Below, one piece after another: positions 1 to 64,000 of a stretch of 64,000 nt of DNA. The stretch is taken from positions 1 to 64,000 of IMG/VR virus record IMGVR_UViG_3300042691_029373. One strand, written 5' to 3'. Made by a program: the position numbers and the translations under genes. Position 1 is the first letter of the stretch; each line of letters begins with the position of its first letter. The notes under the pieces were generated by a model that had not been told where the DNA came from, did not search any database, and was given only the letters and a program-made list of their open reading frames with translations. The stretch comes from a virus.

Positions 1-1
1 C

Positions 2-505
2 AACTCTCACGATGGACGTACCAAACTCCAAGTTGGGGCAGGTCTATACCGACTTGTATGTTCAAACGGTCTTGTGGTTCCAATGCAAGAATTGGTTAGT
101 ATCAACCAACGACACATGAATATCCAAATGGATGAAGTTTATCAAATCACAGAGAAGTTTCTTGAGATTAGCCCTGTGATTGAGCGTTCAGTAAATCGTA
201 TGATGGAGAAGGAAATGTCAATGGATGAAAAGATTGACTTCACAACCAAAGCTATCGGAGTACGTTGGAAGAACACAGAGGACATCTCAACACTGACTCT
301 CGAGTCAATTGTTAATCCACTCCGTGTTGATGACTTCGAAAGCACTTTGTGGAATACCTTCAATGTAGTCCAAGAGAAGTTGATTCGTGGGGGATTTGTT
401 AAAGAGCAAGGTCGCAACAAGCGTACAGTGAAACCAATCACTTCACTGAACATGGACACCATGATTAACCAAAAGTTGTGGGAACTTGCCGAAACATTCA
501 TCTAA
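2..505 (+). CDS. DUF932-family phage protein, C-terminal part (5' end outside window)
   Basis: The open frame runs from the first bases of the window, so the gene is cut at its 5' end; the internal ATG at 74 is not the true start. The visible N-terminal residues include GAGLYRLVCSNGLVV, which matches the conserved GLFRxVCSNGxVV core of the DUF932 family of phage and plasmid proteins. The function of the family is not settled. The rest, about 145 residues, is mostly helical and soluble with no membrane segment. The stop codon lies inside the stem of a strong terminator. Confidence 0.75.
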   Translation, partial: NSHDGRTKLQVGAGLYRLVCSNGLVVPMQELVSINQRHMNIQMDEVYQITEKFLEISPVIERSVNRMMEKEMSMDEKIDFTTKAIGVRWKNTEDISTLTLESIVNPLRVDDFESTLWNTFNVVQEKLIRGGFVKEQGRNKRTVKPITSLNMDTMINQKLWELAETFI

Positions 506-540
506 TCAAAATGGGGGAGGAAACTCCCCCATTTTGATTA
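503..540. terminator. Bidirectional intrinsic terminator containing the upstream stop codon
   Basis: A perfect 17-bp stem (503-519 with 524-540) closes on a GAAA tetraloop, with A and T runs on its two sides. It sits between two convergent genes and can end transcription from both. Its first three bases are the TAA stop codon of the DUF932 gene. Confidence 0.9.
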
Positions 541-560
541 TTTGGAATATTGAATTATTT

Positions 561-1631
561 TTATTTAGAAACTTCCCACCATTTAGGACCTTCGTTAGAT
601 AAAAAGTCTACCTTTTTTTCATTTTTACCACCCATTGATACAACCCAAGTAATCATAGCTTCTCCATCTTTACTCAGTAATTTAGTTCCTGGAGTTGCTA
701 ATCTTTCCCCATGGACACTATGAAAAATAATCGGAATTCCGTTTTTAATTGCACCTACATAACCAACGTGTGTATTAAAAGTAAATGGTGTTTTGTCTTG
801 ATAAATACCGGTTTTGTCTAATTGTCTATTTTGGACAGCTCTTTCACAAAATGCTTTTCCTTTATTACCTGAGTTACCATAGTACATACCAACAATATCC
901 CCAACCTTTAAAGATGAAAGATTTACGTTTGATTTGGATGGATAAAAACTAGAAATGGTTGATGAAATTTTACTACCATTTTTACAACTTTTATCTTTAC
1001 CCTCACCTTCTAGCTCAAAACAAGAACAAGAGTCCGAGTTTACAAATTTTGAGTTTCTAATATTGTCCCAATTAATCGAACCGTCGGTGAACATATTATA
1101 TAAAACTGACCCTTTAGTTTTTGCGTTAACAAAAGCTTGCCACGCATTTCCAAGATAGTTACCCGTCATTTTTCTAACATATTCAGAACATCCTTCACCA
1201 CCGCCATTACCAATTGTGGACTCATTTTTATCTGAAATTTTATTACAAAGTGTATTATCAACCGCAACACAACTCTCTGTTCCCGACACTTTATTTTTTT
1301 CCTCAGATTTTTTTTGTAAAGACTTAATACCCATACTCATTACAGTTTTTGTATCTATTTTACCTGTAATTGGTAAGTTATTATCTTTTTGATATTTTTT
1401 TAAAGCGGTTATTGTTTTTCCCCCAAAAATCCCGTCAACTCCGTCTAAATTTTTTCCACTCCTACCCAATAAACTACCATATTTAGGTTTAAGTTTTTTT
1501 TGTACGTCATACACAGTTTGGGAAAAACCTTCATCTAATCTAATTTTATTTTTTGATTTTGAAATGGCTTCTTTGTGTAAATTCAAAATTCTACTTTGTT
1601 CTTCTTCGGATATTAGTAATTTTTTTAACAT
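561..1631 (-). CDS. Tagged virion-type peptidoglycan hydrolase: PG-binding domain plus cysteine peptidase/amidase-like domain
   Basis: 356 residues. Residues 1-22 form a tag of the SEEExxRILNLHKEA type, shared with the proteins starting at 48332 and 52763. An RLDE site at about residue 34, of the (I/L)xE type, follows it. Residues about 36-110 look like a PG_binding_1 domain (VDGIFGGKTITALKKYQ). The C-terminal half has a candidate catalytic Cys (GCSEYVRK, about 148) and His (THVGYVGAI, about 287), the layout of CHAP/NlpC-like wall peptidases; this part is inference. The start is preceded by ATATTTATATAAAA. It probably acts on the host wall from the virion, because there is no signal peptide. 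Confidence 0.6.
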   Translation of the reverse strand: MLKKLLISEEEQSRILNLHKEAISKSKNKIRLDEGFSQTVYDVQKKLKPKYGSLLGRSGKNLDGVDGIFGGKTITALKKYQKDNNLPITGKIDTKTVMSMGIKSLQKKSEEKNKVSGTESCVAVDNTLCNKISDKNESTIGNGGGEGCSEYVRKMTGNYLGNAWQAFVNAKTKGSVLYNMFTDGSINWDNIRNSKFVNSDSCSCFELEGEGKDKSCKNGSKISSTISSFYPSKSNVNLSSLKVGDIVGMYYGNSGNKGKAFCERAVQNRQLDKTGIYQDKTPFTFNTHVGYVGAIKNGIPIIFHSVHGERLATPGTKLLSKDGEAMITWVVSMGGKNEKKVDFLSNEGPKWWEVSK

Positions 1632-1718
1632 TTTGGGGTTTTTATATAAATATTTAACATACCTATAATTGTTAATAAGTTTATGTAAATTTATTTTTTT
1701 TTGGGATTGATTTTAACT

Positions 1719-1726
1719 TATCTTTG
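1719..1726 (+). promoter_or_regulatory. Bacteroidetes-type -7 box (TATCTTTG)
   Basis: TATCTTTG matches the Bacteroidetes -7 consensus TAnnTTTG and lies 20 bases before the ATG of the next gene. A TTTG at 1699-1702 may be the -33 box, with a short spacer of 16. Confidence 0.6.
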
Positions 1727-1745
1727 TTTTTTTAAAATAAATAAA

Positions 1746-2090
1746 ATGAAAAAAACACTAATAATCTTGGGATTTATAAGTTCATTTATAATATTTTCAA
1801 TCTTGAAAAAAGACAAATTGTATTACATACCGTTTGATATTCCTGGTAAACAAATGGCGGCCACAATACCTCCATTCGGTATTTTTATCGAGTCAAAATA
1901 TCGTTCTAATGAAGAAATGTTAAGACATGAGTTGGTACATTGGGCTCAATACAAGAGGATGGGAGTTTACGGATTTTACTCTACGTATTTATCTGAGTAC
2001 AAAAAGTACGGTAGGTTTGATGGGCCAATGGAAGTAGAAGCTCGAAAATTAAGTAAAATTAAAACAAAACACAAAATGTGTTTTGATTAA
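1746..2090 (+). CDS. Membrane-anchored HExxH metallopeptidase-like protein
   Basis: 114 residues from the ATG at 1746; upstream in-frame codons lie over the promoter. Residues 4-21 are a hydrophobic anchor or signal segment. RHELVHWAQYKRMG carries an HExxH zinc-binding motif, and PMEVEARK further on supplies a likely third ligand or helper Glu. The protein from 43247 has the same arrangement (HEYTHY then PFEVEARK), so the two share a fold. The substrate is unknown. It is short for a full peptidase and could be a minimal metalloprotease acting in the envelope. Confidence 0.55.
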   Translation: MKKTLIILGFISSFIIFSILKKDKLYYIPFDIPGKQMAATIPPFGIFIESKYRSNEEMLRHELVHWAQYKRMGVYGFYSTYLSEYKKYGRFDGPMEVEARKLSKIKTKHKMCFD

Positions 2091-2109
2091 CGTATTTTAT
2101 TTTATTCTA

Positions 2110-3135
2110 TTATTTTATACAGGATAAACTTTTAGCTGTATTAACGACCTCCTTCAAATATCCTAAACTGCTAATATATTGAATTGTTGGTTCATCTGAA
2201 ACTAAATTAATTGCTTTTTGGGTTACTGTAGTTGTATCAGTTTTGATATTTGGAATATAGTTTTTTATAACTTGGTTTTTATCTACTTTTAGTACCAAAT
2301 CAGGTTTATCTTTAGGAAATGGTTGATATACACCATTAATACTATCACACGGAGCCATAAATTCAGGATTGTTTGTTTTACAATATTTTTTCTTAAATCT
2401 AGATGAACCTAAATTATATGACATAATTGCGGCATCCATAACACTATTATTTGATGAAGATGGATTATCTATGAGTTGACCTTGGTTTATTATTTTAGAC
2501 GGACTTTTACTATCATAATATGGGGTTAATTCTTCGTATAAATTTATAAGGTGTTTAGTAACTGCTAAAAGTGAACCTGATAATGACATCAATTCCTCCA
2601 AATCTACTCCATATTTTTTTGCGATATCTGGAGTCATTTGAGCAATTCCCATACTCGGAACCCAATTATCTTTATTAAAAACTTTTTTAGCCCCATATTT
2701 CAAAACCTCACTAAAACCCGGTATTGTATCACTAAGCTTATTCATCAAGTATTCTGGTGCTGCTTTAATACCGTACATACCCATAACCTTACCAAAATCA
2801 GATTCTCTACCAATTATTCCTATTGCATATTTTACGTAAAGTGGGTCAAAACCTTCAGAAATTACAGATACCGCAGCTGTTGAAATTTCAGGTGTGGTAC
2901 AAGTATATTTGTTGAGGTTCAAATCGTATGTTTTGACAACGCTTTGACTTTTAATTGGGGTATTTTGGGTGACTGGTTGTTGTTTGGATACTTGTTGCAT
3001 TCGATTCATTCCTTGAGCATATTTTTTTTGTTCTTCAGGCTTCAATGTGTTAGTTTTAAATTTGGTTTGCTCTAAAATTATTTTTTTTACAATTTTAAAC
3101 AAATCAGATTCAGTGAGTTTGATAACTTTTTTCAT
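2110..3135 (-). CDS. Tagged lytic transglycosylase (SLT/lysozyme-like fold)
   Basis: 341 residues. Residues 1-23 are the class I tag (KLTESDLFKIVKKIILEQ) with ILE|Q as candidate processing site. A Pro/Gln/Thr-rich linker follows to about residue 75. The catalytic domain has GRESDFG (Glu at about 112), then SMGIAQMTP at about 167, the ExxF and SxGxxQ motifs of SLT transglycosylases, and a MSYNLGSSRF segment resembling the AYNxG motif. It probably cuts glycan strands of the host wall during DNA entry. The promoter region on the minus strand has ATATTTAT. There is no signal peptide, which argues for a virion component rather than a secreted lysin. Confidence 0.75.
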   Translation of the reverse strand: MKKVIKLTESDLFKIVKKIILEQTKFKTNTLKPEEQKKYAQGMNRMQQVSKQQPVTQNTPIKSQSVVKTYDLNLNKYTCTTPEISTAAVSVISEGFDPLYVKYAIGIIGRESDFGKVMGMYGIKAAPEYLMNKLSDTIPGFSEVLKYGAKKVFNKDNWVPSMGIAQMTPDIAKKYGVDLEELMSLSGSLLAVTKHLINLYEELTPYYDSKSPSKIINQGQLIDNPSSSNNSVMDAAIMSYNLGSSRFKKKYCKTNNPEFMAPCDSINGVYQPFPKDKPDLVLKVDKNQVIKNYIPNIKTDTTTVTQKAINLVSDEPTIQYISSLGYLKEVVNTAKSLSCIK

Positions 3136-3284
3136 TTGACTATAAAAAAATAAATATGTATCTTATTTCTTAATAAATAGATTTGAAATCAAATTAATAC
3201 AGTCAGATTAACAAAATTACTTATATTTGAAAAAAATTTTTTAAGATATAAAAATCTATATTTAATACTACATAACTTTATTCT

Positions 3285-4991
3285 ATGACTGAACTTCTAT
3301 CAAAAAGGTTTGAGACCTTCGTGTCGTTGGAGCATCACGACTTCAATGAGTTAACTTTTACCGAAGAACAAGACGACTTAAATATTTTTTCCCTTTCAAA
3401 TGGGAGGTTTTGGGAGGGAAGATTATCGTTCTCACTAAAACAAAAACACACGAGCAAGGAGGTATTTGAGGAAAACTTCAAAAATCCTTTGTATAATCTA
3501 TTTCATAGAAGGATGACTGGTGTTGTTGCTGCGGATGATGAGAGGATAACATTAAAGTTTTTTTTGTATTCAAGAAACCGAAGACCTGATGAGAAGTTTG
3601 TAAGAATTACTACAAATTGTGTTTACATGACCTATAACTTCAAAAAGAATTGTCTTTATACGGGAATTGTAAATGGATATCATAAAAAGAAAAAAGTTAA
3701 TAAGTCAGTTAAGATTGTGTCATTTTCTAACGATACGGTAAATGATTTGTTGGGTAAATACATAACATGGTTTCATTTTGTTCATGAAAATTTACCTGAA
3801 AAGAAAACCACCAAAAATGGTTTTTATGATTTGTTAAGTACGTTTATAGATAACATACCTGGCGTAGTTTATGACAATGAAAAGTATGGTACTAAAACCA
3901 TCCATAAGACTATTTTAACCAAAAAGAATATTAAGTTATCCGACAATTGGTCTTCATTTTCTTGTCATTTTCCCCAACCAAAGGCGAAAGACTTCAAGAA
4001 GTATGGTGATAGATATCTCAATGTGATAATGGAGATTAATGGTTTAAAGGGTGATAAGATACGTAGAGTATTACATAAGATTAAAAACTTTAACCCTTTG
4101 GTGTATCACAAGGCAGTCCGTTTCTTTGGTAAAGATTATCTTTTGGGAAAGTCTGATGACGAACTACAAAATATATTTGAGACAACTTGTATGGGGGATT
4201 TTCTTAATATGAATTTTGCCTCAATACACTCAAAGAAAGAACGCAATTGTATTTTTGAAATATTCAAATTGGTTATTAACGATGAAATTAATCCCCAAAC
4301 ATTTGCGGACCATTTCATTTTCTATACTAACTTGAAAAACTATGAAAACATCAAATGGACCTCGACAACGTATGATGAGTTTAGGGAAGAACATTTGAAT
4401 TGGACGGAGTTAAATGACTTTTATACCAAAGGAACGTTCGATAGAATATATAACGATAAATTTGAGAGTGAGGTTACCAAACCAATATTTACAGATGGGA
4501 AAACTTTCTATCCTGTAATTCTGAAAAGTTCCTCAGAATATAATGACGAATCATTTATTCAATCTAACTGTGTTAAAGGTTATATCAAACGACCTGACGC
4601 TTTGATAGTATCATTGAGAAAAGATAGTCCTGATTCTAAAGAAAGAGCGACTATTGAGTTTAGAATTAGTTTTGATACTGTTATAGAACTTAAGAGAGTA
4701 CAAACCCTCGGAAGATTTAATAAATCACTAACTTTGGAATGGGATAACATTTTACCTATATTAGATAAAAGAATTAATGATTTGGTATATACATTTGATA
4801 CACCAAAGATAAAGTGTAAAATTGGATATATTGAATTCACATCAGAGTCTAAATTTGTTGATTATAATAAGATAAGACTTAATAGACCATTAATGAGATT
4901 TTATGATTCTTCGGATAATTCATTGGAGTGGGAGGATAAAAGAGTTAATAACATAAATGATATCGCAATACCTTTGCTAGAAGAATTTTAA
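3285..4991 (+). CDS. PcfJ-domain-like protein
   Basis: 568 residues, soluble and charged. The C-terminal third (YPVILKSSSEYNDESF, SNCVKGYIKRPDALIVSLR, then ATIEFRIS) follows the PcfJ pattern, in which an HCV..Y-like segment precedes a beta-rich stretch. The biochemical role of PcfJ proteins is not established; they are widespread on conjugative elements and phages. The N-terminal two thirds are not recognised. It is divergent from the gene at 2110-3135 and leads a run of closely spaced plus-strand genes. Confidence 0.45.
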   Translation: MTELLSKRFETFVSLEHHDFNELTFTEEQDDLNIFSLSNGRFWEGRLSFSLKQKHTSKEVFEENFKNPLYNLFHRRMTGVVAADDERITLKFFLYSRNRRPDEKFVRITTNCVYMTYNFKKNCLYTGIVNGYHKKKKVNKSVKIVSFSNDTVNDLLGKYITWFHFVHENLPEKKTTKNGFYDLLSTFIDNIPGVVYDNEKYGTKTIHKTILTKKNIKLSDNWSSFSCHFPQPKAKDFKKYGDRYLNVIMEINGLKGDKIRRVLHKIKNFNPLVYHKAVRFFGKDYLLGKSDDELQNIFETTCMGDFLNMNFASIHSKKERNCIFEIFKLVINDEINPQTFADHFIFYTNLKNYENIKWTSTTYDEFREEHLNWTELNDFYTKGTFDRIYNDKFESEVTKPIFTDGKTFYPVILKSSSEYNDESFIQSNCVKGYIKRPDALIVSLRKDSPDSKERATIEFRISFDTVIELKRVQTLGRFNKSLTLEWDNILPILDKRINDLVYTFDTPKIKCKIGYIEFTSESKFVDYNKIRLNRPLMRFYDSSDNSLEWEDKRVNNINDIAIPLLEEF

Positions 4992-4993
4992 TT

Positions 4994-5350
4994 ATGGAAA
5001 AAGTACCACAACATTGTATAGATAAGTTTAGACAGAAGTTTGGACAATATCCCTCAATTATTGAGTTTGATTATGATAGTGTAGATAACTTTGACAAATT
5101 GACGACAAGGTCATATACTATTTGGTTTAAATCAATTTTCACTGACAAAGGTGTTAATTTTATAGAAAAATATATCGAGTATGACGCGTCAGGTATTCAT
5201 TTCTATGTAGAAAAATTAGGAGAAAATAAAGTCAAAATATTTATAATGACAACACCTGATAGATACAGTGTTGCTGAATTTACAATAAATAATTTAATTA
5301 AAGCAAAAAATGGAAATTACAAGCAAAGAACTCCAAGAGAAAATGAATAA
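4994..5350 (+). CDS. Hypothetical protein
   Basis: 118 residues, starting two bases after the previous stop, so probably co-translated with it. The central part has alternating hydrophobic residues suggesting beta strands (HFYVEKLGENKVKIFIMTTP). The last 41 bases overlap the thioredoxin gene in another frame. No family was recognised. Confidence 0.65.
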   Translation: MEKVPQHCIDKFRQKFGQYPSIIEFDYDSVDNFDKLTTRSYTIWFKSIFTDKGVNFIEKYIEYDASGIHFYVEKLGENKVKIFIMTTPDRYSVAEFTINNLIKAKNGNYKQRTPRENE

Positions 5351-5633
5351 TGGTGAAAAATTTATAGTGGATTTTCACGCCGCGTGGTGTGGTCCCTGTA
5401 AAATGTTGAAACCGATTTACGAAAAGGTTGCCCAAGATTTGGCATCAAAAAATTCAGATGTTAAACTTTATACAATGAACGTAGATAACAATCGTGATAT
5501 GGTTGTATCGTTGGGTGTTCGTAGCGTACCAACAATTAAGAGTTTCGCTAACGGAAAAGAAATGAACACAAGAGTTGGTTTGTTACAAGAAAACGCACTT
5601 TTGGACCTAGCAAACAATTTGTTAAATGGATAA
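5310..5633 (+). CDS. Thioredoxin
   Basis: 107 residues, the usual length of a free thioredoxin. The active site WCGPCK lies at about residues 27-32 and the cis-proline in SVPTIK at about 72. It is a cytoplasmic disulfide reductase; in phages such proteins supply reducing power for ribonucleotide reductase or act as polymerase factors, but neither partner is in the window. It overlaps the gene before it and the glutaredoxin gene after it, so all three are probably one transcript. Confidence 0.93.
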   Translation: MEITSKELQEKMNNGEKFIVDFHAAWCGPCKMLKPIYEKVAQDLASKNSDVKLYTMNVDNNRDMVVSLGVRSVPTIKSFANGKEMNTRVGLLQENALLDLANNLLNG

Positions 5634-5910
5634 GTTAGTTATAGTTTTCACAATGGACGGTTGTCCATTTTGTGAGATGATGAAAACCCAATTGGTTGAG
5701 AGTCAGATTGAGTTTGTTGAGAGAAATATCAATACTCATGCCGACGAATATCAATTGTTTGTTGAAGCAACTGGTAGTGAGTTTGTTCCGGCATTCATGA
5801 TTATTGATGACCCATATGGGGAACCAAAGTCAGAAGGTTTTGTTCCTGACAAACACTACAATACAATAGAAGAAGGTATTCAAATTATTAAAAATAAATT
5901 AAACGGATGA
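5626..5910 (+). CDS. Glutaredoxin-like protein
   Basis: 94 residues with VFTMDGCPFCEMMK (CPFC active site, about residues 13-16) and a FVPAFMI cis-proline segment, the layout of a glutaredoxin. The start overlaps the end of the thioredoxin gene by 8 bases. An insert after the cis-proline (DDPYGEPKSEGF) makes it slightly longer than the minimal fold. Confidence 0.85.
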   Translation: MDKLVIVFTMDGCPFCEMMKTQLVESQIEFVERNINTHADEYQLFVEATGSEFVPAFMIIDDPYGEPKSEGFVPDKHYNTIEEGIQIIKNKLNG

Positions 5911-6431
5911 ATCTATCATTTAACAAACACGGACAACTACACATACCAATAAAGAAATGGGATTTAGATGACGGAAATATTTTAGTGATATATCAAGGGT
6001 CTCGAGGAGCGAACCCCGATTTGGACTTTATTGTCAAATATAAAGCACCAAACAAAAGATTGAGAGCTCCATCTCACACACATTGGATTGTTGATTTGAT
6101 TGTTAAATCTAGTCATTCATCATCCGATGTGTGTGACTTTGTTTCTGATTGGATTGAATTATATGATAAGATAGAACCATTCAATTCAACCGAGGAGAGA
6201 GACAACTACGAATTAATCTACAATGAGTATTTCTGTGATACTTATACAACCATAGATAACTTGGGTCATTTATCTGTGGAATTTTTGTCAGCACTTATTG
6301 AGTTATTCATTAAGTGTGAAAAACAAACTCCTGGTGCTTTCATGTTTAAAAATCTTTTACAGTTAGTTAGGGACTTCTGTAATGGCAAGAAAGATTTTTA
6401 TCAGGTGGTTTCTTATTCTAAACGAGTTTAG
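5907..6431 (+). CDS. Hypothetical protein
   Basis: 174 residues, with a 4-base ATGA overlap with the glutaredoxin gene. Mixed alpha/beta, soluble, acidic in the middle. GARGA-like RGANPD and HTHWIVDLIV segments are visible but no family was recognised. It ends convergently with the next gene, overlapping by 4 bases. Confidence 0.7.
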   Translation: MNLSFNKHGQLHIPIKKWDLDDGNILVIYQGSRGANPDLDFIVKYKAPNKRLRAPSHTHWIVDLIVKSSHSSSDVCDFVSDWIELYDKIEPFNSTEERDNYELIYNEYFCDTYTTIDNLGHLSVEFLSALIELFIKCEKQTPGAFMFKNLLQLVRDFCNGKKDFYQVVSYSKRV

Positions 6432-7291
6432 ATAATATATAATTCAGATATCTTGTCACCAACTAACCAAGGTTTGGTTTCTAGTTGTGTGTCTAAATCA
6501 TTACTTATATCGTAACCCTTGAGATATTTTTTCTCAAATCTTTGAATATTAAAATCGAACACGTCCAATACCATCGATTTAATTTTCTCATTCATATATG
6601 GGGAGTTACTTAATATATCGATAATAGGGTCGTTTGTTTCCTCATCAATAACGTCGGTATATTTTATTGACATGTTTGTTGCTTTAATTGCTTTGAATAG
6701 CTGATACGCGATGTATTCACAGTAATAAAATGCAGACCTACCGTTGTTTAGACTATACCCATATGGGAACTCAGACTGTCTTGAACCTCTAATGTCTTTA
6801 AATGAATAATCTATTGGTTTTTCAATGTATTCATTGGTGTATATCAAAAGCTTATCCGTGTAATCTACCGCTTCCCAAATGTCAGAATGATTATATACAT
6901 AATTTAAAACTCTCTCATGGAATATAGGTCTTACACTATTGAAAAATTCAAAACAAAATTCTTTCTTTTCTCGATGTAAGTATTCACAGTCATATTTGAT
7001 TAAATCAATCGTATTAATGTTTTTGATACCTAATGTAGATAATTGAGATTTCATCTTTTCAAAAAATGATTCTTTGATTGAATCTAAATCAATTATTTTC
7101 TTTGATGATGTTTTGCCCTCAACAACAAAGAATGGCTCAAATTGTGTTACTCTAATTTCAGTGTATGGATTACCATCTTTAGATATTTCCGACATGATAT
7201 AATCAGCGAATTTATTAACGATACCGATTCTGTAATTAGGATAAATATACTTCATAAAACTGTTTTGAAATTGATAGTGAAAAAAATCCAC
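6428..7291 (-). CDS. Unknown protein with faint resemblance to S-adenosylmethionine synthetase
   Basis: 287 residues. Two segments recall S-adenosylmethionine synthetase: an early stretch (about residues 38-70, EIRVTQFEPFFVVEGKTSS) resembling the CET.V.TG.V.V.GEITT strand region, and GRSAFYYCEYIAYQLFKA near residue 195 resembling DRSAAYAARYVAKNIVAA. The HPDK motif of the true enzyme is not seen. It may be a degenerate or repurposed homologue, or the similarity may be chance. A terminator lies upstream, so it has its own promoter or is read through. Confidence 0.35.
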   Translation of the reverse strand: MDFFHYQFQNSFMKYIYPNYRIGIVNKFADYIMSEISKDGNPYTEIRVTQFEPFFVVEGKTSSKKIIDLDSIKESFFEKMKSQLSTLGIKNINTIDLIKYDCEYLHREKKEFCFEFFNSVRPIFHERVLNYVYNHSDIWEAVDYTDKLLIYTNEYIEKPIDYSFKDIRGSRQSEFPYGYSLNNGRSAFYYCEYIAYQLFKAIKATNMSIKYTDVIDEETNDPIIDILSNSPYMNEKIKSMVLDVFDFNIQRFEKKYLKGYDISNDLDTQLETKPWLVGDKISELYII

Positions 7292-7304
7292 ATATTAAAT
7301 AGAA

Positions 7305-7327
7305 AAAGGGGAATAAATTCCCCCTTT
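7305..7327 (-). terminator. Intrinsic terminator
   Basis: A stem of about 9 bp (AAAGGGGAA with TTCCCCTTT, one C bulged) and a TAAA loop, with a U-run on the minus-strand side. It lies just downstream of the small minus-strand gene ending at 7359. Confidence 0.7.
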
Positions 7328-7358
7328 AATTTTTTTTACACCCAACATCCCATTCATA

Positions 7359-7502
7359 TTATTTCTTATAATACTTCTCAACAACCTTATTTACCTGTTC
7401 TTGAACAGTTTGGTTATTTTGAGGCGTTTGAATTTGACCAGGTGCTGGTTGAGCAGGTGCCGCTTGAGCTTCTGCCTGTTTGTTTTTACATCCACATCCC
7501 AT
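7359..7502 (-). CDS. Small MGCGC-type protein
   Basis: 47 residues if read from the ATG giving MGCGCKNKQ; an upstream in-frame ATG at 7568 would add a basic stretch with no similarity, so the shorter form is preferred. The N terminus has a CxC pair, the middle is rich in Ala, Pro and Gln (unstructured), and the end is KVVEKYYKK. A still smaller CxC peptide is encoded at 52082. Function unknown; a metal site or surface decoration is possible. Confidence 0.6.
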   Translation of the reverse strand: MGCGCKNKQAEAQAAPAQPAPGQIQTPQNNQTVQEQVNKVVEKYYKK

Positions 7503-7618
7503 GTGATTAGTTTTTTTAGGTAGTTTATTTCTTATCGTTATAAACATAAATATCTTTATTTGAGACAATTTGTAAAGAATATTGCTTTATTTACGAAATA
7601 AAAATATTTATCAGTACT

Positions 7619-9034
7619 ATGGGTAAAATAAAACTCACGGAAAGTGAATTTAAGAAGTTTTTGAGGATTACGCTTGTCGAGCAAAGTGAGGAAGAATACT
7701 ACAAAATTTCACCAGAAGAATTTTCAGAGTTGATGAAGTTCGGTGGATATCACGGAAAAAGTGTAACAAAATTAAAAATGTTTGGAGGTAAACCAATTTG
7801 GATTACTGGTGATTTGATTTTAAATGATACACCTACCGATTCATTAGGTAATGTTAAATATATTGAGGGTAGATTAGATATTAGACATACAAACATAAGT
7901 GATTTGTCAGGTGTTGAAGTTAAAAATTATACTTGGGACTCTGGAACACCGAGGGAGGCAAGACGTAAAGCTGAAGAAAGAAGAAAAAAATTACAAAGCG
8001 CCGAGGAGAGAAGATTCAATAAGGAGTGGGATATCGATAATCCTGATATTACTGAACTAGGTGAAAAGGCAAATGCTCTATATGATATGTTGGTTAAAGA
8101 TAGAGAAATCGAAGAACCTGATGAAGAACAACTTGATGAATTAAAGAATCTTGAAAATGAAATCAGGAGAGTTACTAATGAGATGGAACAGAGTGAGGAC
8201 GAAGAAAGGGCTAAACAGTTATACAACACTTTATCTGAATTACAAGACAGAGTCGAAGAATTAAGAGGTGAAATGGTAACAGTATATAACCTAATACCAC
8301 TATACTACGATTATCATGGACTCCAACAATTTGAAGTTATTAGTAGTGACGCGGAAGGTAGAGAATATGCGGTTGGTGATGAAGATGAAATGGATGATGC
8401 GGCATTTGAATACGCTAAAAATTATATTGATGAGGTTGGGGTTGAAGGTTTTAGAATGCATTTTTTAGAAAATTATTTGGACACTGACTCCATTGAAGAT
8501 TATTTCAGAGATGTTTTTTACGATGATGTAAGACAGAATCCTGAAGTATATTTTGATGAAAGTGAAATGCCGACCACCGAAGAACAGGATAGACGTAGAG
8601 AAGAACTGGAAGAATATATTGAAAATGTTAAAGGTGTCATTGAAAAGTTAAAAAGAAAACAAGATGACCTTAACAATACGATTGAAGACTTTGATGAATA
8701 TAAAAAACAATGGGATGAAATTGAAGAAAAGATAAGGATAATTCAAGGACATATTGATGACTCACAAGAAGAAATTGATAATATGGTTCCTGAAGGTGAA
8801 GTTACAACTCAAATGGTGGAAGACAAAGTTGAATATTGGGTCTCTGAAAAAATGGCAGACCCAAGGGCGTCATTGGACGAATTTGGTGCGGATATAAGTG
8901 AATATATTGATATGGATGCCTTGGCTCGAGGTTTAGTAGAAAGTGATGGATATGCTATTATGGGTTCATATGACGGTGTTGTTGATACGGAAAAAGTTAA
9001 TGGTACGCATTACTATATCATGAGAATTAATTAA
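7619..9034 (+). CDS. Tagged acidic coiled-coil protein with leucine-rich-like repeats
   Basis: 471 residues. Residues 1-22 are a class I tag (GKIKLTESEFKKFLRITLVEQ, site LVE|Q). Residues about 40-100 contain stacked segments like GDLILNDTPTDSL and GRLDIRHTNISDL, the pattern of short leucine-rich repeats seen in phage proteins. Two long charged coiled coils follow (about 110-220 and 330-400). The protein is strongly acidic. It is preceded by AATATTTATCAGTACTATG. Probably a virion protein by its tag; no enzyme motif. Confidence 0.7.
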   Translation: MGKIKLTESEFKKFLRITLVEQSEEEYYKISPEEFSELMKFGGYHGKSVTKLKMFGGKPIWITGDLILNDTPTDSLGNVKYIEGRLDIRHTNISDLSGVEVKNYTWDSGTPREARRKAEERRKKLQSAEERRFNKEWDIDNPDITELGEKANALYDMLVKDREIEEPDEEQLDELKNLENEIRRVTNEMEQSEDEERAKQLYNTLSELQDRVEELRGEMVTVYNLIPLYYDYHGLQQFEVISSDAEGREYAVGDEDEMDDAAFEYAKNYIDEVGVEGFRMHFLENYLDTDSIEDYFRDVFYDDVRQNPEVYFDESEMPTTEEQDRRREELEEYIENVKGVIEKLKRKQDDLNNTIEDFDEYKKQWDEIEEKIRIIQGHIDDSQEEIDNMVPEGEVTTQMVEDKVEYWVSEKMADPRASLDEFGADISEYIDMDALARGLVESDGYAIMGSYDGVVDTEKVNGTHYYIMRIN

Positions 9035-9075
9035 ATCTTTTTTTTATCATTTTTATTTTGTATATTTTCTGTAGT

Positions 9076-9861
9076 ATGAATAAGACCCAGAAAATAAAGT
9101 TTGCCATGGACCCCGAATGGATTATTACGGGGTCAATCGATGCTGAACAAAAAGAATACAAGTTGATGGCTTATTTTCAGAAAATGAATGTTTTCTTGGA
9201 AGAAATTAAGTTATACCCAATGTTCATTGAGGTTTCCGTTCATTTGGGTAACATCCAAACAATCATCAATCAAAATAGAATTTTAAAAACCAAAAAAAAG
9301 TTTTTATCTCACGATGACGAACTGGTGGTTACTGATTTAGTTGTACATGACTTACCGGTAATGTCAGATGAAGAACAGGTAGAATTCAAAAAAATATTAA
9401 AAAATGTCCAACCAAAGTTATTTGATTACTTCAATATGGTTAAAGCTATATGGACTTTAGTATATGATTCTTTGACTGTTAATATCAAAAGAAATAGAAA
9501 CAATCTTAAATCTAAATCAGGGTTTTTTTATTACAGAGATGAGGGTATGACTTATGTTTGGAGATATGATATTCGGAGAGTTAGGAATTCTTTTAATCTA
9601 ACAAAGACACATGTTAAAATGATGTATAATGGTGATGGAGAGGATTTGACTATAACACAATTAATCTCTAAATTTTCTAAAACCTATAAAACCAAGAAAG
9701 AAAAAAGTTTTCCGGTGTTTGAAATTTTATCCACACAAAAATTTCCAATTGCTGAAACTTTGGTTCCGATTGCTAAAAGAAAGATAGTATCTTTGATTAA
9801 TCAAAGTGCGAAGATTGAAAGGTTAGAGAGAGAAAAAAAACTAATAACAAATGGGGTTTAA
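9076..9861 (+). CDS. Hypothetical protein
   Basis: 261 residues from the ATG at 9076; an in-frame ATG 18 bases earlier lies in the promoter-like TATATTTT region and is less likely. Basic, soluble, mixed alpha/beta, ending in a charged helix (KIERLEREKK). No family recognised. It opens a run of five overlapping plus-strand genes ending with the methyltransferase. Confidence 0.7.
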   Translation: MNKTQKIKFAMDPEWIITGSIDAEQKEYKLMAYFQKMNVFLEEIKLYPMFIEVSVHLGNIQTIINQNRILKTKKKFLSHDDELVVTDLVVHDLPVMSDEEQVEFKKILKNVQPKLFDYFNMVKAIWTLVYDSLTVNIKRNRNNLKSKSGFFYYRDEGMTYVWRYDIRRVRNSFNLTKTHVKMMYNGDGEDLTITQLISKFSKTYKTKKEKSFPVFEILSTQKFPIAETLVPIAKRKIVSLINQSAKIERLEREKKLITNGV

Positions 9862-10051
9862 TAAAAGATTCATATCGGAGGAAACGATTTCTAATACATT
9901 AAAAAATGGAGATTCGTTAAAAAGATTATTTTCCGCCGATGCGTTGTTATTTATGGATAATAAAGCTAGTGAAGTGTATCAACTTTATCAACAAGGATTA
10001 AGTGATACTAATATTAAACTTTTTATCGATGGAAAAAAACACAATAATTGA
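9851..10051 (+). CDS. Small hypothetical protein
   Basis: 66 residues overlapping its neighbours at both ends (11 and 23 bases), which supports translational coupling. Helical: RFISEETISNTLKNGDSLKRLF then a second helix. No family recognised. Confidence 0.6.
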   Translation: MGFNKRFISEETISNTLKNGDSLKRLFSADALLFMDNKASEVYQLYQQGLSDTNIKLFIDGKKHNN

Positions 10052-10220
10052 AAAACTCCTGTCTAAATTAAGACAACCTGTGCATATTACTTACATATCT
10101 AAACATTTGTTGAGAACATCAATGACTGAAACCGAAAGATTGATTAGTGAAATGATAGAGGAAGGATTGATTGAGGAGAGTAAGTATGGAAAGGGGTATT
10201 ACGTTGTAAAAAGTAAATAA
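10029..10220 (+). CDS. Small winged-helix-like protein
   Basis: 63 residues from the ATG at 10029 (an in-frame ATG at 10002 would deepen the overlap). ITYISKHLLRTSMTETERLI followed by GLIEESKYGKGYYVV reads as helix-turn-helix plus a beta wing, so it probably binds DNA. It could be a small regulator of the phage. Confidence 0.55.
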   Translation: MEKNTIIEKLLSKLRQPVHITYISKHLLRTSMTETERLISEMIEEGLIEESKYGKGYYVVKSK

Positions 10221-10222
10221 TT

Positions 10223-10447
10223 ATGTCAAAAGAAATGGTTAATCATCCTGACCACTATGGTGGGGAGGAAAATGCGTATGAGGTTGTAAAGGTTGCGGAA
10301 GCATGGGGACTTGACCATGACGCATATCTATTCAATGTGGTTAAATATGTGGCTCGTGCCGGTAAAAAGGACCCAAGTAAAGAACTACAAGATTTAAAAA
10401 AGGCTTTATGGTATTTGGACAGAAAAATTCAAAATTTAGAAAAATGA
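10223..10447 (+). CDS. DUF3310 protein
   Basis: 74 residues. NHPDHYGG, then FNVVKYVARAGKKD and DLKKALWYLDR are the conserved blocks of DUF3310, a short phage family often called nucleotide-kinase-like without firm evidence. It directly precedes the methyltransferase with an ATGA overlap, a pairing that fits a role in nucleotide or DNA metabolism. Confidence 0.85.
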   Translation: MSKEMVNHPDHYGGEENAYEVVKVAEAWGLDHDAYLFNVVKYVARAGKKDPSKELQDLKKALWYLDRKIQNLEK

Positions 10448-11286
10448 TAGAAAATTATATAAATAAAGTAATCAACGGTGATTGTGTTGAAGTAATGAGA
10501 GAGATGCCCGATTCATTCGTTGACTTGATTGTCACCTCACCACCTTACGGAGTAAACATTAAATATGATGTCCACGATGATGATATGGAGATAAGTCAAT
10601 ATTTGGATTTTACTCGTAACTGGATGGCCGAAGCCTACAAGGTATTAAAGGATGATGGTCGTATTGCTGTTAATATTCCATATGAAATTAATCGTCAAGA
10701 AAAGGGTGGAAGAATCTTTTTGGTGTCTGAAGTTTATCAGGTGATGAAAGAAATTGGATTTAAGTTTTTCGGTATTGTAGATTTGGAAGAAGATAGTCCA
10801 CACCGCAGTAAGACAACCGCTTGGGGAAGTTGGATGAGTCCATCAAGTCCTTATATCTATAACCCAAAGGAGTGTGTAATTCTTGCTTATAAGAAACATC
10901 ATATTAAGAAAGTGAAGGGAGAGCCACAATGGAAAGGAGAACCAATTCAAACCGAGGAAGGTAAAACTAAAATGTTGTATACTGAACAGGATAAGAAAGA
11001 ATTTATGGAATTGGTGTTCGGTCAATGGAAGTACCTCAACGATAGTAGACCAATGACAAAGGCGACATTTTCAATGGATATCCCAACAAAGGCAATTAAG
11101 ATATTGAGTTATAAAAATGACGTTATTCTTGACCCATTCAACGGGAGCGGTACAAGTTGTGTGGCGGCAGAAACTTTAGATAGAAGATGGATAGGAATTG
11201 AGTTAAGTCATAATTATGCTGAAATATCTCGAGAACGAATACAATCGTTTATCAATCTAAAAAAACAACAAGAAATAGAATTTTAA
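10444..11286 (+). CDS. DNA methyltransferase (beta-class order; N4-cytosine or N6-adenine)
   Basis: 280 residues from the ATG that overlaps the DUF3310 stop. Motif IV TSPPYG (about 30-35) comes before motif I DPFNGSGTS (about 229-237), the beta-class order. TSPPY is more typical of N4-cytosine enzymes, but N6-adenine activity is possible. No partner nuclease is adjacent, so it probably protects or marks phage DNA. A terminator follows. Confidence 0.9.
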   Translation: MIENYINKVINGDCVEVMREMPDSFVDLIVTSPPYGVNIKYDVHDDDMEISQYLDFTRNWMAEAYKVLKDDGRIAVNIPYEINRQEKGGRIFLVSEVYQVMKEIGFKFFGIVDLEEDSPHRSKTTAWGSWMSPSSPYIYNPKECVILAYKKHHIKKVKGEPQWKGEPIQTEEGKTKMLYTEQDKKEFMELVFGQWKYLNDSRPMTKATFSMDIPTKAIKILSYKNDVILDPFNGSGTSCVAAETLDRRWIGIELSHNYAEISRERIQSFINLKKQQEIEF

Positions 11287-11292
11287 TATTGG

Positions 11293-11309
11293 GGTCACAT
11301 TTTGTGACC
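11293..11309 (+). terminator. Intrinsic terminator
   Basis: GGTCACA and TGTGACC form a 7-bp stem with a 3-base loop, followed by TCTTTTTTTT. It closes the operon ending with the methyltransferase. Confidence 0.85.
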
Positions 11310-11346
11310 TCTTTTTTTTGTTTAGATATTTATAATAAAAAATCCT

Positions 11347-12471
11347 ATGTCGAAAACACTTAACGAATCAGAGTTACAGGAAAAAATGGTTCAAATCTAC
11401 AAAGAAGAACAAAAAAAAGTTATTGAAGAAAAATGGCAAAAATTGTCAAATAAAGATAAAAAAATGGTATTGGAGATGTTAAAAATCCAATATCCTGAAA
11501 AATCAATTTTAATTAGCGAATCAAAGTGGTACAATACTTTGGGGGATATTGTTGGCATATTTGACCCAACTGGTGTGGTTGATTTAATTAACGGTATTAG
11601 TTATTGGAGACAAGGTGATAAGTTATTTGCCGTTTTGTCATGGATTTCCGTATTACCTTATGTAGGTGACTTAATTGCTAAACCAGTTATTGGTTTGTTT
11701 AAGATGGGAGGGGCTTCAGCGAAAGCATTCAAAGCCGCATCATTGGCCGGTGATGCCACTAAGATGGCTCAAATTGCTAAAAAAGGAGGACCGTTAGCAG
11801 GTCTTCTTACTAAAGTTAATACTTGGGCACCAAAAGTACTTGAACCTTTGGCAAAAGGAGTTAAAAAGATACCAGGTGTAGGACCGGGTTTTGTTAAAGG
11901 TGTTGAGGATTATATCAAATTATTTAAAGATGCTAATAATACTATGTCAGCAGGTGCAAAAACTGCGACAAGGCTTACTGCAAAATCAAGTAAGTTGGCG
12001 AAACAAGGTTCAAAATTAAGTGCTGCTGAGGCAAAACAATTAAAAGCCGCATTGGATTCGGCGACGACATATAGAGGGTTTAGAGACTTCAAAGGGGGAC
12101 AAAGTTGGTTAAAATACATGAAGTCAGACGCTACTTTATCATCTAAAATATCTGCCGGAGTTCCTAGATTGTGGGGAAATCCAGCAACAAGAGCTTTGAT
12201 GAGAAAAACCAAATGGTATTTGGGATTGTTAGATTTTTTAGGTGTTGCTAATTTTGTTGGTCCTGATGAACTTGAAAATAAAATTGAAGATTTGGATTCT
12301 AAAATGGCCGAATACAATAATACGCCAGAGGCTCAACAAAATTGGAATGAAGATATCCAAACTACAGAACAACCGTCTCCCGAATATTCTCAGGAAGTTT
12401 CGGCGCCTGAACCACCAAAAGAAACAAATAATAAAAGTGGCGATGATATCTTTGGATTTTTATTTACATGA
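11347..12471 (+). CDS. Tagged protein with a toxin-like hydrophobic TG-type domain
   Basis: 374 residues. The N-terminal tag (SKTLNESELQEKM, site LNE|S) precedes a charged helix. Residues about 65-120 (IVGIFDPTGVVDLINGISYW, then FAVLSWISVLPYVGDLI) resemble the pre-toxin TG domain found before toxin domains in polymorphic toxins, which holds hydrophobic Gly-rich helices. The middle is Ala/Lys rich and helical, and the tail is Pro/Glu/Ser rich. It is preceded by AGATATTTATAATAAAA. If it is packaged in the head, the hydrophobic part could act at the host membrane during ejection; that is inference. Confidence 0.55.
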   Translation: MSKTLNESELQEKMVQIYKEEQKKVIEEKWQKLSNKDKKMVLEMLKIQYPEKSILISESKWYNTLGDIVGIFDPTGVVDLINGISYWRQGDKLFAVLSWISVLPYVGDLIAKPVIGLFKMGGASAKAFKAASLAGDATKMAQIAKKGGPLAGLLTKVNTWAPKVLEPLAKGVKKIPGVGPGFVKGVEDYIKLFKDANNTMSAGAKTATRLTAKSSKLAKQGSKLSAAEAKQLKAALDSATTYRGFRDFKGGQSWLKYMKSDATLSSKISAGVPRLWGNPATRALMRKTKWYLGLLDFLGVANFVGPDELENKIEDLDSKMAEYNNTPEAQQNWNEDIQTTEQPSPEYSQEVSAPEPPKETNNKSGDDIFGFLFT

Positions 12472-13874
12472 AAAAATTAATTAACGAAAGTGGTATTAGG
12501 GATATTAATAAATTAGCCCAAAGGTACCCAAAAGCAGAAATATACTTTCACCAAGATTTGGATGGTGTAACAACGGCAATCGCCATGAAGAACTATTTGG
12601 AACAACATGGTATTAAGGTTGTTGATGCTCACGTAATACAATATGGTGATAAAGAATTCTCCGTTAAGAAGAACGACGCTCAAGGAGATACGATGCCTGT
12701 ATTGGTAGATTTCGCACACGGAAAACCAATGTTCGTTATTCATACAGACCACCACGATAGACAAGCGGGCGCCGAAGATACGAAATCAACATCGTTTAGA
12801 CAGTCAAGGTCAAACGTTGAAACCATATCACAAATAGTTTCACCAAAAGAAGTATTCCCCAGTGAAGACATACTTCTGATTTCAACTGTGGATTCGGCAA
12901 ATTTCGCATCTCAAAATATCTCAATTGATGATGTGATTAATTATGTTTTTCGTTTAGATAAAGATAATTCCTTAAAACGGAATAAAATGATGTTAGGACT
13001 TGTTACTAACAAATTGTTATTAGCATTCAAAAACAAACCAGGGTTTCTTGAGGAATTGGTTATGGTGTGTAAACCATCTATAATGAGTATTCTTCAAAAC
13101 ATTAAAAGAATAATGGTTGAGAAGGGATATGCTAAAATACCTGAATTGGAGAAGAACAAAGAGATGTATTTTCAACAGATGAAAGACTCACCAAATGTTA
13201 AAATCGACGGAAACATAATTGTACAATATGGTGGTGATAGTATGGTGAAACCAGGTTCTTATGATAGATACACACCTTTTAAAAATAATCCTGATAAGGA
13301 TTTCTTAGTTATTGCTTGGCCAATGGGATTAGTACAAGCATCATGTAATCCTTTTAAGAAAGAAAGGGCGTTAAAAGGAATCGATTTAGGAAAAATCAAA
13401 GATGAGGTATTATCTAAATGGGAAAGCCAACTCAAGGAGAGAGAAATACCAATCTCAACAATTAAATGGATTTCTGAAAATACGAAAGGATTTGGTCCTG
13501 AGTCGGTAGGTTTTACATTTAAGGATTTTGTGGCATTGTATGGTAAGAATTATAAGACCAAAGAAAACGGTAGAGAAGAATTGGTCCACATTGGTGAGAT
13601 GATGGAAGTACCTTTTAGTGAATTACCTGAAGAACATAGAGAGATGTTAGATAAGGTAACTGTAAACGCTTGGGATTTAATTGACGCGAGTTCAGGGGGT
13701 CATAAATGTATAACTAACATATCAGGTCTTAATTATTTGGGTAGAAGTAATAGACCACCAAAAGGTAAGTACAAGTATGACCCTGATAAGGATGATAGTC
13801 CATATGTTAAATTTACAAAAATGATACAGAATGAGTTTGTTAGACTGTTAAAAGAAAAGATAACAAATTCTTAA
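12468..13874 (+). CDS. DHH-family phosphoesterase with tag-like N terminus
   Basis: 468 residues, with a 4-base overlap with the previous gene. It begins KKLINESGI (INE site). FHQDLDG at about residue 28 and IHTDHHDRQ at about 92 are DHH motifs, and STVDSANF the third acidic motif. SSGGHKCITNISG near 410 resembles the GGGH motif of DHHA1 domains. DHH/DHHA1 proteins include RecJ-type nucleases and oligonucleotide or cyclic-dinucleotide phosphodiesterases. The long insert between the domains is not recognised. Degradation of a nucleotide signal or of host nucleic acid is possible. Confidence 0.75.
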   Translation: MKKLINESGIRDINKLAQRYPKAEIYFHQDLDGVTTAIAMKNYLEQHGIKVVDAHVIQYGDKEFSVKKNDAQGDTMPVLVDFAHGKPMFVIHTDHHDRQAGAEDTKSTSFRQSRSNVETISQIVSPKEVFPSEDILLISTVDSANFASQNISIDDVINYVFRLDKDNSLKRNKMMLGLVTNKLLLAFKNKPGFLEELVMVCKPSIMSILQNIKRIMVEKGYAKIPELEKNKEMYFQQMKDSPNVKIDGNIIVQYGGDSMVKPGSYDRYTPFKNNPDKDFLVIAWPMGLVQASCNPFKKERALKGIDLGKIKDEVLSKWESQLKEREIPISTIKWISENTKGFGPESVGFTFKDFVALYGKNYKTKENGREELVHIGEMMEVPFSELPEEHREMLDKVTVNAWDLIDASSGGHKCITNISGLNYLGRSNRPPKGKYKYDPDKDDSPYVKFTKMIQNEFVRLLKEKITNS

Positions 13875-14212
13875 AACTCAACGAAGTCACCTTCAGATAT
13901 ATTCATCCTTTTACAACTACCGCCCCTCAATTCTAAAATAGTATCGCCCTCGCTACAGTAGTTTTTACAGTCATCACCTTTACATGGGGGACAACTGTGA
14001 AATATTTTTGTGATTTGGTTATCTTTAATGAATACTATATCTAAATCGATTACACAGTTTTTCATCCAAAAACAATTTTCAGAATTATCCATTAAAAATA
14101 ACATTCCGTTAAAATCAGGACCGAATTTTCTACCCATCATTCCCTTTTGAGTGTGTTCAGGAGTGAAAACAGTTTTGACTTTGAATTTTCGATTATTTAT
14201 ACTTATAATCAT
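13871..14212 (-). CDS. DUF192 family protein
   Basis: 113 residues from the ATG after ATATTTATGTTT; a longer form from 14278 would overlap the divergent Nudix gene. HTQKGMMGRKFG, GMLFLMDNSENCFWMKN and LDIVFI match the GLM.R / GMLF / FWMKNT / LDIIF blocks of DUF192. A CPPCKGDDCKNYC segment adds several Cys. The family function is unknown. The 3' end overlaps the DHH gene by 4 bases. Confidence 0.85.
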   Translation of the reverse strand: MIISINNRKFKVKTVFTPEHTQKGMMGRKFGPDFNGMLFLMDNSENCFWMKNCVIDLDIVFIKDNQITKIFHSCPPCKGDDCKNYCSEGDTILELRGGSCKRMNISEGDFVEF

Positions 14213-14236
14213 AAACATAAATATAACGAAAACTGA

Positions 14237-14662
14237 ATGGAGAACATAAAAAGGTACGCTGGGATAATTGTTAAGCACAAAGATGAAGTTTTATTGTGTA
14301 AAAGAAACGCTGATAATGATTTACCTGGTGTTTGGTCCATACCTGCCGGAAGATTAGAAGATGATGAAAACCCTACTTTGGGGGCTAAAAGAGAATTTCA
14401 TGAAGAGACAAATGTTAAAGTAAAAGATAAGATTGAGCTTTGTGGGTTTATTAATAGAACAACTCGTGACGGTAAAAAAGTAAAAGGGTTGATGTATGTG
14501 TTTTTATGGGAGGTAAATAAGAAAGTAAAACCTGATTTGGAAAACGCTATTGACGGAGACGAACATACTGAATGTGGGTATTTTGGTATAGATAATTTAC
14601 CCGAACACGATGAAAATGATAAATTGATGTCGTTAATCAAAAATATTTTGAAAAAATCGTGA
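14237..14662 (+). CDS. Nudix hydrolase
   Basis: 141 residues. The Nudix box reads G.LEDDEN..LGAKREFHEET (about residues 37-58), with the REFHEET metal-binding core intact. Such enzymes hydrolyse nucleoside diphosphates linked to another moiety. The substrate cannot be read from the sequence; a mutagenic nucleotide or an RNA cap is possible. It is divergent from DUF192 across a shared short promoter region. Confidence 0.9.
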   Translation: MENIKRYAGIIVKHKDEVLLCKRNADNDLPGVWSIPAGRLEDDENPTLGAKREFHEETNVKVKDKIELCGFINRTTRDGKKVKGLMYVFLWEVNKKVKPDLENAIDGDEHTECGYFGIDNLPEHDENDKLMSLIKNILKKS

Positions 14663-14734
14663 ATTTTTCAAAATTACAATATATTTATCTTTCACAAACG
14701 CCCAACAACCCTTTCTTTATAGTTGGTAATATTG

Positions 14735-14772
14735 AACCCTAACATTTTTTTGAAAGAAAAACTGTTAGGGTT
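14735..14772 (+). terminator. Intrinsic terminator
   Basis: AACCCTAACA and TGTTAGGGTT form a 10-bp stem around an 18-base A/T-rich loop, followed by TTTCTTTTTT. It separates the Nudix and SmpB genes. Confidence 0.75.
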
Positions 14773-14785
14773 TTTCTTTTTTGAT

Positions 14786-14793
14786 TATCTTTG
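14786..14793 (+). promoter_or_regulatory. Bacteroidetes-type -7 box (TATCTTTG) of smpB
   Basis: TATCTTTG lies 7 bases before the ATG at 14801, so the message would have almost no leader. The -33 region is weak (ACTGTTAG). Confidence 0.6.
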
Positions 14794-14800
14794 TCACATT

Positions 14801-15217
14801 ATGAAAAATTTCGAAGTAAAATTACAGAAAGTTAAGTTTGAATATGACTTCATCGAGACCTATGATGCGGGAATAGTACTTAAAGGAATTGAGGTGAAGG
14901 AAATAAAGAAAAGGCATTTTTCGTTTATTGATGGATATTGTTATTTCAAAGACGGAGAACTTTTTGTTAAAAATGTCATAATAAATAACGCCGAAGAACC
15001 TAACAGAGACAAAAAACTTTTGTTAAAAAAACATGAATTAACAAAATTGGAAAAAGAATTAACAAAAGGTTTGACAATGGTACCTTTCAGTTTCTTTACT
15101 AATGATAGAGGTAGTATTAAATGTACGATAGTTTTGGGACGTAGAAACAAAAGTTACGAAAAGAAACAAAAACTAAAAGAAAAAGATTTAGAAAGAGAAA
15201 AAAAGTTGGAGGATTAA
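14801..15217 (+). CDS. smpB: SsrA-binding protein SmpB homologue
   Basis: 138 residues. FIETYDAGIVLKGIEVKEIK, DGYCYFKDGELFVKN, RDKKLLLKKHEL, TMVPFSFFTNDRG and a basic tail (SYEKKQKLKEKDLEREK) follow the SmpB barrel and tail in order. SmpB binds the tRNA-like part of tmRNA and brings it to stalled ribosomes. Bacterial SmpB is about 150 residues, so this copy is slightly short but has all strands. No tmRNA gene was found in the window, so it probably uses or interferes with host tmRNA. It has its own promoter. Confidence 0.9.
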   Translation: MKNFEVKLQKVKFEYDFIETYDAGIVLKGIEVKEIKKRHFSFIDGYCYFKDGELFVKNVIINNAEEPNRDKKLLLKKHELTKLEKELTKGLTMVPFSFFTNDRGSIKCTIVLGRRNKSYEKKQKLKEKDLEREKKLED

Positions 15218-15235
15218 GTTTTTTGACTATCTTTG
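15206..15235 (+). promoter_or_regulatory. Bacteroidetes-type promoter (TTG, 19 bases, TATCTTTG)
   Basis: TTG at 15206-15208 and TATCTTTG at 15228-15235 are spaced as in Bacteroidetes promoters. The next ATG is 15 bases downstream. The -33 box lies in the end of smpB. Confidence 0.65.
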
Positions 15236-15250
15236 TAAAAATTATCACTG

Positions 15251-15526
15251 ATGACAACAATAACCCACACCGTAAAAATTCAGAACGAAAAGTTTGGCAC
15301 AATCCTCAACGAGAATTTTGTTGACCCAATACAATTCAAGTTATTCTTAAAGATGATACAAGGTTGTATTGAGCTCAAGAATGATTTGTCATTCTTTAAT
15401 GGAGTTGAGTTTTTGGTACATATTCCTCACAGAATTTTAGTTGATTCTATTATTACAACTTCAATTGAAACTCTTGGAGTGTCAGATATTGTAAAAAGTA
15501 AAATTGAAGCACTCGTAACACGATGA
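15251..15526 (+). CDS. Hypothetical protein
   Basis: 91 residues, soluble. VKIQNEKFGTILNENFVDP and NGVEFLVHIPHRIL suggest a small alpha/beta fold. It has its own promoter and a 4-base overlap with the membrane protein gene after it. No family recognised. Confidence 0.65.
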   Translation: MTTITHTVKIQNEKFGTILNENFVDPIQFKLFLKMIQGCIELKNDLSFFNGVEFLVHIPHRILVDSIITTSIETLGVSDIVKSKIEALVTR

Positions 15527-15795
15527 TATTAGATTCAAATACATTTGGATGGTTATTGGCAACGGGGATTGCTGTCTTCATCATAACTAAACATTGGAAA
15601 CGTCTTATCAAACTTTTGATATTCGCAGGTGCTACTATGTTTGTATTGTTTGTTGTACAAATTAAAACAATGTATGATGCGGTTGTACTGGGTGAACCAA
15701 AAGAAAAACCAAAGGATGAAATAGAAATTAAGGCAGAATTGGATACTTTGAATAAAACTATCCACATTAAAGACGTACAGGTTAAACATAAATAA
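15523..15795 (+). CDS. Small inner-membrane protein
   Basis: 90 residues. Two hydrophobic segments (about 8-22 and 29-46) flank a basic HWKRLIK turn, followed by a charged cytoplasmic or periplasmic tail. It is co-translated with the previous gene. A holin-like role is possible from the size and topology, but no lysis neighbour supports it. Confidence 0.6.
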   Translation: MILDSNTFGWLLATGIAVFIITKHWKRLIKLLIFAGATMFVLFVVQIKTMYDAVVLGEPKEKPKDEIEIKAELDTLNKTIHIKDVQVKHK

Positions 15796-15847
15796 TGGTT
15801 TCTTGATTTGTCCTAAAATTAAGTGGTGGACCCAAAGGAACGGGCTC

Positions 15848-15875
15848 AAAAAAAGGAGAGAAATCTCCTTTTTTT
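15848..15875 (+). terminator. Intrinsic terminator
   Basis: AAAAAAAGGAGA and TCTCCTTTTTTT form a 12-bp stem with a GAAA loop. It is followed directly by the ATATTTATAATAAAA element of the next gene, so termination and restart are adjacent. Confidence 0.85.
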
Positions 15876-15898
15876 TATATTTATAATAAAAGAACACA

Positions 15899-16204
15899 AT
15901 GAAAAATATCCTGATTACCCAAGAACAATTAAATAAGTTAGTTAATATCGTGAAGGAAAATCACGAAGGTGAAGATTCTATAACTAAAAAACAATTATTC
16001 ACAATTGCCACGTTGGCTTATAAAATGTGGGAATCGATGGATGATAATGAACAGTTGGAAGACTGGGAAGAAAGTAAGATTGCTCAATGTGAGCAGAGTA
16101 TCATTGCTGTGGTGAAGAATTATATGTATGATGAATTTGTTGATGACAATCAAACAACAGGGATGGATAAACTTAATTATGATGAGTTGGTGATAGGTAA
16201 ATGA
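15899..16204 (+). CDS. Tagged small protein
   Basis: 101 residues. Begins KNILITQEQLNKLVNIVKE, a class II tag in which ITQE replaces the usual ITES. The body is acidic and helical, with a WESMDDNEQLEDWEE stretch. Preceded by ATATTTATAATAAAAGAACACA. Likely a virion-internal protein by its tag. Confidence 0.6.
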   Translation: MKNILITQEQLNKLVNIVKENHEGEDSITKKQLFTIATLAYKMWESMDDNEQLEDWEESKIAQCEQSIIAVVKNYMYDEFVDDNQTTGMDKLNYDELVIGK

Positions 16205-16211
16205 TAACCTT

Positions 16212-16661
16212 ATGGACACTAAAAGTTTGAAGTTGATAAAGATACAGTATGCGCTTGGAATAGAGGCGTTAGACAAACTATTGTATCAAAAGATGACGGA
16301 GGAAGAAAAGAAATGGACAAGAGAGTTGTCTGAAAAAGTGCCAAATGAAAGCATTATAGATGATTATGACGTTGTTCATGATATTCTACTGGTGGATGAA
16401 GAAAACAAAAAGAAAGTAGAAAAAATGCTTAATAGATTGGAGTTAATCTTTGATATCTATGATATTTCTGATGTATATTTCAAATATCCCGAATTAATCG
16501 GAAAAAAGTTATTTGAAGATATTGATAGTTTCGTTAAAAGTAATATTTTTTTAGATGATGTGTTAGACCATATCAATGAAGTTGGTCTTGATAACATCAA
16601 TGAATTCGAAAAAAGATACTTGGCGATAACAGATGGAGATGATTCTAAAAATACACAGTAA
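16212..16661 (+). CDS. Hypothetical acidic helical protein
   Basis: 149 residues starting 8 bases after the previous stop. Charged helices throughout, strongly acidic C terminus (ITDGDDSKN). No tag and no family recognised. Confidence 0.6.
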   Translation: MDTKSLKLIKIQYALGIEALDKLLYQKMTEEEKKWTRELSEKVPNESIIDDYDVVHDILLVDEENKKKVEKMLNRLELIFDIYDISDVYFKYPELIGKKLFEDIDSFVKSNIFLDDVLDHINEVGLDNINEFEKRYLAITDGDDSKNTQ

Positions 16662-16908
16662 AAACCCAATCGTTATACCTTTACCAAAAGGTGAAACAAT
16701 AGAGGTTTTTTTGGATTATTACGAAAAAGATAACACTGACACAATCTTACCAACTTACCATAAATTCAAAGGGTTTTATTACGATAAACCATCTCTCGGT
16801 TACCTCACAGACAAAATCATAAATTACTACGTTTATAAGTTTTTCAAGAGCCACGTAAGATTTTTCTCAATCGAAGGTGATGTTGCCCTGAAATTAGACA
16901 AAAGGTAA
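16639..16908 (+). CDS. Hypothetical protein
   Basis: 89 residues from the ATG at 16639 (another ATG six bases earlier also fits). It overlaps the previous gene by 23 bases. Beta-rich start (ILKIHSKNPIVIPLPKGE) and aromatic middle. No family recognised. Confidence 0.6.
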   Translation: MILKIHSKNPIVIPLPKGETIEVFLDYYEKDNTDTILPTYHKFKGFYYDKPSLGYLTDKIINYYVYKFFKSHVRFFSIEGDVALKLDKR

Positions 16909-16929
16909 TATTTATAGTAAAATATTCAA

Positions 16930-17385
16930 ATGAAAGACGAATCTAAATTAAAACAAGCCCTCCTCGAAGAAGTTAAGAAGAGAGGATTGTTAGAACAGGA
17001 AGAAAAACCATCAGGAGGAATGAAAGACATTATATCGGCGGCATTACACTCCAGAACTCAAGTACATATTTTTCATCTTCAAACGGACTCACAATCATCA
17101 TTTGCTGAACATATGGCGTTAGGTGGATACTACGATGGTATAGGTGACTTGATTGACGGTTTAGTTGAAAGTTACCAAGGAAAACACGGAATTATCAAAG
17201 GATATAGTATCGATAAGACACAAGATTATGAGAACGTAAAACAAGTTATATCTTATCTTGAGAAGGTTGATTCGATTATTGAGAAATCACGTAAATCAGT
17301 TAAAGAATCATACCTACAAAATCAAATAGATACCGTTCAGGAGTTAATCTATTCGACATTATACAAACTTAAGTTTTTGAAGTAA
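16930..17385 (+). CDS. Tagged ferritin/Dps-like protein (resembles DUF5856)
   Basis: 151 residues. A short charged helix ending GLLEQEE gives an LLE site. The body is all-helical: HSRTQVHIFHLQT, SSFAEHMALGGYYDGIGDLI and DGLVESYQGK. The spaced His/Glu/Asp in the first two helices resemble the Dps and ferritin-like metal-binding helices, and phage proteins of this type are grouped as DUF5856. Whether it binds iron is unknown. Preceded by AATATTTATAGTAAAA. If the tag is real, it would travel in the head. Confidence 0.6.
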   Translation: MKDESKLKQALLEEVKKRGLLEQEEKPSGGMKDIISAALHSRTQVHIFHLQTDSQSSFAEHMALGGYYDGIGDLIDGLVESYQGKHGIIKGYSIDKTQDYENVKQVISYLEKVDSIIEKSRKSVKESYLQNQIDTVQELIYSTLYKLKFLK

Positions 17386-17405
17386 AACAATTATTCTTAT
17401 CTTTG

Positions 17406-17427
17406 ACCCTCACTTAACAGTGGGGGT
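17406..17427 (+). terminator. Intrinsic terminator
   Basis: ACCCTCACT pairs with AGTGGGGGT (9 bp, one G-T) around TAAC, followed by TTTATTTTTT. A TATCTTTG at 17396-17403 overlaps its start. Confidence 0.8.
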
Positions 17428-17454
17428 TTATTTTTTAATGATATTTATAAACAA

Positions 17455-18000
17455 ATGAACAGATTAGATAATTCAGTACTATCATACATTTCTACCGTTT
17501 CAGACGTTTCTGATTGCGATTTGAAAATCGAAGAACATGATGGGCAGAAGTTTTTGATTCTATACGTTGATGTCCCAAAAATTGACTACAATAATCCTAG
17601 TTTTGATACGAATTATCGTCGAAAAATTTTAGGGACTGACCTTAGAATGGCTCACCGAATACCAGGATTGGTTTCCTCAAGAGTATTTTTAAATCGTATG
17701 GTGAATGAAGCAAAAAAGTTTTTTGGAGATGAAATAAAGTATGAAACGGCTTTCTTTCCAAAGAATTACGAGTATTTAGATGAATATGAAAAGGAAATAG
17801 AAAAAATTGCTAAGGAAGTTGAACCACAAATGGATATTGAGATTGTTTGGGACCAAGATTATGCTGTACCTATTTTGAAATTTTATTTCAATGGTAAGAT
17901 GGATATTGAAACAAAAGACAAACTTTCGAAAAAAATAAAAGAAAGAATTAATTTAGATACTTTCAGAACAATTTTGGTTCACAACCCAAAAAAATCTTAA
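17455..18000 (+). CDS. Hypothetical protein
   Basis: 181 residues, preceded by GATATTTATAAACAA. Acidic, with alternating helices and strands; the last part (VPILKFYFNGKMDIETKDKL) looks beta then helix. No clear tag. It converges with the next gene, overlapping by 4 bases. Confidence 0.6.
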   Translation: MNRLDNSVLSYISTVSDVSDCDLKIEEHDGQKFLILYVDVPKIDYNNPSFDTNYRRKILGTDLRMAHRIPGLVSSRVFLNRMVNEAKKFFGDEIKYETAFFPKNYEYLDEYEKEIEKIAKEVEPQMDIEIVWDQDYAVPILKFYFNGKMDIETKDKLSKKIKERINLDTFRTILVHNPKKS

Positions 18001-18671
18001 AACTCAACGTAACCAACTGTTCCATCACTTAATTCATCCTCAACGTTTTCTTCATAGTCCAATTCGATTGTTCTTTCTTTAGAATTTATAATGAATTTAC
18101 CTTGAGAACCCTCATTAATTTCCCAACCACCTGGTAATTTGTCGTAACACCAATCTTCTAAAGAGGCGGGAACTGGTTTATTACCAACACCGAAAACTTC
18201 CATGTGGTCGCCAATATAACCTGAATCACCACCACCGTTGAATTCTAATTTTGCGGTATCACCACCCAATTCATTAAATACATCATCCATAACACCCTCG
18301 AAATCACCTTCCTCATCGGACCATTCATATTTAGAGTCGTTAGTAGAATATTCTTTGTGATATCCATCAATCTTCAATTTACGTTCATTTACATCTATTT
18401 CGAATATTAATGTTCCATTTCCTTCATAATCGTAATAATCTAACATTTCTGTGCCACGAATAATATATTCTATCAAATCACTAATCTTATCGTAAGTGTC
18501 GATTCTTGTGCCACTATCTGAATACCAATAGTTATCTACGTAGTCTATAGTACCATATTCGGCTAGATAAACATACCCGAAGGCGGTTTTAGCTCCGTGA
18601 CTACCACAATAATATGAGAACAATTTAAGTGTTTTTAATTGTTCAGGACTTAAGTTCAAATTTTTTACCAT
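17997..18671 (-). CDS. Acidic hypothetical protein with tag-like start
   Basis: 224 residues, very acidic and rich in Tyr and Gly. The N terminus VKNLNLSPEQLKTLKLF resembles the EQL-helix of the class II tags but has no clean (I/L)xE before residue 50. Beta-rich repeats such as GTLIFEIDVNERKLKIDG suggest a sheet protein. No family recognised. Confidence 0.55.
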   Translation of the reverse strand: MVKNLNLSPEQLKTLKLFSYYCGSHGAKTAFGYVYLAEYGTIDYVDNYWYSDSGTRIDTYDKISDLIEYIIRGTEMLDYYDYEGNGTLIFEIDVNERKLKIDGYHKEYSTNDSKYEWSDEEGDFEGVMDDVFNELGGDTAKLEFNGGGDSGYIGDHMEVFGVGNKPVPASLEDWCYDKLPGGWEINEGSQGKFIINSKERTIELDYEENVEDELSDGTVGYVEF

Positions 18672-18684
18672 ACCAATAAATATT

Positions 18685-19035
18685 CTAATCTAAATTTAAG
18701 TCCAATGTTCGTAACATCCACATTGGTTTTTCTTTGGATTCTATGGCTTGTATCCATTCACGAGCCGATGGTATATGATTATAACAATCCTCCTTAACGT
18801 GTTGCTCCCCAACGTAACGAGTATATACAGTTTTACCGTCACTATTTACGAATGACATACCAAACTTCTTTTCACACTCAAATATTCCTTCAGAGTGGTG
18901 TCTCATTATTCTATGATATGAACTACCAATCCATGCTTTGGTTTCATCGAACCAATTGTGAATATCTATGTAATCTTCTACCTTACCACCAAACTTTTTG
19001 ACTGAAGATTTTGCGTGTTGTAATGGGTGAGCCAT
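18685..19035 (-). CDS. DUF6915-like protein
   Basis: 116 residues. AHPLQHAKSSVKKFGGKVED, HNWFDETKAWIGSSYHRI, RHHSEGIFECEKKFG and RYVGEQHVKED match, in order, a conserved small protein family found in phages and bacteria (annotated DUF6915). The conserved His and Glu residues (RHHSEGIF, EQHVKED) suggest a metal site, which is inference. Confidence 0.75.
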   Translation of the reverse strand: MAHPLQHAKSSVKKFGGKVEDYIDIHNWFDETKAWIGSSYHRIMRHHSEGIFECEKKFGMSFVNSDGKTVYTRYVGEQHVKEDCYNHIPSAREWIQAIESKEKPMWMLRTLDLNLD

Positions 19036-19070
19036 ACCTAAAAATAGTAATTACGATTATATTTATCAAT

Positions 19071-19610
19071 ATGAAGTTTATTATTAACGAACGCCAATAT
19101 AAAATCATAAATGAACAGTTAGGATATTCTTCAGGAGGTTATCCTGAAGTTATGAAAACTAGTCAAAAAGAATTTGAAAAGCAATATCCTACTTTAACAA
19201 ATTTTTTAAGAGATTTATCCTTATGGTTTGTTCCATATATCGGTCCGTATTTGGTGGCGGCCAAAGGTACTTATGAAGGTATTGAATCCATAAAAAAAGG
19301 AGATAATTTTATGGGTATGGTACAATTAATAACCAGCCCTTTGGCATTAGGAAAATATTTGAGGTTTGCCAAATTATACGGAATGGAACAAAATGAATTT
19401 ATGAAAATGTTAGAAATGATATATAAAAGTGGACTACCTGTTTTAAAAAATGAAGGGGTAGAGCAATTTTTTAGGTGGGGACAACAAAATTTCGGAACGA
19501 CCAAATTTAATGCTTTTGTCGAAAACATAAAAGATACAACACAATTACAGAGTTTTTTAAACAGTTTAAATGATGAAGAAAAGAAAAAAATTGAAATTAA
19601 AAAAACATAA
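19071..19610 (+). CDS. Tagged protein with hydrophobic segment
   Basis: 179 residues from the ATG at 19071, after TATATTTATCAAT; an in-frame ATG 60 bases earlier lies over the divergent gene. The tag KFIINERQYKIINEQ has two INE sites. Residues about 45-90 (LSLWFVPYIGPYLVAAKGTY and onward) form a hydrophobic Gly-rich stretch like that of the tagged protein at 11347. It may interact with membranes after ejection; inference only. Confidence 0.65.
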   Translation: MKFIINERQYKIINEQLGYSSGGYPEVMKTSQKEFEKQYPTLTNFLRDLSLWFVPYIGPYLVAAKGTYEGIESIKKGDNFMGMVQLITSPLALGKYLRFAKLYGMEQNEFMKMLEMIYKSGLPVLKNEGVEQFFRWGQQNFGTTKFNAFVENIKDTTQLQSFLNSLNDEEKKKIEIKKT

Positions 19611-19612
19611 TT

Positions 19613-20164
19613 ATGAAGTTTATAATCACTGAAGAACAACAAGATAGATTAAGTGCTTACGACAAAGCTCAAAAAATGTTTTTTAAGTATTGGGATAAGA
19701 ATGGACCCAAAGTTGACGATATGTTTTTTAAGTTGTTTGGTTTTACCAATTTTGGTTTAGAAATAGGTGGAAATGTCTTGAGGAGGGGTAATATCTATAG
19801 AATGTTAATAAATTGGTATGGAGGTAAAAATGCGAAATTAAAGGCGATTGAAATGTTGAAAGAAAAAAACTTCACCGTTAATTATTGTGGTGGTTATAAC
19901 TTTGATTTTAGTGTTATTGATTATACGGTTGAGGAAGATACGGGTGAAATTTATGTAACTGCCAAACCTGACATTGAAAACGGCACTGTAATATTAATCA
20001 TGGTAGGAGGTGAGAGTCAATCATTAAAAGATGCTTTGAATAACGAAGAGTATGGATGGGAGATAGAAGGAGAAATAGCCGATTGTATCTATGAATTATT
20101 ACATCAAAAAATCACAGAAACAACCGGCTATGAGATAGGAGTTGAAAAATTAATTATCGATTAA
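19613..20164 (+). CDS. Tagged hypothetical protein
   Basis: 183 residues, starting two bases after the previous stop. The class II tag KFIITEEQQDRL has an ITE site. The body has Gly- and aromatic-rich sheets (NYCGGYNFDFSVIDYTVEED) and an acidic end. Co-transcribed with the preceding tagged gene. No family recognised. Confidence 0.6.
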   Translation: MKFIITEEQQDRLSAYDKAQKMFFKYWDKNGPKVDDMFFKLFGFTNFGLEIGGNVLRRGNIYRMLINWYGGKNAKLKAIEMLKEKNFTVNYCGGYNFDFSVIDYTVEEDTGEIYVTAKPDIENGTVILIMVGGESQSLKDALNNEEYGWEIEGEIADCIYELLHQKITETTGYEIGVEKLIID

Positions 20165-20769
20165 GAAATATCAGTCGATTCCAACAAAGTGTATGAGAAT
20201 TTGTTACCGTGAATTTTAGCGGCTTTTCTACAAATTGACATAAACGCATCAAAATCCTTTACTCTTTTGAATACTTGACAACCTTCAGACCAGTTTTCAA
20301 CCCACTGAGAGTCTTGACCTGCTTTGTGAATATTAATACCGAATACACCAGTATCGGTAACTTTTTCTTCAAAAATTAAATCTTTGTTAGCGTCTCTCCA
20401 AACGGTAACTTCACCTAATCTTTGGCAAAGAGCCTCATATTTTCCCTGATGTTTGTCTATTTTCCAAACACCTCTGTATTGGTTAGGAACCAATCTAGCA
20501 ACACCTTTTTTATTGTGGAATTGTTGAACCCCTTTCTTACCTGGGTCAGTCGTTGCGTTCCAACAGTAAAACTGCCAGTTTCCTGATTCATCTTTGTATG
20601 AGATTGTAAGACAATCATCAAATACATTTGTAACTTTGTTTTTAATTGATGGATGACTATTTCTAACACCAACAATGTTAACATCATAACCTTGATTATC
20701 TGCGTCTTCAAACCATTTGTAATTCTTTGATTTTACCGCTCTTTCAATTTGTTCTCTTGTGTAGCACAT
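20161..20769 (-). CDS. L,D-transpeptidase/endolysin-like protein
   Basis: 202 residues, soluble, no signal peptide. GVFGINIHKAGQ followed by WSEGCQVFKRVKDFDAFM places a His and a Ser-x-Gly-Cys motif in the order seen in L,D-transpeptidase-type catalytic domains (HG..S.GC). The first 120 residues are not recognised. It may modify or cleave wall peptides. A related phage lysis protein without this chemistry is the main alternative. Confidence 0.45.
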   Translation of the reverse strand: MCYTREQIERAVKSKNYKWFEDADNQGYDVNIVGVRNSHPSIKNKVTNVFDDCLTISYKDESGNWQFYCWNATTDPGKKGVQQFHNKKGVARLVPNQYRGVWKIDKHQGKYEALCQRLGEVTVWRDANKDLIFEEKVTDTGVFGINIHKAGQDSQWVENWSEGCQVFKRVKDFDAFMSICRKAAKIHGNKFSYTLLESTDIS

Positions 20770-20824
20770 AATAATTATTTTTTTGTTTTATTTAACGATA
20801 AATATTTATTAAAATATAAAGTGA

Positions 20825-21220
20825 ATGAGAAAAATCAGACAAATAATATTAGAAACGGCAGCTGAAAGGTTAATTGAGTTAATTAAAGATGACTTAAAAG
20901 GTAACAAAGAATATAAAGGTCGTTATAGTTTACCTTACTCTGATTCTAATGATGACATGGTTGATTTTATTATCACTTATCATGTCACCAAAGTTAAACT
21001 TTGGAAAACATTGACCCCACAATTTAGTTGTGCTTTTGAAGGCACCGTTTATATATCGGTCGACAACGTTTCAGTTGGTTTTGAAGGAACTGAGGATTGG
21101 GAAACCGCACATATACACGACTTACCAAGTTGGGTGGAGGAAGATTTCCAATATTCAATAGAAGAAAGATTAAAAATGTATCCAATCTGTGTAGATGTTG
21201 ATTATGATACTCAAAAATAA
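20825..21220 (+). CDS. Tagged hypothetical protein
   Basis: 131 residues. The N-terminal RKIRQIILETAAERLIELI has an ILE site and an amphipathic helix but lacks LTES, so it is a variant tag. The body is beta-rich (FEGTVYISVDNVSVGFEGTE) with an acidic end. Preceded by AAATATTTATTAAAATATAAAG. A terminator follows directly. Confidence 0.55.
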   Translation: MRKIRQIILETAAERLIELIKDDLKGNKEYKGRYSLPYSDSNDDMVDFIITYHVTKVKLWKTLTPQFSCAFEGTVYISVDNVSVGFEGTEDWETAHIHDLPSWVEEDFQYSIEERLKMYPICVDVDYDTQK

Positions 21221-21223
21221 AAA

Positions 21224-21245
21224 AACCCCTCGTTTCGGAGGGGTT
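21224..21245. terminator. Bidirectional intrinsic terminator
   Basis: AACCCCTC and GAGGGGTT form an 8-bp stem around GTTTCG, with A and T runs on both sides. It lies between two convergent genes. Confidence 0.85.
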
Positions 21246-21265
21246 AATTTTTTTAGTCTATCAGT

Positions 21266-21625
21266 TTAGGCCTTAATTTTATAAGTCCTCAAACAATGTG
21301 CTGACCAAGCCAACAGACCGATTAAAATCGGCATGAAGACACCGTAACCTTTCAGATAAGAAAGGTGTAGAGCTACCGCTCCTGACATCATTGCGGTAAT
21401 TCCAATTGCTCCAAAGATGGACGTTCTTGGATAAACCAAGAGAGCTAATGATGTCAATTCAAAAGCACCAATCCATGTCATGTGAGGAACCAACCAAAAT
21501 AAAGTTAGATTCATTGTCATTTCCTCTGTGTGAGCAATTTTACCAAAACCGCTCATCCCAAGCATAAACACCACAACTGCGGTGATAAGCCATCCTAAAT
21601 TTTTAAGTGTTAGATATTTTTTCAT
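21266..21625 (-). CDS. DoxX-like membrane protein
   Basis: 119 residues from the ATG at 21625, immediately after a clear promoter. Four hydrophobic helices (about 10-27, 42-62, 68-87, 94-112). GFGKIAHTEE in the first loop and the short length fit the DoxX-like family. The role in a phage is unknown; host copies are linked to redox or secretion functions without firm chemistry. Probably acquired from a host. Confidence 0.6.
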   Translation of the reverse strand: MKKYLTLKNLGWLITAVVVFMLGMSGFGKIAHTEEMTMNLTLFWLVPHMTWIGAFELTSLALLVYPRTSIFGAIGITAMMSGAVALHLSYLKGYGVFMPILIGLLAWSAHCLRTYKIKA

Positions 21626-21629
21626 ACGG

Positions 21630-21660
21630 CAAATATACACAACAAATGTTATTATGTCAA
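21630..21660 (-). promoter_or_regulatory. Bacteroidetes-type promoter (TTG, 20 bases, TATATTTG)
   Basis: On the minus strand TTG (21660-21658) is followed after 20 bases by TATATTTG (21637-21630), 4 bases before the ATG of the DoxX-like gene. It overlaps the divergent ATATTTAT element of the gene starting at 21672. Confidence 0.8.
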
Positions 21661-21671
21661 TATTTATGAAT

Positions 21672-22793
21672 ATGAGTTTGAAAATGTACGAACAAGAAGA
21701 ACCAAAGAAATCATCAAAAGATGAAGCATTGTTAAGTTTAATTGATGACTTCAATAATAACGAACTTGATTTAGAATTTTTGGATAATTTCATGGGTGGT
21801 TTGGAAAACTTCATATCACTTTTACAAAAGAAAGGTTGGTTAGATTTATTAGACCCTTTTGCTGAAGGGGCTCAATATATTCAAAATTCGTTATTATATT
21901 CTTTCTATAAAAATGACCCTGACTTTATATATGAAATTATAGAACATTACTTATCTGATATTACAAAAGTCGGAGAAGAATATTATTATGACGCTGATTA
22001 TTCCGAACTCGCAAGCATGTTTCAAAGAGGTAATAGAGACATCGGTGAAAAAACAATTGAAGATATTTTGAGCGGTGAATATGATATCTATCAACATGGA
22101 GGTTATGATTCGGATGATGAATATAGAGACGTGTATGATAATTTGGACCACTACGCGAAAAGTGTGGTTGATGAGTTTATTGTAAATGAACTCAAAGCTA
22201 TGGGAGTTCTGAAATTTTCTATATATAAAAGAACACCTGAATCATTAAAAGAAATTGCCGAGGAACAAGGTAGTGAAAATGAAATAAAATTGACCGATGA
22301 AATAATCACCCGTTTGATGTCAGATGACGAGTGTCTTGAATATTTGATTAATAAAGAATTGGATGAGGTGAGAAGTAATTTGAATATGATATTTTCAAGT
22401 TGTTATGGAGATGGTTTGGTTGATTCGTGGTATAAAAGTTTATGGTATGAATTAGAAGGTGTTGTTGTTGATAATAAAGAAGGGGAGGTTTACACTTATA
22501 AAAAATATGGTTGGTCTAAAAATAATACAAGAGAAACCATCACGGCTTACGGTAAAAGATTTAAGGTAACCAAATGTGTTTATGATGTTGTTAAGGGTTG
22601 GTTGGATAGGAATAAAGGTAGAGATGGATACAGCGATAATACAATTGAATATTTTGCTACCTACACTAATCTACTTAAAGATTCTATGGATTACGGACCC
22701 ATGAATTGGTTGAGAGTACCACATTTAGCTGAATGGCCTGACAATAGAGAGTTTGAGAAGTGTATGAATAATAGTGTTGAAAGTTATTTTTAA
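21672..22793 (+). CDS. Large acidic hypothetical protein
   Basis: 373 residues from the ATG that follows ATATTTATGA, the same spacing as tagged genes; earlier in-frame ATGs lie inside the divergent promoter. It begins SLKMYEQEEPKKS, a possible short tag without (I/L)xE. Strongly acidic and helical with many Tyr. The next gene overlaps it by one base. No family recognised. Confidence 0.6.
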   Translation: MSLKMYEQEEPKKSSKDEALLSLIDDFNNNELDLEFLDNFMGGLENFISLLQKKGWLDLLDPFAEGAQYIQNSLLYSFYKNDPDFIYEIIEHYLSDITKVGEEYYYDADYSELASMFQRGNRDIGEKTIEDILSGEYDIYQHGGYDSDDEYRDVYDNLDHYAKSVVDEFIVNELKAMGVLKFSIYKRTPESLKEIAEEQGSENEIKLTDEIITRLMSDDECLEYLINKELDEVRSNLNMIFSSCYGDGLVDSWYKSLWYELEGVVVDNKEGEVYTYKKYGWSKNNTRETITAYGKRFKVTKCVYDVVKGWLDRNKGRDGYSDNTIEYFATYTNLLKDSMDYGPMNWLRVPHLAEWPDNREFEKCMNNSVESYF

Positions 22794-23191
22794 TGGAATA
22801 CAAAATTGAAGAAAATAGAATCAATAATTTAGTTTTCGATTTCTTGGAAGACTATTTTAAGAGTGATGAGATTCATTACCATAATCCATACGACCAATAT
22901 AGAGATGAGTGGGGAGATGAGGTTGAGGGCGAAAACCCCAATGTAATTGAATATTATATAGGTGATTACTATGAAGACGATTTATTATTCAGATTATACT
23001 TCAAAGATTATTGGACTGGTACAAACTCAACTGCCGACAAGAGAAGAAGTGAATCGCCATTATTAACAATAGCGGATAATGATTTAGAAGATTCATTGAA
23101 TGGAATGTTCAGCGAACAGAAAGTTTGGGAAGAAGGATTCAAAGTTTGGTTTACTCACAAATTTGATTTGAAAATAAACAGAATTAGATAA
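22793..23191 (+). CDS. Hypothetical protein, distant member of the LITESKL small-protein family
   Basis: 132 residues; TAATG couples it to the preceding gene. The start EYKIEENRINNLVFDFLEDYF matches the pattern of the 40-42 kb family (helix, VFxYL) although LITES is changed to KIEEN. The body is acidic and aromatic (DYWTGTNSTADKRRSES). Function unknown. Confidence 0.6.
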   Translation: MEYKIEENRINNLVFDFLEDYFKSDEIHYHNPYDQYRDEWGDEVEGENPNVIEYYIGDYYEDDLLFRLYFKDYWTGTNSTADKRRSESPLLTIADNDLEDSLNGMFSEQKVWEEGFKVWFTHKFDLKINRIR

Positions 23192-23198
23192 ATTTGTA

Positions 23199-23206
23199 TA
23201 TATTTG
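23199..23206 (+). promoter_or_regulatory. Bacteroidetes-type -7 box (TATATTTG)
   Basis: TATATTTG lies 15 bases before the ATG at 23222. An ATTTG at 23192-23196 is too close to be its -33 box; the -33 region is inside the previous gene. Confidence 0.6.
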
Positions 23207-23221
23207 TAAAAAAAATCAAAA

Positions 23222-23605
23222 ATGAAGAATTTTATAATCACAATCCTGTTTTCACTTCTCACACTAATTTCTTTTTCACAAGATACAAGATTTGGTAGAG
23301 CTTATATGTATTACACTGGTTACAATGATGGTACCGAAGTAGTATGGAATCAATACCCAACCAAGTGTGATGTACTAGTACAGATAGAACCTGCTGAAAT
23401 AAACATTTACAGCGAAATACCGCAAACGTACCACATCATTCAAATTGATGTGAGAGAAGAAAATATGGCACGATGGACCGCAGTTAATAAAGATGGTGTC
23501 CGTTGTTATGTATATATGGGAAAATATGGTGAGTCAAATGAATTGGGTCTTACCATAGAGTTTAACGATTACGCTTGGACTTACGTTGTGGTATCTACTG
23601 ATTAA
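23222..23605 (+). CDS. Secreted hypothetical protein
   Basis: 127 residues. Residues 1-20 are a signal peptide (FIITILFSLLTLISFSQ), ending SFSQ as is common in Bacteroidetes exported proteins. The mature part is beta-rich, with DVREENMARWTAVNKDGVRC. Probably periplasmic. No family recognised. It converges with the next gene, overlapping by 4 bases. Confidence 0.7.
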   Translation: MKNFIITILFSLLTLISFSQDTRFGRAYMYYTGYNDGTEVVWNQYPTKCDVLVQIEPAEINIYSEIPQTYHIIQIDVREENMARWTAVNKDGVRCYVYMGKYGESNELGLTIEFNDYAWTYVVVSTD

Positions 23606-24384
23606 CTTAAATGTCTTGAAAGACAAATCGCAGCTTCTCTAGCATCCTTCCAATCTTTAATAACCTTTTTACCACGTTTATTAAACGGGATAACAGATTT
23701 GATACCATCAGAAATCATCCACTTCTTATCAAATGGGTCTGCCTTATCCAATGAATTCTGATAATCGTAATAGAATTTATCCCATTCTTGTTGAGTGTAA
23801 TCACTTCTGTTTGGTAAATAATAGTTATCGAAAACTCTGTCACCTATTTTGAACAACGCACCACTACGGTGGGTATAACCAAAATAACCCTCAACATTAT
23901 CGTTTTCAATTTGCTCGGTCACAAAATGCTCATACTCATCAAGTATATAATTTTTTAATCTAATGTTTGGGGTATATGTTTTCAATTTCAAAGCAACACC
24001 GGAAGGGTATTCCTGACAAACATAAAACTTGTTGTTGTAATACCACCAACCTGTTTTAATATCACCGATATACACCCCATTACTTGACATAAATGAATTT
24101 GGAAGTTGATTTTCCCCATCTCGGGAAGTATAAGTTCCAATCTTACCACCAGTATATTTGGTAATTAACTTAATACATTCACTATTAACAATCCATCCTT
24201 CCTCATTACGATAAGGTATCATACGGCTAACTAATTTGGTAAAACCAAGATTGAGATGTATTTTATTCAATAAACCACCACTACCACCTATGTAATGTGG
24301 GTATTTTTCAAATTTTAGCTTTATATTTCCTACGTATGGTGTGTGGTTCTTTATCATACGCAAAATATAATCAAATCTGAACAT
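23602..24384 (-). CDS. Hypothetical protein
   Basis: 260 residues from the first ATG; a second in-frame ATG at 24357 follows TTATATTTTGCGT and is a good alternative start (MIKNHTPYVG). Rich in Tyr, Gly and Asn, with beta-type segments such as GDIKTGWWYYNNKFYVCQEY. The C-terminal helix has KVIKDWKDAREAAICLSRH. No family recognised. Confidence 0.6.
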   Translation of the reverse strand: MFRFDYILRMIKNHTPYVGNIKLKFEKYPHYIGGSGGLLNKIHLNLGFTKLVSRMIPYRNEEGWIVNSECIKLITKYTGGKIGTYTSRDGENQLPNSFMSSNGVYIGDIKTGWWYYNNKFYVCQEYPSGVALKLKTYTPNIRLKNYILDEYEHFVTEQIENDNVEGYFGYTHRSGALFKIGDRVFDNYYLPNRSDYTQQEWDKFYYDYQNSLDKADPFDKKWMISDGIKSVIPFNKRGKKVIKDWKDAREAAICLSRHLS

Positions 24385-24414
24385 AAAATCAAACCTTAAT
24401 ATTTATATTATACA

Positions 24415-24864
24415 ATGGAAAATCCCGAATTACCCGAAAATATTAGAAAAGGAGTTGATTTATCTGTAAAGGCCCTCAAAAAAGTATATCCCTTTATTCT
24501 TGGTTGGGAATTGAGTGATACTTGGTATCAGTATAATACAACATTATATATTGAGTTAATAATGGATTTTGAAAAACTATCAGAAATTTTTACTTGGGAA
24601 CCCTCACGGTATTTTATGAATAGAGTAGAAAGGGGTGAAGAAGTAAAATCCCCCGCAACACTGGTACCATTTGAATGGGGTGAGTATGGTTCTGAAGAAT
24701 TTGAAACAAAATCGGAAATATCACATAAGTTGGGTAAAGACATTCGTAAAGCTCTAAATCAAGCTTATGATTTCTTACCTGATGGATATAAGAAAACTTG
24801 GGAAACTAGCTTCGGGAAAAGTCAATCAGAACTCGGAGTTGATTATTACATATTCAAACCCTGA
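24415..24864 (+). CDS. Hypothetical protein
   Basis: 149 residues preceded by AATATTTATATTATACA. Helical start (LPENIRKGVDLSVKALKKVY), no standard tag. Mixed charged body. It overlaps the convergent gene by 19 bases. No family recognised. Confidence 0.6.
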   Translation: MENPELPENIRKGVDLSVKALKKVYPFILGWELSDTWYQYNTTLYIELIMDFEKLSEIFTWEPSRYFMNRVERGEEVKSPATLVPFEWGEYGSEEFETKSEISHKLGKDIRKALNQAYDFLPDGYKKTWETSFGKSQSELGVDYYIFKP

Positions 24865-25223
24865 TTTTCGTGTAACCATTTAATGGTGATATCACCAATA
24901 CCGTTCTTATCATTTATAAATGACATCATAGATTTTACCTCCTTTTCAATAATAACCCTGAGTTGTTTATTGGCCACTATTTTACCCCTTCTAAATCCTT
25001 TAGGGGGTGAATGCCAAACGTTAGATATGGACCACCACTGACATTCGTTTAAATTAACGGTAATGTCGTATTTGGTGTCATATCGACTATAATAATCCTC
25101 AACTACATACTTAAGTTTTTTTTCTTTGACTTTAACCAAAGTAAATTTTCCTTTGAATATTTGAGTTCTAAAAACAAATTCTTGACCCAAGATATATTTT
25201 TTGAAATTGCTAATGTTACTCAT
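24846..25223 (-). CDS. Hypothetical protein
   Basis: 125 residues with its own TATCTTTG promoter. Basic N-terminal half with beta pattern (FVFRTQIFKGKFTLVKVKEK) and a conserved-looking VWHSPPKGFRRGK loop. No family recognised. Confidence 0.6.
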   Translation of the reverse strand: MSNISNFKKYILGQEFVFRTQIFKGKFTLVKVKEKKLKYVVEDYYSRYDTKYDITVNLNECQWWSISNVWHSPPKGFRRGKIVANKQLRVIIEKEVKSMMSFINDKNGIGDITIKWLHENQGLNM

Positions 25224-25227
25224 GAGG

Positions 25228-25235
25228 CAAAGATA
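25228..25235 (-). promoter_or_regulatory. Bacteroidetes-type -7 box (TATCTTTG)
   Basis: CAAAGATA on the plus strand reads TATCTTTG on the minus strand, 4 bases before the start codon at 25223. Confidence 0.65.
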
Positions 25236-25269
25236 TGAAAAAATATTTTATACTTTATATTTATAGACA

Positions 25270-25944
25270 ATGAAACTTCAGAAATTTTTTAAATTATTAC
25301 CTGACTTTATTAAAGATATTAATGTAGAAGGTATTATTATTAAACATACTGGTGAGTTTATCACCACCCCATACTCACGAAGATATGAAGTTGAAGTTCC
25401 GGTATATACGATAGAAAATCCTAATGATTTACCATATACCAAGGAATCTTTGACCACATGGCTGGCGGAAGAGTATTTAGGGTTTCAAAGATTTGTGAAT
25501 ATTTTAGCCGGAGGACCAATAACGTACTTCGTTGAATTTGACAATTCGGTTAAGGATATATACATACCAAAACAAATTAAGGAAGAAATTGATAATTGTT
25601 TAGAATCTAAAAATTTCAATAAAGTGGCTTGGAGAAATCCTGAAAGTATCAGAGTTATTGGTGAATTCAAACGGTATAACACATTTGATACTGAAGACGA
25701 TAGAATTATATGGCAAGTTGATTTTAAACCTCATAGAATTGAAATTGTTGATGAATCCGGAGTATTCAAAAAAGAAGTTAGTAAATCGGACTATGATTAC
25801 ATTTTTGAAACATTGAGAGAGGATATAGAATTTTTCGAAAACAATATCTGGTCTTGTATTCAATATAAATTGGCCAATAGAAAGACATTCATAGATTTTG
25901 ATTGGATGAGTTGGTATACCCACGTAGATAACGTAAATTACTAA
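25270..25944 (+). CDS. Hypothetical protein
   Basis: 224 residues preceded by TATATTTATAGACA. Begins KLQKFFKLLPDFIKDINVEG, an amphipathic helix without an (I/L)xE site. The body is beta-rich, then acidic helices. No family recognised. Its last bases overlap the small minus-strand gene. Confidence 0.6.
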   Translation: MKLQKFFKLLPDFIKDINVEGIIIKHTGEFITTPYSRRYEVEVPVYTIENPNDLPYTKESLTTWLAEEYLGFQRFVNILAGGPITYFVEFDNSVKDIYIPKQIKEEIDNCLESKNFNKVAWRNPESIRVIGEFKRYNTFDTEDDRIIWQVDFKPHRIEIVDESGVFKKEVSKSDYDYIFETLREDIEFFENNIWSCIQYKLANRKTFIDFDWMSWYTHVDNVNY

Positions 25945-26060
25945 CCTTTTCCTTCAACCCTACCCAATCTTTCCCTGATGACATCATTCATTGTCAAATC
26001 AGTTTGATTCATAATTTTTTGTAATTCTTGTTCAGTCAATCCTGATAAAATATCTTTCAT
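25941..26060 (-). CDS. Small protein with LTEQEL-type start
   Basis: 39 residues, read directly from the sequence. The start ATG lies 3 bases after the stop of the secreted protein gene upstream, so the two are one transcript. KDILSGLTEQELQKIM resembles a class II tag (LTE) with little body after it (NDVIRERLGR). It could be a free tag-like peptide or a small regulator. Confidence 0.55.
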   Translation of the reverse strand: MKDILSGLTEQELQKIMNQTDLTMNDVIRERLGRVEGKG

Positions 26061-26063
26061 ACC

Positions 26064-26564
26064 TTATTTCTTTCCACCAAAAGTTTTGATTGTAAAATAC
26101 CAACTTGGTTTTATGTGTTTTGGGTCTTCTATAACCACATAGATTCTACCTGTTTCTAACCCTGTATTATCATCAGAAACCGCATCTTTACCAACGGCAA
26201 CTGTCCAAATATATCCCTCTTCATCCTTTACCATACTTTGGATATACATTGAGTAACGGCTAAACCATTTCTCAACAATAAATCCATTGTTAGGTAATCC
26301 CTCTGAACTAAGTGTAAGTTTAGATGGATATTTGATACCAATCAAGGTTCCCTTGTTAGAAATATCAACATAAATCGCATGTTTCCCAGCCTTTACCTTC
26401 TTCTGTTCCCAATTTATTGAAATGGTGTCAGGAGGAATAAATGTTCCTTCTTCAAATGTTTGAACTACCCACAAATCTGATTTAAAAGACACCGGGTCTT
26501 TGTAAGTTTGTGAGAATGCGTTAAGCGTTACTATGGTGAATAGTAATAAAAATACGTGTTTCAT
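26064..26564 (-). CDS. Secreted hypothetical protein
   Basis: 166 residues. Residues 1-19 are a signal peptide (HVFLLLFTIVTLNAFSQ). The mature part is beta-rich, with GKHAIYVDISNKGTLIGIKY and a basic tail. Probably periplasmic or surface located. No family recognised. Confidence 0.7.
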   Translation of the reverse strand: MKHVFLLLFTIVTLNAFSQTYKDPVSFKSDLWVVQTFEEGTFIPPDTISINWEQKKVKAGKHAIYVDISNKGTLIGIKYPSKLTLSSEGLPNNGFIVEKWFSRYSMYIQSMVKDEEGYIWTVAVGKDAVSDDNTGLETGRIYVVIEDPKHIKPSWYFTIKTFGGKK

Positions 26565-26631
26565 TTATTAGGTTTTATAGTAAATATCTTAAACAAAACG
26601 CGAGTTAAGATAGACTATAATTTTTTAGTTG

Positions 26632-26703
26632 TAGTCGGTAGGGGATTCGAACCCCTATGACAAGAATGAAAATCTTGTATCCTAACCCTTAGATGAACCG
26701 ACC
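26632..26703 (-). tRNA. tRNA-Glu (anticodon TTC)
   Basis: 72 nt. Acceptor stem GGTCGGT with ACCGACT, a normal D arm, anticodon loop ATTTTCA with TTC, and T arm GGGGTTCGAATCCCC. CCA is not encoded. All arms have normal sizes, unlike the other tRNA-like genes of this cluster. Confidence 0.92.
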
Positions 26704-26922
26704 ATATGTTAACACCCTCCTTTATCCAACTAACAGGTGTTGTGGCTGTCCTCAATTACTTGAGTTAGGAATAAACTGTCTTGCTCCCCTTCGTGATGGG
26801 TCTTACCGACCTTAGTAGTCAACTAGAAGGTAATATATATACAAACCTTCAACTCTTCCCTATGGCTATCACACCATTTCTCATCGTATGGGACATACTA
26901 TCCGATGATTAGTCGGAACGTG
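26704..26922 (-). other. Noncoding interval with hairpins between tRNA-Glu and a tRNA-like gene
   Basis: About 220 bases with no plausible gene. On the minus strand AACACC (near 26750) pairs with GGTGTT (near 26712), and several other short stems are visible. It may be spacer in the tRNA precursor or a separate RNA. No known RNA family was recognised. Confidence 0.35.
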
Positions 26923-27040
26923 TAGTCAGAACAGGATTCGAACCTGTATTTACACTTTACTTGTATTAGCTGTGTCCGATGGATTGGGTATCAATACATT
27001 TCCCTCACCACCTGCTCTTAACCATTAGAGCTACCTGACT
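26923..27040 (-). tRNA. tRNA-like gene with oversized middle (118 nt)
   Basis: Acceptor stem AGTCAGG with TCTGACT, a normal D arm (GCTC/GAGC) and a normal T arm (ACAGG TTCGAAT CCTGT). Between D and T arms there are about 70 bases instead of about 27. One fold has stem GGTGG/CCATC around a 25-base loop followed by a long variable region. The anticodon cannot be assigned. It may contain a small insertion or be a non-decoding tRNA mimic. Confidence 0.5.
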
Positions 27041-27095
27041 AACGAGAGTTATTAAGATTTTTGAATAGGTCTTTACTCTCAAATAAACCTACGAG

Positions 27096-27190
27096 TAGTC
27101 AGGACAGGAATCGAACCTGTATGATAACACGCCCTTTTATATTAACGATTGTTATCTACGTATAGCGTCTACCAATTCCGCCACCTGACT
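27096..27190 (-). tRNA. tRNA-Leu-like gene (95 nt)
   Basis: Acceptor AGTCAGG/CCTGACT, a Leu-type D arm (GCG GAATTGGTAGA CGC) and T arm ACAGG TTCGATT CCTGT. The middle is 44 bases. The anticodon arm does not fold into a clean 5-bp stem with a 7-base loop; ATACG can pair with CGT-TA-AT with a 2-base bulge. Candidate anticodons are TAG or TAA, both Leu. GATAAC/GTTATC could form a long arm. Confidence 0.55.
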
Positions 27191-27197
27191 ATATTTT

Positions 27198-27296
27198 TTA
27201 CTTCGCTCTGCCGTAAATTAAATACCTTTCATATTCACCTTCGGCCAACACTACATACTGACCTGCAATTTTTACTACATACATTCTTTCTTTCAT
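27198..27296 (-). CDS. Small protein between tRNA-like genes
   Basis: 32 residues (KERMYVVKIAGQYVVLAEGE then YERYLIYGRAK), read directly from the sequence. A compact beta pattern and coding-like codon use. It sits inside the tRNA transcript. Function unknown. Confidence 0.5.
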   Translation of the reverse strand: MKERMYVVKIAGQYVVLAEGEYERYLIYGRAK

Positions 27297-27312
27297 AACA
27301 TTTTATTTTTTG

Positions 27313-27410
27313 TAGTCAGGACAGGAATCGAACCTGATATCGCCCATTTGGATGCCTACTCCACCATAAGTGTCTCGGACTTGGTGCGTATGCCAACACG
27401 CCACCTGACT
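27313..27410 (-). tRNA. tRNA-Leu-like gene (98 nt), candidate anticodon GAG
   Basis: Acceptor AGTCAGG/CCTGACT, D arm GCG TGTTGGCATA CGC and T arm CAGG TTCGATT CCTG. In the middle CCAAG pairs with CTT-AT-GG (2-base bulge), leaving TCCGAGACA as loop, with GAG and a following A in the right place for Leu; U33 is replaced by C. A long variable region follows. The acceptor stem is the same as in the two genes downstream. Confidence 0.55.
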
Positions 27411-27434
27411 ATATCTTATTTCAAATAACTTCTA

Positions 27435-27466
27435 CAAATATATGGTGGATTTTCTATCCCACCAAA
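27435..27466 (-). promoter_or_regulatory. Bacteroidetes-type promoter (TTTG, 20 bases, TATATTTG)
   Basis: On the minus strand TTTG (27466-27463), 20 bases, TATATTTG (27442-27435). It reads into the three tRNA-like genes and tRNA-Glu. It belongs to a repeated promoter module also found at 27906 and 28238. Confidence 0.8.
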
Positions 27467-27486
27467 TCTAATTTGTTAAATTTTTG

Positions 27487-27607
27487 TGGCCAGGGTGAGA
27501 CTCGAACTCACAACGATGCAACCCTATTACTTCTCGTGTCCAAATGGTTATGGACCGTGGTGTCTTTGGGATGTGATAGCCGTTTCCACATTACGCATTA
27601 CCTGACC
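27487..27607 (-). tRNA. tRNA-like gene with oversized middle (121 nt)
   Basis: Acceptor GGTCAGG/CCTGGCC (7 bp) and a perfect T arm GTGAG TTCGAGT CTCAC. The D arm is not clear, and about 88 bases separate the acceptor from the T arm. Internal hairpins include ATGTG/CACAT and GTCCA/TGGAC. No anticodon can be assigned with confidence. Confidence 0.45.
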
Positions 27608-27905
27608 AATTTGGGTGGGTTAATGAGTGGTTTCCCCCACCTCTTTTTACTCTGTATCAATCTACTTGCGAAGTAGTATCAACCTGCGCCACTCTGTGAA
27701 TTTTGAGGATGAGAATCCCTCTGTGTTGTAGTGATGACTCTAGTGTCACTAAGCTCTACTCCTTTCCTTTCTCAAGGGAACAACACACAAGTATAGGATA
27801 AGTAGAAGATGGGGGAGTGGACATCTACTTTTACGATTGGCGTTTCTCGCTATTGTGCTAGCCCCAAAATCCCAATCAACCTTTTAGTATCTCAAAGAAC
27901 TTCTA
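27608..27905 (-). ncRNA. Candidate structured noncoding RNA
   Basis: About 300 bases with no gene, placed downstream of a strong minus-strand promoter. On the minus strand one can see GAGTGG...CCACTC closing a domain, a CTACTT-CGC-AAGTAG hairpin, and a GAGGGAT...ATCCTC hairpin. No T arm is present, and it does not show tmRNA or RNase P signatures that I can recognise. It may be leader RNA or a new RNA. Confidence 0.4.
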
Positions 27906-27937
27906 CAAATATAAGGAGAATCTTTTATTCTACCAAA
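27906..27937 (-). promoter_or_regulatory. Bacteroidetes-type promoter (TTTG, 20 bases, TATATTTG)
   Basis: TTTG (27937-27934), 20 bases, TATATTTG (27913-27906) on the minus strand. It starts transcription into the noncoding interval and tRNA-like genes. It lies within and just after the 3' end of the upstream gene. Confidence 0.8.
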
Positions 27938-28233
27938 TCTTTTTCAATTACTTCATCCCAATCCTCAACCACAAACTTCAAACTAATCCACTCAACATCA
28001 TCTTTGTTATTGTATGTGGCGTAAAATCCGCCTATTGCAATTGACATCTTTTCCTTAACGGCTTGTGTCAATAATCTTCTTGCCTCCGTGCGAATTTCAC
28101 ATTCATCGGGAACCCTCATACCGTCATCAATACTTATCCATTTCCAATCGAGAGCTACCATTACCTTATGAACTCGACCAAAGTCAAAGTAGTCCATAAC
28201 TTTACCAATTGCGTTAAATTCTTTTTCTTTCAT
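27925..28233 (-). CDS. Hypothetical protein
   Basis: 102 residues with its own promoter. Pattern FDFGRVHKVMVALDWKWIS then a long helix EARRLLTQAVKEK and IAIGGFYATY. Small alpha/beta fold. No family recognised. The 3' end overlaps the tRNA-cluster promoter. Confidence 0.65.
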   Translation of the reverse strand: MKEKEFNAIGKVMDYFDFGRVHKVMVALDWKWISIDDGMRVPDECEIRTEARRLLTQAVKEKMSIAIGGFYATYNNKDDVEWISLKFVVEDWDEVIEKDLVE

Positions 28234-28237
28234 TTGA

Positions 28238-28269
28238 CAAATATATGGTGACTTTTTTAGATGACCAAA
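28238..28269 (-). promoter_or_regulatory. Bacteroidetes-type promoter (TTTG, 20 bases, TATATTTG)
   Basis: TTTG (28269-28266), 20 bases, TATATTTG (28245-28238), 5 bases before the start at 28233. This is the third copy of the promoter module, with AGATTTGGT upstream of the spacer as in the other two. Confidence 0.85.
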
Positions 28270-28397
28270 TCTTTTTTTGTGATTTTACTAAACTCGTAAC
28301 CTTCGTGAAACATTCTATCAAGAAGCTCAACAGTGATTTCATCAAGGTCAATCATACCAATCATTTTGCTTTTTTTGTAAACGCCAACGTACTCCAT
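28257..28397 (-). CDS. Small hypothetical protein
   Basis: 46 residues, read directly from the sequence: EYVGVYKKSKMIGMIDLDE, then LLDRMFHEGYEFSK and DLVI. Good codon use and a promoter 21 bases upstream. The end of the gene carries the -33 region of the next promoter. Function unknown. Confidence 0.6.
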   Translation of the reverse strand: MEYVGVYKKSKMIGMIDLDEITVELLDRMFHEGYEFSKITKKDLVI

Positions 28398-28417
28398 AGT
28401 TTTTATTTTTAAGTAGG

Positions 28418-28425
28418 CAAATATA
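28418..28425 (-). promoter_or_regulatory. Bacteroidetes-type -7 box (TATATTTG)
   Basis: TATATTTG on the minus strand, 21 bases before the small gene starting at 28397. The -33 box is not clear. Confidence 0.55.
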
Positions 28426-28468
28426 CAACAAAATAGGTTACGGTAACATTAAGTTATTGACAAATTAA

Positions 28469-28897
28469 TTAAAATTTGTAGTCGAATGTTAGGCCATCAT
28501 GGCATACAATATTCTTATCAACGATATCCCTCAATTTATCGGTAGGATAAGGACCCATTAATCTTTTTTTACATTCTTCTACATTATCTTCCATTAGGTC
28601 AACACCATATGTGGTGGATAATGCTTCTTCTAATGAACATCCACTTCTTTCCATCTTTCGTATAACAATCTCACCCAAAAACTCACCATCACCGCAGCTG
28701 TTATCAATGAATGTTTTGGTTGGGTCAGTGAATAATGACGGCTCTTGTTCTTCTAACTTATCAATCATTTCAATAACTAAATGATTGGGAGTAAAAACCT
28801 CGGCAGTTTGCTTAATCCTAAGTTTGTCCCTATCAACACCGGACATATAAGTTCGGTTTCTAATGTGATTAATATAATCATTTAACATTATTTTCAA
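28469..28897 (-). CDS. Short N6-adenine methyltransferase-like protein (motif I part only)
   Basis: 142 residues. KQTAEVFTPNHLV and FIDNSCGDGEFLGEI (motif I) match the start of Eco57I-type N6-adenine methyltransferases, and YGVDLMEDN supplies the motif II acid. It stops before an NPPY motif, so it lacks the catalytic loop. It overlaps the full methyltransferase gene by 20 bases and is the last gene of that operon. It could be a truncated paralogue or a subunit that binds S-adenosylmethionine. Confidence 0.7.
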   Translation of the reverse strand: MKIMLNDYINHIRNRTYMSGVDRDKLRIKQTAEVFTPNHLVIEMIDKLEEQEPSLFTDPTKTFIDNSCGDGEFLGEIVIRKMERSGCSLEEALSTTYGVDLMEDNVEECKKRLMGPYPTDKLRDIVDKNIVCHDGLTFDYKF

Positions 28898-30065
28898 TAT
28901 ATTGAATTTCTAAGTCAGTTAATTCAAATTTTTTGTATAAATCATAATCACTATAATTTGTGTCACTTGATATTTTTGGTATATTTTTGAGTACTTCACC
29001 GTGAAAAAATCCTGAAAACTTACTCAAATTTAAACAATGTTTATATAGTTTTGTATTTAGCAATTTAATCAAAAATTCCGCATCCGCTTTGGAGTCAAAT
29101 ATGTGAAAAAAACTGTGTTGAGTTGTATTACAATTAGTATCTATTATAGGATTTAGATATCCACTGTCACTAATTACTACTTTTAATTTGGGATAATTTT
29201 CAGTCATAAAGCTTGAGTAGATTATTTTGCTGGCGTGATATGTTTTATATTTAAAAACATCATCTTTAGTAACCGATAACAAATGTTTTTTGTTAGTTTT
29301 ATGTAATTGACTATTACTTTCAAAGGTATACTTTTCTTTTTTGGAAAAAAATTTATTAAAAATTGAAAAATCAATCGGGTTAGATGAGTTAGGTAATATT
29401 TTATCTTTAAGACTTATGGATTCTCCACCAATTTTACACAATCCATCATAATTTTTAGACCAATAATAATAACAAGCTTGAGTACCCACACCAATAAAAG
29501 GGGATTCATCGAATATTTTTAGTAATTTTAAACCTCCACTTTCATACATTTTTTTCAAAACTAAGTGATTTGGTGATAAAAAACTTGGTGGAGTTATAAA
29601 AAAAACATTATCGGAAATTTCCATAGATTTTATAATAAATTTGGACCAAAGGTTATTAGCACCGCCTTTACCACCACCCTTACTTTTACCGTTATTATCA
29701 ACTTCTTGATATGGAGGGTTACCAATCACAACATCAAATTTCATTTTAATTTTATCACTTAAAAAATCTTTATGATGGATATTAACATAACCTCTTCTTT
29801 TGAGTTTGTTAATGTATTTTATACGGATTTCATAACCGTAAACTCTAGATTTAGCGTCCAACTCACTATATCCATAAATATCAACCAAACGTCTCACAAT
29901 CTCAGAAAGGAATGTCCCTGTGCCCATGCAAGGGTCTAAAAAGTTTGATTTTGAATTTAACCATACATCTGAAGGAATCTCATCTAAAATAAGATTAACC
30001 AATTCGATAGGGGTAAATACTTCACCTTTAGAAGGGTCTGGCTTCCATTTTTTTAAGTTGTCCAT
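28878..30065 (-). CDS. N6-adenine DNA methyltransferase (Eco57I-like)
   Basis: 395 residues. GEVFTPIELV (about 14-23), FLDPCMGTGTFL (motif I, about 41-52), VIGNPPYQ (motif IV, about 111-118) and SKFIIKSMEISDNVFFITPP follow in the gamma-type order. The C-terminal half is variable and probably recognises the DNA target. The gene starts one base after the helicase stop. Together they resemble single-chain type ISP or IIG restriction enzymes split into two proteins. It may also simply protect phage DNA. Confidence 0.85.
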   Translation of the reverse strand: MDNLKKWKPDPSKGEVFTPIELVNLILDEIPSDVWLNSKSNFLDPCMGTGTFLSEIVRRLVDIYGYSELDAKSRVYGYEIRIKYINKLKRRGYVNIHHKDFLSDKIKMKFDVVIGNPPYQEVDNNGKSKGGGKGGANNLWSKFIIKSMEISDNVFFITPPSFLSPNHLVLKKMYESGGLKLLKIFDESPFIGVGTQACYYYWSKNYDGLCKIGGESISLKDKILPNSSNPIDFSIFNKFFSKKEKYTFESNSQLHKTNKKHLLSVTKDDVFKYKTYHASKIIYSSFMTENYPKLKVVISDSGYLNPIIDTNCNTTQHSFFHIFDSKADAEFLIKLLNTKLYKHCLNLSKFSGFFHGEVLKNIPKISSDTNYSDYDLYKKFELTDLEIQYIENNVK

Positions 30066-30066
30066 C

Positions 30067-32277
30067 TTACAAAGATAAAGTGTTTTCTTGTTTGTTGTAG
30101 GACGTAATAATAGTGTTCAATAGTTTCTCAGACAAGGCTCCACCGAGGATGAGTTTTTTAACCGTATAAGAGTTAACACCAACTTCATAAATAAGCTCCT
30201 CACCTAACTTCTTATCCTCAATCATATCAAGTACTTCAATAATGTTGTTTGATTCACAGTTGTTAATTTCAGATATCTCAACAATGTTTTTAACTATATT
30301 TGATAATACTTCTTTCAGTTTAATTCTGAGGTTATCAATTACAACAGTATTTTGAGAAGAATTGTTTTCAGTCTCTTCATCTACTGACCTTTTAACTTTA
30401 GATGAATCAATACCTTCAATTTTATCTTTTGATGAGTTATCACTAATCTCAACACCTGTCAATACTTTTACCATTTCTGAATCATTTATAACGGAATCGA
30501 CATTAACTGATTCTGAACCGATACGAATAAGTGAAGTAGAGTTAACTAATTTGTCGGCATATTCATCTAGAACAATCGGAGACATAACACCATTATCATT
30601 AACAAATATATTTACAGAACGAAGGACTCGTAAAATGCCATCGGTTAATTCTTGAACCTGAACTCGTTCACCTTCATATACCAAATATTCATCAATCGGA
30701 CTAATCTCTTCTCTATTAGGGTCAAGTGACAATGATATAACGTTACCAATGGTTTTAGGTTCACCATTATAAGTTAAACCTGGTGTTAATACCCTTGAAA
30801 CTTTTTGGGCAACTGACGAATATGAGCCTCTATCAAACATTAACATTACCGTATCGATTTCAGGTATAGAGAAACTTCTTGAAGCCATGTCCTTACTTAT
30901 GAAAACAACTTTCTTTCCTTGTCGTTTAGCAATTGCCACAATCTCCTTCGCCTCCTTCTCCGATTCGCGGTTAGAGGTTTCATCGCTATTAAACAATTTA
31001 ACCATATATTGAGGTCCTAATGTATCTTGAACTAGTTTATAAAACTTATTCTGTTCCTTACGATTAGGAGTACTGGCGAAAATCATTGTAACGTCTTTAG
31101 GAGATAACTCATCGGTATTTAAATCAACCAAATAAGTCATTCTACCATTATATGCACCAAATAATGATTTAATCAAATCAGTAAGAATACCTTTAGATTT
31201 TGAAACATCCATTAAAAGTTTATTCCAATCTGTACGGTACTCTTCAGGTATAGAATTAAATCTATCAATAATACCACCAATTGATAACTTTAAAAACTGA
31301 GGAGTTACGATACCACTTACCGATGATATGGATTCAGTTTTATTAGACAAATTGGCTTGTGACGGATGTAACCCATTCTTAACCATAAGCATGTCGGTAT
31401 ACGACCAATGGATTATGTTATCACGAAGATTTGTAAGAGGGGCTGATACTTTCTCAAGACCGGTACCTGACATGTAAATATTCAAGTGGCAATCCAAGTA
31501 CTCAATCTTATCTAAACTATTAATCCTGTGAGCTCCGAAGTCGGCTTCATCTATAATTGACATCTTTTCATTTGACGGAATATTTCTTAATGTTTCTAGC
31601 TTAGACTGATGTTCGGTCATGTGAAGAGAGGCGGCGACCACAATCATCTTATCACCGTAGTAATCATTGATTGATTCTTCTAAATCAGTAATATCGTCAA
31701 CGAATACCATTGAGTCCGAAAACCCTTTAAATTTATAAAAATCAACTTCAAATGACGAGATTGCGGTCAGAACGTAGCTAGGAATAATACAAACCTTAAT
31801 ACCTTTTTCAAGATATAAATTTTTAATCAGATTTAAAGACCATAATGTTTTACCGAATCTTGGTGCTAACTCTAAAGCAAAATCAATTTTTTTATATCCC
31901 GATTGAATTTCTGAGTTGTATTTGTTTAGAAACAAATCACTTACAAAAGATTGAAAAAAACGAGTTTTAAATTCTACACGAGTATCTGAACCTGATTCAG
32001 ATATTATTTTACTAACAGATGCCACGACTTCATCGTCAGATTTGAATCCACCAACCCATTCACGGGTTACTTTATGATAACCTAAAAGACGCAATGATTG
32101 TCTTACTTCATGGTCTGATAATGTAGTTTCACATTCAAAAATTGTTATAAATTCTTCAGATGAGCCGGTTTTTTGTTGACCAATTCTTTTTTTGGCGGTT
32201 TGTTTTCTAGACTCACCAATTTTGTATCGACCAAGTGACCTGTTGTATTCAGTGGTATAAATGTAGATTGTATTCAT
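30067..32277 (-). CDS. GIY-YIG-like domain fused to a DEAD-box superfamily 2 helicase
   Basis: 736 residues. Residues 1-60 (IYIYTTEYNRSLGRYKIGES, then KKRIGQQKTGSSEEF) resemble the T5orf172/GIY-YIG nuclease family. Walker A APRFGKTLW lies at about 140, DEADFGAHR at about 243, motif III-like SGTG at about 270, and QKVSRVL near 490 as motif VI. The last 150 residues are acidic and not recognised. The domain order fits a translocating nuclease. A TACATTTG box precedes the start. Adjacent methyltransferase genes suggest a restriction-modification-like role. Confidence 0.75.
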   Translation of the reverse strand: MNTIYIYTTEYNRSLGRYKIGESRKQTAKKRIGQQKTGSSEEFITIFECETTLSDHEVRQSLRLLGYHKVTREWVGGFKSDDEVVASVSKIISESGSDTRVEFKTRFFQSFVSDLFLNKYNSEIQSGYKKIDFALELAPRFGKTLWSLNLIKNLYLEKGIKVCIIPSYVLTAISSFEVDFYKFKGFSDSMVFVDDITDLEESINDYYGDKMIVVAASLHMTEHQSKLETLRNIPSNEKMSIIDEADFGAHRINSLDKIEYLDCHLNIYMSGTGLEKVSAPLTNLRDNIIHWSYTDMLMVKNGLHPSQANLSNKTESISSVSGIVTPQFLKLSIGGIIDRFNSIPEEYRTDWNKLLMDVSKSKGILTDLIKSLFGAYNGRMTYLVDLNTDELSPKDVTMIFASTPNRKEQNKFYKLVQDTLGPQYMVKLFNSDETSNRESEKEAKEIVAIAKRQGKKVVFISKDMASRSFSIPEIDTVMLMFDRGSYSSVAQKVSRVLTPGLTYNGEPKTIGNVISLSLDPNREEISPIDEYLVYEGERVQVQELTDGILRVLRSVNIFVNDNGVMSPIVLDEYADKLVNSTSLIRIGSESVNVDSVINDSEMVKVLTGVEISDNSSKDKIEGIDSSKVKRSVDEETENNSSQNTVVIDNLRIKLKEVLSNIVKNIVEISEINNCESNNIIEVLDMIEDKKLGEELIYEVGVNSYTVKKLILGGALSEKLLNTIITSYNKQENTLSL

Positions 32278-32305
32278 GATACAAATGTAATGGTAAAAAA
32301 GTTAA

Positions 32306-32512
32306 CTAAAGTAAATCCCTCAAATGACGCTGAAGTGTAAAGTATTTTACTCTCCACTCATTTGCTTCATCCATATACTTCTTCATCATAATAGAATCGT
32401 TATAACGAAGATTTTCGATTCTATCAATTATTTCATTAGAAAGATTAAACTCTTTAAGGTTTCTTTCCCAATGGCTACTCAATGGTAGTCTTTCTTCTGT
32501 AATGTTTTCCAT
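32306..32512 (-). CDS. Small helical protein
   Basis: 68 residues. Begins ENITEERLPLSSHW (ITE near the start) and is otherwise helical and charged. It lies 28 bases upstream of the helicase gene and 3 bases after the previous gene, so probably one transcript. Confidence 0.55.
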   Translation of the reverse strand: MENITEERLPLSSHWERNLKEFNLSNEIIDRIENLRYNDSIMMKKYMDEANEWRVKYFTLQRHLRDLL

Positions 32513-32515
32513 ACC

Positions 32516-32785
32516 TCAAATATACTTGTTAAACAAATTTTCTAAAGTATCAATGTCATCAACTGACATTTGATGATATTTTTGAGAAAGTGATGTTAAT
32601 TTCTCAACAAACTTTTCTTCCTGTGAGGTCATTTTAGTTTCATCAGGAACACCAAATTTACTCAAATAACCCTGATTAGAAAGGTACTTCAAAAGATTTT
32701 CAATATCTCTTGTACTACAAGAATCAACAAATTCATCAATTTCTATGTCAACATCAATGTCGACTGTGGTGTAAATGGACGCCAT
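32516..32785 (-). CDS. Small acidic protein
   Basis: 89 residues. Repeating VDIDVDIEIDE at the N terminus, then helices. A minus-strand CGTATATTTG about 50 bases upstream may be its promoter, although it lies within the small membrane protein gene. No family recognised. Confidence 0.55.
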   Translation of the reverse strand: MASIYTTVDIDVDIEIDEFVDSCSTRDIENLLKYLSNQGYLSKFGVPDETKMTSQEEKFVEKLTSLSQKYHQMSVDDIDTLENLFNKYI

Positions 32786-32787
32786 AA

Positions 32788-32892
32788 TTATTTATTTTTT
32801 TCGGTTTTGATTGTTATTACTAAAACTAGGAACAAATATACGTAAAAAGATATAATTGCCAAAGCAAGATATAAATTTTCATTCGTTGTCAT
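32788..32892 (-). CDS. Very small membrane protein
   Basis: 34 residues, read directly from the sequence: a short polar start (TTNENLYLALA), one transmembrane helix (IISFYVYLFLVLVITI) and a basic tail (KTEKNK). The stop is two bases before the next ATG, supporting coupling. Confidence 0.55.
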   Translation of the reverse strand: MTTNENLYLALAIISFYVYLFLVLVITIKTEKNK

Positions 32893-32928
32893 CGAACAAA
32901 CTTAAATAAAAAAAACCGAATGGTCAAA

Positions 32929-33285
32929 TTACTGTGGAATAATATCAGAACAAGTTTCTAACAATTGAATCAAACCAATGTTGATATCTTCTGACTCTAA
33001 CTTCTTGATGATTCTTTTTAAACTTAAACCAACGATGAAGTGGTCCACACCACCTGCAGTGATTAAACCTATGAAGGCGAATGCCCATATTGCCAAAGGC
33101 CACGATTGACCCATTATTGCTATAGATAAGACCGCAATAAAACTAATACCAAATGAAGTTTTTATTACGTTTTTATTTCTCTCCATCCATCTTAAGATTC
33201 CTAAATCAAAGTATTCCTCACTGAATACTTTTTTTACTCTGTTAATTTCTAATTGTGTCATAACTTTAATCTTATTTATATTCAT
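32929..33285 (-). CDS. Membrane protein
   Basis: 118 residues (or 110 from the ATG at 33261). Two transmembrane helices at about 44-60 and 64-84, flanked by charged helices. A small 2-TM protein between soluble domains. It overlaps the upstream gene by 14 bases. Function unknown. Confidence 0.6.
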   Translation of the reverse strand: MNINKIKVMTQLEINRVKKVFSEEYFDLGILRWMERNKNVIKTSFGISFIAVLSIAIMGQSWPLAIWAFAFIGLITAGGVDHFIVGLSLKRIIKKLESEDINIGLIQLLETCSDIIPQ

Positions 33286-33787
33286 CAGGTATTATTCTCA
33301 AAACTTCTTCATCACTAACTCCACCCTTAATGTATTCAAAACTTTTACCATTTATTGATTCGGCATATATCCAAACCATTTTATCGTTTAACTTATTATC
33401 ATTGAATGAACCTACGGCAACTTCACCACCCATATCTGACAGGTAATCATCCAACCAAGTTAATAACATTTGCATGAGTGCTGGTGATTTTTGAATTTCA
33501 GGTATTATAACATCAACCGTGGCGTTATAATGATTAAAATCGTCTACATCTATTGCTTCTAAATCAGTCAATATAAAATTCAAAGAAAACATAACCATTT
33601 CTCCGTCCTCACCCTCGGCGGAACAATCCATAGAACCACCAAGTTTGGTCTGTATCATCGCATATAAATAAGGATATTTTTTTGTTACATTCAATAACTC
33701 ATGAACACTACCAAAGAATTTGGCAACATCAAAAACACTTTGACCCTTGTCTAACATTGATATTATGTTTTCGGCAACTCTGCTCAT
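33272..33787 (-). CDS. Hypothetical protein
   Basis: 171 residues, soluble and acidic. Helical N terminus (ENIISMLDKGQSVFDVAKFF), middle with GGSMDCSAEGEDGE, and a C-terminal EYIKGGVSDEEVLRIIPDEY. Upstream on the minus strand there is an AATATTGAAAAAACC stretch but no clear box. No family recognised. Confidence 0.6.
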   Translation of the reverse strand: MSRVAENIISMLDKGQSVFDVAKFFGSVHELLNVTKKYPYLYAMIQTKLGGSMDCSAEGEDGEMVMFSLNFILTDLEAIDVDDFNHYNATVDVIIPEIQKSPALMQMLLTWLDDYLSDMGGEVAVGSFNDNKLNDKMVWIYAESINGKSFEYIKGGVSDEEVLRIIPDEYK

Positions 33788-33850
33788 ACCGTATAAATAT
33801 CCCCAAGTATTATTTAGGTTTTTTCAATATTTATATTAAACGTATTTAGA

Positions 33851-33979
33851 ATGGCAAAAGCAAGAAAAGAAACAAAGAAAAAAGGTAACCGTGTGAATAT
33901 CGTTAAAAATCTGAAAAGGATTGAAGAAAACGATAGAGTGTTGAAAATGTTGGTTGAGAAGATGGTGACCAAAAAATAA
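33851..33979 (+). CDS. Small basic protein
   Basis: 42 residues, read directly from the sequence: AKARKETKKKGNRVNIVKNL followed by KRIEENDRVLKMLVEKM. Very basic at the start, helical after. Preceded by AATATTTATATTAAA. Possibly nucleic-acid binding. Confidence 0.6.
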   Translation: MAKARKETKKKGNRVNIVKNLKRIEENDRVLKMLVEKMVTKK

Positions 33980-33999
33980 ACCACTTAAAAAACAAAAAA

Positions 34000-34269
34000 A
34001 TGGATTTTCCTTTATTGTGGGCATGTATTTGGAAAACTTGGAAGTATCATCTTTCAGGTTGTATGTTTATTTTAACAATGTATATCTTTAATGAATGTGG
34101 AGTTTGGGAAGATGAGTTCAGTCTTTGGTATGTTTATGGACCTGTAAGTTTACTTATTCCACTTATCGTTGTGGTACCAGCCATTCTAATGGTCAGAGAT
34201 TCATATAAACATTACTTGGACATAAAAAAATACTATCCCAACGGATATAAAAACAGAGAAAAGAAATGA
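34000..34269 (+). CDS. Small membrane protein
   Basis: 89 residues with two hydrophobic helices (about 17-32 and 45-66) and a basic tail. It overlaps the next membrane protein gene by 4 bases, suggesting that the two work together. No family recognised. Confidence 0.6.
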   Translation: MDFPLLWACIWKTWKYHLSGCMFILTMYIFNECGVWEDEFSLWYVYGPVSLLIPLIVVVPAILMVRDSYKHYLDIKKYYPNGYKNREKK

Positions 34270-34658
34270 ATCTAATACATGTAATTCTATGTTTGATTGG
34301 TGCGGGATATGCTAAAGGTAGATTGGACCATATCGCTGACACAGGACAAAAGGGTGATGATTGGAAGAACAAATATAAACAAAAGGACGGACAACTCGTA
34401 CCTTCAGGAAATCATTGGTGGTACTTTGGTTTATATAAACCAAACTTTCAAGAAAGGTTTCCATTCAGTTCAACTGTTATGGTTTTCGTAACTGATAGAT
34501 GGCATTGGTGGCAATTTGCTATGTTGAGGTATTTTTATTTGGCGATTGCTTATGGCGTTGCGGATAACTTTATACATCAGATGTTATTGACATTTGTGGT
34601 ATTCCCCATTGTTCTTGGAGTGACATTCGAGTTAGTATATAAGTGTAAGAAGAAATGA
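34266..34658 (+). CDS. Membrane protein
   Basis: 130 residues. A short N-terminal hydrophobic segment (IHVILCLIGAGYA), a Trp-rich region (GNHWWYFGLY, DRWHWWQFAM) and two later helices. It overlaps the tagged gene after it by 4 bases. Function unknown. Confidence 0.6.
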   Translation: MNLIHVILCLIGAGYAKGRLDHIADTGQKGDDWKNKYKQKDGQLVPSGNHWWYFGLYKPNFQERFPFSSTVMVFVTDRWHWWQFAMLRYFYLAIAYGVADNFIHQMLLTFVVFPIVLGVTFELVYKCKKK

Positions 34659-35056
34659 AATTTTTAATCACCGAACAACAAAATGAAAAGATAGTTGAGT
34701 TTGTGCTTAACAAAGAAATGCCCAAAAAGTTTGATTGGTGGAAAGGACTCAAAGTAGTTGACTTTAAAAGAATGATGACCCTAAGACCCAAGCTTGTTAA
34801 ATTGGAAGGGGTTTTAACGGTTGATTCAGAATGGGCGGATAAACAGTGGCCAAGATTTAATCGTGATAAAGAACCATCTTTCGGTGATATAGAACACCCT
34901 ACGTTGTTATCTGAAATTGTTTCAGTTGGAGAGGCGGATGACGTTAGAGATGCTATTAGTGATGTTCTTACTTATACGTTGGGTGAAGAAACATTTACAC
35001 CATCATTAAACCATATAGAAATTAAGTTACAATACTCTGATGATACTGACAAATAA
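34655..35056 (+). CDS. Tagged hypothetical protein
   Basis: 133 residues. Class II tag KFLITEQQNEKIVEFVLNKE with ITE site. The body is charged alpha/beta, acidic at the end (KLQYSDDTDK). It is translated from the same message as the two membrane proteins before it, so its timing is tied to theirs. Confidence 0.6.
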   Translation: MKFLITEQQNEKIVEFVLNKEMPKKFDWWKGLKVVDFKRMMTLRPKLVKLEGVLTVDSEWADKQWPRFNRDKEPSFGDIEHPTLLSEIVSVGEADDVRDAISDVLTYTLGEETFTPSLNHIEIKLQYSDDTDK

Positions 35057-35375
35057 GTTATTAGATAAGTTATTAAATAGTGATTTAATCAAACAGGTAT
35101 ATCCTATGGTTGACAATATTAAAACCAGAGTGCTTTGGGATGGGGATGAAGAACTTCCTTTTTATGATATTGCTGTAAAAATATACGTTAATGATGAGGA
35201 TATGACCACGTTCAATATGTTTGAAAAAGGGTTGGACCCTCATTATTTAATTGACTTTTATATGATAGATTTACTTAAATTTGTTAATGTATCAAGAAGA
35301 GAACTTAATCAAGTATATATTAGAGTGCTCGGCCCAAATGGGGAATCAATCTATGGTGAAATTGGTATAGTTTAA
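35040..35375 (+). CDS. Hypothetical protein
   Basis: 111 residues overlapping the previous gene by 17 bases. The first helix (NKLLDKLLNSDLIKQVYPMV) is amphipathic but has no (I/L)xE; the rest is beta-rich and acidic. No family recognised. Confidence 0.55.
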   Translation: MILTNKLLDKLLNSDLIKQVYPMVDNIKTRVLWDGDEELPFYDIAVKIYVNDEDMTTFNMFEKGLDPHYLIDFYMIDLLKFVNVSRRELNQVYIRVLGPNGESIYGEIGIV

Positions 35376-35379
35376 TAAT

Positions 35380-36195
35380 ATGAATCTGAAAGAAACAATA
35401 AAAAAAATATTAAGGGAAGAGATGAGACCTTATAAAGCAATGAGAAGAACTAGCTTAATTGATAGTGAAATCGTAAGGTTATTAGATATAGTATATTATG
35501 ATAAAAGAATTTGTGGAAGGTATGAGGACGCGGACATGTTTGTTCGTGTTGTAACTGAGGCTGTGGTCGAGAACCTATACTTCAATACATTTTATATGAT
35601 GGATGATACGTCAGAAGAATGGGAGAAATCAGTTGATTTTATATATGATTATATCAAAGATAGCCACGGAAAAAATCTAAAAGATTACTTCAATAATATG
35701 TGTAATGAACGGGTTGAGATAGATGAATCACTAGTAACGGAACAAATCGAAGATTTTGGAGAAAAAACCAAATTAGAAAAATCAGTAATGAGATTTATTA
35801 ATGCGTATCTTAAAGGTAAAGAACTACCTGAAAACTTTTATGGTGTTGTTGCCGACACATTTGGTGGAAAATACGGAGAAGGTTGTACCATCACATTTTT
35901 AATGAAAAAACCATTCAAAGTACAAGACTCGGATGATTTACAAGAATTGGGGTTAGATGTAAAAAAATTAATCAAAGATTTTTTTTCAGATGAATTTAGA
36001 TATGGTATTAATATATCAACAACTACCGTCGAACACTATAAAGAATTAAAAAATCGTTTCTTTAATAAACAGAAGGGTGAGTTTACTGAAGGCGAAATAA
36101 CAGAAAAGTGCTGGCCAGGTTATACACAAAAAGGAATGAAGACAATGTTTGGTAAAAGATACCCAAACTGCGTAAAGAAAACAAAGAAGAATTAA
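35380..36195 (+). CDS. Tagged two-part protein with internal processing-like site
   Basis: 271 residues. Class III tag NLKETIKKILREE (LRE|E). A second site-like segment, EIDESLVTEQIEDF, lies at about residue 125 and separates an N-terminal helical module from a second module. The C terminus CWPGYTQKGMKTMFGKRYP ending NCVKK is a pattern I recognise from many marine T4-like phage proteins of unknown function. Related to the polyprotein at 37790 by tag and module style. Confidence 0.6.
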   Translation: MNLKETIKKILREEMRPYKAMRRTSLIDSEIVRLLDIVYYDKRICGRYEDADMFVRVVTEAVVENLYFNTFYMMDDTSEEWEKSVDFIYDYIKDSHGKNLKDYFNNMCNERVEIDESLVTEQIEDFGEKTKLEKSVMRFINAYLKGKELPENFYGVVADTFGGKYGEGCTITFLMKKPFKVQDSDDLQELGLDVKKLIKDFFSDEFRYGINISTTTVEHYKELKNRFFNKQKGEFTEGEITEKCWPGYTQKGMKTMFGKRYPNCVKKTKKN

Positions 36196-36590
36196 TAAAC
36201 AGGAGGTTTGTCTCGTTTGGGATAAATTGATACCTCATCAATATCAACTCCAAACTTTTCGCTAACCCAATCGGCAACTATATCTATTACTTTTGTTTCC
36301 CTAATCAAAATCATCTGACGCATTGTGTCGATAATATTAGGATGTACTTGTAACAGTCCATGACCGTAATGTTTTGTCCCTTCACCACCTGGACCCCAAT
36401 CGTCGTATTCACCAGTCCCGAAGAAGTAATATGCGATTTTTTCAGAACCTGTATTGGCGAACAATTCAATTCTATATGCGTCAGGATTGTGGGCATTTAC
36501 AATTTTTTTACCATCTGATTCTGAAAACTTCTCATCTAAATAATTGTAGATGATTGAATGTAATTGACCTTGTGTAATAAAGTATCTCAT
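36192..36590 (-). CDS. Tagged small protein of the LITESKL family
   Basis: 132 residues from the ATG after GTATTTATATTATATG; the ORF extends 5 codons further up but that start has no element. Tag RYFITQGQLHSIIYNYLDE (changed core ITQG). The C-terminal VIDIVADWVSEKFGVDIDEV matches the last helix of the 40-42 kb family (WVENKLGI). A Gly-rich GGEGTKHYGHGLLQVHP insert is extra. Function unknown. Confidence 0.6.
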   Translation of the reverse strand: MRYFITQGQLHSIIYNYLDEKFSESDGKKIVNAHNPDAYRIELFANTGSEKIAYYFFGTGEYDDWGPGGEGTKHYGHGLLQVHPNIIDTMRQMILIRETKVIDIVADWVSEKFGVDIDEVSIYPKRDKPPVY

Positions 36591-36655
36591 ATAATATAAA
36601 TACAAAGATAAATCATTTCCGTTTTATGACAAAAATGGGAATAAAAGGAAATAAA

Positions 36656-36680
36656 AAACCCCACTCATGAGGTGGGGTTT
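36656..36680 (-). terminator. Intrinsic terminator
   Basis: AAACCCCAC and GTGGGGTTT form a 9-bp stem with a 7-base loop, with a U-run on the minus-strand side after the gene ending at 36685. Confidence 0.85.
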
Positions 36681-36684
36681 AATT

Positions 36685-36990
36685 TTATTGTTTTCTTAAT
36701 TTGGCTCGTTTGATTGTAGGGGAGTTCTTGGAATAGAACTTTTTATACATAGGGTCGATAACATCATCATCTACATCCCTAGTAGAGATGTTCTCAATAT
36801 CAAGTTCATCATCTGAATATTCTTCGGGTTCACCCTGATTCATAAAAGAATTTTTATACCACTTTCCACTACCCATAGATGATGGGTCATGGTAGAGATA
36901 ATCATTATCCTGTTCTTCTTCACTTTCTTTTATAATTCTTTTAACGAGTTTAATCAAATCAGATTCAGTTAATCTTACAACTTTTTTCAT
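36685..36990 (-). CDS. Tagged small acidic protein
   Basis: 101 residues from the ATG at 36990 (upstream codons lie over ATATTTATATATAAAA). Class I tag KKVVRLTESDLIKLVKRII with IKE|S. The body is acidic and apparently disordered (YSDDELDIENISTRDVDDD) with a basic tail (KRAKLRKQ). Typical of the tagged set: shared tag, unrelated body. Confidence 0.65.
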   Translation of the reverse strand: MKKVVRLTESDLIKLVKRIIKESEEEQDNDYLYHDPSSMGSGKWYKNSFMNQGEPEEYSDDELDIENISTRDVDDDVIDPMYKKFYSKNSPTIKRAKLRKQ

Positions 36991-37083
36991 AGCATAATTT
37001 TTATATATAAATATACCCACCTTTACTTAAATACCATTTTCAACTATCCTTACCACAGAAAATAAAAGTTAAACAATAATACA

Positions 37084-37713
37084 ATGGAATTATTAAAGTC
37101 ATTACAGTGGAGATATGCCACAAAGAAAATGAATGGGGAGAAAATCCCCCAAGATAAGTTAGACCGAATTTTAGAAGCAACACGACTTGCTCCAAGTTCA
37201 TACGGTCTAACACCATACCAAATCATTGTGGTGGAGAATCAAGAACTAAAGGAGCAACTTGTGCCGGCTTGCTATGGTCAAACACAACTGGCCGACTCAT
37301 CTGCGGTATTGGTATTTGCAACATGGGACACAATCACGGAATCATCTGTGGATAAGTACATGAATGAAATCGCTACACAGAGAAACATCAGCGTTGATAT
37401 GTTGGGAGATTTCAGTGGTATGGTTAAAGGTACGGTTAATAGTTTGACCGAAGAACAGAAAATCACATGGGCTCAAAAACAGGCATACATCGGACTTGGA
37501 TTTGCTTTGGTTGCTGCGGCAACGGAAGAAGTTGACTCAACACCAATGGAGGGATTTGTTCCGACAAAGGTGGATGAGGTATTGGGTCTTAATGAAATGG
37601 GTCTGAAGTCATGTGTTATTCTTACATTGGGTTACAGAGATTCGGACAATGATTATCTATCGGCTCTGAAGAAAGTAAGATGGGATAGCGAGAGTTTGTT
37701 TTTGCGTAAGTAA
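37084..37713 (+). CDS. NAD(P)H nitroreductase-family flavoprotein
   Basis: 209 residues. RYATKKMNGEKIPQDKL, LAPSSYGLTPYQIIVVEN, KQAYIGLGFALVAAATEEV and TPMEGFVPTKVDEVLGL follow the NfsB-like nitroreductase layout, with the RxxxR-type FMN contact and the PMEGF loop. It uses FMN and NAD(P)H. It reads as a complete, host-like enzyme, so recent transfer from a bacterium is likely. Its benefit to the phage may be redox balance. Confidence 0.9.
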   Translation: MELLKSLQWRYATKKMNGEKIPQDKLDRILEATRLAPSSYGLTPYQIIVVENQELKEQLVPACYGQTQLADSSAVLVFATWDTITESSVDKYMNEIATQRNISVDMLGDFSGMVKGTVNSLTEEQKITWAQKQAYIGLGFALVAAATEEVDSTPMEGFVPTKVDEVLGLNEMGLKSCVILTLGYRDSDNDYLSALKKVRWDSESLFLRK

Positions 37714-37737
37714 TTTAACAAGAACATTAATAAGAAT

Positions 37738-37758
37738 GGGGACTCAATTTGGGTCCCC
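37738..37758 (+). terminator. Intrinsic terminator
   Basis: GGGGAC and GTCCCC form a stem with a 9-base loop, followed by TTTTTT. It follows the nitroreductase gene. Confidence 0.8.
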
Positions 37759-37789
37759 TTTTTTCTGTATATTAGGTATTTATTATAGT

Positions 37790-39646
37790 ATGAATCTCAA
37801 AGAATCAATTAAAAGAATATTAAGGGAAGAAACCGATATACCACTTAAAATTAGAAGGAGGATTTTACCCAAACTAATTGAAAATGCGTTTCAAACGGCA
37901 TTGGACGGTAATACAATGTTGAAAACCAAGCCAGGTTCCATGTTACACAAAGCTTCTTTTATAACGTTCGCAAATTTCGTTATTGATGATATGGTTGAGT
38001 ATATGGAGGACCAAATAAACATGGATGGAAATTCATATTATTATGGTAATGACGATGCTTATATCGAAGAAGTGAGAAACCCGCTCCTTAAACATTATGG
38101 TGATAGAATAAAAAAGAGATATGATGATATTGTTGGGGGGGATGTTTTTGAATCAGTATTAGAAGAAACAAATATACCACTCCAAGTTAAAAGGAGGATT
38201 AATGGTGACTCATTGGCCGAATTAATACATGATATTAAAAGTTTAATTGATTCTGGCTACGATGAGTCAGATGCGATATACGATACGGTAAGACAATTTA
38301 TCGCTTCAAAACAATTCAAACTTAACAATGATTCAGAACAATCTTATTGGGATTCATACATTGAAGTGGAAGAACCATTAGTTGATTATCTGAAAAGTAA
38401 ATTGAATATACGAGAGTCCGTATTAAGGGAAGAAACCGAAGAATATAAAGTAAAATTGGTTACAAATATAATCTATACTTTATATGATAATATATCATTT
38501 ATAAAACAATCAACTTTCAACGGAAAACCTTTACTTATAATTTATTTTGACTCTGATGATACTGCAGCAAACATTGAGTCGTGGTTTGATGAAAAAATAT
38601 CAAGAGATATTGAGGAATGGACTTCAGGAAATATTGTTGTTTGTCCAGATTGGATATTTAATTGGGATTCGAGAAAGAAAAATGCTGATGTGTTTATAAA
38701 CACTGAACTTATAAAATATGATAACTTGGGGAATGTTGTTAATGAGTCAATATTAAGGGAAGAAATGAGCTCAATGATGAGAAGAATATTCAGAAGGGTT
38801 GACCCCGAAAAGATGGACGGAATATTCGGAGAAGGTCTTGATACAATGACAACAAGATACATTCAGAACCAACATAATTGGCACGCAATGAACTTAGATA
38901 AGTTTAAGTCAGGTATTGTATCATATGTTATTGTTGATTTATGTATGAAATACTCTGACGTATGTTTTGGAGCTGGGGATTTTTACAACCAAGTATGGGA
39001 ATTCTTATTGAGTCATTATTCGGATGTAATGGAAGAAAGATGGAATGAGATTATGTCGGGAGAGGTTAATGAATCGGTATTAAAGGAAGATAGAAAGGCA
39101 AAAGAAACTATAAGTGATTTGGTTAAAGAGTTTGGTTTGATTAAAACTTCAGATATGGTTGGGTTGTCGATATCACAAATTGTTAAAGTAACTAATATAC
39201 CGATTGATTCAGATACCGCCAACCAAATTTTGGTCGAAATGATGAATAACGATGAATTGAAAACCAAATACAAAGATTTTAATATTCACGCAAGTTCAAA
39301 TGACGTGTTTTATTGGGAAGCAATGGTAAAAACAGGACATTTCCATGATGATATGATTGAAAACATAACAGTTGCGGCAACACCATTTTGGGATGGAGTC
39401 AAATATACACCTGTTGAAATAGAATGGTATACATTACTTAATTATTATGGGGTAACTGTTTATGAAACATCAGGTGAAGGAAATTTTTATAAAGAACTTA
39501 AACATCAAACAAATTTTGAAAGTGTTGATGAGTTATTGAATTGGTATGAGGAATTCTATTTACCTGAAGTGTATAATATGGTAATGAATACGTTATTACC
39601 AAAAATGCATAAGTTGGTTGATTACGAAATAAAACAAAGAGGTTAG
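37790..39646 (+). CDS. Tagged modular protein, probable polyprotein with repeated NESxLREE linkers
   Basis: 618 residues from the ATG after GGTATTTATTATAGT. Class III tag NLKESIKRILREE, then four internal copies of the same linker: FESVLEETNIPL (about 135), RESVLREETEEY (about 205), NESILREEMSS (about 320) and NESVLKEDRKA (about 425). Each is followed by a separate domain. The module ends LLKHYGDRIKKRYDDIV and LLSHYSDVMEERWNEIM are alike, and the last module (TISDLVKEFGLIKTSDMVG) resembles the single-domain protein at 40734. If a prohead protease cuts at LxE, it would release five products. Confidence 0.65.
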   Translation: MNLKESIKRILREETDIPLKIRRRILPKLIENAFQTALDGNTMLKTKPGSMLHKASFITFANFVIDDMVEYMEDQINMDGNSYYYGNDDAYIEEVRNPLLKHYGDRIKKRYDDIVGGDVFESVLEETNIPLQVKRRINGDSLAELIHDIKSLIDSGYDESDAIYDTVRQFIASKQFKLNNDSEQSYWDSYIEVEEPLVDYLKSKLNIRESVLREETEEYKVKLVTNIIYTLYDNISFIKQSTFNGKPLLIIYFDSDDTAANIESWFDEKISRDIEEWTSGNIVVCPDWIFNWDSRKKNADVFINTELIKYDNLGNVVNESILREEMSSMMRRIFRRVDPEKMDGIFGEGLDTMTTRYIQNQHNWHAMNLDKFKSGIVSYVIVDLCMKYSDVCFGAGDFYNQVWEFLLSHYSDVMEERWNEIMSGEVNESVLKEDRKAKETISDLVKEFGLIKTSDMVGLSISQIVKVTNIPIDSDTANQILVEMMNNDELKTKYKDFNIHASSNDVFYWEAMVKTGHFHDDMIENITVAATPFWDGVKYTPVEIEWYTLLNYYGVTVYETSGEGNFYKELKHQTNFESVDELLNWYEEFYLPEVYNMVMNTLLPKMHKLVDYEIKQRG

Positions 39647-40026
39647 ACGATACGTCCGCTTCTTACATCAAAGACCTTATAGTCGGGGAGCATAGATTCA
39701 AAAGCATCAGAGATAAAGTATTTACCATTGGTCATCCAAACAGGGTGAGGTAACATCTCCTCAAAAAACCCATCATACTTATGGCTGTAGTATAAATCAC
39801 CCGTTTTACCATCACTAAAAATAGAAAACATCATCATAGGATTACCGGCTGAATCGTATAGGACAATTCTATTACTATCCTCACTATATGATTCAATCTC
39901 ATCAACAATATAAGGAACGATGATATGTTTAAACTTATTGTATAGGTCCTCATACTCAAAATCCATCCAATGACGTTCAAGTTCGGATATAAGATTAAGT
40001 TGTGATTCGGTGATAAGGTATTTCAT
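39643..40026 (-). CDS. Tagged small protein
   Basis: 127 residues. Class II tag KYLITESQLNLISELERHW. The body differs from its downstream neighbours and has beta segments (RIVLYDSAGNPMMMFSIFSD). Overlaps the polyprotein stop by 4 bases, convergent. Preceded on its strand by AATATTTATCTTATATG. Confidence 0.65.
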   Translation of the reverse strand: MKYLITESQLNLISELERHWMDFEYEDLYNKFKHIIVPYIVDEIESYSEDSNRIVLYDSAGNPMMMFSIFSDGKTGDLYYSHKYDGFFEEMLPHPVWMTNGKYFISDAFESMLPDYKVFDVRSGRIV

Positions 40027-40038
40027 ATAAGATAAATA

Positions 40039-40374
40039 TTACATTGATAGTTCGGCGTCACCTATCAGACCACCGTATACTTTGACATCCGAAGGTTCAA
40101 TCTTACCGGAGTTAGAGTTTTCCTCAACAAAATGGGTGAGAATTAATTCGGCCTCATCCTTATCAATAGAAAAGAATTCACATACACTGTTTATAAAATC
40201 TTCGGATATTATTAAAGTACCTGACCTTCTTCTATACCTCATAACGGCGTGTGTATCGTCTAAAGAATAAACAAAACTTATATAACTTGTCCAATAAACC
40301 GCCTCAAGATTTAGTGAATTAATATAATTAAAAATAATACTGTTTAATTTAGATTCGGTGATTAGGAATTTCAT
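40039..40374 (-). CDS. Tagged small protein, LITESKL family copy
   Basis: 111 residues. Tag KFLITESKLNSIIFNYINSL, then a beta strand pair, DFINSVCEFFSIDKDEAELI and a variable C terminus. This is one of five closely related neighbours (40039, 40390, 41161, 41475, 41858) that share the layout of tag, YLDNQDF-like turn, hairpin, FFS helix, W/VEN helix. Preceded by TATATTTATCTTATATG. Confidence 0.7.
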   Translation of the reverse strand: MKFLITESKLNSIIFNYINSLNLEAVYWTSYISFVYSLDDTHAVMRYRRRSGTLIISEDFINSVCEFFSIDKDEAELILTHFVEENSNSGKIEPSDVKVYGGLIGDAELSM

Positions 40375-40389
40375 ATAAGATAAATATAA

Positions 40390-40701
40390 TTAATACCCAA
40401 CAATCGGACTGGCAACTTCCACATTAATAGATTTTATTCCGAGTTTATTTTCAATCCATTTATTAATTACATTAATGGAGTCCCCATAATCTAAAGAAAA
40501 GAATTTGCTAACTTCGTCGACCAAGTCGTAGTGTATTGTACACCAGCGGTCTTTCGGATGATATCTAACTTGAGCATATTCATCATCTTCAGAGTTGACA
40601 TAGTATAATCTATTCCCCATTTTAATTACAACGAAGTCCTGATTGTCAAGATACTTAAAAACTATACTATCAAATTTAGATTCGGTGATAAGATATTTCA
40701 T
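40390..40701 (-). CDS. Tagged small protein, LITESKL family copy
   Basis: 103 residues. Tag KYLITESKFDSIVFKYLDN, then QDFVVIKMGNRLYYVNSEDD, VDEVSKFFSLDYGDSINVI and KWIENKLGIKSINVEVASP. This is close to the family consensus and especially to the copy at 41858. Preceded by TATATTTATCTTATATG. Confidence 0.7.
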   Translation of the reverse strand: MKYLITESKFDSIVFKYLDNQDFVVIKMGNRLYYVNSEDDEYAQVRYHPKDRWCTIHYDLVDEVSKFFSLDYGDSINVINKWIENKLGIKSINVEVASPIVGY

Positions 40702-40733
40702 ATAAGATAAATATATGTAATATTTATTATCAT

Positions 40734-41159
40734 ATGAGTATTAAAGAATCCATAAGAAGAATATTAAGGGAAGAAACTTTACTTAAAACCAATATAAAAG
40801 ACATGATTTCCAAACATGGATTTTATATAACGTCCAAAATGTTAGGTGGAGTTGATATTATGAATAGTATTCTTAATATAAAAGGTTCACAGGAAGAAAT
40901 GATTTTCATTGTTAAAGCCATAATGGAACATGATGTTGAAGTTTTGGGTAATGTATGTAACTATCAAATAGTTCCGACCATGTACTCATTTAAACTATAT
41001 GTAGAAATACCAAAATATTATCCCAACCATTCCGATGATTATTACCCAAACAAACAAAAAACATTTGAGGCGAGAGATTATATATCTGACTTAATAAAAA
41101 AGTTTGGAAATGAAAAGGTGAGAGGATATAATATATACGTTCAGGTAGGAAATTGTTAA
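40734..41159 (+). CDS. Tagged protein related to the last polyprotein module
   Basis: 141 residues. Class III tag SIKESIRRILREET (LRE|E). IKDMISKHGFYITSKMLGG and the next helix match the start of the last module of the protein at 37790. It is inserted in opposite orientation in the middle of the LITESKL gene cluster. Preceded by AATATTTATTATCATATG. Confidence 0.65.
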   Translation: MSIKESIRRILREETLLKTNIKDMISKHGFYITSKMLGGVDIMNSILNIKGSQEEMIFIVKAIMEHDVEVLGNVCNYQIVPTMYSFKLYVEIPKYYPNHSDDYYPNKQKTFEARDYISDLIKKFGNEKVRGYNIYVQVGNC

Positions 41160-41160
41160 A

Positions 41161-41478
41161 TTAGTCAGCTCCGTAATCAGAGAAGATATAGTCAAAATCA
41201 AAATCAATTTTGGTTTTAATCCATTCACCAATAATATTCAAAGCGGTCTCCAAGTCCAAACTAAAGAATGATGCGACCTCAACAACTAAATCTGAACTTA
41301 CAAAACATTCTTTATTAACACGATTTGTGTTGATTGATATATATCCACCACTTTCCCAACTCTCCTTAGAGTCCCAAAAGACATAACCAGAGTGATACTT
41401 CATTTTATAAAAGTCCTGGTTATTTAAGTAGTCAAAGACAAGATTAGTAAGTTTAGATTCGGTGATAAGGAATTTCAT
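41161..41478 (-). CDS. Tagged small protein, LITESKL family copy
   Basis: 105 residues. Tag KFLITESKLTNLVFDYLNN, then QDFYKMKYHSGYVFWDSKES, VEVASFFSLDLETALNII and EWIKTKIDFDF. It overlaps the next copy upstream by 4 bases, so these two are translated together. Confidence 0.7.
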   Translation of the reverse strand: MKFLITESKLTNLVFDYLNNQDFYKMKYHSGYVFWDSKESWESGGYISINTNRVNKECFVSSDLVVEVASFFSLDLETALNIIGEWIKTKIDFDFDYIFSDYGAD

Positions 41479-41840
41479 TCGGTTTTAACAATTAATCTGT
41501 GAGAAGACCCACTGTTGATAGTGTTTTCTATTTTACCAACCTTAATACCCAAAGTATCACTAACCCATACTTTTATTATCTCTAAACAATCCAAATCATC
41601 AATAGAGAAGAAATCAGATAATTCCTTAATTAAATCATAATTCACATATACCCAATTCCTAACAAAACCAAAAGAGTTTATGTGATAAACACTAATCTGA
41701 GCGTAAAGGTCGGACTCATTGTTTAAGAAGTATATGTAGTTGTCAAATTTCTTCTTGTTGTCATATACTATAAAATCCTGATTATCCAAATACATAGACA
41801 CTGTATTATACAATTTAGATTCTGTGATTAAGTATTTCAT
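41475..41840 (-). CDS. Tagged small protein, LITESKL family copy
   Basis: 121 residues. Tag KYLITESKLYNTVSMYLDN, QDFIVYDNKKKFDNYIYFLN, IKELSDFFSIDDLDCLEII and VWVSDTLGIKVG. Longest of the five copies; the extra residues lie in the hairpin. Preceded by ATATTTATTATCATATG. Confidence 0.7.
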   Translation of the reverse strand: MKYLITESKLYNTVSMYLDNQDFIVYDNKKKFDNYIYFLNNESDLYAQISVYHINSFGFVRNWVYVNYDLIKELSDFFSIDDLDCLEIIKVWVSDTLGIKVGKIENTINSGSSHRLIVKTE

Positions 41841-41857
41841 ATGATAATAAATATGAT

Positions 41858-42181
41858 TTAGTTAGGTATTACCAACGCATAACCTGAACTCGGAGCAACA
41901 CCGATGCTTTCGACCTCCATTTTTATGATATTCTCAACCCATTTAACAATAACTTTATCAAAGTCAGAATCTTGTAAAGAAAAGAACATAGAAATTTCAT
42001 TATATAAATCGTAAGATACGTAACACCGACCATCTTTGTCAAATCTTATTTGAGCATATTCATCTGATTCAGAATTGACAAAGTATATGCTTTCTCTATT
42101 TTTAAACCGAATAAAGTCCTGATTGTCCAAATACTGAAGGATAATACTATCCAATTTAGATTCGGTGATTAGGTATTTCAT
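41858..42181 (-). CDS. Tagged small protein, LITESKL family copy
   Basis: 107 residues. Tag KYLITESKLDSIILQYLDN, QDFIRFKNRESIYFVNSESD, YNEISMFFSLQDSDFDKVI and KWVENIIKMEVES. It is the first gene of the cluster on its strand. Preceded by ATATTTATTATCATATG. Confidence 0.7.
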   Translation of the reverse strand: MKYLITESKLDSIILQYLDNQDFIRFKNRESIYFVNSESDEYAQIRFDKDGRCYVSYDLYNEISMFFSLQDSDFDKVIVKWVENIIKMEVESIGVAPSSGYALVIPN

Positions 42182-42975
42182 ATGATAATAAATATAAAGA
42201 AATTACGAACTAAACAAACTCACTCATTCATCCCCCACTTTGTGGGTCGTTCCGTTCCACTAGCGTTTCACTCCACTGATGTATTCGTTCATTTGTTTAT
42301 TTCCTAATTTCTCCCCCATTAATTAAGGACACATATGAGGGGACAATATATTATACCTTATGGTATAATACTGAAAGGTATAAAAGAATACCCTATCGGG
42401 TATTAATTTGTGGTATACATGTGGTATTATACCTTATCGGGTATAGAGTAACCCACAACCCACACTATATTGTGATTTATATGTAACATTGTAATGTTAT
42501 GATAACAAACTATGGTAAATCCATATTATAGTGTGATTTTAACAGGGTTATATAGTTGTCCCCATATAAGGTGTCAGTGTTGAAGGGGAATATAATACCC
42601 CACTAAAGTGGTCTCGTTGAAGAATTATTAATGGTCTATTTAGGGTCTATCCTAACACACTACGTGTTTCCCCGCTCCACATACTATAACTTACATTTTT
42701 TGCTGGGGTTTATATACATATAAAAAACTGGTCCTTACGACCCCTACAGAGGGGAAAAATCCCCATTCTAATACCCTACATGACCAATAGTGGTGGTAAA
42801 TTGTGGTAAGACATGGTGGTAAAAGGTGGGAGAAAAGTGTCAGAGGGGATTATCCCCATCGTCAAGTGAGACTGACATTTTGACAAAATCAAGTTTTTTA
42901 ACATAATTAACAAAGAAAAATTACACCTGACATGATGTCATCCCCAACCTGATTGACTTTTTACTACATGTTATT
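42182..42975. repeat. Noncoding block rich in short palindromes (left block)
   Basis: About 790 bases without a convincing gene. Perfect hairpins include 42349-42370 (9-bp stem, TATTATACC), 42387-42404 (7 bp, AATACCC), 42484-42499 (7 bp, TAACATT), 42751-42764 (GGGG/CCCC), 42845-42857 (GGGGAT/ATCCCC), 42877-42889 (ATTTTG/CAAAAT) and 42928-42940 (TGACAT/ATGTCA). GGTAT, TGTGATTT and GTGGTAA words recur. Base composition, with runs of C and G, is unlike the neighbouring genes. It shares motifs with the block at 44013. Confidence 0.7.
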
Positions 42976-43293
42976 ATGTTTAGTTATATGTACCTTAATA
43001 ACTTTAGAACCGATGTTACAAGACACGGGGATGACTACATCGTTAATTATGAGGGTGATGACTCATATGGACATTGTATATACAAACAGTTAGACCTTAC
43101 GGGGAGTAACAAACCTATACGACAGAATGTGATGTTATTAACACACTGTCAGATGGGGGGAATAATAGATAACATAAATAAAAAGTCCCCACTCAAAGAG
43201 GGGGACCATGACAACCTGTCCAAAGAGATTAGGGAACACTCGTTATCTATTTTGACATCTTACCTCGAAGGTCAGACAGAAGATAACGATTAA
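42976..43293 (+). CDS. Possible hypothetical protein in the palindrome island
   Basis: 105 residues, acidic (DDYIVNYEGDDSYG). No tag and no clear ATATTTAT; a TTGACTTTTTACTACATGTTAT stretch lies upstream. The G/C-run content resembles the noncoding block, so it could be a chance frame. It overlaps the convergent peptidase gene by 47 bases. Confidence 0.4.
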   Translation: MFSYMYLNNFRTDVTRHGDDYIVNYEGDDSYGHCIYKQLDLTGSNKPIRQNVMLLTHCQMGGIIDNINKKSPLKEGDHDNLSKEIREHSLSILTSYLEGQTEDND

Positions 43294-43648
43294 GTTTCTT
43301 CTCCATCTTTCGAGCTTCCACTTCAAAGGGGTTGTTCCAATAACCAAACTCTGCGTTGGCCGAAGCATACTTGGTGGTGACAGGTTGTAAGTAGTGAGTA
43401 TATTCATGAATGAAGGTGGAGGTCAAACGTCCAACTGTCTTACACTCATTCACACATATGCGAATGTGATTAACGTATGGACAATAGAAACCATAGAACC
43501 CTTCCCCATCATTACCATAAGAATATGTTAGGTCGCTACGCTTTCTGTTATTAACCCCCATATTCTCATGACACCATTTAGCACAGAACCGAAGAACTTT
43601 CTTTACTTGTTTCTTGGATAAGGTTGAGGTTTTTGTGTTGCTGTACAT
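43247..43648 (-). CDS. HExxH metallopeptidase-like protein
   Basis: 133 residues. STFIHEYTHYLQPV has the HExxH zinc site and NPFEVEARKMEKK follows at the spacing of SprT/minimal metalloproteases. The same pair of motifs is in the membrane-anchored protein at 1746. No signal peptide. An upstream helix with CAKWCHEN may bind metal too. Target unknown. Confidence 0.65.
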   Translation of the reverse strand: MYSNTKTSTLSKKQVKKVLRFCAKWCHENMGVNNRKRSDLTYSYGNDGEGFYGFYCPYVNHIRICVNECKTVGRLTSTFIHEYTHYLQPVTTKYASANAEFGYWNNPFEVEARKMEKKLNRYLLSDLRGKMSK

Positions 43649-44000
43649 TGGTTTTCTTTTTATAGGTTATCTTTCCGAGTTTCGATGAGTGGATATTGTA
43701 GAACTTTAATAAGGTATGAAGGAGGGTATTGTTATATGACCAATAGATATCGTTGTTCCTTCTACGGGTGATGAGAGCTTGACTACGTCCCCACTGTTTA
43801 TAGTTGATACACATCTTGGAGTCCTCAATGATATCAACTTCAACATTGACAACACCCCAACTATAACCTTCCCCATAGTTATATGCTAGCTCCCTAATGG
43901 AAACGAAGCGAAAGGTTCCCTTCATAGTTCCATACTCAAAGGGGAAGGTCTGCTTACCGAGTCCCTTCTTAATAATCTTGGTGAGTTGTTTGTTATCCAT
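43578..44000 (-). CDS. Hypothetical protein
   Basis: 140 residues. Basic start (DNKQLTKIIKKGLGK), beta-rich middle, Lys/Gln-rich tail that overlaps the peptidase gene by 71 bases, an unusually long overlap. A TATATTTG promoter lies 5 bases upstream. No family recognised. Confidence 0.55.
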   Translation of the reverse strand: MDNKQLTKIIKKGLGKQTFPFEYGTMKGTFRFVSIRELAYNYGEGYSWGVVNVEVDIIEDSKMCINYKQWGRSQALITRRRNNDIYWSYNNTLLHTLLKFYNIHSSKLGKITYKKKTNVQQHKNLNLIQETSKESSSVLC

Positions 44001-44004
44001 GACA

Positions 44005-44012
44005 CAAATATA
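44005..44012 (-). promoter_or_regulatory. Bacteroidetes-type -7 box (TATATTTG)
   Basis: CAAATATA on the plus strand, 5 bases from the start codon at 44000. It drives the two minus-strand genes of the island. Confidence 0.65.
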
Positions 44013-44460
44013 CGGCGAAACTCTTCTCCCACAATGGAATAGTCAAGTAGTTATCAACAAATAAAAATGTTAAATCTCTTGGTTGGTATTCATTCCCGCC
44101 GTAACTTTGGTTGATGCTTTTCTGTGTGGGGGAAACAATAAAGCATCATGCTAAGTTACGGCCCCCAAGGTTATCCACCAAACAATTTAACATATAAACT
44201 TCGTTCCTCAGGTCGAGAAGTTATTAACAATGCTTGTATATGTCCCCATTCTGACATGACATCATTAGAGACCATTACAGACAGGGGGGACCTATTCTGT
44301 CAGACTGTCATAACGGTAGGGGGACTCCCTCATTTACCCCCTATACACGGGGGATACCCCTCCCCTCCCCGTATCCTCCCCCCATATATGACATTTTGAC
44401 GGTCAAAAAGGGGGGGATAATCCCCTAATCAAAGTATGTATATAAAAAAACTTCCAGAAA
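44013..44460. repeat. Noncoding block rich in G/C runs and palindromes (right block)
   Basis: About 450 bases with no convincing gene. It holds GACAG...CTGTC near 44280, TTTTGAC/GTCAAAA at 44394-44408 and GGGGAT/ATCCCC at 44413-44425. The 12-mer TGACATTTTGAC occurs here at 44389 and in the left block at 42873, and the GGGGAT hairpin occurs in both. A frame of 83 codons (44148-44399) is rejected as chance. Confidence 0.6.
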
Positions 44461-44501
44461 AATTTTTGGAAAATTTTGGGTATTTATTATAAAACACTAA
44501 T

Positions 44502-44879
44502 ATGAAAAAAACAGTTAGACTTACAGAATCAGATTTAGTTAATTTGATTAAGAGAATTATAAAAGAAGAAGAGGGAACGGACTTATCTAATGTTAGAGCC
44601 GAGTTTATAGATTTAATAAAGAGTATGAATTGGGAGTTTAATCCAAATCATAACATGTCAGGGTTTGCGTTTGTCCCTAAAAAAGGGGACATTGGATATA
44701 GTGGGTTTAAGCAAGACAGTTTCAATATGTATATTGGCAAACCATTAATCTTTAATGGTAGTGATGATAATGAATATTGTTATTTAGATAAGAATAATAA
44801 TTTTGTTCTCAAGAGATTTGGTAAAAAGTCAACCTCCCCTTTATCATCAGGGATTGGTGGTATTAAGAATTTATTGTGA
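44502..44879 (+). CDS. Tagged hypothetical protein
   Basis: 125 residues. Class I tag KKTVRLTESDLVNLIKRII with IKE|E. The body is beta-rich with Gly and Asn (GFAFVPKKGDIGYSGFKQD). Preceded by GGTATTTATTATAAAACAC. First gene of the main tagged array. Confidence 0.7.
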   Translation: MKKTVRLTESDLVNLIKRIIKEEEGTDLSNVRAEFIDLIKSMNWEFNPNHNMSGFAFVPKKGDIGYSGFKQDSFNMYIGKPLIFNGSDDNEYCYLDKNNNFVLKRFGKKSTSPLSSGIGGIKNLL

Positions 44880-44915
44880 GATATTAACCCCTCCGATGAT
44901 AGTATTGTCGGACCG

Positions 44916-44936
44916 ACCCCTCCCACAAAGAGGGGT
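44916..44936 (+). terminator. Intrinsic terminator
   Basis: ACCCCTC and GAGGGGT form a 7-bp stem with a 7-base loop, followed by TTTTTATTTT. Confidence 0.8.
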
Positions 44937-45047
44937 TTTTTATTTTCCCGTATATTGACCCCCCATTCTATAAAGGTCCCATATACTGAAAAAAAATTTC
45001 TGGAAAAAATTTGATAAATTGGGAACTGTGTATTATCCTTATACTCT

Positions 45048-45173
45048 ATGAAAAATTTCTTTATTAAATATAAGAAACCTATTGTGGTAACATTGTCTAT
45101 AACCATCCTTCAACTGCTTTTTGGGTTTGACCCCAAGTTTACATTGATTAATATTATTTGGTTATTTCTATAA
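45048..45173 (+). CDS. Very small membrane protein
   Basis: 41 residues, read directly from the sequence: KNFFIKYKKPIVVTLSITIL then QLLFGFDPK and a second hydrophobic stretch (LINIIWLFL). Untagged, inside the tagged array. The region before it (TGTATTATCCTTATACT) has a weak promoter-like form. Confidence 0.5.
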   Translation: MKNFFIKYKKPIVVTLSITILQLLFGFDPKFTLINIIWLFL

Positions 45174-45240
45174 TTTTTTCCCTTCGGGTTGTCAATCCCC
45201 CTACCCCCTTTTTTGTTTTATGATATATTTATATATAAAA
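45174..45240 (+). repeat. Intergenic cassette copy 1 (TTCGGG, CCCCCTACCCCC, T-run, ATATTTAT)
   Basis: Order of elements: TTTTTTCCCTTCGGGTTGT, AATCCCCCTACCCCC, TTTTTTGTTTT, GATATATTTAT. The same order recurs before the next tagged genes. It probably combines an end signal for the previous gene with the start element of the next. Confidence 0.75.
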
Positions 45241-45248
45241 TTAATAAT

Positions 45249-45623
45249 ATGAAAAAAGTTATAAGATTAACCGAATCGGATTTAGTTCGTTTAGTAAAAC
45301 AAGTTATAAATGAGCAATCTATTCCTGAACCCGAAAAGATTTCCGCTGACCATGCTAAATTTGAGGAATATGTAAAGACAAAATGGGGTTGGAAGGAAGA
45401 CCCTTATGCTTCAATTGACTTTGAAGGAGGTGATAACAAGTTTACAATATGTGATGGTCCGTGTGGTTCACTTATTCCTGGTACAGATGTTAATAGTGTT
45501 ACATGGGATGGAAAAACTAAAACGGTATATGGAACCGTATCATTTGGAGTTGACCCCAAACCAATTTCATGGAGTTATAAATTTAACCAAATGAAAACAT
45601 GGTTTGATTCTTCTTTCGGATAA
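45249..45623 (+). CDS. Tagged hypothetical protein
   Basis: 124 residues from the ATG at 45249. Class I tag KKVIRLTESDLVRLVKQVI with INE|Q. The body has FTICDGPCGSLIPGTD with two Cys and beta strands (KTVYGTVSFGVDPKPISWSY). No family recognised. Confidence 0.7.
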   Translation: MKKVIRLTESDLVRLVKQVINEQSIPEPEKISADHAKFEEYVKTKWGWKEDPYASIDFEGGDNKFTICDGPCGSLIPGTDVNSVTWDGKTKTVYGTVSFGVDPKPISWSYKFNQMKTWFDSSFG

Positions 45624-45650
45624 ATCAAATATGATTCATTAAAAATACAC

Positions 45651-45671
45651 CCCCTATTCAATGAGTAGGGG
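45651..45671 (+). terminator. Intrinsic terminator
   Basis: CCCCTA and TAGGGG form a 6-bp stem with a 9-base loop followed by TTTTTTG. Confidence 0.75.
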
Positions 45672-45690
45672 TTTTTTGTTTTCTATAACA

Positions 45691-45720
45691 CGACCCCCTT
45701 TTTTATTCTGATATATTTAT
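45691..45720 (+). repeat. Intergenic cassette copy 2 (partial)
   Basis: CGACCCCCTTTTTTATTCTG followed by ATATATTTAT: the C-run, T-run and ATATTTAT parts without TTCGGG, which here is replaced by a normal terminator. Confidence 0.65.
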
Positions 45721-45726
45721 TCTTAT

Positions 45727-46035
45727 ATGAGATATATTATAACGGAAGAACAAAATAATATTATTCGTGTCCTACGAAGAATTGACCAAGACCATGATTT
45801 GATTCAGGATATTGTTGTTGAGGGAATGGAAATGTATTTGTGTGATTATGACCCCTTTAATTATTTTTATGAATTTTTATGTCGGAACTCAGCATTTACT
45901 TATCTTTTAAATTATTTTGATAACCCACGTCAAGAAGGGTTCATGAAAATGGAAGATTATATGACTGATTATATTAAGGAAAACTTTAAGGAAATGATTG
46001 TTACCTATTGGGAAGATAATAAGGAATATTGTTAA
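45727..46035 (+). CDS. Tagged small protein
   Basis: 102 residues. Class II tag RYIITEEQNNIIRVLRRID with ITE. The body is aromatic and acidic (YLCDYDPFNYFYEFLC). The ATG is 6 bases after ATATATTTAT. No family recognised. Confidence 0.65.
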   Translation: MRYIITEEQNNIIRVLRRIDQDHDLIQDIVVEGMEMYLCDYDPFNYFYEFLCRNSAFTYLLNYFDNPRQEGFMKMEDYMTDYIKENFKEMIVTYWEDNKEYC

Positions 46036-46039
46036 AAAA

Positions 46040-46091
46040 TTTTTTTCCGTTCCGATTCCCCCTACCCCCTTTTTTATTTTGATGTATTTAT
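46040..46091 (+). repeat. Intergenic cassette copy 3
   Basis: TTTTTTTCCGTTCCGATT, CCCCCTACCCCC, TTTTTTATTTT, GATGTATTTAT. Same order as copy 1. Confidence 0.75.
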
Positions 46092-46097
46092 TGTTAT

Positions 46098-46436
46098 ATG
46101 AATCTCACAGAATTATCACATGTTTTAACGAAGGTGTATAACAAACTTGGAAACAAGTATCTTGTTGATAATTATATTACCGAGCCGTTTGAGTTTGAGG
46201 TTAAGGTAAAATATGGTGACCCATATGAATATTATAAGTATTATGCCGAGGTTTATAGTATTCCTGATATGCCACATGATTTTAGGTATAGACCTGAAGT
46301 TAGAAAAGAAAAAAAGAAGTATGCCGTTGGAGCCGATATTAGCGTTGTTGGGAGTGATTTTAAAAGTATGATTGAATATGTTGACCCTGAAAAGAAACAG
46401 TCCATTGGTGTTAACTTTATGAATGTTAAAAAATAA
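46098..46436 (+). CDS. Tagged small protein (variant tag)
   Basis: 112 residues. Begins NLTELSHVLTKVYNKLGNK; LTE is the site and the helix follows, but the tag is shorter than the class II form. Body basic and Tyr rich. Its place in the cassette array supports membership of the tagged set. Confidence 0.6.
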   Translation: MNLTELSHVLTKVYNKLGNKYLVDNYITEPFEFEVKVKYGDPYEYYKYYAEVYSIPDMPHDFRYRPEVRKEKKKYAVGADISVVGSDFKSMIEYVDPEKKQSIGVNFMNVKK

Positions 46437-46494
46437 TTTTTTCCCTTCGGGTTTGTAATCCCCCTACCCCCTTTTTTGTTTGAGATATATTTAT
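46437..46494 (+). repeat. Intergenic cassette copy 4
   Basis: TTTTTTCCCTTCGGGTTTGT, AATCCCCCTACCCCC, TTTTTTGTTT, GAGATATATTTAT. Nearly identical to copy 1. Confidence 0.8.
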
Positions 46495-46498
46495 CTAT

Positions 46499-47038
46499 AT
46501 GAAATACATTCTTACGGAGTCACAGTATGCTGGGCTGATGAAACTAATTAAAAAACAAGAAGAGGATTTGAGTTTTTTGAAAAGTAGTGTGGTCTCTACA
46601 ATCGAACATGACGTAACAGATTTTTTAAACTCCAAGTTTCAAGGTAGATTTGGACACTATGGTTATACGCAATATCCCGTATTTTTTATTTATCCTGATA
46701 AATTAACCTCTGAACTTACAAAATATAATAGGAGAGAACCGGCTTTGGTTATTGCTTATAATATAAAAAAATCTACAGGCAAAGTTGAAATTAATATTTT
46801 TTGGAATACTAAAGTGAGTTTTAATTATAAAACAGAAGATGGTAAATGGAAAAGAAATAAGTATCCCCAAAATACCATTAAGTGGGATTATATGAATAAC
46901 CCTGACGGAGAAGAGGAATTCTTATCTAAATTGGAAAAGACCATTAACGGAAGAATAAGTGAAAGGGCTCAAAACAAAATTATTGATGATTTTGAAAAAC
47001 TTTATAGAGAAGAATATCAAACTAGTATATTAAATTAA
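46499..47038 (+). CDS. Tagged hypothetical protein
   Basis: 179 residues. Class II tag KYILTESQYAGLMKLIKKQ with LTE. Body alpha/beta with KSTGKVEINIFWNTKVSFNY and a basic helix near the end. No family recognised. Confidence 0.65.
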   Translation: MKYILTESQYAGLMKLIKKQEEDLSFLKSSVVSTIEHDVTDFLNSKFQGRFGHYGYTQYPVFFIYPDKLTSELTKYNRREPALVIAYNIKKSTGKVEINIFWNTKVSFNYKTEDGKWKRNKYPQNTIKWDYMNNPDGEEEFLSKLEKTINGRISERAQNKIIDDFEKLYREEYQTSILN

Positions 47039-47050
47039 TTTTCTAAAATT

Positions 47051-47104
47051 TTTTCCTTCGGGCCGGCAATCCCATACCCACTTTTTTATTTCCGATATAT
47101 TTAT
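47051..47104 (+). repeat. Intergenic cassette copy 5
   Basis: TTTTCCTTCGGGCCGGC, AATCCCATACCCAC, TTTTTTATTT, CCGATATATTTAT. It is the most diverged copy in the C-run. Confidence 0.7.
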
Positions 47105-47108
47105 ATAT

Positions 47109-47480
47109 ATGAAAAAGATAATTAGACTTACCGAATCCGAACTAATCAAAGTTGTAAAACGTATTATTAACGAACAGCATTTTGATGAATTTATGACATC
47201 ATCTGAAACATCTTCAGTCTCTAATGTCGTACAAAATCTTGAAAGAGAAATGGGTGATTACAAAAATAAAATGGATGGATTTTTATCCGATTTGAAATCA
47301 TCAGGTGATATTGATTGGAATAGATTCTTGAAGCAAGTTAGAAATCAAACAAGTGAAATATTTCATAAGTATGATGATGAATCTTTATCTAGGGAGGACT
47401 CATTAAACCTCTTCAATACATTCTCCCAACTCCAATCAAACCTTCTTAATCATTATAAAGGACAATACAGAAATTCTTAA
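47109..47480 (+). CDS. Tagged helical protein
   Basis: 123 residues. Class I tag KKIIRLTESELIKVVKRII with INE|Q. The body is helical with coiled-coil character (NLEREMGDYKNKMDGFLSDL). The next tagged gene follows after 13 bases. Confidence 0.7.
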   Translation: MKKIIRLTESELIKVVKRIINEQHFDEFMTSSETSSVSNVVQNLEREMGDYKNKMDGFLSDLKSSGDIDWNRFLKQVRNQTSEIFHKYDDESLSREDSLNLFNTFSQLQSNLLNHYKGQYRNS

Positions 47481-47493
47481 TTAATATAATATT

Positions 47494-47772
47494 ATGAAAA
47501 AGATAATTAGACTTACAGAATCAGATTTAACAAGAATTGTTAAACGTGCTATTAACGAATCGGACCGAGCTTATGGTCATGAAGAAATAGGTAAACTATA
47601 TTCTAAATTGGGAGACGATGAGGATGTTGAATTGAGTGACGAGTCTGGCGAATTGTCAGGTGGGATTGTTAAGAAGATTGACTATGTAAAGAATATGCTG
47701 AGAAAAGCCATAAAGAATGAGGATTGGGAAATGGTTAATAGAGCCATGAGTTATCTTAACATGAAATTATAA
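47494..47772 (+). CDS. Tagged small helical protein
   Basis: 92 residues. Class I tag KKIIRLTESDLTRIVKRAI with INE|S, nearly identical to the preceding gene's tag while the bodies differ. The body is acidic then helical (KNEDWEMVNRAMSYLNMK). Confidence 0.7.
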   Translation: MKKIIRLTESDLTRIVKRAINESDRAYGHEEIGKLYSKLGDDEDVELSDESGELSGGIVKKIDYVKNMLRKAIKNEDWEMVNRAMSYLNMKL

Positions 47773-47812
47773 AAAATAGTTTTTTCATTATATTTATAAT
47801 AAAACAATTATA

Positions 47813-48067
47813 ATGGGAAAAAAAATTCGATTGACCGAATCTGAGTTAACCAAATTAATAAAGAAAATGATTTCGGAAGACTTGGAAATGATGGACGTTT
47901 CCTCAGATTCTGATTATTATAAAGCAAGAAAACGAGAAGTATCCATACCCAAAGACGATTTGGCGTTACTAGGTCATATGGCCACAAGGTATTGTGAAAG
48001 AAAAGAAAATCTACCAGATTGTCAAAGAGTTCAGGATTTGTATTCCCGTTATCAATTATTTATGTAA
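47813..48067 (+). CDS. Tagged small protein
   Basis: 84 residues. Class I tag GKKIRLTESELTKLIKKMI with ISE|D. The body has CERKENLPDCQRV with a Cys pair. Preceded by TATATTTATAATAAAAC. Confidence 0.7.
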   Translation: MGKKIRLTESELTKLIKKMISEDLEMMDVSSDSDYYKARKREVSIPKDDLALLGHMATRYCERKENLPDCQRVQDLYSRYQLFM

Positions 48068-48078
48068 AATTAAAGAAA

Positions 48079-48327
48079 ATGAAAAAACCTATTAGATTAA
48101 CCGAATCCGACCTTAATAGAATTGTTAAAAAAACAATTATGGAAATGGGAGGTATGACCAATTCAATTGAGATGTATGACTTCAATAAAAGAAAAATGAT
48201 AAATGGATTACATCAATTGAAATCCTCCATAGATAGTGGAGATAATGAAACTGCATCACATATTGTACAAGTTTTACTTTTAACATTAAACGAACTTGAT
48301 TCTTATGTTGATGAAATGAAAAGATAA
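48079..48327 (+). CDS. Tagged small helical protein
   Basis: 82 residues from the ATG at 48079. Class I tag KKPIRLTESDLNRIVKKTI with IME|M. Helical body (GLHQLKSSIDSGDNETASHI) resembling the last helices of the protein at 47494. Confidence 0.7.
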   Translation: MKKPIRLTESDLNRIVKKTIMEMGGMTNSIEMYDFNKRKMINGLHQLKSSIDSGDNETASHIVQVLLLTLNELDSYVDEMKR

Positions 48328-48331
48328 CATT

Positions 48332-49225
48332 ATGAAAAATTTATATTTTTTAGACAACTCAGAAAGAGAAAGAATTCTCAATCTACATGAATCGGCAACC
48401 AAGAATCAATATTTGATTAACGAACAATCGGCAGATAAAGATATTGCCGGTAGAATATATAAAGCATCGTATGGACCTGGTACAGGTAGTGATTTTTTAA
48501 CCGCAATACAAGCAATATCTAGTTTACAACAATTGAAAAATGTTGATGCTCTTTTGAAGAGTGGTTATGGTCAACTTGGTCTACAAGGTCAAATTAACGA
48601 TGAATTTAACCCACAAGAAGCAACCGATAGAGCAAGCTTAAAGGCGTTTCAGAGTCACTTGGCTAAACTTGGTGCTACGATGACATTCGACCAAAATAGA
48701 AACGAAAGTGTTGTTATTAATTACCAATCAACCGTTCAAGCTCAACCTGAGACACAAAAAACAGAAGAGCAACAAGTGGCTGATTGGTCACAAAAATTCC
48801 CATGTGTTGTAAACTATCCCGGAGCCCAAAAAATTGCCAATCCCCGTACCGATACTAATGTTTCAGGCACTGTTGCTTATAAAATAGGTGAATTTACTTA
48901 TTTTATTGATGGTAACCAATATGGTAAAGGAAGTTATAGTACCTACACATGTGATGATGCATTTTTCAAAAATTCGTCAAGAGTACAAGCCAATCCAGAA
49001 CAAAAGGGAGGTAAGACAAGTGGTGCTCCACAACCTTACAAACATGCTCAACATGTAACAAATGTTCAGAACAAATTAAAGGAGATTGACCCGGCCTTCG
49101 CTGGTGGAGTTACAAAAACAGGTCAAATGGACCAAGCTACTATAAACAAGCTCATGGAAATACTTATGTCAAAAAAGATGCCTGAGACTAAAGTTGAGAC
49201 ACCGGCTCCTGAAGCTGAAGGTTAA
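48332..49225 (+). CDS. Tagged protein with PG-binding-like C terminus
   Basis: 297 residues. Tag NLYFLDNSERERILNLHESA and then YLINEQ (INE|Q at about 31), the same two-part tag as in the wall hydrolase at 561. Next DIAGRIYKASYGPGTGSDFL, a Gly-rich helical segment, then a Gln/Glu linker. The last part (VQNKLKEIDPAFAGGVTKTG) looks like a peptidoglycan-binding repeat. Probably a virion protein contacting the wall. Confidence 0.6.
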   Translation: MKNLYFLDNSERERILNLHESATKNQYLINEQSADKDIAGRIYKASYGPGTGSDFLTAIQAISSLQQLKNVDALLKSGYGQLGLQGQINDEFNPQEATDRASLKAFQSHLAKLGATMTFDQNRNESVVINYQSTVQAQPETQKTEEQQVADWSQKFPCVVNYPGAQKIANPRTDTNVSGTVAYKIGEFTYFIDGNQYGKGSYSTYTCDDAFFKNSSRVQANPEQKGGKTSGAPQPYKHAQHVTNVQNKLKEIDPAFAGGVTKTGQMDQATINKLMEILMSKKMPETKVETPAPEAEG

Positions 49226-49239
49226 AAAAGATACCAATT

Positions 49240-50451
49240 ATGAAATTTATAATTACCGAAGAGGAAAAAAAATATATTAAGGGACTCTATGGGTTGATAA
49301 CTGAACAGACCAATGTTTCTAATGTTGTCATACCCGACAATATTTTGGAATATTCATATGACGAATGGGTAAAATGGTATAATGAAAATATAAAACCATT
49401 CAACTCTACAACTCTAAGGAAAATAGTAAAAAATCGTATACCCGATAACCCTGATTTATTATTATCAGATGGTATAAGAAGCATCACTAAAACTCCGGAT
49501 GATAGAAGTAAATTCAATGGATTATTGAAAAAGTTTAACACTCCTCTATCTTCAAGTGCGACTATTTCAGAAAGAGATTCATTAATTTCAGCCTTCGAGC
49601 TAGCTCAAAATCTTGTTAATGAAGTTTATGAAAAATGGAATGATAGTTTGAAAAAAAATATGGTATTAACCATAACAGAAACAACAGAAACCGTTCCTGG
49701 CGAATCTATCGGTGGTACGGTAGAATTCCCAATTGAATGGAATCCTGATACCAATATTCAGTTATATGTTAATAATGAGTGGGAGTTGTCTCCAGAAGCC
49801 ATTGAATCTTATAATCAAAATATTCTAAGTAAAGTAAATATTGCGAAAGAACAATTCCCAAATGCGATAATATCATTGAAGTCATTGGATATTCAAACTT
49901 CTGCATCAAGATATAGAAATACCGGGCGGGCATCCGATTTAACTTTTCAAGAGCTATCAGGATATAGAAACAATTCTGCCAAAGATTATATAATTAATTC
50001 ATTAAAAGAAAATGGTGTCACCGAGACGGATACCGTAACCCCAACTCAACAATATTTAGGAAGTAATGGTGATGGTACCACAGGACCTAATCCTCCTGAG
50101 CCAAATGCTTATGTTAATGGAGGTAATGTTAAAATGAATACAACATCTACCGAACCAAGAAACCAATTTGGAGAACCTCACGCAACACCTGAAGAATATA
50201 ACCAATACAAATATTTAAAAGTGAAAATTGTTTTAGCCGCCACGATAGAGACAGAGGAAACCACACAGTCACCTGTTGAAGTTTTCAATTACTCATTGGA
50301 TATTGACGGTAAAATTATACCACCACCAACTCCGGTTAAAAGACCAAAACCAAAAGGTAAGTCATCCTCATTTAATTTCAGGGATAAATTAGCAGGATTT
50401 TTGAGTATAAATCCTAAATTATGTGCCGCTTATCAATCAGGAGGAAACTAA
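49240..50451 (+). CDS. Tagged protein with OmpA-like segment
   Basis: 403 residues. Class II tag KFIITEEEKKYIKGLYGLI with two ITE sites, the second in LITEQTN. Residues about 195-260 (AIISLKSLDIQTSASRYRNT, then LSGYRNNSAKDYIINSL) resemble the SxxRA-type helix of OmpA-like domains that bind peptidoglycan. Pro-rich basic tail (PTPVKRPKPKGK). The 3' end overlaps the convergent secreted gene. Confidence 0.55.
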   Translation: MKFIITEEEKKYIKGLYGLITEQTNVSNVVIPDNILEYSYDEWVKWYNENIKPFNSTTLRKIVKNRIPDNPDLLLSDGIRSITKTPDDRSKFNGLLKKFNTPLSSSATISERDSLISAFELAQNLVNEVYEKWNDSLKKNMVLTITETTETVPGESIGGTVEFPIEWNPDTNIQLYVNNEWELSPEAIESYNQNILSKVNIAKEQFPNAIISLKSLDIQTSASRYRNTGRASDLTFQELSGYRNNSAKDYIINSLKENGVTETDTVTPTQQYLGSNGDGTTGPNPPEPNAYVNGGNVKMNTTSTEPRNQFGEPHATPEEYNQYKYLKVKIVLAATIETEETTQSPVEVFNYSLDIDGKIIPPPTPVKRPKPKGKSSSFNFRDKLAGFLSINPKLCAAYQSGGN

Positions 50452-51030
50452 TACAAAACAAGCGACCATTTCGTTTTCTTTATTGTATGAGATGCCCACT
50501 GCAAAAGTTTGACCATCACTCAATAATGTGTCATTATGACCAGGACTTAATATCCAGCATTTTAACACTACCAAACTCAAACAGTCATAATAATTCATTC
50601 CTTCTTCATAAACAATAAGGACGGGATAAATCATGTGACCCATCATTAGGTTTTCACGAACGTCAACATAATTAACACCATACAAATCGCATCTCTCATC
50701 AACGTCTTCTTTTGAAGATGTAGGTTGTTTGTGGTCCAAGTAACCATTCTTCAAACAGTAAGAAGATTGTTCAGTTGCAACCTTTACGATTGATTTATCG
50801 TATGAAACAAATTCTAAACCTTTTGATTTACGGTATTTATTGTAATTTTTTTCAAAATACACATTGAATGAATCAATCGAGAACGTCTTTACGTTCGGTT
50901 TAATAACCAACATAGTTTTTTCTAATTCGTCAACTGTCATTACTTTATTGCCCAAAGTTTTTTCTGTGGATTGACAGTATGAAAAAATGTTCAGGGACAA
51001 AAAAAGTGAGGTAATTAATAGTGGTTTCAT
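50437..51030 (-). CDS. Secreted CAP/SCP-domain-like protein
   Basis: 197 residues. Signal peptide (LLITSLFLSLNIFSYCQ). The mature protein has a QSSYCLKNGYLDHKQPTSSK segment and LKCWILSPGHNDTLL, the pattern of CAP domains (helix with LxH, then W..SPGH...LL). CAP proteins bind lipids or act as proteases in some settings. It should be in the periplasm or on the surface. Coupled to the lipoprotein gene upstream (4-base overlap). Confidence 0.7.
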   Translation of the reverse strand: MKPLLITSLFLSLNIFSYCQSTEKTLGNKVMTVDELEKTMLVIKPNVKTFSIDSFNVYFEKNYNKYRKSKGLEFVSYDKSIVKVATEQSSYCLKNGYLDHKQPTSSKEDVDERCDLYGVNYVDVRENLMMGHMIYPVLIVYEEGMNYYDCLSLVVLKCWILSPGHNDTLLSDGQTFAVGISYNKENEMVACFVLVSS

Positions 51031-51407
51031 TTTGTTATATGATATTCTAAAGTATCTAAAATTTGTACAACACCTACAGTATTATAATCCCAAAATTCAC
51101 TCCCAACAGGAATGGTTTGTTCGTATGTTAAATTATTACGCAAATCTAATACCAAAAAACGATTTTTGGGTAAGGTGTCGATAAAAATACTATCTACGAT
51201 AATAAATTCTACATCAACATTTGTGTTCTCAAGAAGTTTTACATCATCTTCAGTTACTTCTGACAAACTTTGTTCAAATGAATTATCAATAATACGTTCG
51301 TATTTTTTTTTACTAATACGAGAACCGTCAGACAACTGAACATTCTTTCTTGTTACACAAGATGATGTTAGTAGAATTACTATGATATATGTGAATATAT
51401 TTTTCAT
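51027..51407 (-). CDS. Lipoprotein
   Basis: 126 residues. Hydrophobic start with lipobox LLTSSC (Cys at about 17). The mature part is acidic with beta segments (NRFLVLDLRNNLTYEQTIPV). Promoter TATATTTG upstream. First gene of a two-gene unit with the CAP-like protein; both would act in the envelope of the infected cell. Confidence 0.75.
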   Translation of the reverse strand: MKNIFTYIIVILLTSSCVTRKNVQLSDGSRISKKKYERIIDNSFEQSLSEVTEDDVKLLENTNVDVEFIIVDSIFIDTLPKNRFLVLDLRNNLTYEQTIPVGSEFWDYNTVGVVQILDTLEYHITK

Positions 51408-51416
51408 TATTTCCTA

Positions 51417-51424
51417 CAAATATA
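51417..51424 (-). promoter_or_regulatory. Bacteroidetes-type -7 box (TATATTTG)
   Basis: CAAATATA on the plus strand, 9 bases from the start codon at 51407. A TTG about 17 bases further upstream may be the -33 box. Confidence 0.65.
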
Positions 51425-51479
51425 CTAAATTTTTTCATATCCAATTTTTTTTCTTAAAATTTTTTCCTATAATTAATTT

Positions 51480-51680
51480 ATGAATATAAATTTTGAAACC
51501 CCCCAACTAATGTTTAAACTCACCAAGTATTTTGGTGAAATGGAAGATGGACGAACATTTGCTATAGTTGTTCGTTCAGGAGATGATTATGATTCAGTGG
51601 AAGATATTGAAACTGATGACGATGAATTCACACAAGAAGAGCTTGATGCTATTGAAAAAAGTTTTTATGATTCTTTATAA
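51480..51680 (+). CDS. Small acidic protein
   Basis: 66 residues, strongly acidic at the C terminus (DSVEDIETDDDEFTQEE). Such mimicry-like acidity is common in phage inhibitors, but nothing more specific can be said. No tag. Confidence 0.55.
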   Translation: MNINFETPQLMFKLTKYFGEMEDGRTFAIVVRSGDDYDSVEDIETDDDEFTQEELDAIEKSFYDSL

Positions 51681-51689
51681 TTTATAACT

Positions 51690-52028
51690 ATGAAAAAAGA
51701 AAAAGCAAAAATGGCCGCGCCAAAGAAAGAAAAAAAGAAAAAGGTTGCCGAAAAAACAATTGTAACCGCTCCGAAAACAATTTCAGTTAAAATGGTAGAG
51801 TATTATAATACCATGGTTGTACACGAACCAATTGAAATCAATGTTGAGGATTATCCCGAACTAAACGGGATGTCAGAGGAACAAATTAAGGATTACATTA
51901 AAGAGAATTGGTCTGACATGAAATCAACGAATGAGGAATGGTACGAATCCCTTTATGACGAATGTAGTCAATCCGACGTAATGAGAGAAAAGATTACAGG
52001 TGAAGAACAAGAATGTTACTTCGATTAA
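51690..52028 (+). CDS. Hypothetical protein with basic start and acidic end
   Basis: 112 residues. Lys-rich N terminus (KKEKAKMAAPKKEKKKK) followed by an acidic alpha/beta part (NGMSEEQIKDYIKENWSDMK). Nine bases after the previous gene. It may bind nucleic acid through its first part. Confidence 0.6.
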   Translation: MKKEKAKMAAPKKEKKKKVAEKTIVTAPKTISVKMVEYYNTMVVHEPIEINVEDYPELNGMSEEQIKDYIKENWSDMKSTNEEWYESLYDECSQSDVMREKITGEEQECYFD

Positions 52029-52081
52029 TTGAATTATAGTACTATTTATAAGTAATAAACCATTAACAAAAAAATAGTACT

Positions 52082-52117
52082 ATGAAAAACGGTGGTGGTT
52101 GTGGTTGTGGAAAATAA
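52082..52117 (+). CDS. Possible micro-protein KNGGGCGCGK
   Basis: 11 residues with a CGC motif, preceded by TACTATTTATAAGTAATAAA and closely followed by a terminator. The unit of element, tiny ORF and terminator makes it more than a chance frame. Similar CGC start as in the protein at 7359. Confidence 0.4.
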   Translation: MKNGGGCGCGK

Positions 52118-52141
52118 TTTCCCAAACACGTTAAACAGAAC

Positions 52142-52165
52142 AAAGGGAAGAGTAATCTTCCCTTT
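52142..52165 (+). terminator. Intrinsic terminator
   Basis: AAAGGGAAGA and TCTTCCCTTT form a 10-bp stem with a GTAA loop, followed by TTTTT. Confidence 0.85.
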
Positions 52166-52192
52166 TTTTTCATATAAACTATAATTATTTTT

Positions 52193-52381
52193 ATGACAAA
52201 CGAACAAAAAGCACAACAATACGGAGAGTTATTGAACGAACACACAAGATTGGGTAATCAGATTAACGAAATTAAAGGACAAAGTATTGATTTGAATCAA
52301 AATCAGTTGAGTCAAATCGGAAGACTGGAAACCCAACAAATTCGAATTATGAATTACATTAATAGACTGCTCTCACAGTAA
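52193..52381 (+). CDS. Small coiled-coil protein
   Basis: 62 residues, Gln- and Asn-rich, with regular hydrophobic spacing (LLNEHTRLGNQINEIKGQ) typical of a coiled coil. No tag. Function unknown. Confidence 0.6.
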   Translation: MTNEQKAQQYGELLNEHTRLGNQINEIKGQSIDLNQNQLSQIGRLETQQIRIMNYINRLLSQ

Positions 52382-52404
52382 TCATCTATTGTATATTTAT
52401 ATAC

Positions 52405-52734
52405 ATGAAGATTGTATTAACAGAATCTCAAATGGAAAAGTTGATTGATGAGCAATTGACTAAACCTAAAGAGACCGAGGATTTTTCAGAGTATATCAGA
52501 AAATTTAACACGATTAAACTTAATAATAAGACATTTACTCCTGACGATTTTTTATCGAAGTTAAATAATTCACCAATCCAACTTAATTTATTCCATATTC
52601 AAACAGATGGGTATAATATCGGAACGGGAGCTTTATCTGCTAAAGGTAAAATTGGTAATCTCAATTTGATATTGAGTGTGAAACCGGTAGGAGATTTCAA
52701 AACAGGTTTGGTTACAATAACAAAAACGATATAA
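52405..52734 (+). CDS. Tagged hypothetical protein
   Basis: 109 residues. Class II tag KIVLTESQMEKLIDEQLTK with LTE and IDE sites. Beta-rich body (GNLNLILSVKPVGDFKTGLV). Preceded by TATATTTATATAC. No family recognised. Confidence 0.65.
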   Translation: MKIVLTESQMEKLIDEQLTKPKETEDFSEYIRKFNTIKLNNKTFTPDDFLSKLNNSPIQLNLFHIQTDGYNIGTGALSAKGKIGNLNLILSVKPVGDFKTGLVTITKTI

Positions 52735-52762
52735 ACCTTATATTTATTATAAAACAAAAGAT

Positions 52763-53176
52763 ATGAAACATTTATTGAATGACTTATCCGAAGAGGAAAA
52801 AAATAGAATTCGTGAGCAACACACTGGCGGTAAGAAACTTGTAATCGAAAATTTCGATAAACTTGTTAATACCAAACTTGGTGATGTTAAACCATTGTTG
52901 CGGGAACAAACTGAGGAAGCAAATATTACAAAATCTATTCAGTGTTTTTTAAATAAAAGAATGAATGCGGGTTTAGTAGTTGATGGTTTAGCCGGTGATA
53001 ATACAAGTAAAGCCGTTGAAAAATACCAAAGTAACATTGGAGTTTTTCCTACTGATGGGATATTGGGCCCCGATACAAAAGATAAAATGCCACAATCTGA
53101 CGTTAAAATATTAGAGGAATGTATAAATGAACATTCGGATATTATTGATAAAGTATTAAGGTGGTTTGGATTTTAA
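52763..53176 (+). CDS. Tagged peptidoglycan-binding-like protein
   Basis: 137 residues. Tag KHLLNDLSEEEKNRIREQHT and then LLREQ at about 53, the SEEE-type two-part tag. The body LVVDGLAGDNTSKAVEKYQS then DGILGPDTKDKM follows the PG_binding_1 pattern twice. It has no catalytic domain. Preceded by TATATTTATTATAAAAC. Confidence 0.65.
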   Translation: MKHLLNDLSEEEKNRIREQHTGGKKLVIENFDKLVNTKLGDVKPLLREQTEEANITKSIQCFLNKRMNAGLVVDGLAGDNTSKAVEKYQSNIGVFPTDGILGPDTKDKMPQSDVKILEECINEHSDIIDKVLRWFGF

Positions 53177-53182
53177 AACTAT

Positions 53183-53206
53183 AAAAGGGGTCTTATGACC
53201 CCTTTT
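53183..53206. terminator. Bidirectional intrinsic terminator
   Basis: AAAAGGGGTC and GACCCCTTTT form a 10-bp stem with a TTAT loop between convergent genes. Confidence 0.9.
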
Positions 53207-53407
53207 TTAATGACGGTTACACGGAGCTTTGAAATGAACCAAGTCGTTTCCTTTATTCATTTTCTGAACTTTCTTTGAATGCTTTTGTCCTCGTTTTGCA
53301 TGTGCCGAATAATTGTAACCACGTTGAGGTGATGAACAAGAACCGAGAAACAGGATTGACAAAATGATTGTTGCGAACAGAACAAATGCTTTGAATGGGT
53401 TTTTCAT
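53207..53407 (-). CDS. Small lipoprotein
   Basis: 66 residues. Hydrophobic start and lipobox LFLGSC, then a short basic tail (HAKRGQKHSKKVQKMNKG). TATATTTG promoter upstream. Basic lipoproteins of this size could bind the outer surface or wall. Confidence 0.7.
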   Translation of the reverse strand: MKNPFKAFVLFATIILSILFLGSCSSPQRGYNYSAHAKRGQKHSKKVQKMNKGNDLVHFKAPCNRH

Positions 53408-53433
53408 AATTGTATGGGTTTAAAATTGTGGTA

Positions 53434-53441
53434 CAAATATA
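53434..53441 (-). promoter_or_regulatory. Bacteroidetes-type -7 box (TATATTTG)
   Basis: CAAATATA on the plus strand, 26 bases from the start of the lipoprotein gene at 53407. Confidence 0.6.
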
Positions 53442-53484
53442 CTTCACTTTTTTAAATCTACAAATATTTTTTATAAAAAAACTT

Positions 53485-54156
53485 ATGAACATAGTACATA
53501 GTCCAGGAGGACCGGTGGTTAAAGAACTTGATGATTTTTTGAGGAGTGATAGATGTCCTGTCTCCGAATACCCAATACAAGTAAGACATTCTCATGGGGA
53601 TGAAAAACACATAACTTTTATGATTGAACAATTAACCGAAGATATTGTGAAAGACCCTATGGTATTAGGCCCACTACATAGGGATGCGGTCCATGAAGTT
53701 TGGACATTTAGCGAATACAACATTCATCTAATGAATCAAGCGGGGATTACTAAAGCGAGATTGATTAAATTAGAACCTACCGATGAGTATAGGGCGGAAA
53801 TTCTTTCATACAATCCTGACAACACTTATGACTATGATGTATCTTTCTTTGGTTGGATGAGTGAAAGAAGATACAATATGATGTACCAATTACAAAGTAG
53901 AGGATTGAGGGTTATGTATGGACAGGATGGTTGGGGTGAGCATAGAGACAGAATTATTGCTAAAAGCAAAGTTATGGTTAACGTACATTATGCGGAAGAT
54001 TTTAAATGTTTTGAACAAATCAGATGTTTTCCTTGGATGTGTACCGGTAAAATAGTTGTGAGTGAAACTAGTTATGATACGGACGAAAGAGTAATATTCG
54101 CCGATTATGACAAATTAGCCGATACTGTTGCCGAAGTAATTAGAACAAGATTTTAA
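53485..54156 (+). CDS. Glycosyltransferase family 1-like protein
   Basis: 223 residues from the ATG at 53485. VSFFGWMSERRYNMMYQLQ (start of the second Rossmann half), then AKSKVMVNVHYAEDFKCFEQ and TGKIVVSETSYD fit the C-terminal half of GT-B glycosyltransferases of the phage type. The N-terminal half is short. It may decorate phage DNA or a virion or host surface. Confidence 0.65.
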   Translation: MNIVHSPGGPVVKELDDFLRSDRCPVSEYPIQVRHSHGDEKHITFMIEQLTEDIVKDPMVLGPLHRDAVHEVWTFSEYNIHLMNQAGITKARLIKLEPTDEYRAEILSYNPDNTYDYDVSFFGWMSERRYNMMYQLQSRGLRVMYGQDGWGEHRDRIIAKSKVMVNVHYAEDFKCFEQIRCFPWMCTGKIVVSETSYDTDERVIFADYDKLADTVAEVIRTRF

Positions 54157-54186
54157 AAAAAACAATATTTATTATAAAATAATATT

Positions 54187-54606
54187 GTGATTAACTTAAA
54201 TGAAGAAGTAAGAAAGTTTGGATACCTTTCATTGTATAAAAGAGGTGTGGTTATTTCCGAACAAACAACAGGCACAACTAGTACTAGCGGTGTAACTTCA
54301 GGTTTAACTACAGTAGAAACTACCTTACTCGGTTTTCTAAATGACGTTGTTCAAAAAAGTTTAACCCAAGACCCATCAAATGTTTCTTTCAGTGGATTAA
54401 CCGATGATGTCGAGAAAAGAAAACAAATGACTGATTTGAGTAATCAATTAATACAAAAAAGAGATACTGGTTCGGTAGATGTAAATCAAAGTAATTTTCA
54501 ATTATATCTCAATACGATGAACAGTATGTTTCCTAATACGGAAGACAAACTCCCATTTTATCAATTGGGGTTAGGTGTTAAAAAGATGGAACAGAAAACC
54601 ATTTAG
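54187..54606 (+). CDS. Tagged Thr/Ser-rich protein (GTG start)
   Basis: 139 residues from a GTG after AATATTTATTATAAAAT. The start INLNEEVRKFGYLSLYKRGV is followed by VISEQTTGTTSTSG: LNE and ISE sites, then a Thr/Ser-rich linker. Helical end. It overlaps the convergent gene by 29 bases. No family recognised. Confidence 0.55.
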   Translation: MINLNEEVRKFGYLSLYKRGVVISEQTTGTTSTSGVTSGLTTVETTLLGFLNDVVQKSLTQDPSNVSFSGLTDDVEKRKQMTDLSNQLIQKRDTGSVDVNQSNFQLYLNTMNSMFPNTEDKLPFYQLGLGVKKMEQKTI

Positions 54607-55060
54607 GTACTAATCCATGTTTCCATACCGCGAAACTTGATTTCGCACCACGGTAATAATTCCTATATGACTCCACAACATCGGATACTTTATATTCATC
54701 AGGCATTGCCTTTGGTGGTTCAGTAAATCCAACATCATTAATTGTTGGTTTATTTGACAAACACCACTCAATAACATCCTGTGATTTATGACGTTTTTCG
54801 TAACGACTGGTGTATTCTTTACAAAGGGCGAGTCCAAGTTCGCAAAGATAAAGATAGTTCGATAATGAGGACCTGGTCCATATAGAACAGGGGTGATTCT
54901 TGTGGGATAACTTATACGGTACTTGGTCGGTCGGTTGGTCGGTCATGTAATGTGCCGAACAAAGTAGTTGAGCCGTCTCAAGAATCATTTTGACCACATG
55001 TTTATCACAATGGTCTTTAGCACATTTTTCTACATCCCAATCTAAAAAGAAAATATTCAT
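54578..55060 (-). CDS. Conserved phage protein with CDKHVVKM motif
   Basis: 160 residues from the ATG at 55060, just after TATCTTTG; earlier in-frame codons are upstream of the promoter. NIFFLDWDVEKCAKDHCDKH, VVKMILETAQLL, NHPCSIWTRSSLSNY, FTEPPKAMPDEYK and SYRNYYRGAKSSFAVWK are the conserved blocks of a protein common in T4-like and marine phages. Its function is not known to me. Confidence 0.8.
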   Translation of the reverse strand: MNIFFLDWDVEKCAKDHCDKHVVKMILETAQLLCSAHYMTDQPTDQVPYKLSHKNHPCSIWTRSSLSNYLYLCELGLALCKEYTSRYEKRHKSQDVIEWCLSNKPTINDVGFTEPPKAMPDEYKVSDVVESYRNYYRGAKSSFAVWKHGLVPKWFSVPSF

Positions 55061-55064
55061 AGTA

Positions 55065-55072
55065 CAAAGATA
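55065..55072 (-). promoter_or_regulatory. Bacteroidetes-type -7 box (TATCTTTG)
   Basis: CAAAGATA on the plus strand, 4 bases from the start at 55060. Confidence 0.65.
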
Positions 55073-55091
55073 TTTATAAAAAAACAAAGAT

Positions 55092-55301
55092 ATGAAAAAG
55101 TCATTAGTTATGTTATCACTATTCTCATTTTTATTTGCTGGTTGTACATTGACCATTGGAGATGGATGTAAATGTGGTGAGAATGGATGTAGTAAGCCTG
55201 CGCAAATTCAAATAATTGAAAAAGAACCTCAAGTTGAGGAAACAACAGATTTTCCATCTGACGAATTCCATGTAGTTGAGGACACCACAGAAAATTTCTA
55301 A
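55092..55301 (+). CDS. Small lipoprotein
   Basis: 69 residues. Hydrophobic start and lipobox LFAGC (Cys at 18). The mature part has GDGCKCGENGCSK with several Cys, then an acidic tail. Would be anchored in the host envelope. Confidence 0.7.
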   Translation: MKKSLVMLSLFSFLFAGCTLTIGDGCKCGENGCSKPAQIQIIEKEPQVEETTDFPSDEFHVVEDTTENF

Positions 55302-55304
55302 AAA

Positions 55305-55637
55305 ATGGTTTTTACAATAACTGAAAAGAAAAAACAGGCTTTATTGTCGGTCCTACAATCATTCTTCGATGGTAAGCTAGAAGAATATAGGGATTTGGAT
55401 GATGCCGGTGAATTGGAATATTTTACCGGAGCATTTGTAAATAACATAGATAAAATAGAGATTGCTGACATCAGAAGGTCCGAAGGTATATGGTCCGTTG
55501 ATTTGATATTCCATATGAATAGAATTTACTCATATGCTGATGAAGATTTGATTTATGATTTATCTTCAGGATTAACCGATTATATTGGTGAAAACGATAT
55601 AAACGTATCACAACAAGAAGCGGAATATGGCATCTGA
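55305..55637 (+). CDS. Possibly tagged acidic protein
   Basis: 110 residues starting 3 bases after the lipoprotein stop. Begins VFTITEKKKQALLSVLQSF, a variant class II tag (ITE|K). Acidic helical body. The next gene overlaps it by 11 bases. Confidence 0.55.
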   Translation: MVFTITEKKKQALLSVLQSFFDGKLEEYRDLDDAGELEYFTGAFVNNIDKIEIADIRRSEGIWSVDLIFHMNRIYSYADEDLIYDLSSGLTDYIGENDINVSQQEAEYGI

Positions 55638-56112
55638 ATTAGAAAGACTGTCTGATAAAGTATTGTTTCAAATTATAAAACAAATCGATGAAAATTGTGA
55701 GTCTAATAGTATTTCGTTAGAATCTGAATTTGGTGATGAAATTATCACTGTTATTGACCAAACTCTCAAAATTTTTGGAATAATTGATAATCCAAAATAT
55801 ATTGATGATGAATTCTTATGGACAGTATTGAAAATGAACATGAATAAATTATCTGATGATAGATTGGTGGGAAATTTAGAACGGCCAGAAATTAAGGAAT
55901 ATGAATTTGATATTGATGTAAGTGAGACGGTTTATCAGACAAGTTCATGGACACATCGAATAGAATCATATGGAAATCCATATAGAATAGCGAGAGCCAT
56001 GGAATATAACGGAGATTTAGATTATTGGGAGGGAAGACAAGGTTATACCGATATTAACGACTCAGAAACTAATGAGATAAGAATAGATAAAAGAAGTTTC
56101 AAAGAGATTTAA
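55627..56112 (+). CDS. Acidic hypothetical protein
   Basis: 161 residues, overlapping its upstream neighbour. Acidic helices at the start, then IRIDKRSFKEI at the end. Resembles the preceding protein in composition. No family recognised. Confidence 0.6.
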   Translation: MASELERLSDKVLFQIIKQIDENCESNSISLESEFGDEIITVIDQTLKIFGIIDNPKYIDDEFLWTVLKMNMNKLSDDRLVGNLERPEIKEYEFDIDVSETVYQTSSWTHRIESYGNPYRIARAMEYNGDLDYWEGRQGYTDINDSETNEIRIDKRSFKEI

Positions 56113-56876
56113 TCCAACTCTCCCAAGTTATCCACATTTATTCTACCGTTCAATCTTTTTCCAAACTTTGGTTCATCTATCGCTTCGTAAAAATACGTAT
56201 CGTCTTTCTCTAATGTTTGATTCATAGGCTCTACAATAGGTGTTTGGACTCTCATTAAACTTATAGTTTTATTGTTTGGGTATATTGAGTCAGGTGCCAT
56301 TTCATCCCATTCATCTAACTCCATAAATTCATTCATTAACTCTGTATCATATGAGGCATAAAACCACTGACTAATCTCTCTTTTATCATAATCGTCGTAA
56401 GTTCCACTACCACCACATTCATTACAATTTACTTGTCCATCGCCTGCACAGTAATCACAATCTAAATCACCATCGCCATCACAAAGCCCGCAAGTATCAT
56501 CTTCCTCATCTCGTCCACTACCACTACAATCACTACATTCTTCGCGGCCAGTACCATCACAGTAATCACAATTTTCATATCCATCACCATCACATTGAGG
56601 ACATTGGGTCTCTGAATAATCCAAATCTATTTCAATTAATGAGTAGGCAAATAAATTATTAACTATTTCATCATACTTTTTATCTAAAACTTCGGGAGTA
56701 TCTACGAGCGGTAAAAGAAAAGAAGAAATTATAATATCTTTAGCCGTCATTCCCTCTGCTAATTTATTATAAGGGAAAGTAGAATGAAAGTAGGTATAGA
56801 TGTCTGTGGGTTGTATGTTGCTGAAATTAGGTTGATGTATTTTTTTTACAACCGAAATTAATTTATTTTTTTCCAT
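56109..56876 (-). CDS. DnaJ-type cysteine-rich (CxxCxGxG) protein without J domain
   Basis: 255 residues from the ATG after CTATTTATTAATATG; upstream codons are outside. Residues about 90-155 hold six CxxCxGxG units (CPQCDGDG, CDYCDGTG, CSDCSGSG, CGLCDGDG, CDYCAGDG, CNECGGSG), two more than the four in DnaJ. There is no HPD-containing J domain. Each pair should bind zinc. The flanks are acidic and not recognised. It may be a holdase or a protein-binding zinc scaffold. Confidence 0.8.
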   Translation of the reverse strand: MEKNKLISVVKKIHQPNFSNIQPTDIYTYFHSTFPYNKLAEGMTAKDIIISSFLLPLVDTPEVLDKKYDEIVNNLFAYSLIEIDLDYSETQCPQCDGDGYENCDYCDGTGREECSDCSGSGRDEEDDTCGLCDGDGDLDCDYCAGDGQVNCNECGGSGTYDDYDKREISQWFYASYDTELMNEFMELDEWDEMAPDSIYPNNKTISLMRVQTPIVEPMNQTLEKDDTYFYEAIDEPKFGKRLNGRINVDNLGELD

Positions 56877-56938
56877 ATTAATAAATAGTCTATGGGCACG
56901 CTTGTTGATATTTATACAATAATATACAAACAAAAAAA

Positions 56939-57271
56939 ATGAAAAAGATAATTACTTTGGTTTTTTTGATGATGTCCATTATGTCTTTTGGACAAAAATT
57001 TAATGCCGAGTATAATTTGGTTATTGATTACAATGGTAAGGAAAGACTTGAAAAAAATCATTCAGGAGTTTGGACCGTATCCGACTCAACCTTGTATCAG
57101 TTTTATGATAACGACACTTTAGAATATAAAATTTCAGAAATAAAAGGTAGAAATGTTTTTCATGTAAATGATTTTGGAGAAACAGTTAAATTTTTATTTA
57201 ACGCAAATGGAGATGTTGTAAGAACTAATATGACAAGACCAAATCAATATCTTATTTACAGAAAAAGATAA
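56939..57271 (+). CDS. Secreted small protein
   Basis: 110 residues. Signal peptide (KKIITLVFLMMSIMSFGQ) of the Bacteroidetes style. The mature part is beta-rich (KFNAEYNLVIDYNGKERLEK). Probably periplasmic. No family recognised. Confidence 0.7.
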   Translation: MKKIITLVFLMMSIMSFGQKFNAEYNLVIDYNGKERLEKNHSGVWTVSDSTLYQFYDNDTLEYKISEIKGRNVFHVNDFGETVKFLFNANGDVVRTNMTRPNQYLIYRKR

Positions 57272-57287
57272 TTTTGTATTTATTAGT

Positions 57288-57989
57288 ATGGAAAATCTTG
57301 ATTACTTGAAACTTCAAAAGAAAATCGTCAATTCTGAAAATTTAGATGAGTTAAAGGACGCGGTAAAAGAAGTTAATCAATTTGTCAAAGATAAAAAAAT
57401 AAAATCAGGTTCTGACGAGTTTAAAAAACTACAGGAAAGAATCAACATAGTATTAATCAAATTGAGAAAGAAATTAAAAACAGAACAAAAAACTATTGTT
57501 GTTACAGAGCAACAATTAAGTAGAATAGTTAAATTATTGTCGGAAGTTGATTCAACGTCACAGGACATTATTGATAGAATTCTTGACCAAATTTCAAAAC
57601 ACGGGGAAGAATCATTGTCTCCATCACAAAAGAAAAAGTTACAAGATTTTAGTTCGGGTAAATCATTAGAATATGATAAACCAAAATTCAGAGATAGACC
57701 AGGTGTAACATTTGAATCACAAGAAGAACCCACTGTTTCATTTACATTACTTGAAACAATTGAAACTGAAGATGGTCATGAATACTTGGGTGAAGTTGTG
57801 TTTATGGAAAATGAATACACCGGATTTGTAACTACCGATGAGAATGAAGAACTCACATCAATTGAGTTTGAAAACTTAAATACACAAAAAGATTTATTAG
57901 AAGACGCGGGAGACAATGTCCCCCACATCGTAAGTTTTTTCGAAGGTGTGGTAATGGGATTAGCCGATGAGGACAATCCTTACGATTGA
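57288..57989 (+). CDS. Protein with an internal tag-like segment
   Basis: 233 residues after GTATTTATTAGT. The first 62 residues are charged helices. At about 64-84 comes QKTIVVTEQQLSRIVKLLSE, which has all features of a class II tag (VTE, helix, LSE), but inside the protein. The rest is acidic, with beta segments. The first part may be a domain added before the tag, or a large propeptide. It overlaps the next gene by 10 bases. Confidence 0.6.
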   Translation: MENLDYLKLQKKIVNSENLDELKDAVKEVNQFVKDKKIKSGSDEFKKLQERINIVLIKLRKKLKTEQKTIVVTEQQLSRIVKLLSEVDSTSQDIIDRILDQISKHGEESLSPSQKKKLQDFSSGKSLEYDKPKFRDRPGVTFESQEEPTVSFTLLETIETEDGHEYLGEVVFMENEYTGFVTTDENEELTSIEFENLNTQKDLLEDAGDNVPHIVSFFEGVVMGLADEDNPYD

Positions 57990-58171
57990 GTTTTTGGTTT
58001 TCTACCCCTTTTCTTTTTTTCAGGTACTGGAGTTGGCGTCGGGGCGTTAATAGATAATTCAGTTAATTCAACACCATCCTCATCATCCTTGTGAAGTTTT
58101 TTGTAATTTTTCCAAGAAATTAGAAAACCAATAAAAATTAGTGAGATAAAGATTAAGATAGTTATTAGCAT
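57980..58171 (-). CDS. Small membrane protein
   Basis: 63 residues. One N-terminal transmembrane helix (LITILIFISLIFIGFLISW), then a Pro/Thr-rich stretch and a basic tail (KKKRGRKPK). Function unknown. Confidence 0.6.
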   Translation of the reverse strand: MLITILIFISLIFIGFLISWKNYKKLHKDDEDGVELTELSINAPTPTPVPEKKKRGRKPKTQS

Positions 58172-58193
58172 AGTTTTTCAGATAAATATATAA

Positions 58194-58219
58194 AAAAACC
58201 CCTTTTAGTAGGGGTTTTT
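58194..58219. terminator. Bidirectional intrinsic terminator
   Basis: AAAAACCCC and GGGGTTTTT form a 9-bp stem with an 8-base loop, A and T runs on both sides. Confidence 0.8.
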
Positions 58220-58240
58220 AATTATTTGGTTAATTTAATT

Positions 58241-58471
58241 TTATCGTTTCTTCTCCAAGACGTGAGCTCGTTCGATTGCCATTTCTTGAGTTTTAAATCC
58301 TTTTTCTACCAATTTCTTGGCGTGATAGATTTGAAAGTCAGTTGATGCTACTTCGGGACCCATGTGTTTGGATGACCCATCTTTTTTTGGACGGAATGAA
58401 TCTTTACCATAAATGTCGTAGTGACCTACTTTGGTCATATAACGACCTCGTGAATTACCTTTTGTTGCCAT
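58241..58471 (-). CDS. Small basic protein
   Basis: 76 residues, basic, with a Gly/Arg start (ATKGNSRGRYMTKVGHYDIY) and a helical end. TATATTTG promoter 35 bases upstream. Possibly nucleic-acid binding. No family recognised. Confidence 0.65.
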   Translation of the reverse strand: MATKGNSRGRYMTKVGHYDIYGKDSFRPKKDGSSKHMGPEVASTDFQIYHAKKLVEKGFKTQEMAIERAHVLEKKR

Positions 58472-58505
58472 GTTTATATAAAATTATTAATTTTGTTTGA
58501 TGGTA

Positions 58506-58513
58506 CAAATATA
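58506..58513 (-). promoter_or_regulatory. Bacteroidetes-type -7 box (TATATTTG)
   Basis: CAAATATA on the plus strand, upstream of the small basic protein gene. Confidence 0.6.
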
Positions 58514-58593
58514 TGAAACAAATCGATTGAAAACAGAAAAAAAATAAAAAATATTTTTTGATACCATATATTTTTTCACTTACATTTGTTCAA

Positions 58594-58812
58594 ATGAAAA
58601 TACAATTAAACCCTTTCTCGCAAGTATTGTTGAGTGAATCTCACAAAGAAATTGTTTTGTTACCCTCACCCCAATTACATTATTACGATAAAGTAATGGG
58701 GAAAAACGATTGGACTATCGTCTTATCTATTAAGTTTATTATATGGGAAGTAGGATTGGCTATGGTTAAACCTGCGGAAATTATTAATACCAATAAAAAT
58801 CAAGAACTGTAA
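58594..58812 (+). CDS. Small hypothetical protein
   Basis: 72 residues from the ATG that follows TTACATTTGTTCAA (a TAnnTTTG box); the ORF extends further up without a start signal. Mixed alpha/beta, soluble. TAATG couples it to the next gene. Confidence 0.6.
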   Translation: MKIQLNPFSQVLLSESHKEIVLLPSPQLHYYDKVMGKNDWTIVLSIKFIIWEVGLAMVKPAEIINTNKNQEL

Positions 58813-59336
58813 TGAGTAAAATATTAAGTAATTTTAAGAACATACATTTCTTGTGGTTAGTAGGTGTAATTTGTTTTTTGTCATTCTACATTCCTGTTGC
58901 TTGTTTTACAACATATTCAGATTATGTTCCCGAATGGACTCTACCGATATTTGTTTTTTCAACCATGATTCCACTTTGGTTTCATGAGTTTTTATGGAGG
59001 ACCGCTCAAATAGGGTCGGCTTCATATTTGGGGTTTCATGAGTTACATTTTGAGGATAGAAAATGGAAAAAGAAAACTTGTAATCCATTTTACTTTTTGT
59101 TTCACTATTTTTGGTGGTTAAGAAGAAAACCAATATTTTGGTTAATGACTTTAGCAATTATCGGGAGTCTTATTTACGGATATGTTGCTCCCTACGATGA
59201 GGATGGGATTCACCCATTCACTCCTTTCCACGGTATAAATGCTATTTGGTGGCTTGGAATTATAAAAGATTTTGTTATATTTAGAAACGACGCTAAAGAA
59301 GGATTAATTAGACATTATAGACACAATTACGAATGA
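58812..59336 (+). CDS. Membrane protein
   Basis: 174 residues with three to four hydrophobic helices (about 12-32, 42-56, 107-122 and 135-155) and many Trp, Phe and His residues (WFHEFLWRTAQ, FYFLFHYFWWL). Overlaps the T9SS-sorted gene by 4 bases, which suggests a shared job in the envelope. No family recognised. Confidence 0.65.
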   Translation: MSKILSNFKNIHFLWLVGVICFLSFYIPVACFTTYSDYVPEWTLPIFVFSTMIPLWFHEFLWRTAQIGSASYLGFHELHFEDRKWKKKTCNPFYFLFHYFWWLRRKPIFWLMTLAIIGSLIYGYVAPYDEDGIHPFTPFHGINAIWWLGIIKDFVIFRNDAKEGLIRHYRHNYE

Positions 59337-61147
59337 AACATTTAATTTTATTACTATCAATTTTACTATCGTCTCTAACTTCATTTTCACAATGTGGTGG
59401 AGCTCTTACATTTGATTTAAGTACCCCACCAGCCGCTGACGGAACATACCCCCCCAACACAACCATAGAACTTTGTGTTACAATGACCGGATGGAATGGT
59501 AATGCCCAAGGGTCTAATTGGATGGAAGGTTTCGGATTAACATTGGGAGCGGGATGGGTAGTTGTGAATCCAACACTTCCTCCTGACGATGCTGACGCAG
59601 ATGCAAGCGGAACTTGGTTATGGATGAATACTGTAACTTCTGATGCCACAGGTTTGGTGGCAGGTCCTGGTTATTTCTTTGAAGGTCCGACAGGCCCAAC
59701 AGATGGTAACCCCGGTAATGACTGGGGTGACTATTGTATGAATGGAGATTGTGTTTGGACTTTCTGTGTCGAACTTACTTCATCGGGTAATAGTGGTGAC
59801 CCTTTAAATATTGAGGTACAAAACTTTTCTGATGGTACTATGGGGAGTTGGGGTAATGCCGATTGTGTAGGTCAAGACCCACCTGTTAGTATTTTTATTG
59901 GAGAGGTTGGATGTAACACATATGGATGTACAAACGCTGCGGCTTGTAACTATGATGCCAACGCGGCTTGTGATGATGGTAGTTGTATTTTACCAGGTTG
60001 TACCGACCCACTTGCCTGTAACTTTGATTTAAACGCACCCTGTGATGACGGTAGTTGTACTTATGGTGGATGTACCGACCCAATTGCCTGTAACTTCAAT
60101 CCACTTGCGGGATGTGATGACGGAACTTGTAACTATTTCAGTATGGGGGACATAACCCATAATTTTATCCCATGTCCTGACACAACTTGTACTGGTTCAG
60201 AGGTAATGTATTCAGTTACAGGAAATATTACTTCCACATATGATTGGCAAGTTTCAGGTGGAGGACTTGTAACTACTGACCTCACAAAAGATTGTGAAAT
60301 TATTTGGGGGGACATTCCTGGAACATATACAATTACGGTACAAGAAACTACGGAGGAAGGATGTGTCGGAGTAATTAAAACTTGTGAAGTTGAACTTATC
60401 ATACCCGATATTATATTCAATCATAACTCATTTTCAATGTGCTTAAATTCGTCGGATGAGATTATACCGTTTCCGCAAGGTGGAAGTTGGTCTTCAGAGT
60501 TTATGAATGGAAACACATTTGTTGGAACCAAACCTGGAACATATCATCCATCCTACCTTACTAATATTCACGGATGTGACATCCAAGAAGAAGTTGAGGT
60601 TGTTGTTAAAAGAAAATACGAAGCTCCAAATATTATTTATAGTGCCGAGTTAATTGACCTTTGTTTTGATTCGGGAGTTCAAACATATATTGCTGAAGAT
60701 ACAGTTGGTGTAACATACGGATGGTTTATCGACGAAGTTAAACAATTATCGAACGAAAATAATATGACAATCGAATGGTATGATACTACACGAACTTATA
60801 TTGTTAAGGTGATTGCTTACGACGAGATTGGTTGTGAAAGTGAACCAAAATTAATATCCGTAAAAACCGAATCCTGTCAGAGATTTTTCGCACCAAACTC
60901 ATTTACGCCTAATGGTGATGGAACAAACGACATTTTTGAAGTCAGAGGATTGTCAGTTTATAGACCAATGATGAGAGTATTCAATAGGTGGGGTGTGGTA
61001 GTTTATGAATCATCAAATCTTTGGTGGACTGGTGATAGTGGAAGTGGTTACTATTGTGACAATGGAATCTATAATTGGATAATTGAATATAAAGATAAAT
61101 TCGGACAGAATAAACAAGAGTCCGGTTATGTAACACTTATTAGGTAA
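59333..61147 (+). CDS. Secreted surface protein with T9SS type B (gliding-motility-associated) sorting domain
   Basis: 604 residues. Signal peptide at 1-19 (ends TSFSQ). Residues about 193-266 carry Cys-rich repeats of the form GCTDPLACNF...DDGSC, known from large Bacteroidetes surface proteins. Later beta domains follow. Residues about 519-604 (FAPNSFTPNGDGTNDIF, VFNRWGVVVYES, DNGIYNWIIEYKDKFG) are the CHU_C-type T9SS type B sorting domain. It should cross the inner membrane by Sec and the outer membrane by host T9SS. The 3' neighbour is a lipoprotein, and the 5' neighbour a membrane protein. Confidence 0.88.
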   Translation: MKHLILLLSILLSSLTSFSQCGGALTFDLSTPPAADGTYPPNTTIELCVTMTGWNGNAQGSNWMEGFGLTLGAGWVVVNPTLPPDDADADASGTWLWMNTVTSDATGLVAGPGYFFEGPTGPTDGNPGNDWGDYCMNGDCVWTFCVELTSSGNSGDPLNIEVQNFSDGTMGSWGNADCVGQDPPVSIFIGEVGCNTYGCTNAAACNYDANAACDDGSCILPGCTDPLACNFDLNAPCDDGSCTYGGCTDPIACNFNPLAGCDDGTCNYFSMGDITHNFIPCPDTTCTGSEVMYSVTGNITSTYDWQVSGGGLVTTDLTKDCEIIWGDIPGTYTITVQETTEEGCVGVIKTCEVELIIPDIIFNHNSFSMCLNSSDEIIPFPQGGSWSSEFMNGNTFVGTKPGTYHPSYLTNIHGCDIQEEVEVVVKRKYEAPNIIYSAELIDLCFDSGVQTYIAEDTVGVTYGWFIDEVKQLSNENNMTIEWYDTTRTYIVKVIAYDEIGCESEPKLISVKTESCQRFFAPNSFTPNGDGTNDIFEVRGLSVYRPMMRVFNRWGVVVYESSNLWWTGDSGSGYYCDNGIYNWIIEYKDKFGQNKQESGYVTLIR

Positions 61148-61401
61148 TGTACGATAGAAAAGTTATGTTAAGATTATTTTGGTCCATTGTTTTCATTATA
61201 TTGTTATGTATAATGACATTATTGGTCGGATGTACGAGTAGAGAAAAACAAAAAGAAATTAGTGTATATGATGTTGATACATTAGATACAGAATACTCCG
61301 TTTATATAATTGATAGTTGTGAGTATATAATTTTTTACGGAGGTAGTTCGACTTGGGGAAGTCATAAAGGAAATTGTAGTAATCCGATTCACAATAGATA
61401 A
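61147..61401 (+). CDS. Lipoprotein
   Basis: 84 residues, overlapping the previous stop by one base. Long hydrophobic segment, then lipobox LLVGC (Cys at 29). Mature part has DSCEYIIFYGGSSTWGSHKG and ends GNCSNPIH, a Cys/His pattern. An internal ATG at residue 7 would also fit. Probably works with the surface protein before it. Confidence 0.7.
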   Translation: MYDRKVMLRLFWSIVFIILLCIMTLLVGCTSREKQKEISVYDVDTLDTEYSVYIIDSCEYIIFYGGSSTWGSHKGNCSNPIHNR

Positions 61402-61420
61402 TTTGCCGTATATTCGCGGT

Positions 61421-62482
61421 ATGAATGAGGTTTTGAATAGATATTATGAGGAAGGATTGGTGTATAAACAAGTACATCCGACCCTTCCTTTGACTATTTG
61501 GAATTATTCTGAAAAGGTTCAGTATGATAATTTATGGGATGATATAACTTTACAAACTCGAGGTCTTGTAACTGATGACGAGGGTAATATAATCGCAAGA
61601 CCATTTCGTAAATTTTTCAATGACACTGAAGGAAGACATACTCCGACAGAAGAATTTGATGTTTATGAAAAAATGGACGGTTCTTTAGGTATCCTATTTA
61701 ATTATCAAGGTGAATGGGTTATGGCTACCCGAGGGTCATTTGTATCTGAACAAGCAATCAAAGGTTTTGAGATTCTCAAGAATTATGATTATGAAAAACT
61801 TCACAAGAATTACACTTACCTGTTTGAGATAATCTATAAGGAAAACAGAATAGTGGTTCAGTATGATTATGATGACTTAATCCTTATTGGTGTGATAGAA
61901 ACCAAAACCGGATACGAAGTTGATTTACATGATGGAGAAAATGATATCAGGTTGAGGAATATGATACATAATCTTGGGTTTAAATTGGTAAAAAAATACG
62001 ACCAACTTAAAAATTTTTCTCACTTGAAAGATTTTATACCCGACAATAAAGAAGGGTATGTTATAAAATTTTCTAACGGCGAAAGAATAAAAATCAAAGG
62101 TGAAGAATACTTAAGATTACATAAACTGATGACAAATGTCTCAACAACTGCGGTTTGGGAAATGTTAAGTGAGGGTCGTGATGTCTTGGAAATACTGAAA
62201 GATGTTCCTGATGAATTCTATAAAAGAATAAAGATGTATGTTTTAGATTTGAGATATTCTTATTTATCTTATAGTGAATACGCGGGAAAAATGCATGACA
62301 AATTCCGTTACGGTAAATTTAACGATAGATATCCCGAGCCGACCAAAAAAGAATTTGCGGAATTTTTGACATTGAATAATATTGACCCGAAGGTGAAAGC
62401 ATTATGCTTTGCGATATGGGACAATAAGAATTATGATAAAATGATATGGAAATATATAAAACCTGAATTTAAAAGATTATGA
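61421..62482 (+). CDS. T4 Rnl1-like RNA ligase
   Basis: 353 residues from the ATG at 61421. The nucleotidyl motif I is EKMDGSLG (Lys at about 85), followed by a motif III/IIIa-like YLFEIIY, motif IV EGYVIKF (about 211) and motif V RIKIKGEEY (about 224). This is the order of T4 RNA ligase 1-type enzymes, which repair tRNAs cut by host nucleases. The C-terminal domain is helical, as in that family. No polynucleotide kinase gene is visible in the window. Confidence 0.85.
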   Translation: MNEVLNRYYEEGLVYKQVHPTLPLTIWNYSEKVQYDNLWDDITLQTRGLVTDDEGNIIARPFRKFFNDTEGRHTPTEEFDVYEKMDGSLGILFNYQGEWVMATRGSFVSEQAIKGFEILKNYDYEKLHKNYTYLFEIIYKENRIVVQYDYDDLILIGVIETKTGYEVDLHDGENDIRLRNMIHNLGFKLVKKYDQLKNFSHLKDFIPDNKEGYVIKFSNGERIKIKGEEYLRLHKLMTNVSTTAVWEMLSEGRDVLEILKDVPDEFYKRIKMYVLDLRYSYLSYSEYAGKMHDKFRYGKFNDRYPEPTKKEFAEFLTLNNIDPKVKALCFAIWDNKNYDKMIWKYIKPEFKRL

Positions 62483-63153
62483 ACATTTTAATTAAATACC
62501 CCTCGAGAGGAAGACCCGAGTTGTTTAAACAAACAACACAAAAATTTATAGATAAATTATCAGCTAAACACGATGTTAAATTTGTTTTTTCTCTTGATAT
62601 AGATGATAAAACTATGAATAATTCTGAAATTATTGAGTTTATGATGTCATTACCCATCAAGAAGAAGATAAATTTTAGAAATAATAAAAGTAAAGTAGAT
62701 GCGATAAACACAGATTTGGACGATGAAAAATTTGATATTTTAATCTATATACAGGATGATTTGACACCAATTATTCATGGGTATGATGATTTGATTGCAA
62801 ACCAATTTGAAAAATCGGAGTATGGTCTGGATTGTATGATACATTTTCAGACCCCAAGATGGTCCGATTCTTTGGACATATATTGTGTGATGGGTAAAAA
62901 ATATTATGATAGATTTGGATATGTATATCATCCGTCTTATAAGGCTCTTTTTTGTGATGACGAATACACCGAAGTTTCTAAATTATTAGGTAGAAATGTT
63001 TTTGTACCCGGCATTGACCCATTTCATCATAATCATGGTTTAATACAAGGGGATGAAGTTGAAATGACAAATAGGTCTCATGGAAATGAGGATTGGGCTC
63101 TTTTACAGCAAAGAAGAGAGAATAATTTTTATTTGGATTTATCATCAAATTAA
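62479..63153 (+). CDS. Glycosyltransferase family 2-like protein
   Basis: 224 residues with a 4-base overlap with the ligase gene. ILIKYPSRGRPELFKQT at the start and IYIQDDL at about 93 (DxD-like) suggest a GT-A fold, and GNEDWALLQQRRENN is a conserved end block in phage versions. It may modify phage DNA or surface glycans, together with the reductase after it. Confidence 0.7.
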   Translation: MNILIKYPSRGRPELFKQTTQKFIDKLSAKHDVKFVFSLDIDDKTMNNSEIIEFMMSLPIKKKINFRNNKSKVDAINTDLDDEKFDILIYIQDDLTPIIHGYDDLIANQFEKSEYGLDCMIHFQTPRWSDSLDIYCVMGKKYYDRFGYVYHPSYKALFCDDEYTEVSKLLGRNVFVPGIDPFHHNHGLIQGDEVEMTNRSHGNEDWALLQQRRENNFYLDLSSN

Positions 63154-63170
63154 CAATAATTTTTTTTAAT

Positions 63171-63875
63171 ATGAAAGCGATTGTGTTAGGAAAAGGGAAG
63201 TTGGGAAGTGAAATTGTTAAACAAACGGGATGGGACTACTTGTGTAGGGCTGAACATGAAATTACAATTGATAATTTCGATGAGTGGAAAAATAAAATGG
63301 ACGATTACGATGTGGTTGTTAATTGTATTGCAAACACCGATACGTATTCGGATGACAAGGACAAACATTGGAAAGCCAATTACGAGTTAGTAACTTACTT
63401 GGCGGAGTATTGTGATGACTACGGAAAGAAGTTGGTTCATATATCGACCGATTACCTTTATCAAAATTCGGTAACAGAAGCAACCGAAGAAGACGAACCA
63501 TTGTTTGACCATACTTGGTATATGTTCACTAAATTATTGGCTGATGAATATTTGAAAGAACATGCGAAAAATTATTTGATTTGTAGATTGTCACATAAAC
63601 CATATCCATTTCCTTATCATAGTGCTTGGACTGATGTGATGACAAACGCCGATTATACACCAGTAATTTCTGATTTAGTTATTAAATTAATTGAAGGAGG
63701 TGCTAGTGGTTTGTATAATGTTGGTACAGAAAAAAAGTCAATTTACCAACTGGCCAAAAGAACCAAAGAAGATGTTAAAGAAATATTTTCACCACCACAC
63801 GTACCAAAAGATATTTCGATGAATTTGTCAAAAATGGAAAAATTCTTATTAAATTTGTATCAAGTATCGGAGTAA
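63171..63875 (+). CDS. RmlD-like sugar-nucleotide reductase (short-chain dehydrogenase fold)
   Basis: 234 residues. AIVLGKGKLGSEIV (nucleotide-binding GxGxxG variant), VVNCIANTDTYSDD, HISTDYLYQ and WYMFTKLLADEYL (YxxxK) follow the dTDP-4-dehydrorhamnose reductase layout. Slightly short for RmlD, with the C-terminal part reduced. It probably makes an activated deoxysugar for the neighbouring glycosyltransferase. Confidence 0.75.
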   Translation: MKAIVLGKGKLGSEIVKQTGWDYLCRAEHEITIDNFDEWKNKMDDYDVVVNCIANTDTYSDDKDKHWKANYELVTYLAEYCDDYGKKLVHISTDYLYQNSVTEATEEDEPLFDHTWYMFTKLLADEYLKEHAKNYLICRLSHKPYPFPYHSAWTDVMTNADYTPVISDLVIKLIEGGASGLYNVGTEKKSIYQLAKRTKEDVKEIFSPPHVPKDISMNLSKMEKFLLNLYQVSE

Positions 63876-63881
63876 ATTATT

Positions 63882-64000
63882 ATGGATAAAAAATTATATG
63901 TTATAAAACTAAAACATAATTTGACCGACATTGTTTTGGGTGAAAAAATTATTATACCACAAGGGGAAATTATTTTAAATAATATCAGCAGTGATACTTT
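63882..64000 (+). CDS. Hypothetical protein, 5' part (gene runs off the window)
   Basis: First 39 residues only (DKKLYVIKLKHNLTDIVLGE then KIIIPQGEIIL). Starts 6 bases after the reductase stop, so probably the same operon. A beta-rich start; no family can be assigned. Confidence 0.55.
   Translation, partial: MDKKLYVIKLKHNLTDIVLGEKIIIPQGEIILNNISSDT

Follow-up and report, generated by a model that had tools for sequence, protein, structure and literature searches.

In bacteriophage T4, only a handful of proteins carry a capsid targeting sequence (CTS). These signals are N-terminal propeptides of 10–19 residues, and the T4 protease gp21 cleaves after L/I-x-E (PMC9026906). The T4 internal proteins, which are delivered with the DNA, act ahead of any phage gene expression, and injected proteins are therefore prime candidates for counter-defence and takeover (PMC9391042). 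The DarB protein of P1 has an N-terminal signal of between 9 and 30 residues that brings a reporter into the head; in the passages of that account cited here, the Dar proteins have no consensus and P1 encodes its own prohead protease, Pro (PMC9024508). Many head proteins of phiKZ and SPN3US are cleaved after E by a T4-like protease (PMC9026906), and jumbo phages commonly carry an S77 protease (PMC7824862). The open-licence PMC literature describes the T4 and P1 signals, and no account of the tags reported below was found in it.

The window (the whole stretch of 64,000 nucleotides that was analysed) belongs to a giant phage genome of 322 kb, G001, whose record is self-closing and whose hosts are probably Bacteroidota bacteria. 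G001 encodes a T4-type S77 prohead protease (PF03420, E=1.5e-25 in a profile search; gene at 117086–117811) and a major capsid protein of the gp23 type (phrog_138). Short N-terminal tags of four types, I to IV, are shared by many proteins of the window. The favoured reading, to which we give a probability of roughly 70%, is that these tags may be interchangeable capsid-targeting propeptides similar to the T4 CTS, borne by a much larger set of cargo.

The original prediction of about thirty tagged proteins proved right, as 30 carriers were counted in the window (nine with tag I, 14 with tag II, three with tag III and four with tag IV) and all four types lie where they had been placed. Twenty-six were retrieved by regex over the parent genome, and those starting at 7619, 15899, 36192 and 52405, outside this count, were added by eye. 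One weak additional tag IV, at 54187, is listed with them but is outside the 30. A slash marks the junction.

561–1631, minus strand: tag IV carrier, MLKKLLISEEEQSRILNLHKEA...IRLDE/G; body with PG_binding_1
2110–3135, minus strand: tag I carrier, MKKVIKLTESDLFKIVKKIILE/Q; 341 aa
7619–9034, plus strand: tag I carrier, MGKIKLTESEFKKFLRITLVE/Q; 471 aa; by eye
15899–16204, plus strand: tag II carrier, MKNILITQEQL; by eye
19071–19610, plus strand: tag II carrier, MKFIINERQYKIINE/Q
19613–20164, plus strand: tag II carrier, MKFIITEEQ
34655–35056, plus strand: tag II carrier, MKFLITEQQ
35380–36195, plus strand: tag III carrier, MNLKETIKKILRE/E
36192–36590, minus strand: tag II-like carrier, MRYFITQGQL; aligns with the 39643–42181 family; by eye
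36685–36990, minus strand: tag I carrier, MKKVVRLTESDLIKLVKRIIKE/S
37790–39646, plus strand: tag III carrier, MNLKESIKRILRE/E; 618 aa
39643–40026, minus strand: tag II carrier, MKYLITESQL; aligns with the 40039–42181 paralogues
40039–40374, minus strand: tag II carrier, paralogue, MKFLITESKL
40390–40701, minus strand: tag II carrier, paralogue, MKYLITESKF
40734–41159, plus strand: tag III carrier, MSIKESIRRILRE/E
41161–41478, minus strand: tag II carrier, paralogue, MKFLITESKL
41475–41840, minus strand: tag II carrier, paralogue, MKYLITESKL
41858–42181, minus strand: tag II carrier, paralogue, MKYLITESKL; residues 1–6 precede the first helix in a model
44502–44879, plus strand: tag I carrier, MKKTVRLTESDLVNLIKRIIKE/E
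45249–45623, plus strand: tag I carrier, MKKVIRLTESDLVRLVKQVINE/Q
45727–46035, plus strand: tag II carrier, MRYIITEEQ
46499–47038, plus strand: tag II carrier, MKYILTESQY
47109–47480, plus strand: tag I carrier, MKKIIRLTESELIKVVKRIINE/Q
47494–47772, plus strand: tag I carrier, MKKIIRLTESDLTRIVKRAINE/S
47813–48067, plus strand: tag I carrier, MGKKIRLTESELTKLIKKMISE/D
48079–48327, plus strand: tag I carrier, MKKPIRLTESDLNRIVKKTIME/M
48332–49225, plus strand: tag IV carrier, MKNLYFLDNSERERILNLHESATKNQYLINE/Q
49240–50451, plus strand: tag IV carrier that also fits tag II, MKFIITEEEKKYIKGLYGLITE/Q
52405–52734, plus strand: tag II carrier, MKIVLTESQMEKLIDE/Q; by eye
52763–53176, plus strand: tag IV carrier, ...SEEEKNRIREQH...LVIE/N, later LLRE/Q; PG_binding_1 body
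54187–54606, plus strand: weak tag IV-like N-terminus, MINLNEEVRKFGYLSLYKRGVVISE/Q; by eye

The proteins starting at 47109, 47494, 47813 and 48079 are, as had been noticed, closely alike over their first 22 residues and then diverge. More N-termini are shared than chance would give. The window has 96 proteins that reach 80 aa (the length cut-off of all pair tests) and yield 4536 pairs with non-homologous bodies; of these, 63 pairs reach a score of at least 38 over residues 2–31 versus one over residues 36–65, and 47 versus none reach at least 42. Over the whole 322-kb genome, 127 N-terminal pairs were found versus 12 internal ones. These 127 pairs involve 78 proteins, 16 of which form, as judged by eye from their hydrophobic core, a separate group resembling Sec signal peptides; the tags lie apart from this group and do not look like signals of the Sec type. 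A few small N-terminal groups among the genome pairs resemble chance. The four tags had been proposed to be related, which holds for types I, II and IV, as they fall in one similarity group, but not for type III, which is separate.

A separate scan with the tag regex matched 36 of the 378 ORFs of G001 and none of the 1511 ORFs of immuto, RM378, Mel-JY01, T4 and LR756508 (400 of 484 kb for the latter; G013 was likewise covered up to 400 kb). Regex carriers number 31–46 in each of three tagged genomes and seven in a fourth, and of the four tagged genomes that were read, three devote 7–11% of their ORFs to tagged proteins. Tag I was found in about 110 virus contigs. A tblastn search of named phages with a 23-residue consensus of tag I gave no match.

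The end of the tag is marked by a short motif. Among 126 distinct tag I proteins (a count that leaves out the proteins of G001 (L101), duplicates and one fragment shorter than 30 aa), which were retrieved by a search constraining only the first 12 residues, 125 have [ILVM]xE with the E at positions 16–30, whereas shuffled sequences give a mean of 58.9 and a maximum of 78. The E is residue 22 in 105 of them and residue 26 in the 18 that have the insertion form, i.e., 123 of 126 together. When the 105 proteins are aligned at E22, this residue reaches 4.19 bits and residues 26–40 do not exceed 0.41; the E is kept as well as any residue of the tag and conservation stops a few residues later. In three genomes, [IL]xE is found in 35 of 35 tag I proteins. 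Downstream of tag IV, [ILV]xE[QNSEG] is present in 17 of 18 proteins at a variable distance (E21–E34), with a mean of 3.0 and a maximum of 9 in shuffles. The (I/L)-x-E motif thus marks a conserved boundary of tags I and IV; in tag III, it is present by definition of the regex, and in L123 and L107 it is missing from its usual place. No enrichment of a second site was detected in tag II (16 of 43, shuffle mean 17.6), so that cleavage would be possible only at ITE7.

That common ancestry explains the shared N-termini, the tag being the first helix of a single divergent fold and the carriers remote homologues, is very improbable. The search of the full genome that had been suggested was made by regex, with bodies compared by blastp, and gave 35 carriers in G001 whose bodies form 31 clusters, carriers shorter than 70 aa each being counted as a single cluster; similarly, tag I bodies form 98 clusters among 124, although blastp may miss very remote homology. 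Carriers range from 52 to 618 aa in full length and, while Pfam gave names to few cargo bodies, some contain PG-binding or GH19 domains. The case that had been named as fatal to the original prediction, one homologous fold in all carriers, is therefore not what was found. Its claim that the bodies are unrelated nevertheless fails for the tag II genes at 39643–42181, five of which cluster at a blastp E of 1e-4 and the sixth of which (39643) aligns with them. These genes are one family, so that their N-terminus partly reflects common ancestry, and a helix (residues 7–19) lies within its modelled fold. A fold search with this family returned no solved relative (best E 0.2) and, at an E of 0.001 or better, ten uncharacterised proteins from uncultured phages.

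Tags were also exchanged between homologous bodies, which argues further against a single fold. Eighteen pairs of proteins with homologous bodies have tags of different classes; six of these pairs involve L123 and three rest on 36–40 aa. In G012, a tag I (...VINE/NQEEVD) and a tag II (MKYLITESQYEILIE/NQKYVD) precede bodies that are 42% identical over 135 aa, and both of these swapped tags end in xxE/NQ. As carriers are frequently adjacent (for example at 47109–48327), recombination or a regulatory element might be thought to have copied the 5' ends of genes. Such an origin at the DNA level is hardly credible and was rejected: synonymous codons are free to vary while the residues are kept, and conservation therefore acts on the protein and not on the DNA.

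The boundary motif matches the cleavage motif of T4-type proteases, and the capsid protein gives a point of comparison. The LINE60/A junction is invariant in 64 of 64 distinct capsid protein sequences, including that of G001, and is predicted from sequence to be a cleavage junction matching this motif. The P1' residue is mainly Q, N or S in the tags versus A in the capsid protein. The likeness between tag boundary and capsid junction argues against the tags addressing another intracellular place or partner (a compartment, degradation or the replication complex) instead of the capsid, an explanation that is improbable. A further argument comes from LR756508, in which 13 of the 32 proteins grouped by N-terminal clustering are encoded at 152–163 kb, around the protease match at 156–158 kb. 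The density of [LI]xE sites was rejected as a criterion for recognising protease substrates: among 226 proteins of T4, gp22, gp21, gp68 and gp23 rank 1, 4, 9 and 10, whereas ranks are mixed in G001, where 115604 is 6th, the capsid protein 26th and the acidic protein in the scaffold position, which has no enrichment in such sites, 116th of 326.

PF03420 was also found in 22 of the 26 other tagged contigs of at least 120 kb; a scan for untagged contigs based on a ribonucleotide reductase motif listed three of this size, too few to serve as a control for the frequency of S77. Of the four records to which a window protein first led, one, G001, contains PF03420. Three of the four tagged contigs lacking S77 also lack a capsid match. 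One contig without capsid match, G002 (200 kb), is, on account of this absence, probably a fragment devoid of head genes. G020 has a partial and weak capsid match 8 kb from its end, yet no protease was found in it, and it is possibly a genuine exception to the pairing of tag and S77.

Phages whose virions were analysed by mass spectrometry (MS) indicate what shared N-termini can mark. In CBB, an N-terminal tag, MLPF...Y[GA]N, is common to 11 proteins, and 9 of these belong to the 55 that MS detected out of 554 ORFs (P=2.4e-8); this leaves out 206670, a motif-less member of the group of 12, which if counted as a miss gives 9 of 12 (P=8.7e-8). In S-CREM2, a CTS-like regex matches 6 of 219 ORFs, five of them in the MS list (P=0.0026), and a narrower one matches five, four of them in the list (P=0.010). 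These P values are descriptive, because the regex was written after the N-termini had been seen; 2 of the 52 MS proteins were unmapped to gene calls and the loosest regex (7 of 8) was left out. The exact T4 CTS form has no match in S-CREM2. In T4, the best-scoring N-terminal pair is ipII/ipIII, which are annotated as internal virion proteins, and the pair test gives no excess (five N-terminal versus five internal pairs); S-CREM2 has barely any (five versus three). RM378 and Mel-JY01 encode S77 and have no N-terminal excess (1 versus 4 and 10 versus 10 pairs, respectively). According to N-terminal clustering, the Flavobacterium phage immuto (MENFDLKKFLVENKLT...) and LR756508 have distinct tags of their own.

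The CBB tag also speaks for uncut docking peptides that would fix proteins to the virion, for example on the capsid surface or the tail: it marks virion proteins, some of its carriers have LamG or Kelch domains, and an E precedes the Y in only 6 of 11, so that this shared N-terminus may not be removed. The lack of a second site in tag II is consistent with this explanation, which is nonetheless unlikely for the tags of G001. A docking helix would not need an E as highly kept as that of tag I with conservation ending nearby, nor a motif whose E, normally residue 22, becomes residue 26 where there is an insertion and which lies at a variable distance in tag IV. The suggestion that a shared signal implies one destination or one step of processing finds support on both counts, from the T4-type protease motif that closes tags I, III and IV, the tag swaps and the N-termini that mark virion proteins identified by MS in other phages with an S77 protease.

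If the tags are capsid-targeting propeptides, their function could be viewed as follows. A tagged protein would be synthesized during head building and its tag would dock on the prohead core. The S77 prohead protease would then cleave behind the E with which the (I/L)-x-E motif closes the tag, and the mature cargo would remain in the head alongside the DNA until its ejection into another host cell. All tag classes would share this destination and be exchangeable among bodies. A broader proposal, which we consider only narrowly probable, is that large phages with an S77 protease use lineage-specific capsid address codes, i.e., interchangeable, self-removing tags on up to a tenth of their proteins, about 30–50 of which would be injected, and that these codes can be read from the sequences of uncultured phages. 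If so, tags would be exchangeable addresses for packing proteins into capsids, and the lists of hypothetical proteins of uncultured giant phages would become testable lists of injected proteins.

Compared with known systems, the tags share with the P1 DarB signal an N-terminal location and a putative role in capsid targeting, but the Dar proteins have no consensus in the cited passages. The inner-body and ejection proteins of the giant phages phiKZ and SPN3US are another parallel; in phiKZ, the motif is S/A-x-E, and the passages cited mention no shared tag (PMC9026906). CBB, a jumbo phage with S77, likewise has one short N-terminal tag on several proteins, but without conserved (I/L)-x-E, and its motif was not seen by eye in any of the listed G001 carriers. 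S-CREM2 has N-termini ending in F-x-x-E on unrelated virion enzymes (MS) and is nearer to the T4 CTS. The T4 CTS itself is a short N-terminal peptide on unrelated cargo, ends in (L/I)-x-E and is associated with S77 and a gp23-type capsid protein, as here; by eye, the start of tag II ends alike (LITE/S versus FIAE/A). The differences are that a T4-like regex matches 1 of 378 G001 ORFs and none of the carriers, that tags I and IV are longer, that there are several tag classes, and that carriers are several tens in each of three genomes versus the handful of T4.

Short N-terminal tags of four types are carried by otherwise unrelated proteins in the window: tag I (KKxIRLTESDLxRxVKxxIxE), tag II (K(F/Y)LITESxL or KFIITEEQ), tag III (xxKESIKRILREE) and tag IV (SEEExxRIxxLHE). 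Thirty such carriers were found there, 26 by regular expression and four by eye. A pair test that presupposes no motif (residues 2–31 scored without gaps by BLOSUM62, proteins of at least 80 aa), restricted to pairs whose bodies after the tag are non-homologous (blastp E 0.1), gave 63 N-terminal versus 1 internal pair, confirming the original prediction that unrelated proteins share N-terminal tags. The whole window is contained in the parent phage record G001 (IMGVR_UViG_3300031951_000001, 322,372 bases), where the test gave 127 versus 12 pairs; types I, II and IV fall there into one group of 42, some chance members included, and type III forms a group of four. Counting carriers and testing body homology over this full genome bears the prediction out as well: 35 of its 378 ORFs are carriers by regular expression, with 31 body clusters, and the only bodies grouped together are five paralogues at window 40039–42181. 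The product of window 22793–23191 aligns with the tag II family of 39643–42181 at 20% identity; its N-terminus, MEYKIEENR, is a worn form of the tag. A third N-terminal group in G001 consists of 16 genes whose N-termini look, by eye, like Sec signal peptides, many of them ending in an SFSQ-type site; its members include window 23222, 26064, 50437, 56939 and 59333.

The window is part of a virus record of 66 kb. Its positions 8003–64000 correspond to G001 1–55998 (99.97% identity) and its positions 1–8112 to G001 314261–322372 (99.83%); as the two ends of G001 overlap by 110 bases, this record closes on itself. The head module of G001 is of T4 type, with a terminase and the following genes:

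G001, portal (phrog_213)
G001 117086–117811, S77 prohead protease (PF03420, E=1.5e-25; phrog_207)
G001 120692–122545, gp23-type capsid protein (phrog_138)

Flavobacterium phage immuto, Rhodothermus phage RM378 and Microcystis phage Mel-JY01 are among the best named matches of the capsid protein. The first 12 residues of tag I, written as a DNA pattern with residue 4 free, occur in four stretches among 84,980 prokaryote genomes (two Bacteroidales MAGs, one Prevotella MAG and one alphaproteobacterial MAG), and the host is therefore likely a member of Bacteroidota. A tRNA-Glu(ttc) gene lies at window 26631–26703, inside a gene-poor stretch (26615–28412). Beyond the window, G001 189388–200505 and 282440–293788 are two very large ORFs (3705 and 3782 aa).

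In T4, the capsid targeting sequences (CTS) of internal proteins are described as N-terminal propeptides of 10–19 residues, sufficient to load foreign proteins, and the protease gp21 as cleaving after L/I-x-E (PMC9026906). The motif at the tag end is that of the head protease. Among the matches listed are 126 distinct tag I proteins, of which 125 contain an [ILVM]xE whose E falls at residues 16–30 (1000 shuffles: average 58.9, maximum 78). Residue 22 is the last of the motif in 105 of the 126, and residue 26 in 18 that have an insertion; the exceptions in position are two individual proteins, L107 and L123, and one further protein. When the 105 are aligned at E22, information falls from 4.19 bits at residue 22 to 1.21 at 23 and 0.67 at 24, with at most 0.41 bits at residues 26–40. 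In tag IV the motif lies at a variable distance (E21 to E34) in 17/18 proteins of three genomes (shuffles: mean 3.0, maximum 9), in which tag I has it in 35/35. For tag II a second site is not in excess (16/43 versus 17.6 in shuffles); this tag, if cut at all, would be cut at the internal ITE7. In the predicted structure of one tag II family member (mean pLDDT 86.8), residues 1–6 precede a helix (7–19) that belongs to the fold. The expected junction of the clade capsid protein, LINE60/A (the slash marks a predicted cut), is identical in 64/64 distinct sequences and is followed by a variable stretch; this is only mild evidence, because the 64 are close relatives (at least 76% identity) whose N-terminal 60 residues hardly vary.

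The tag I pattern was found in at least 120 stretches of virus contigs of up to 412 kb, and by our own count at least 110 contigs hold it, with G001 among them; by estimate, chance would account for far fewer than one occurrence. The pair test gave 223 versus 4 in contig G012 (304 kb; carriers 46/405 ORFs by regular expression), 68 versus 10 in G026 (282 kb; 31/441) and 59 versus 3 in G013 (400 of 412 kb covered), which has only 7/600 carriers and whose largest N-terminal group is of another kind. Besides G001, 26 tagged contigs among the matches listed reach 120 kb or more, and PF03420 was detected in 22 of them. Of the four without it, three lack a capsid match too. In the remaining one, G020, a 59-residue stretch some 8 kb from the contig end weakly matches the capsid protein, and neither PF03420 nor the G013 protease as query found a protease in it. 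Taken alone, this co-occurrence is weak evidence, because S77 is described as usual in two of three jumbo phage groups (PMC7824862) and its frequency was determined in tagged contigs only. Separate tags of their own are also seen in two further S77 phages, LR756508 (136 versus 5 pairs; in a group of 32 of type MRLSERKLRRIVKEEISRVLRE/D, 13 proteins lie at 152–163 kb around the protease match) and immuto (16 versus 1). RM378 and Mel-JY01 have S77, yet no excess of shared N-termini in the pair test.

The tags are modular. Different tag classes occur on homologous bodies in 18 pairs, six of which involve L123 and three of which rest on a stretch of 36–40 residues. The clearest swap is between two proteins of the same genome, that of G012: 48611 (tag I, ...RVINE/NQEEVDRILDKIS) and 72090 (tag II, MKYLITESQYEILIE/NQKYVDSLLDKIS) share 42% identity over 135 aa (E=3e-29), and their bodies join at the same xxE/NQ. 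Codons vary synonymously within tags, which indicates constraint on the protein.

Phages with virion data were compared. T4 gave no excess in the pair test (5 versus 5), its best N-terminal pair being ipII/ipIII. The hypothetical T4 gp61.1 (gene 61.1, NC_000866 18966–19130) starts with MKTFKEFIKE, which closely resembles the ipII/ipIII CTS, and is a candidate further internal protein. In CBB (29 versus 5 at score 42), a tag MLPF...Y[GA]N is shared by CBB_144, 247, 536, 537 and 548–554, and 9/11 carriers are among the 55 proteins detected by MS, out of 554 ORFs (P=2.4e-8; published Table 4). As E is present in only 6/11, CBB supports reading a shared N-terminal tag as a mark of virion proteins, but gives no support for cutting. 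Some of these eleven proteins have Kelch or LamG domains, and the CBB tag might fix surface parts, e.g. tail whiskers. Cyanophage S-CREM2 (OR473000) gave 5 versus 3 pairs, one of the five being a SAM hydrolase and a cytidylyltransferase, both MS-detected. An expression modelled on the T4 CTS, [YF]xxF[ILVMF]xE within the first 30 residues, matches 6/219 ORFs, including a Cas9-like nuclease and a kinase; five are in the published MS list (50/219 mapped; P=0.0026), as are 4/5 matches without F in the class (P=0.010), both expressions having been written after the N-termini were seen, so that the test is not blind. The exact T4 form YxxFIxE has no match in S-CREM2. According to the S-CREM2 paper, regulatory proteins may not have separated from virions during purification; T4-CTS-like N-termini on MS-detected enzymes (Cas9-like nuclease, SAM hydrolase, kinase, cytidylyltransferase) argue for true virion cargo.

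No Pfam domain above cut-off was found in most carrier bodies. The exceptions are:

Window 561–1631, PG_binding_1, tag IV
Window 52763–53176, PG_binding_1, tag IV
G001 66050–66868, Glyco_hydro_19, tag IV

With so few recognizable domains, injected effectors are putative, and some cargo may act on the cell wall.

Taken as a whole, these data support the originally predicted common destination or processing step. No description of these tags was found in open-licence PMC papers; what appears new is the scale on which they are used, the existence of several classes that can replace one another, and how widely they occur among uncultured giant phages. The tag system, as read from sequences, would work like the CTS system of T4, with targeting, cutting and packaging as putative steps, but the tags are not members of that system by sequence.
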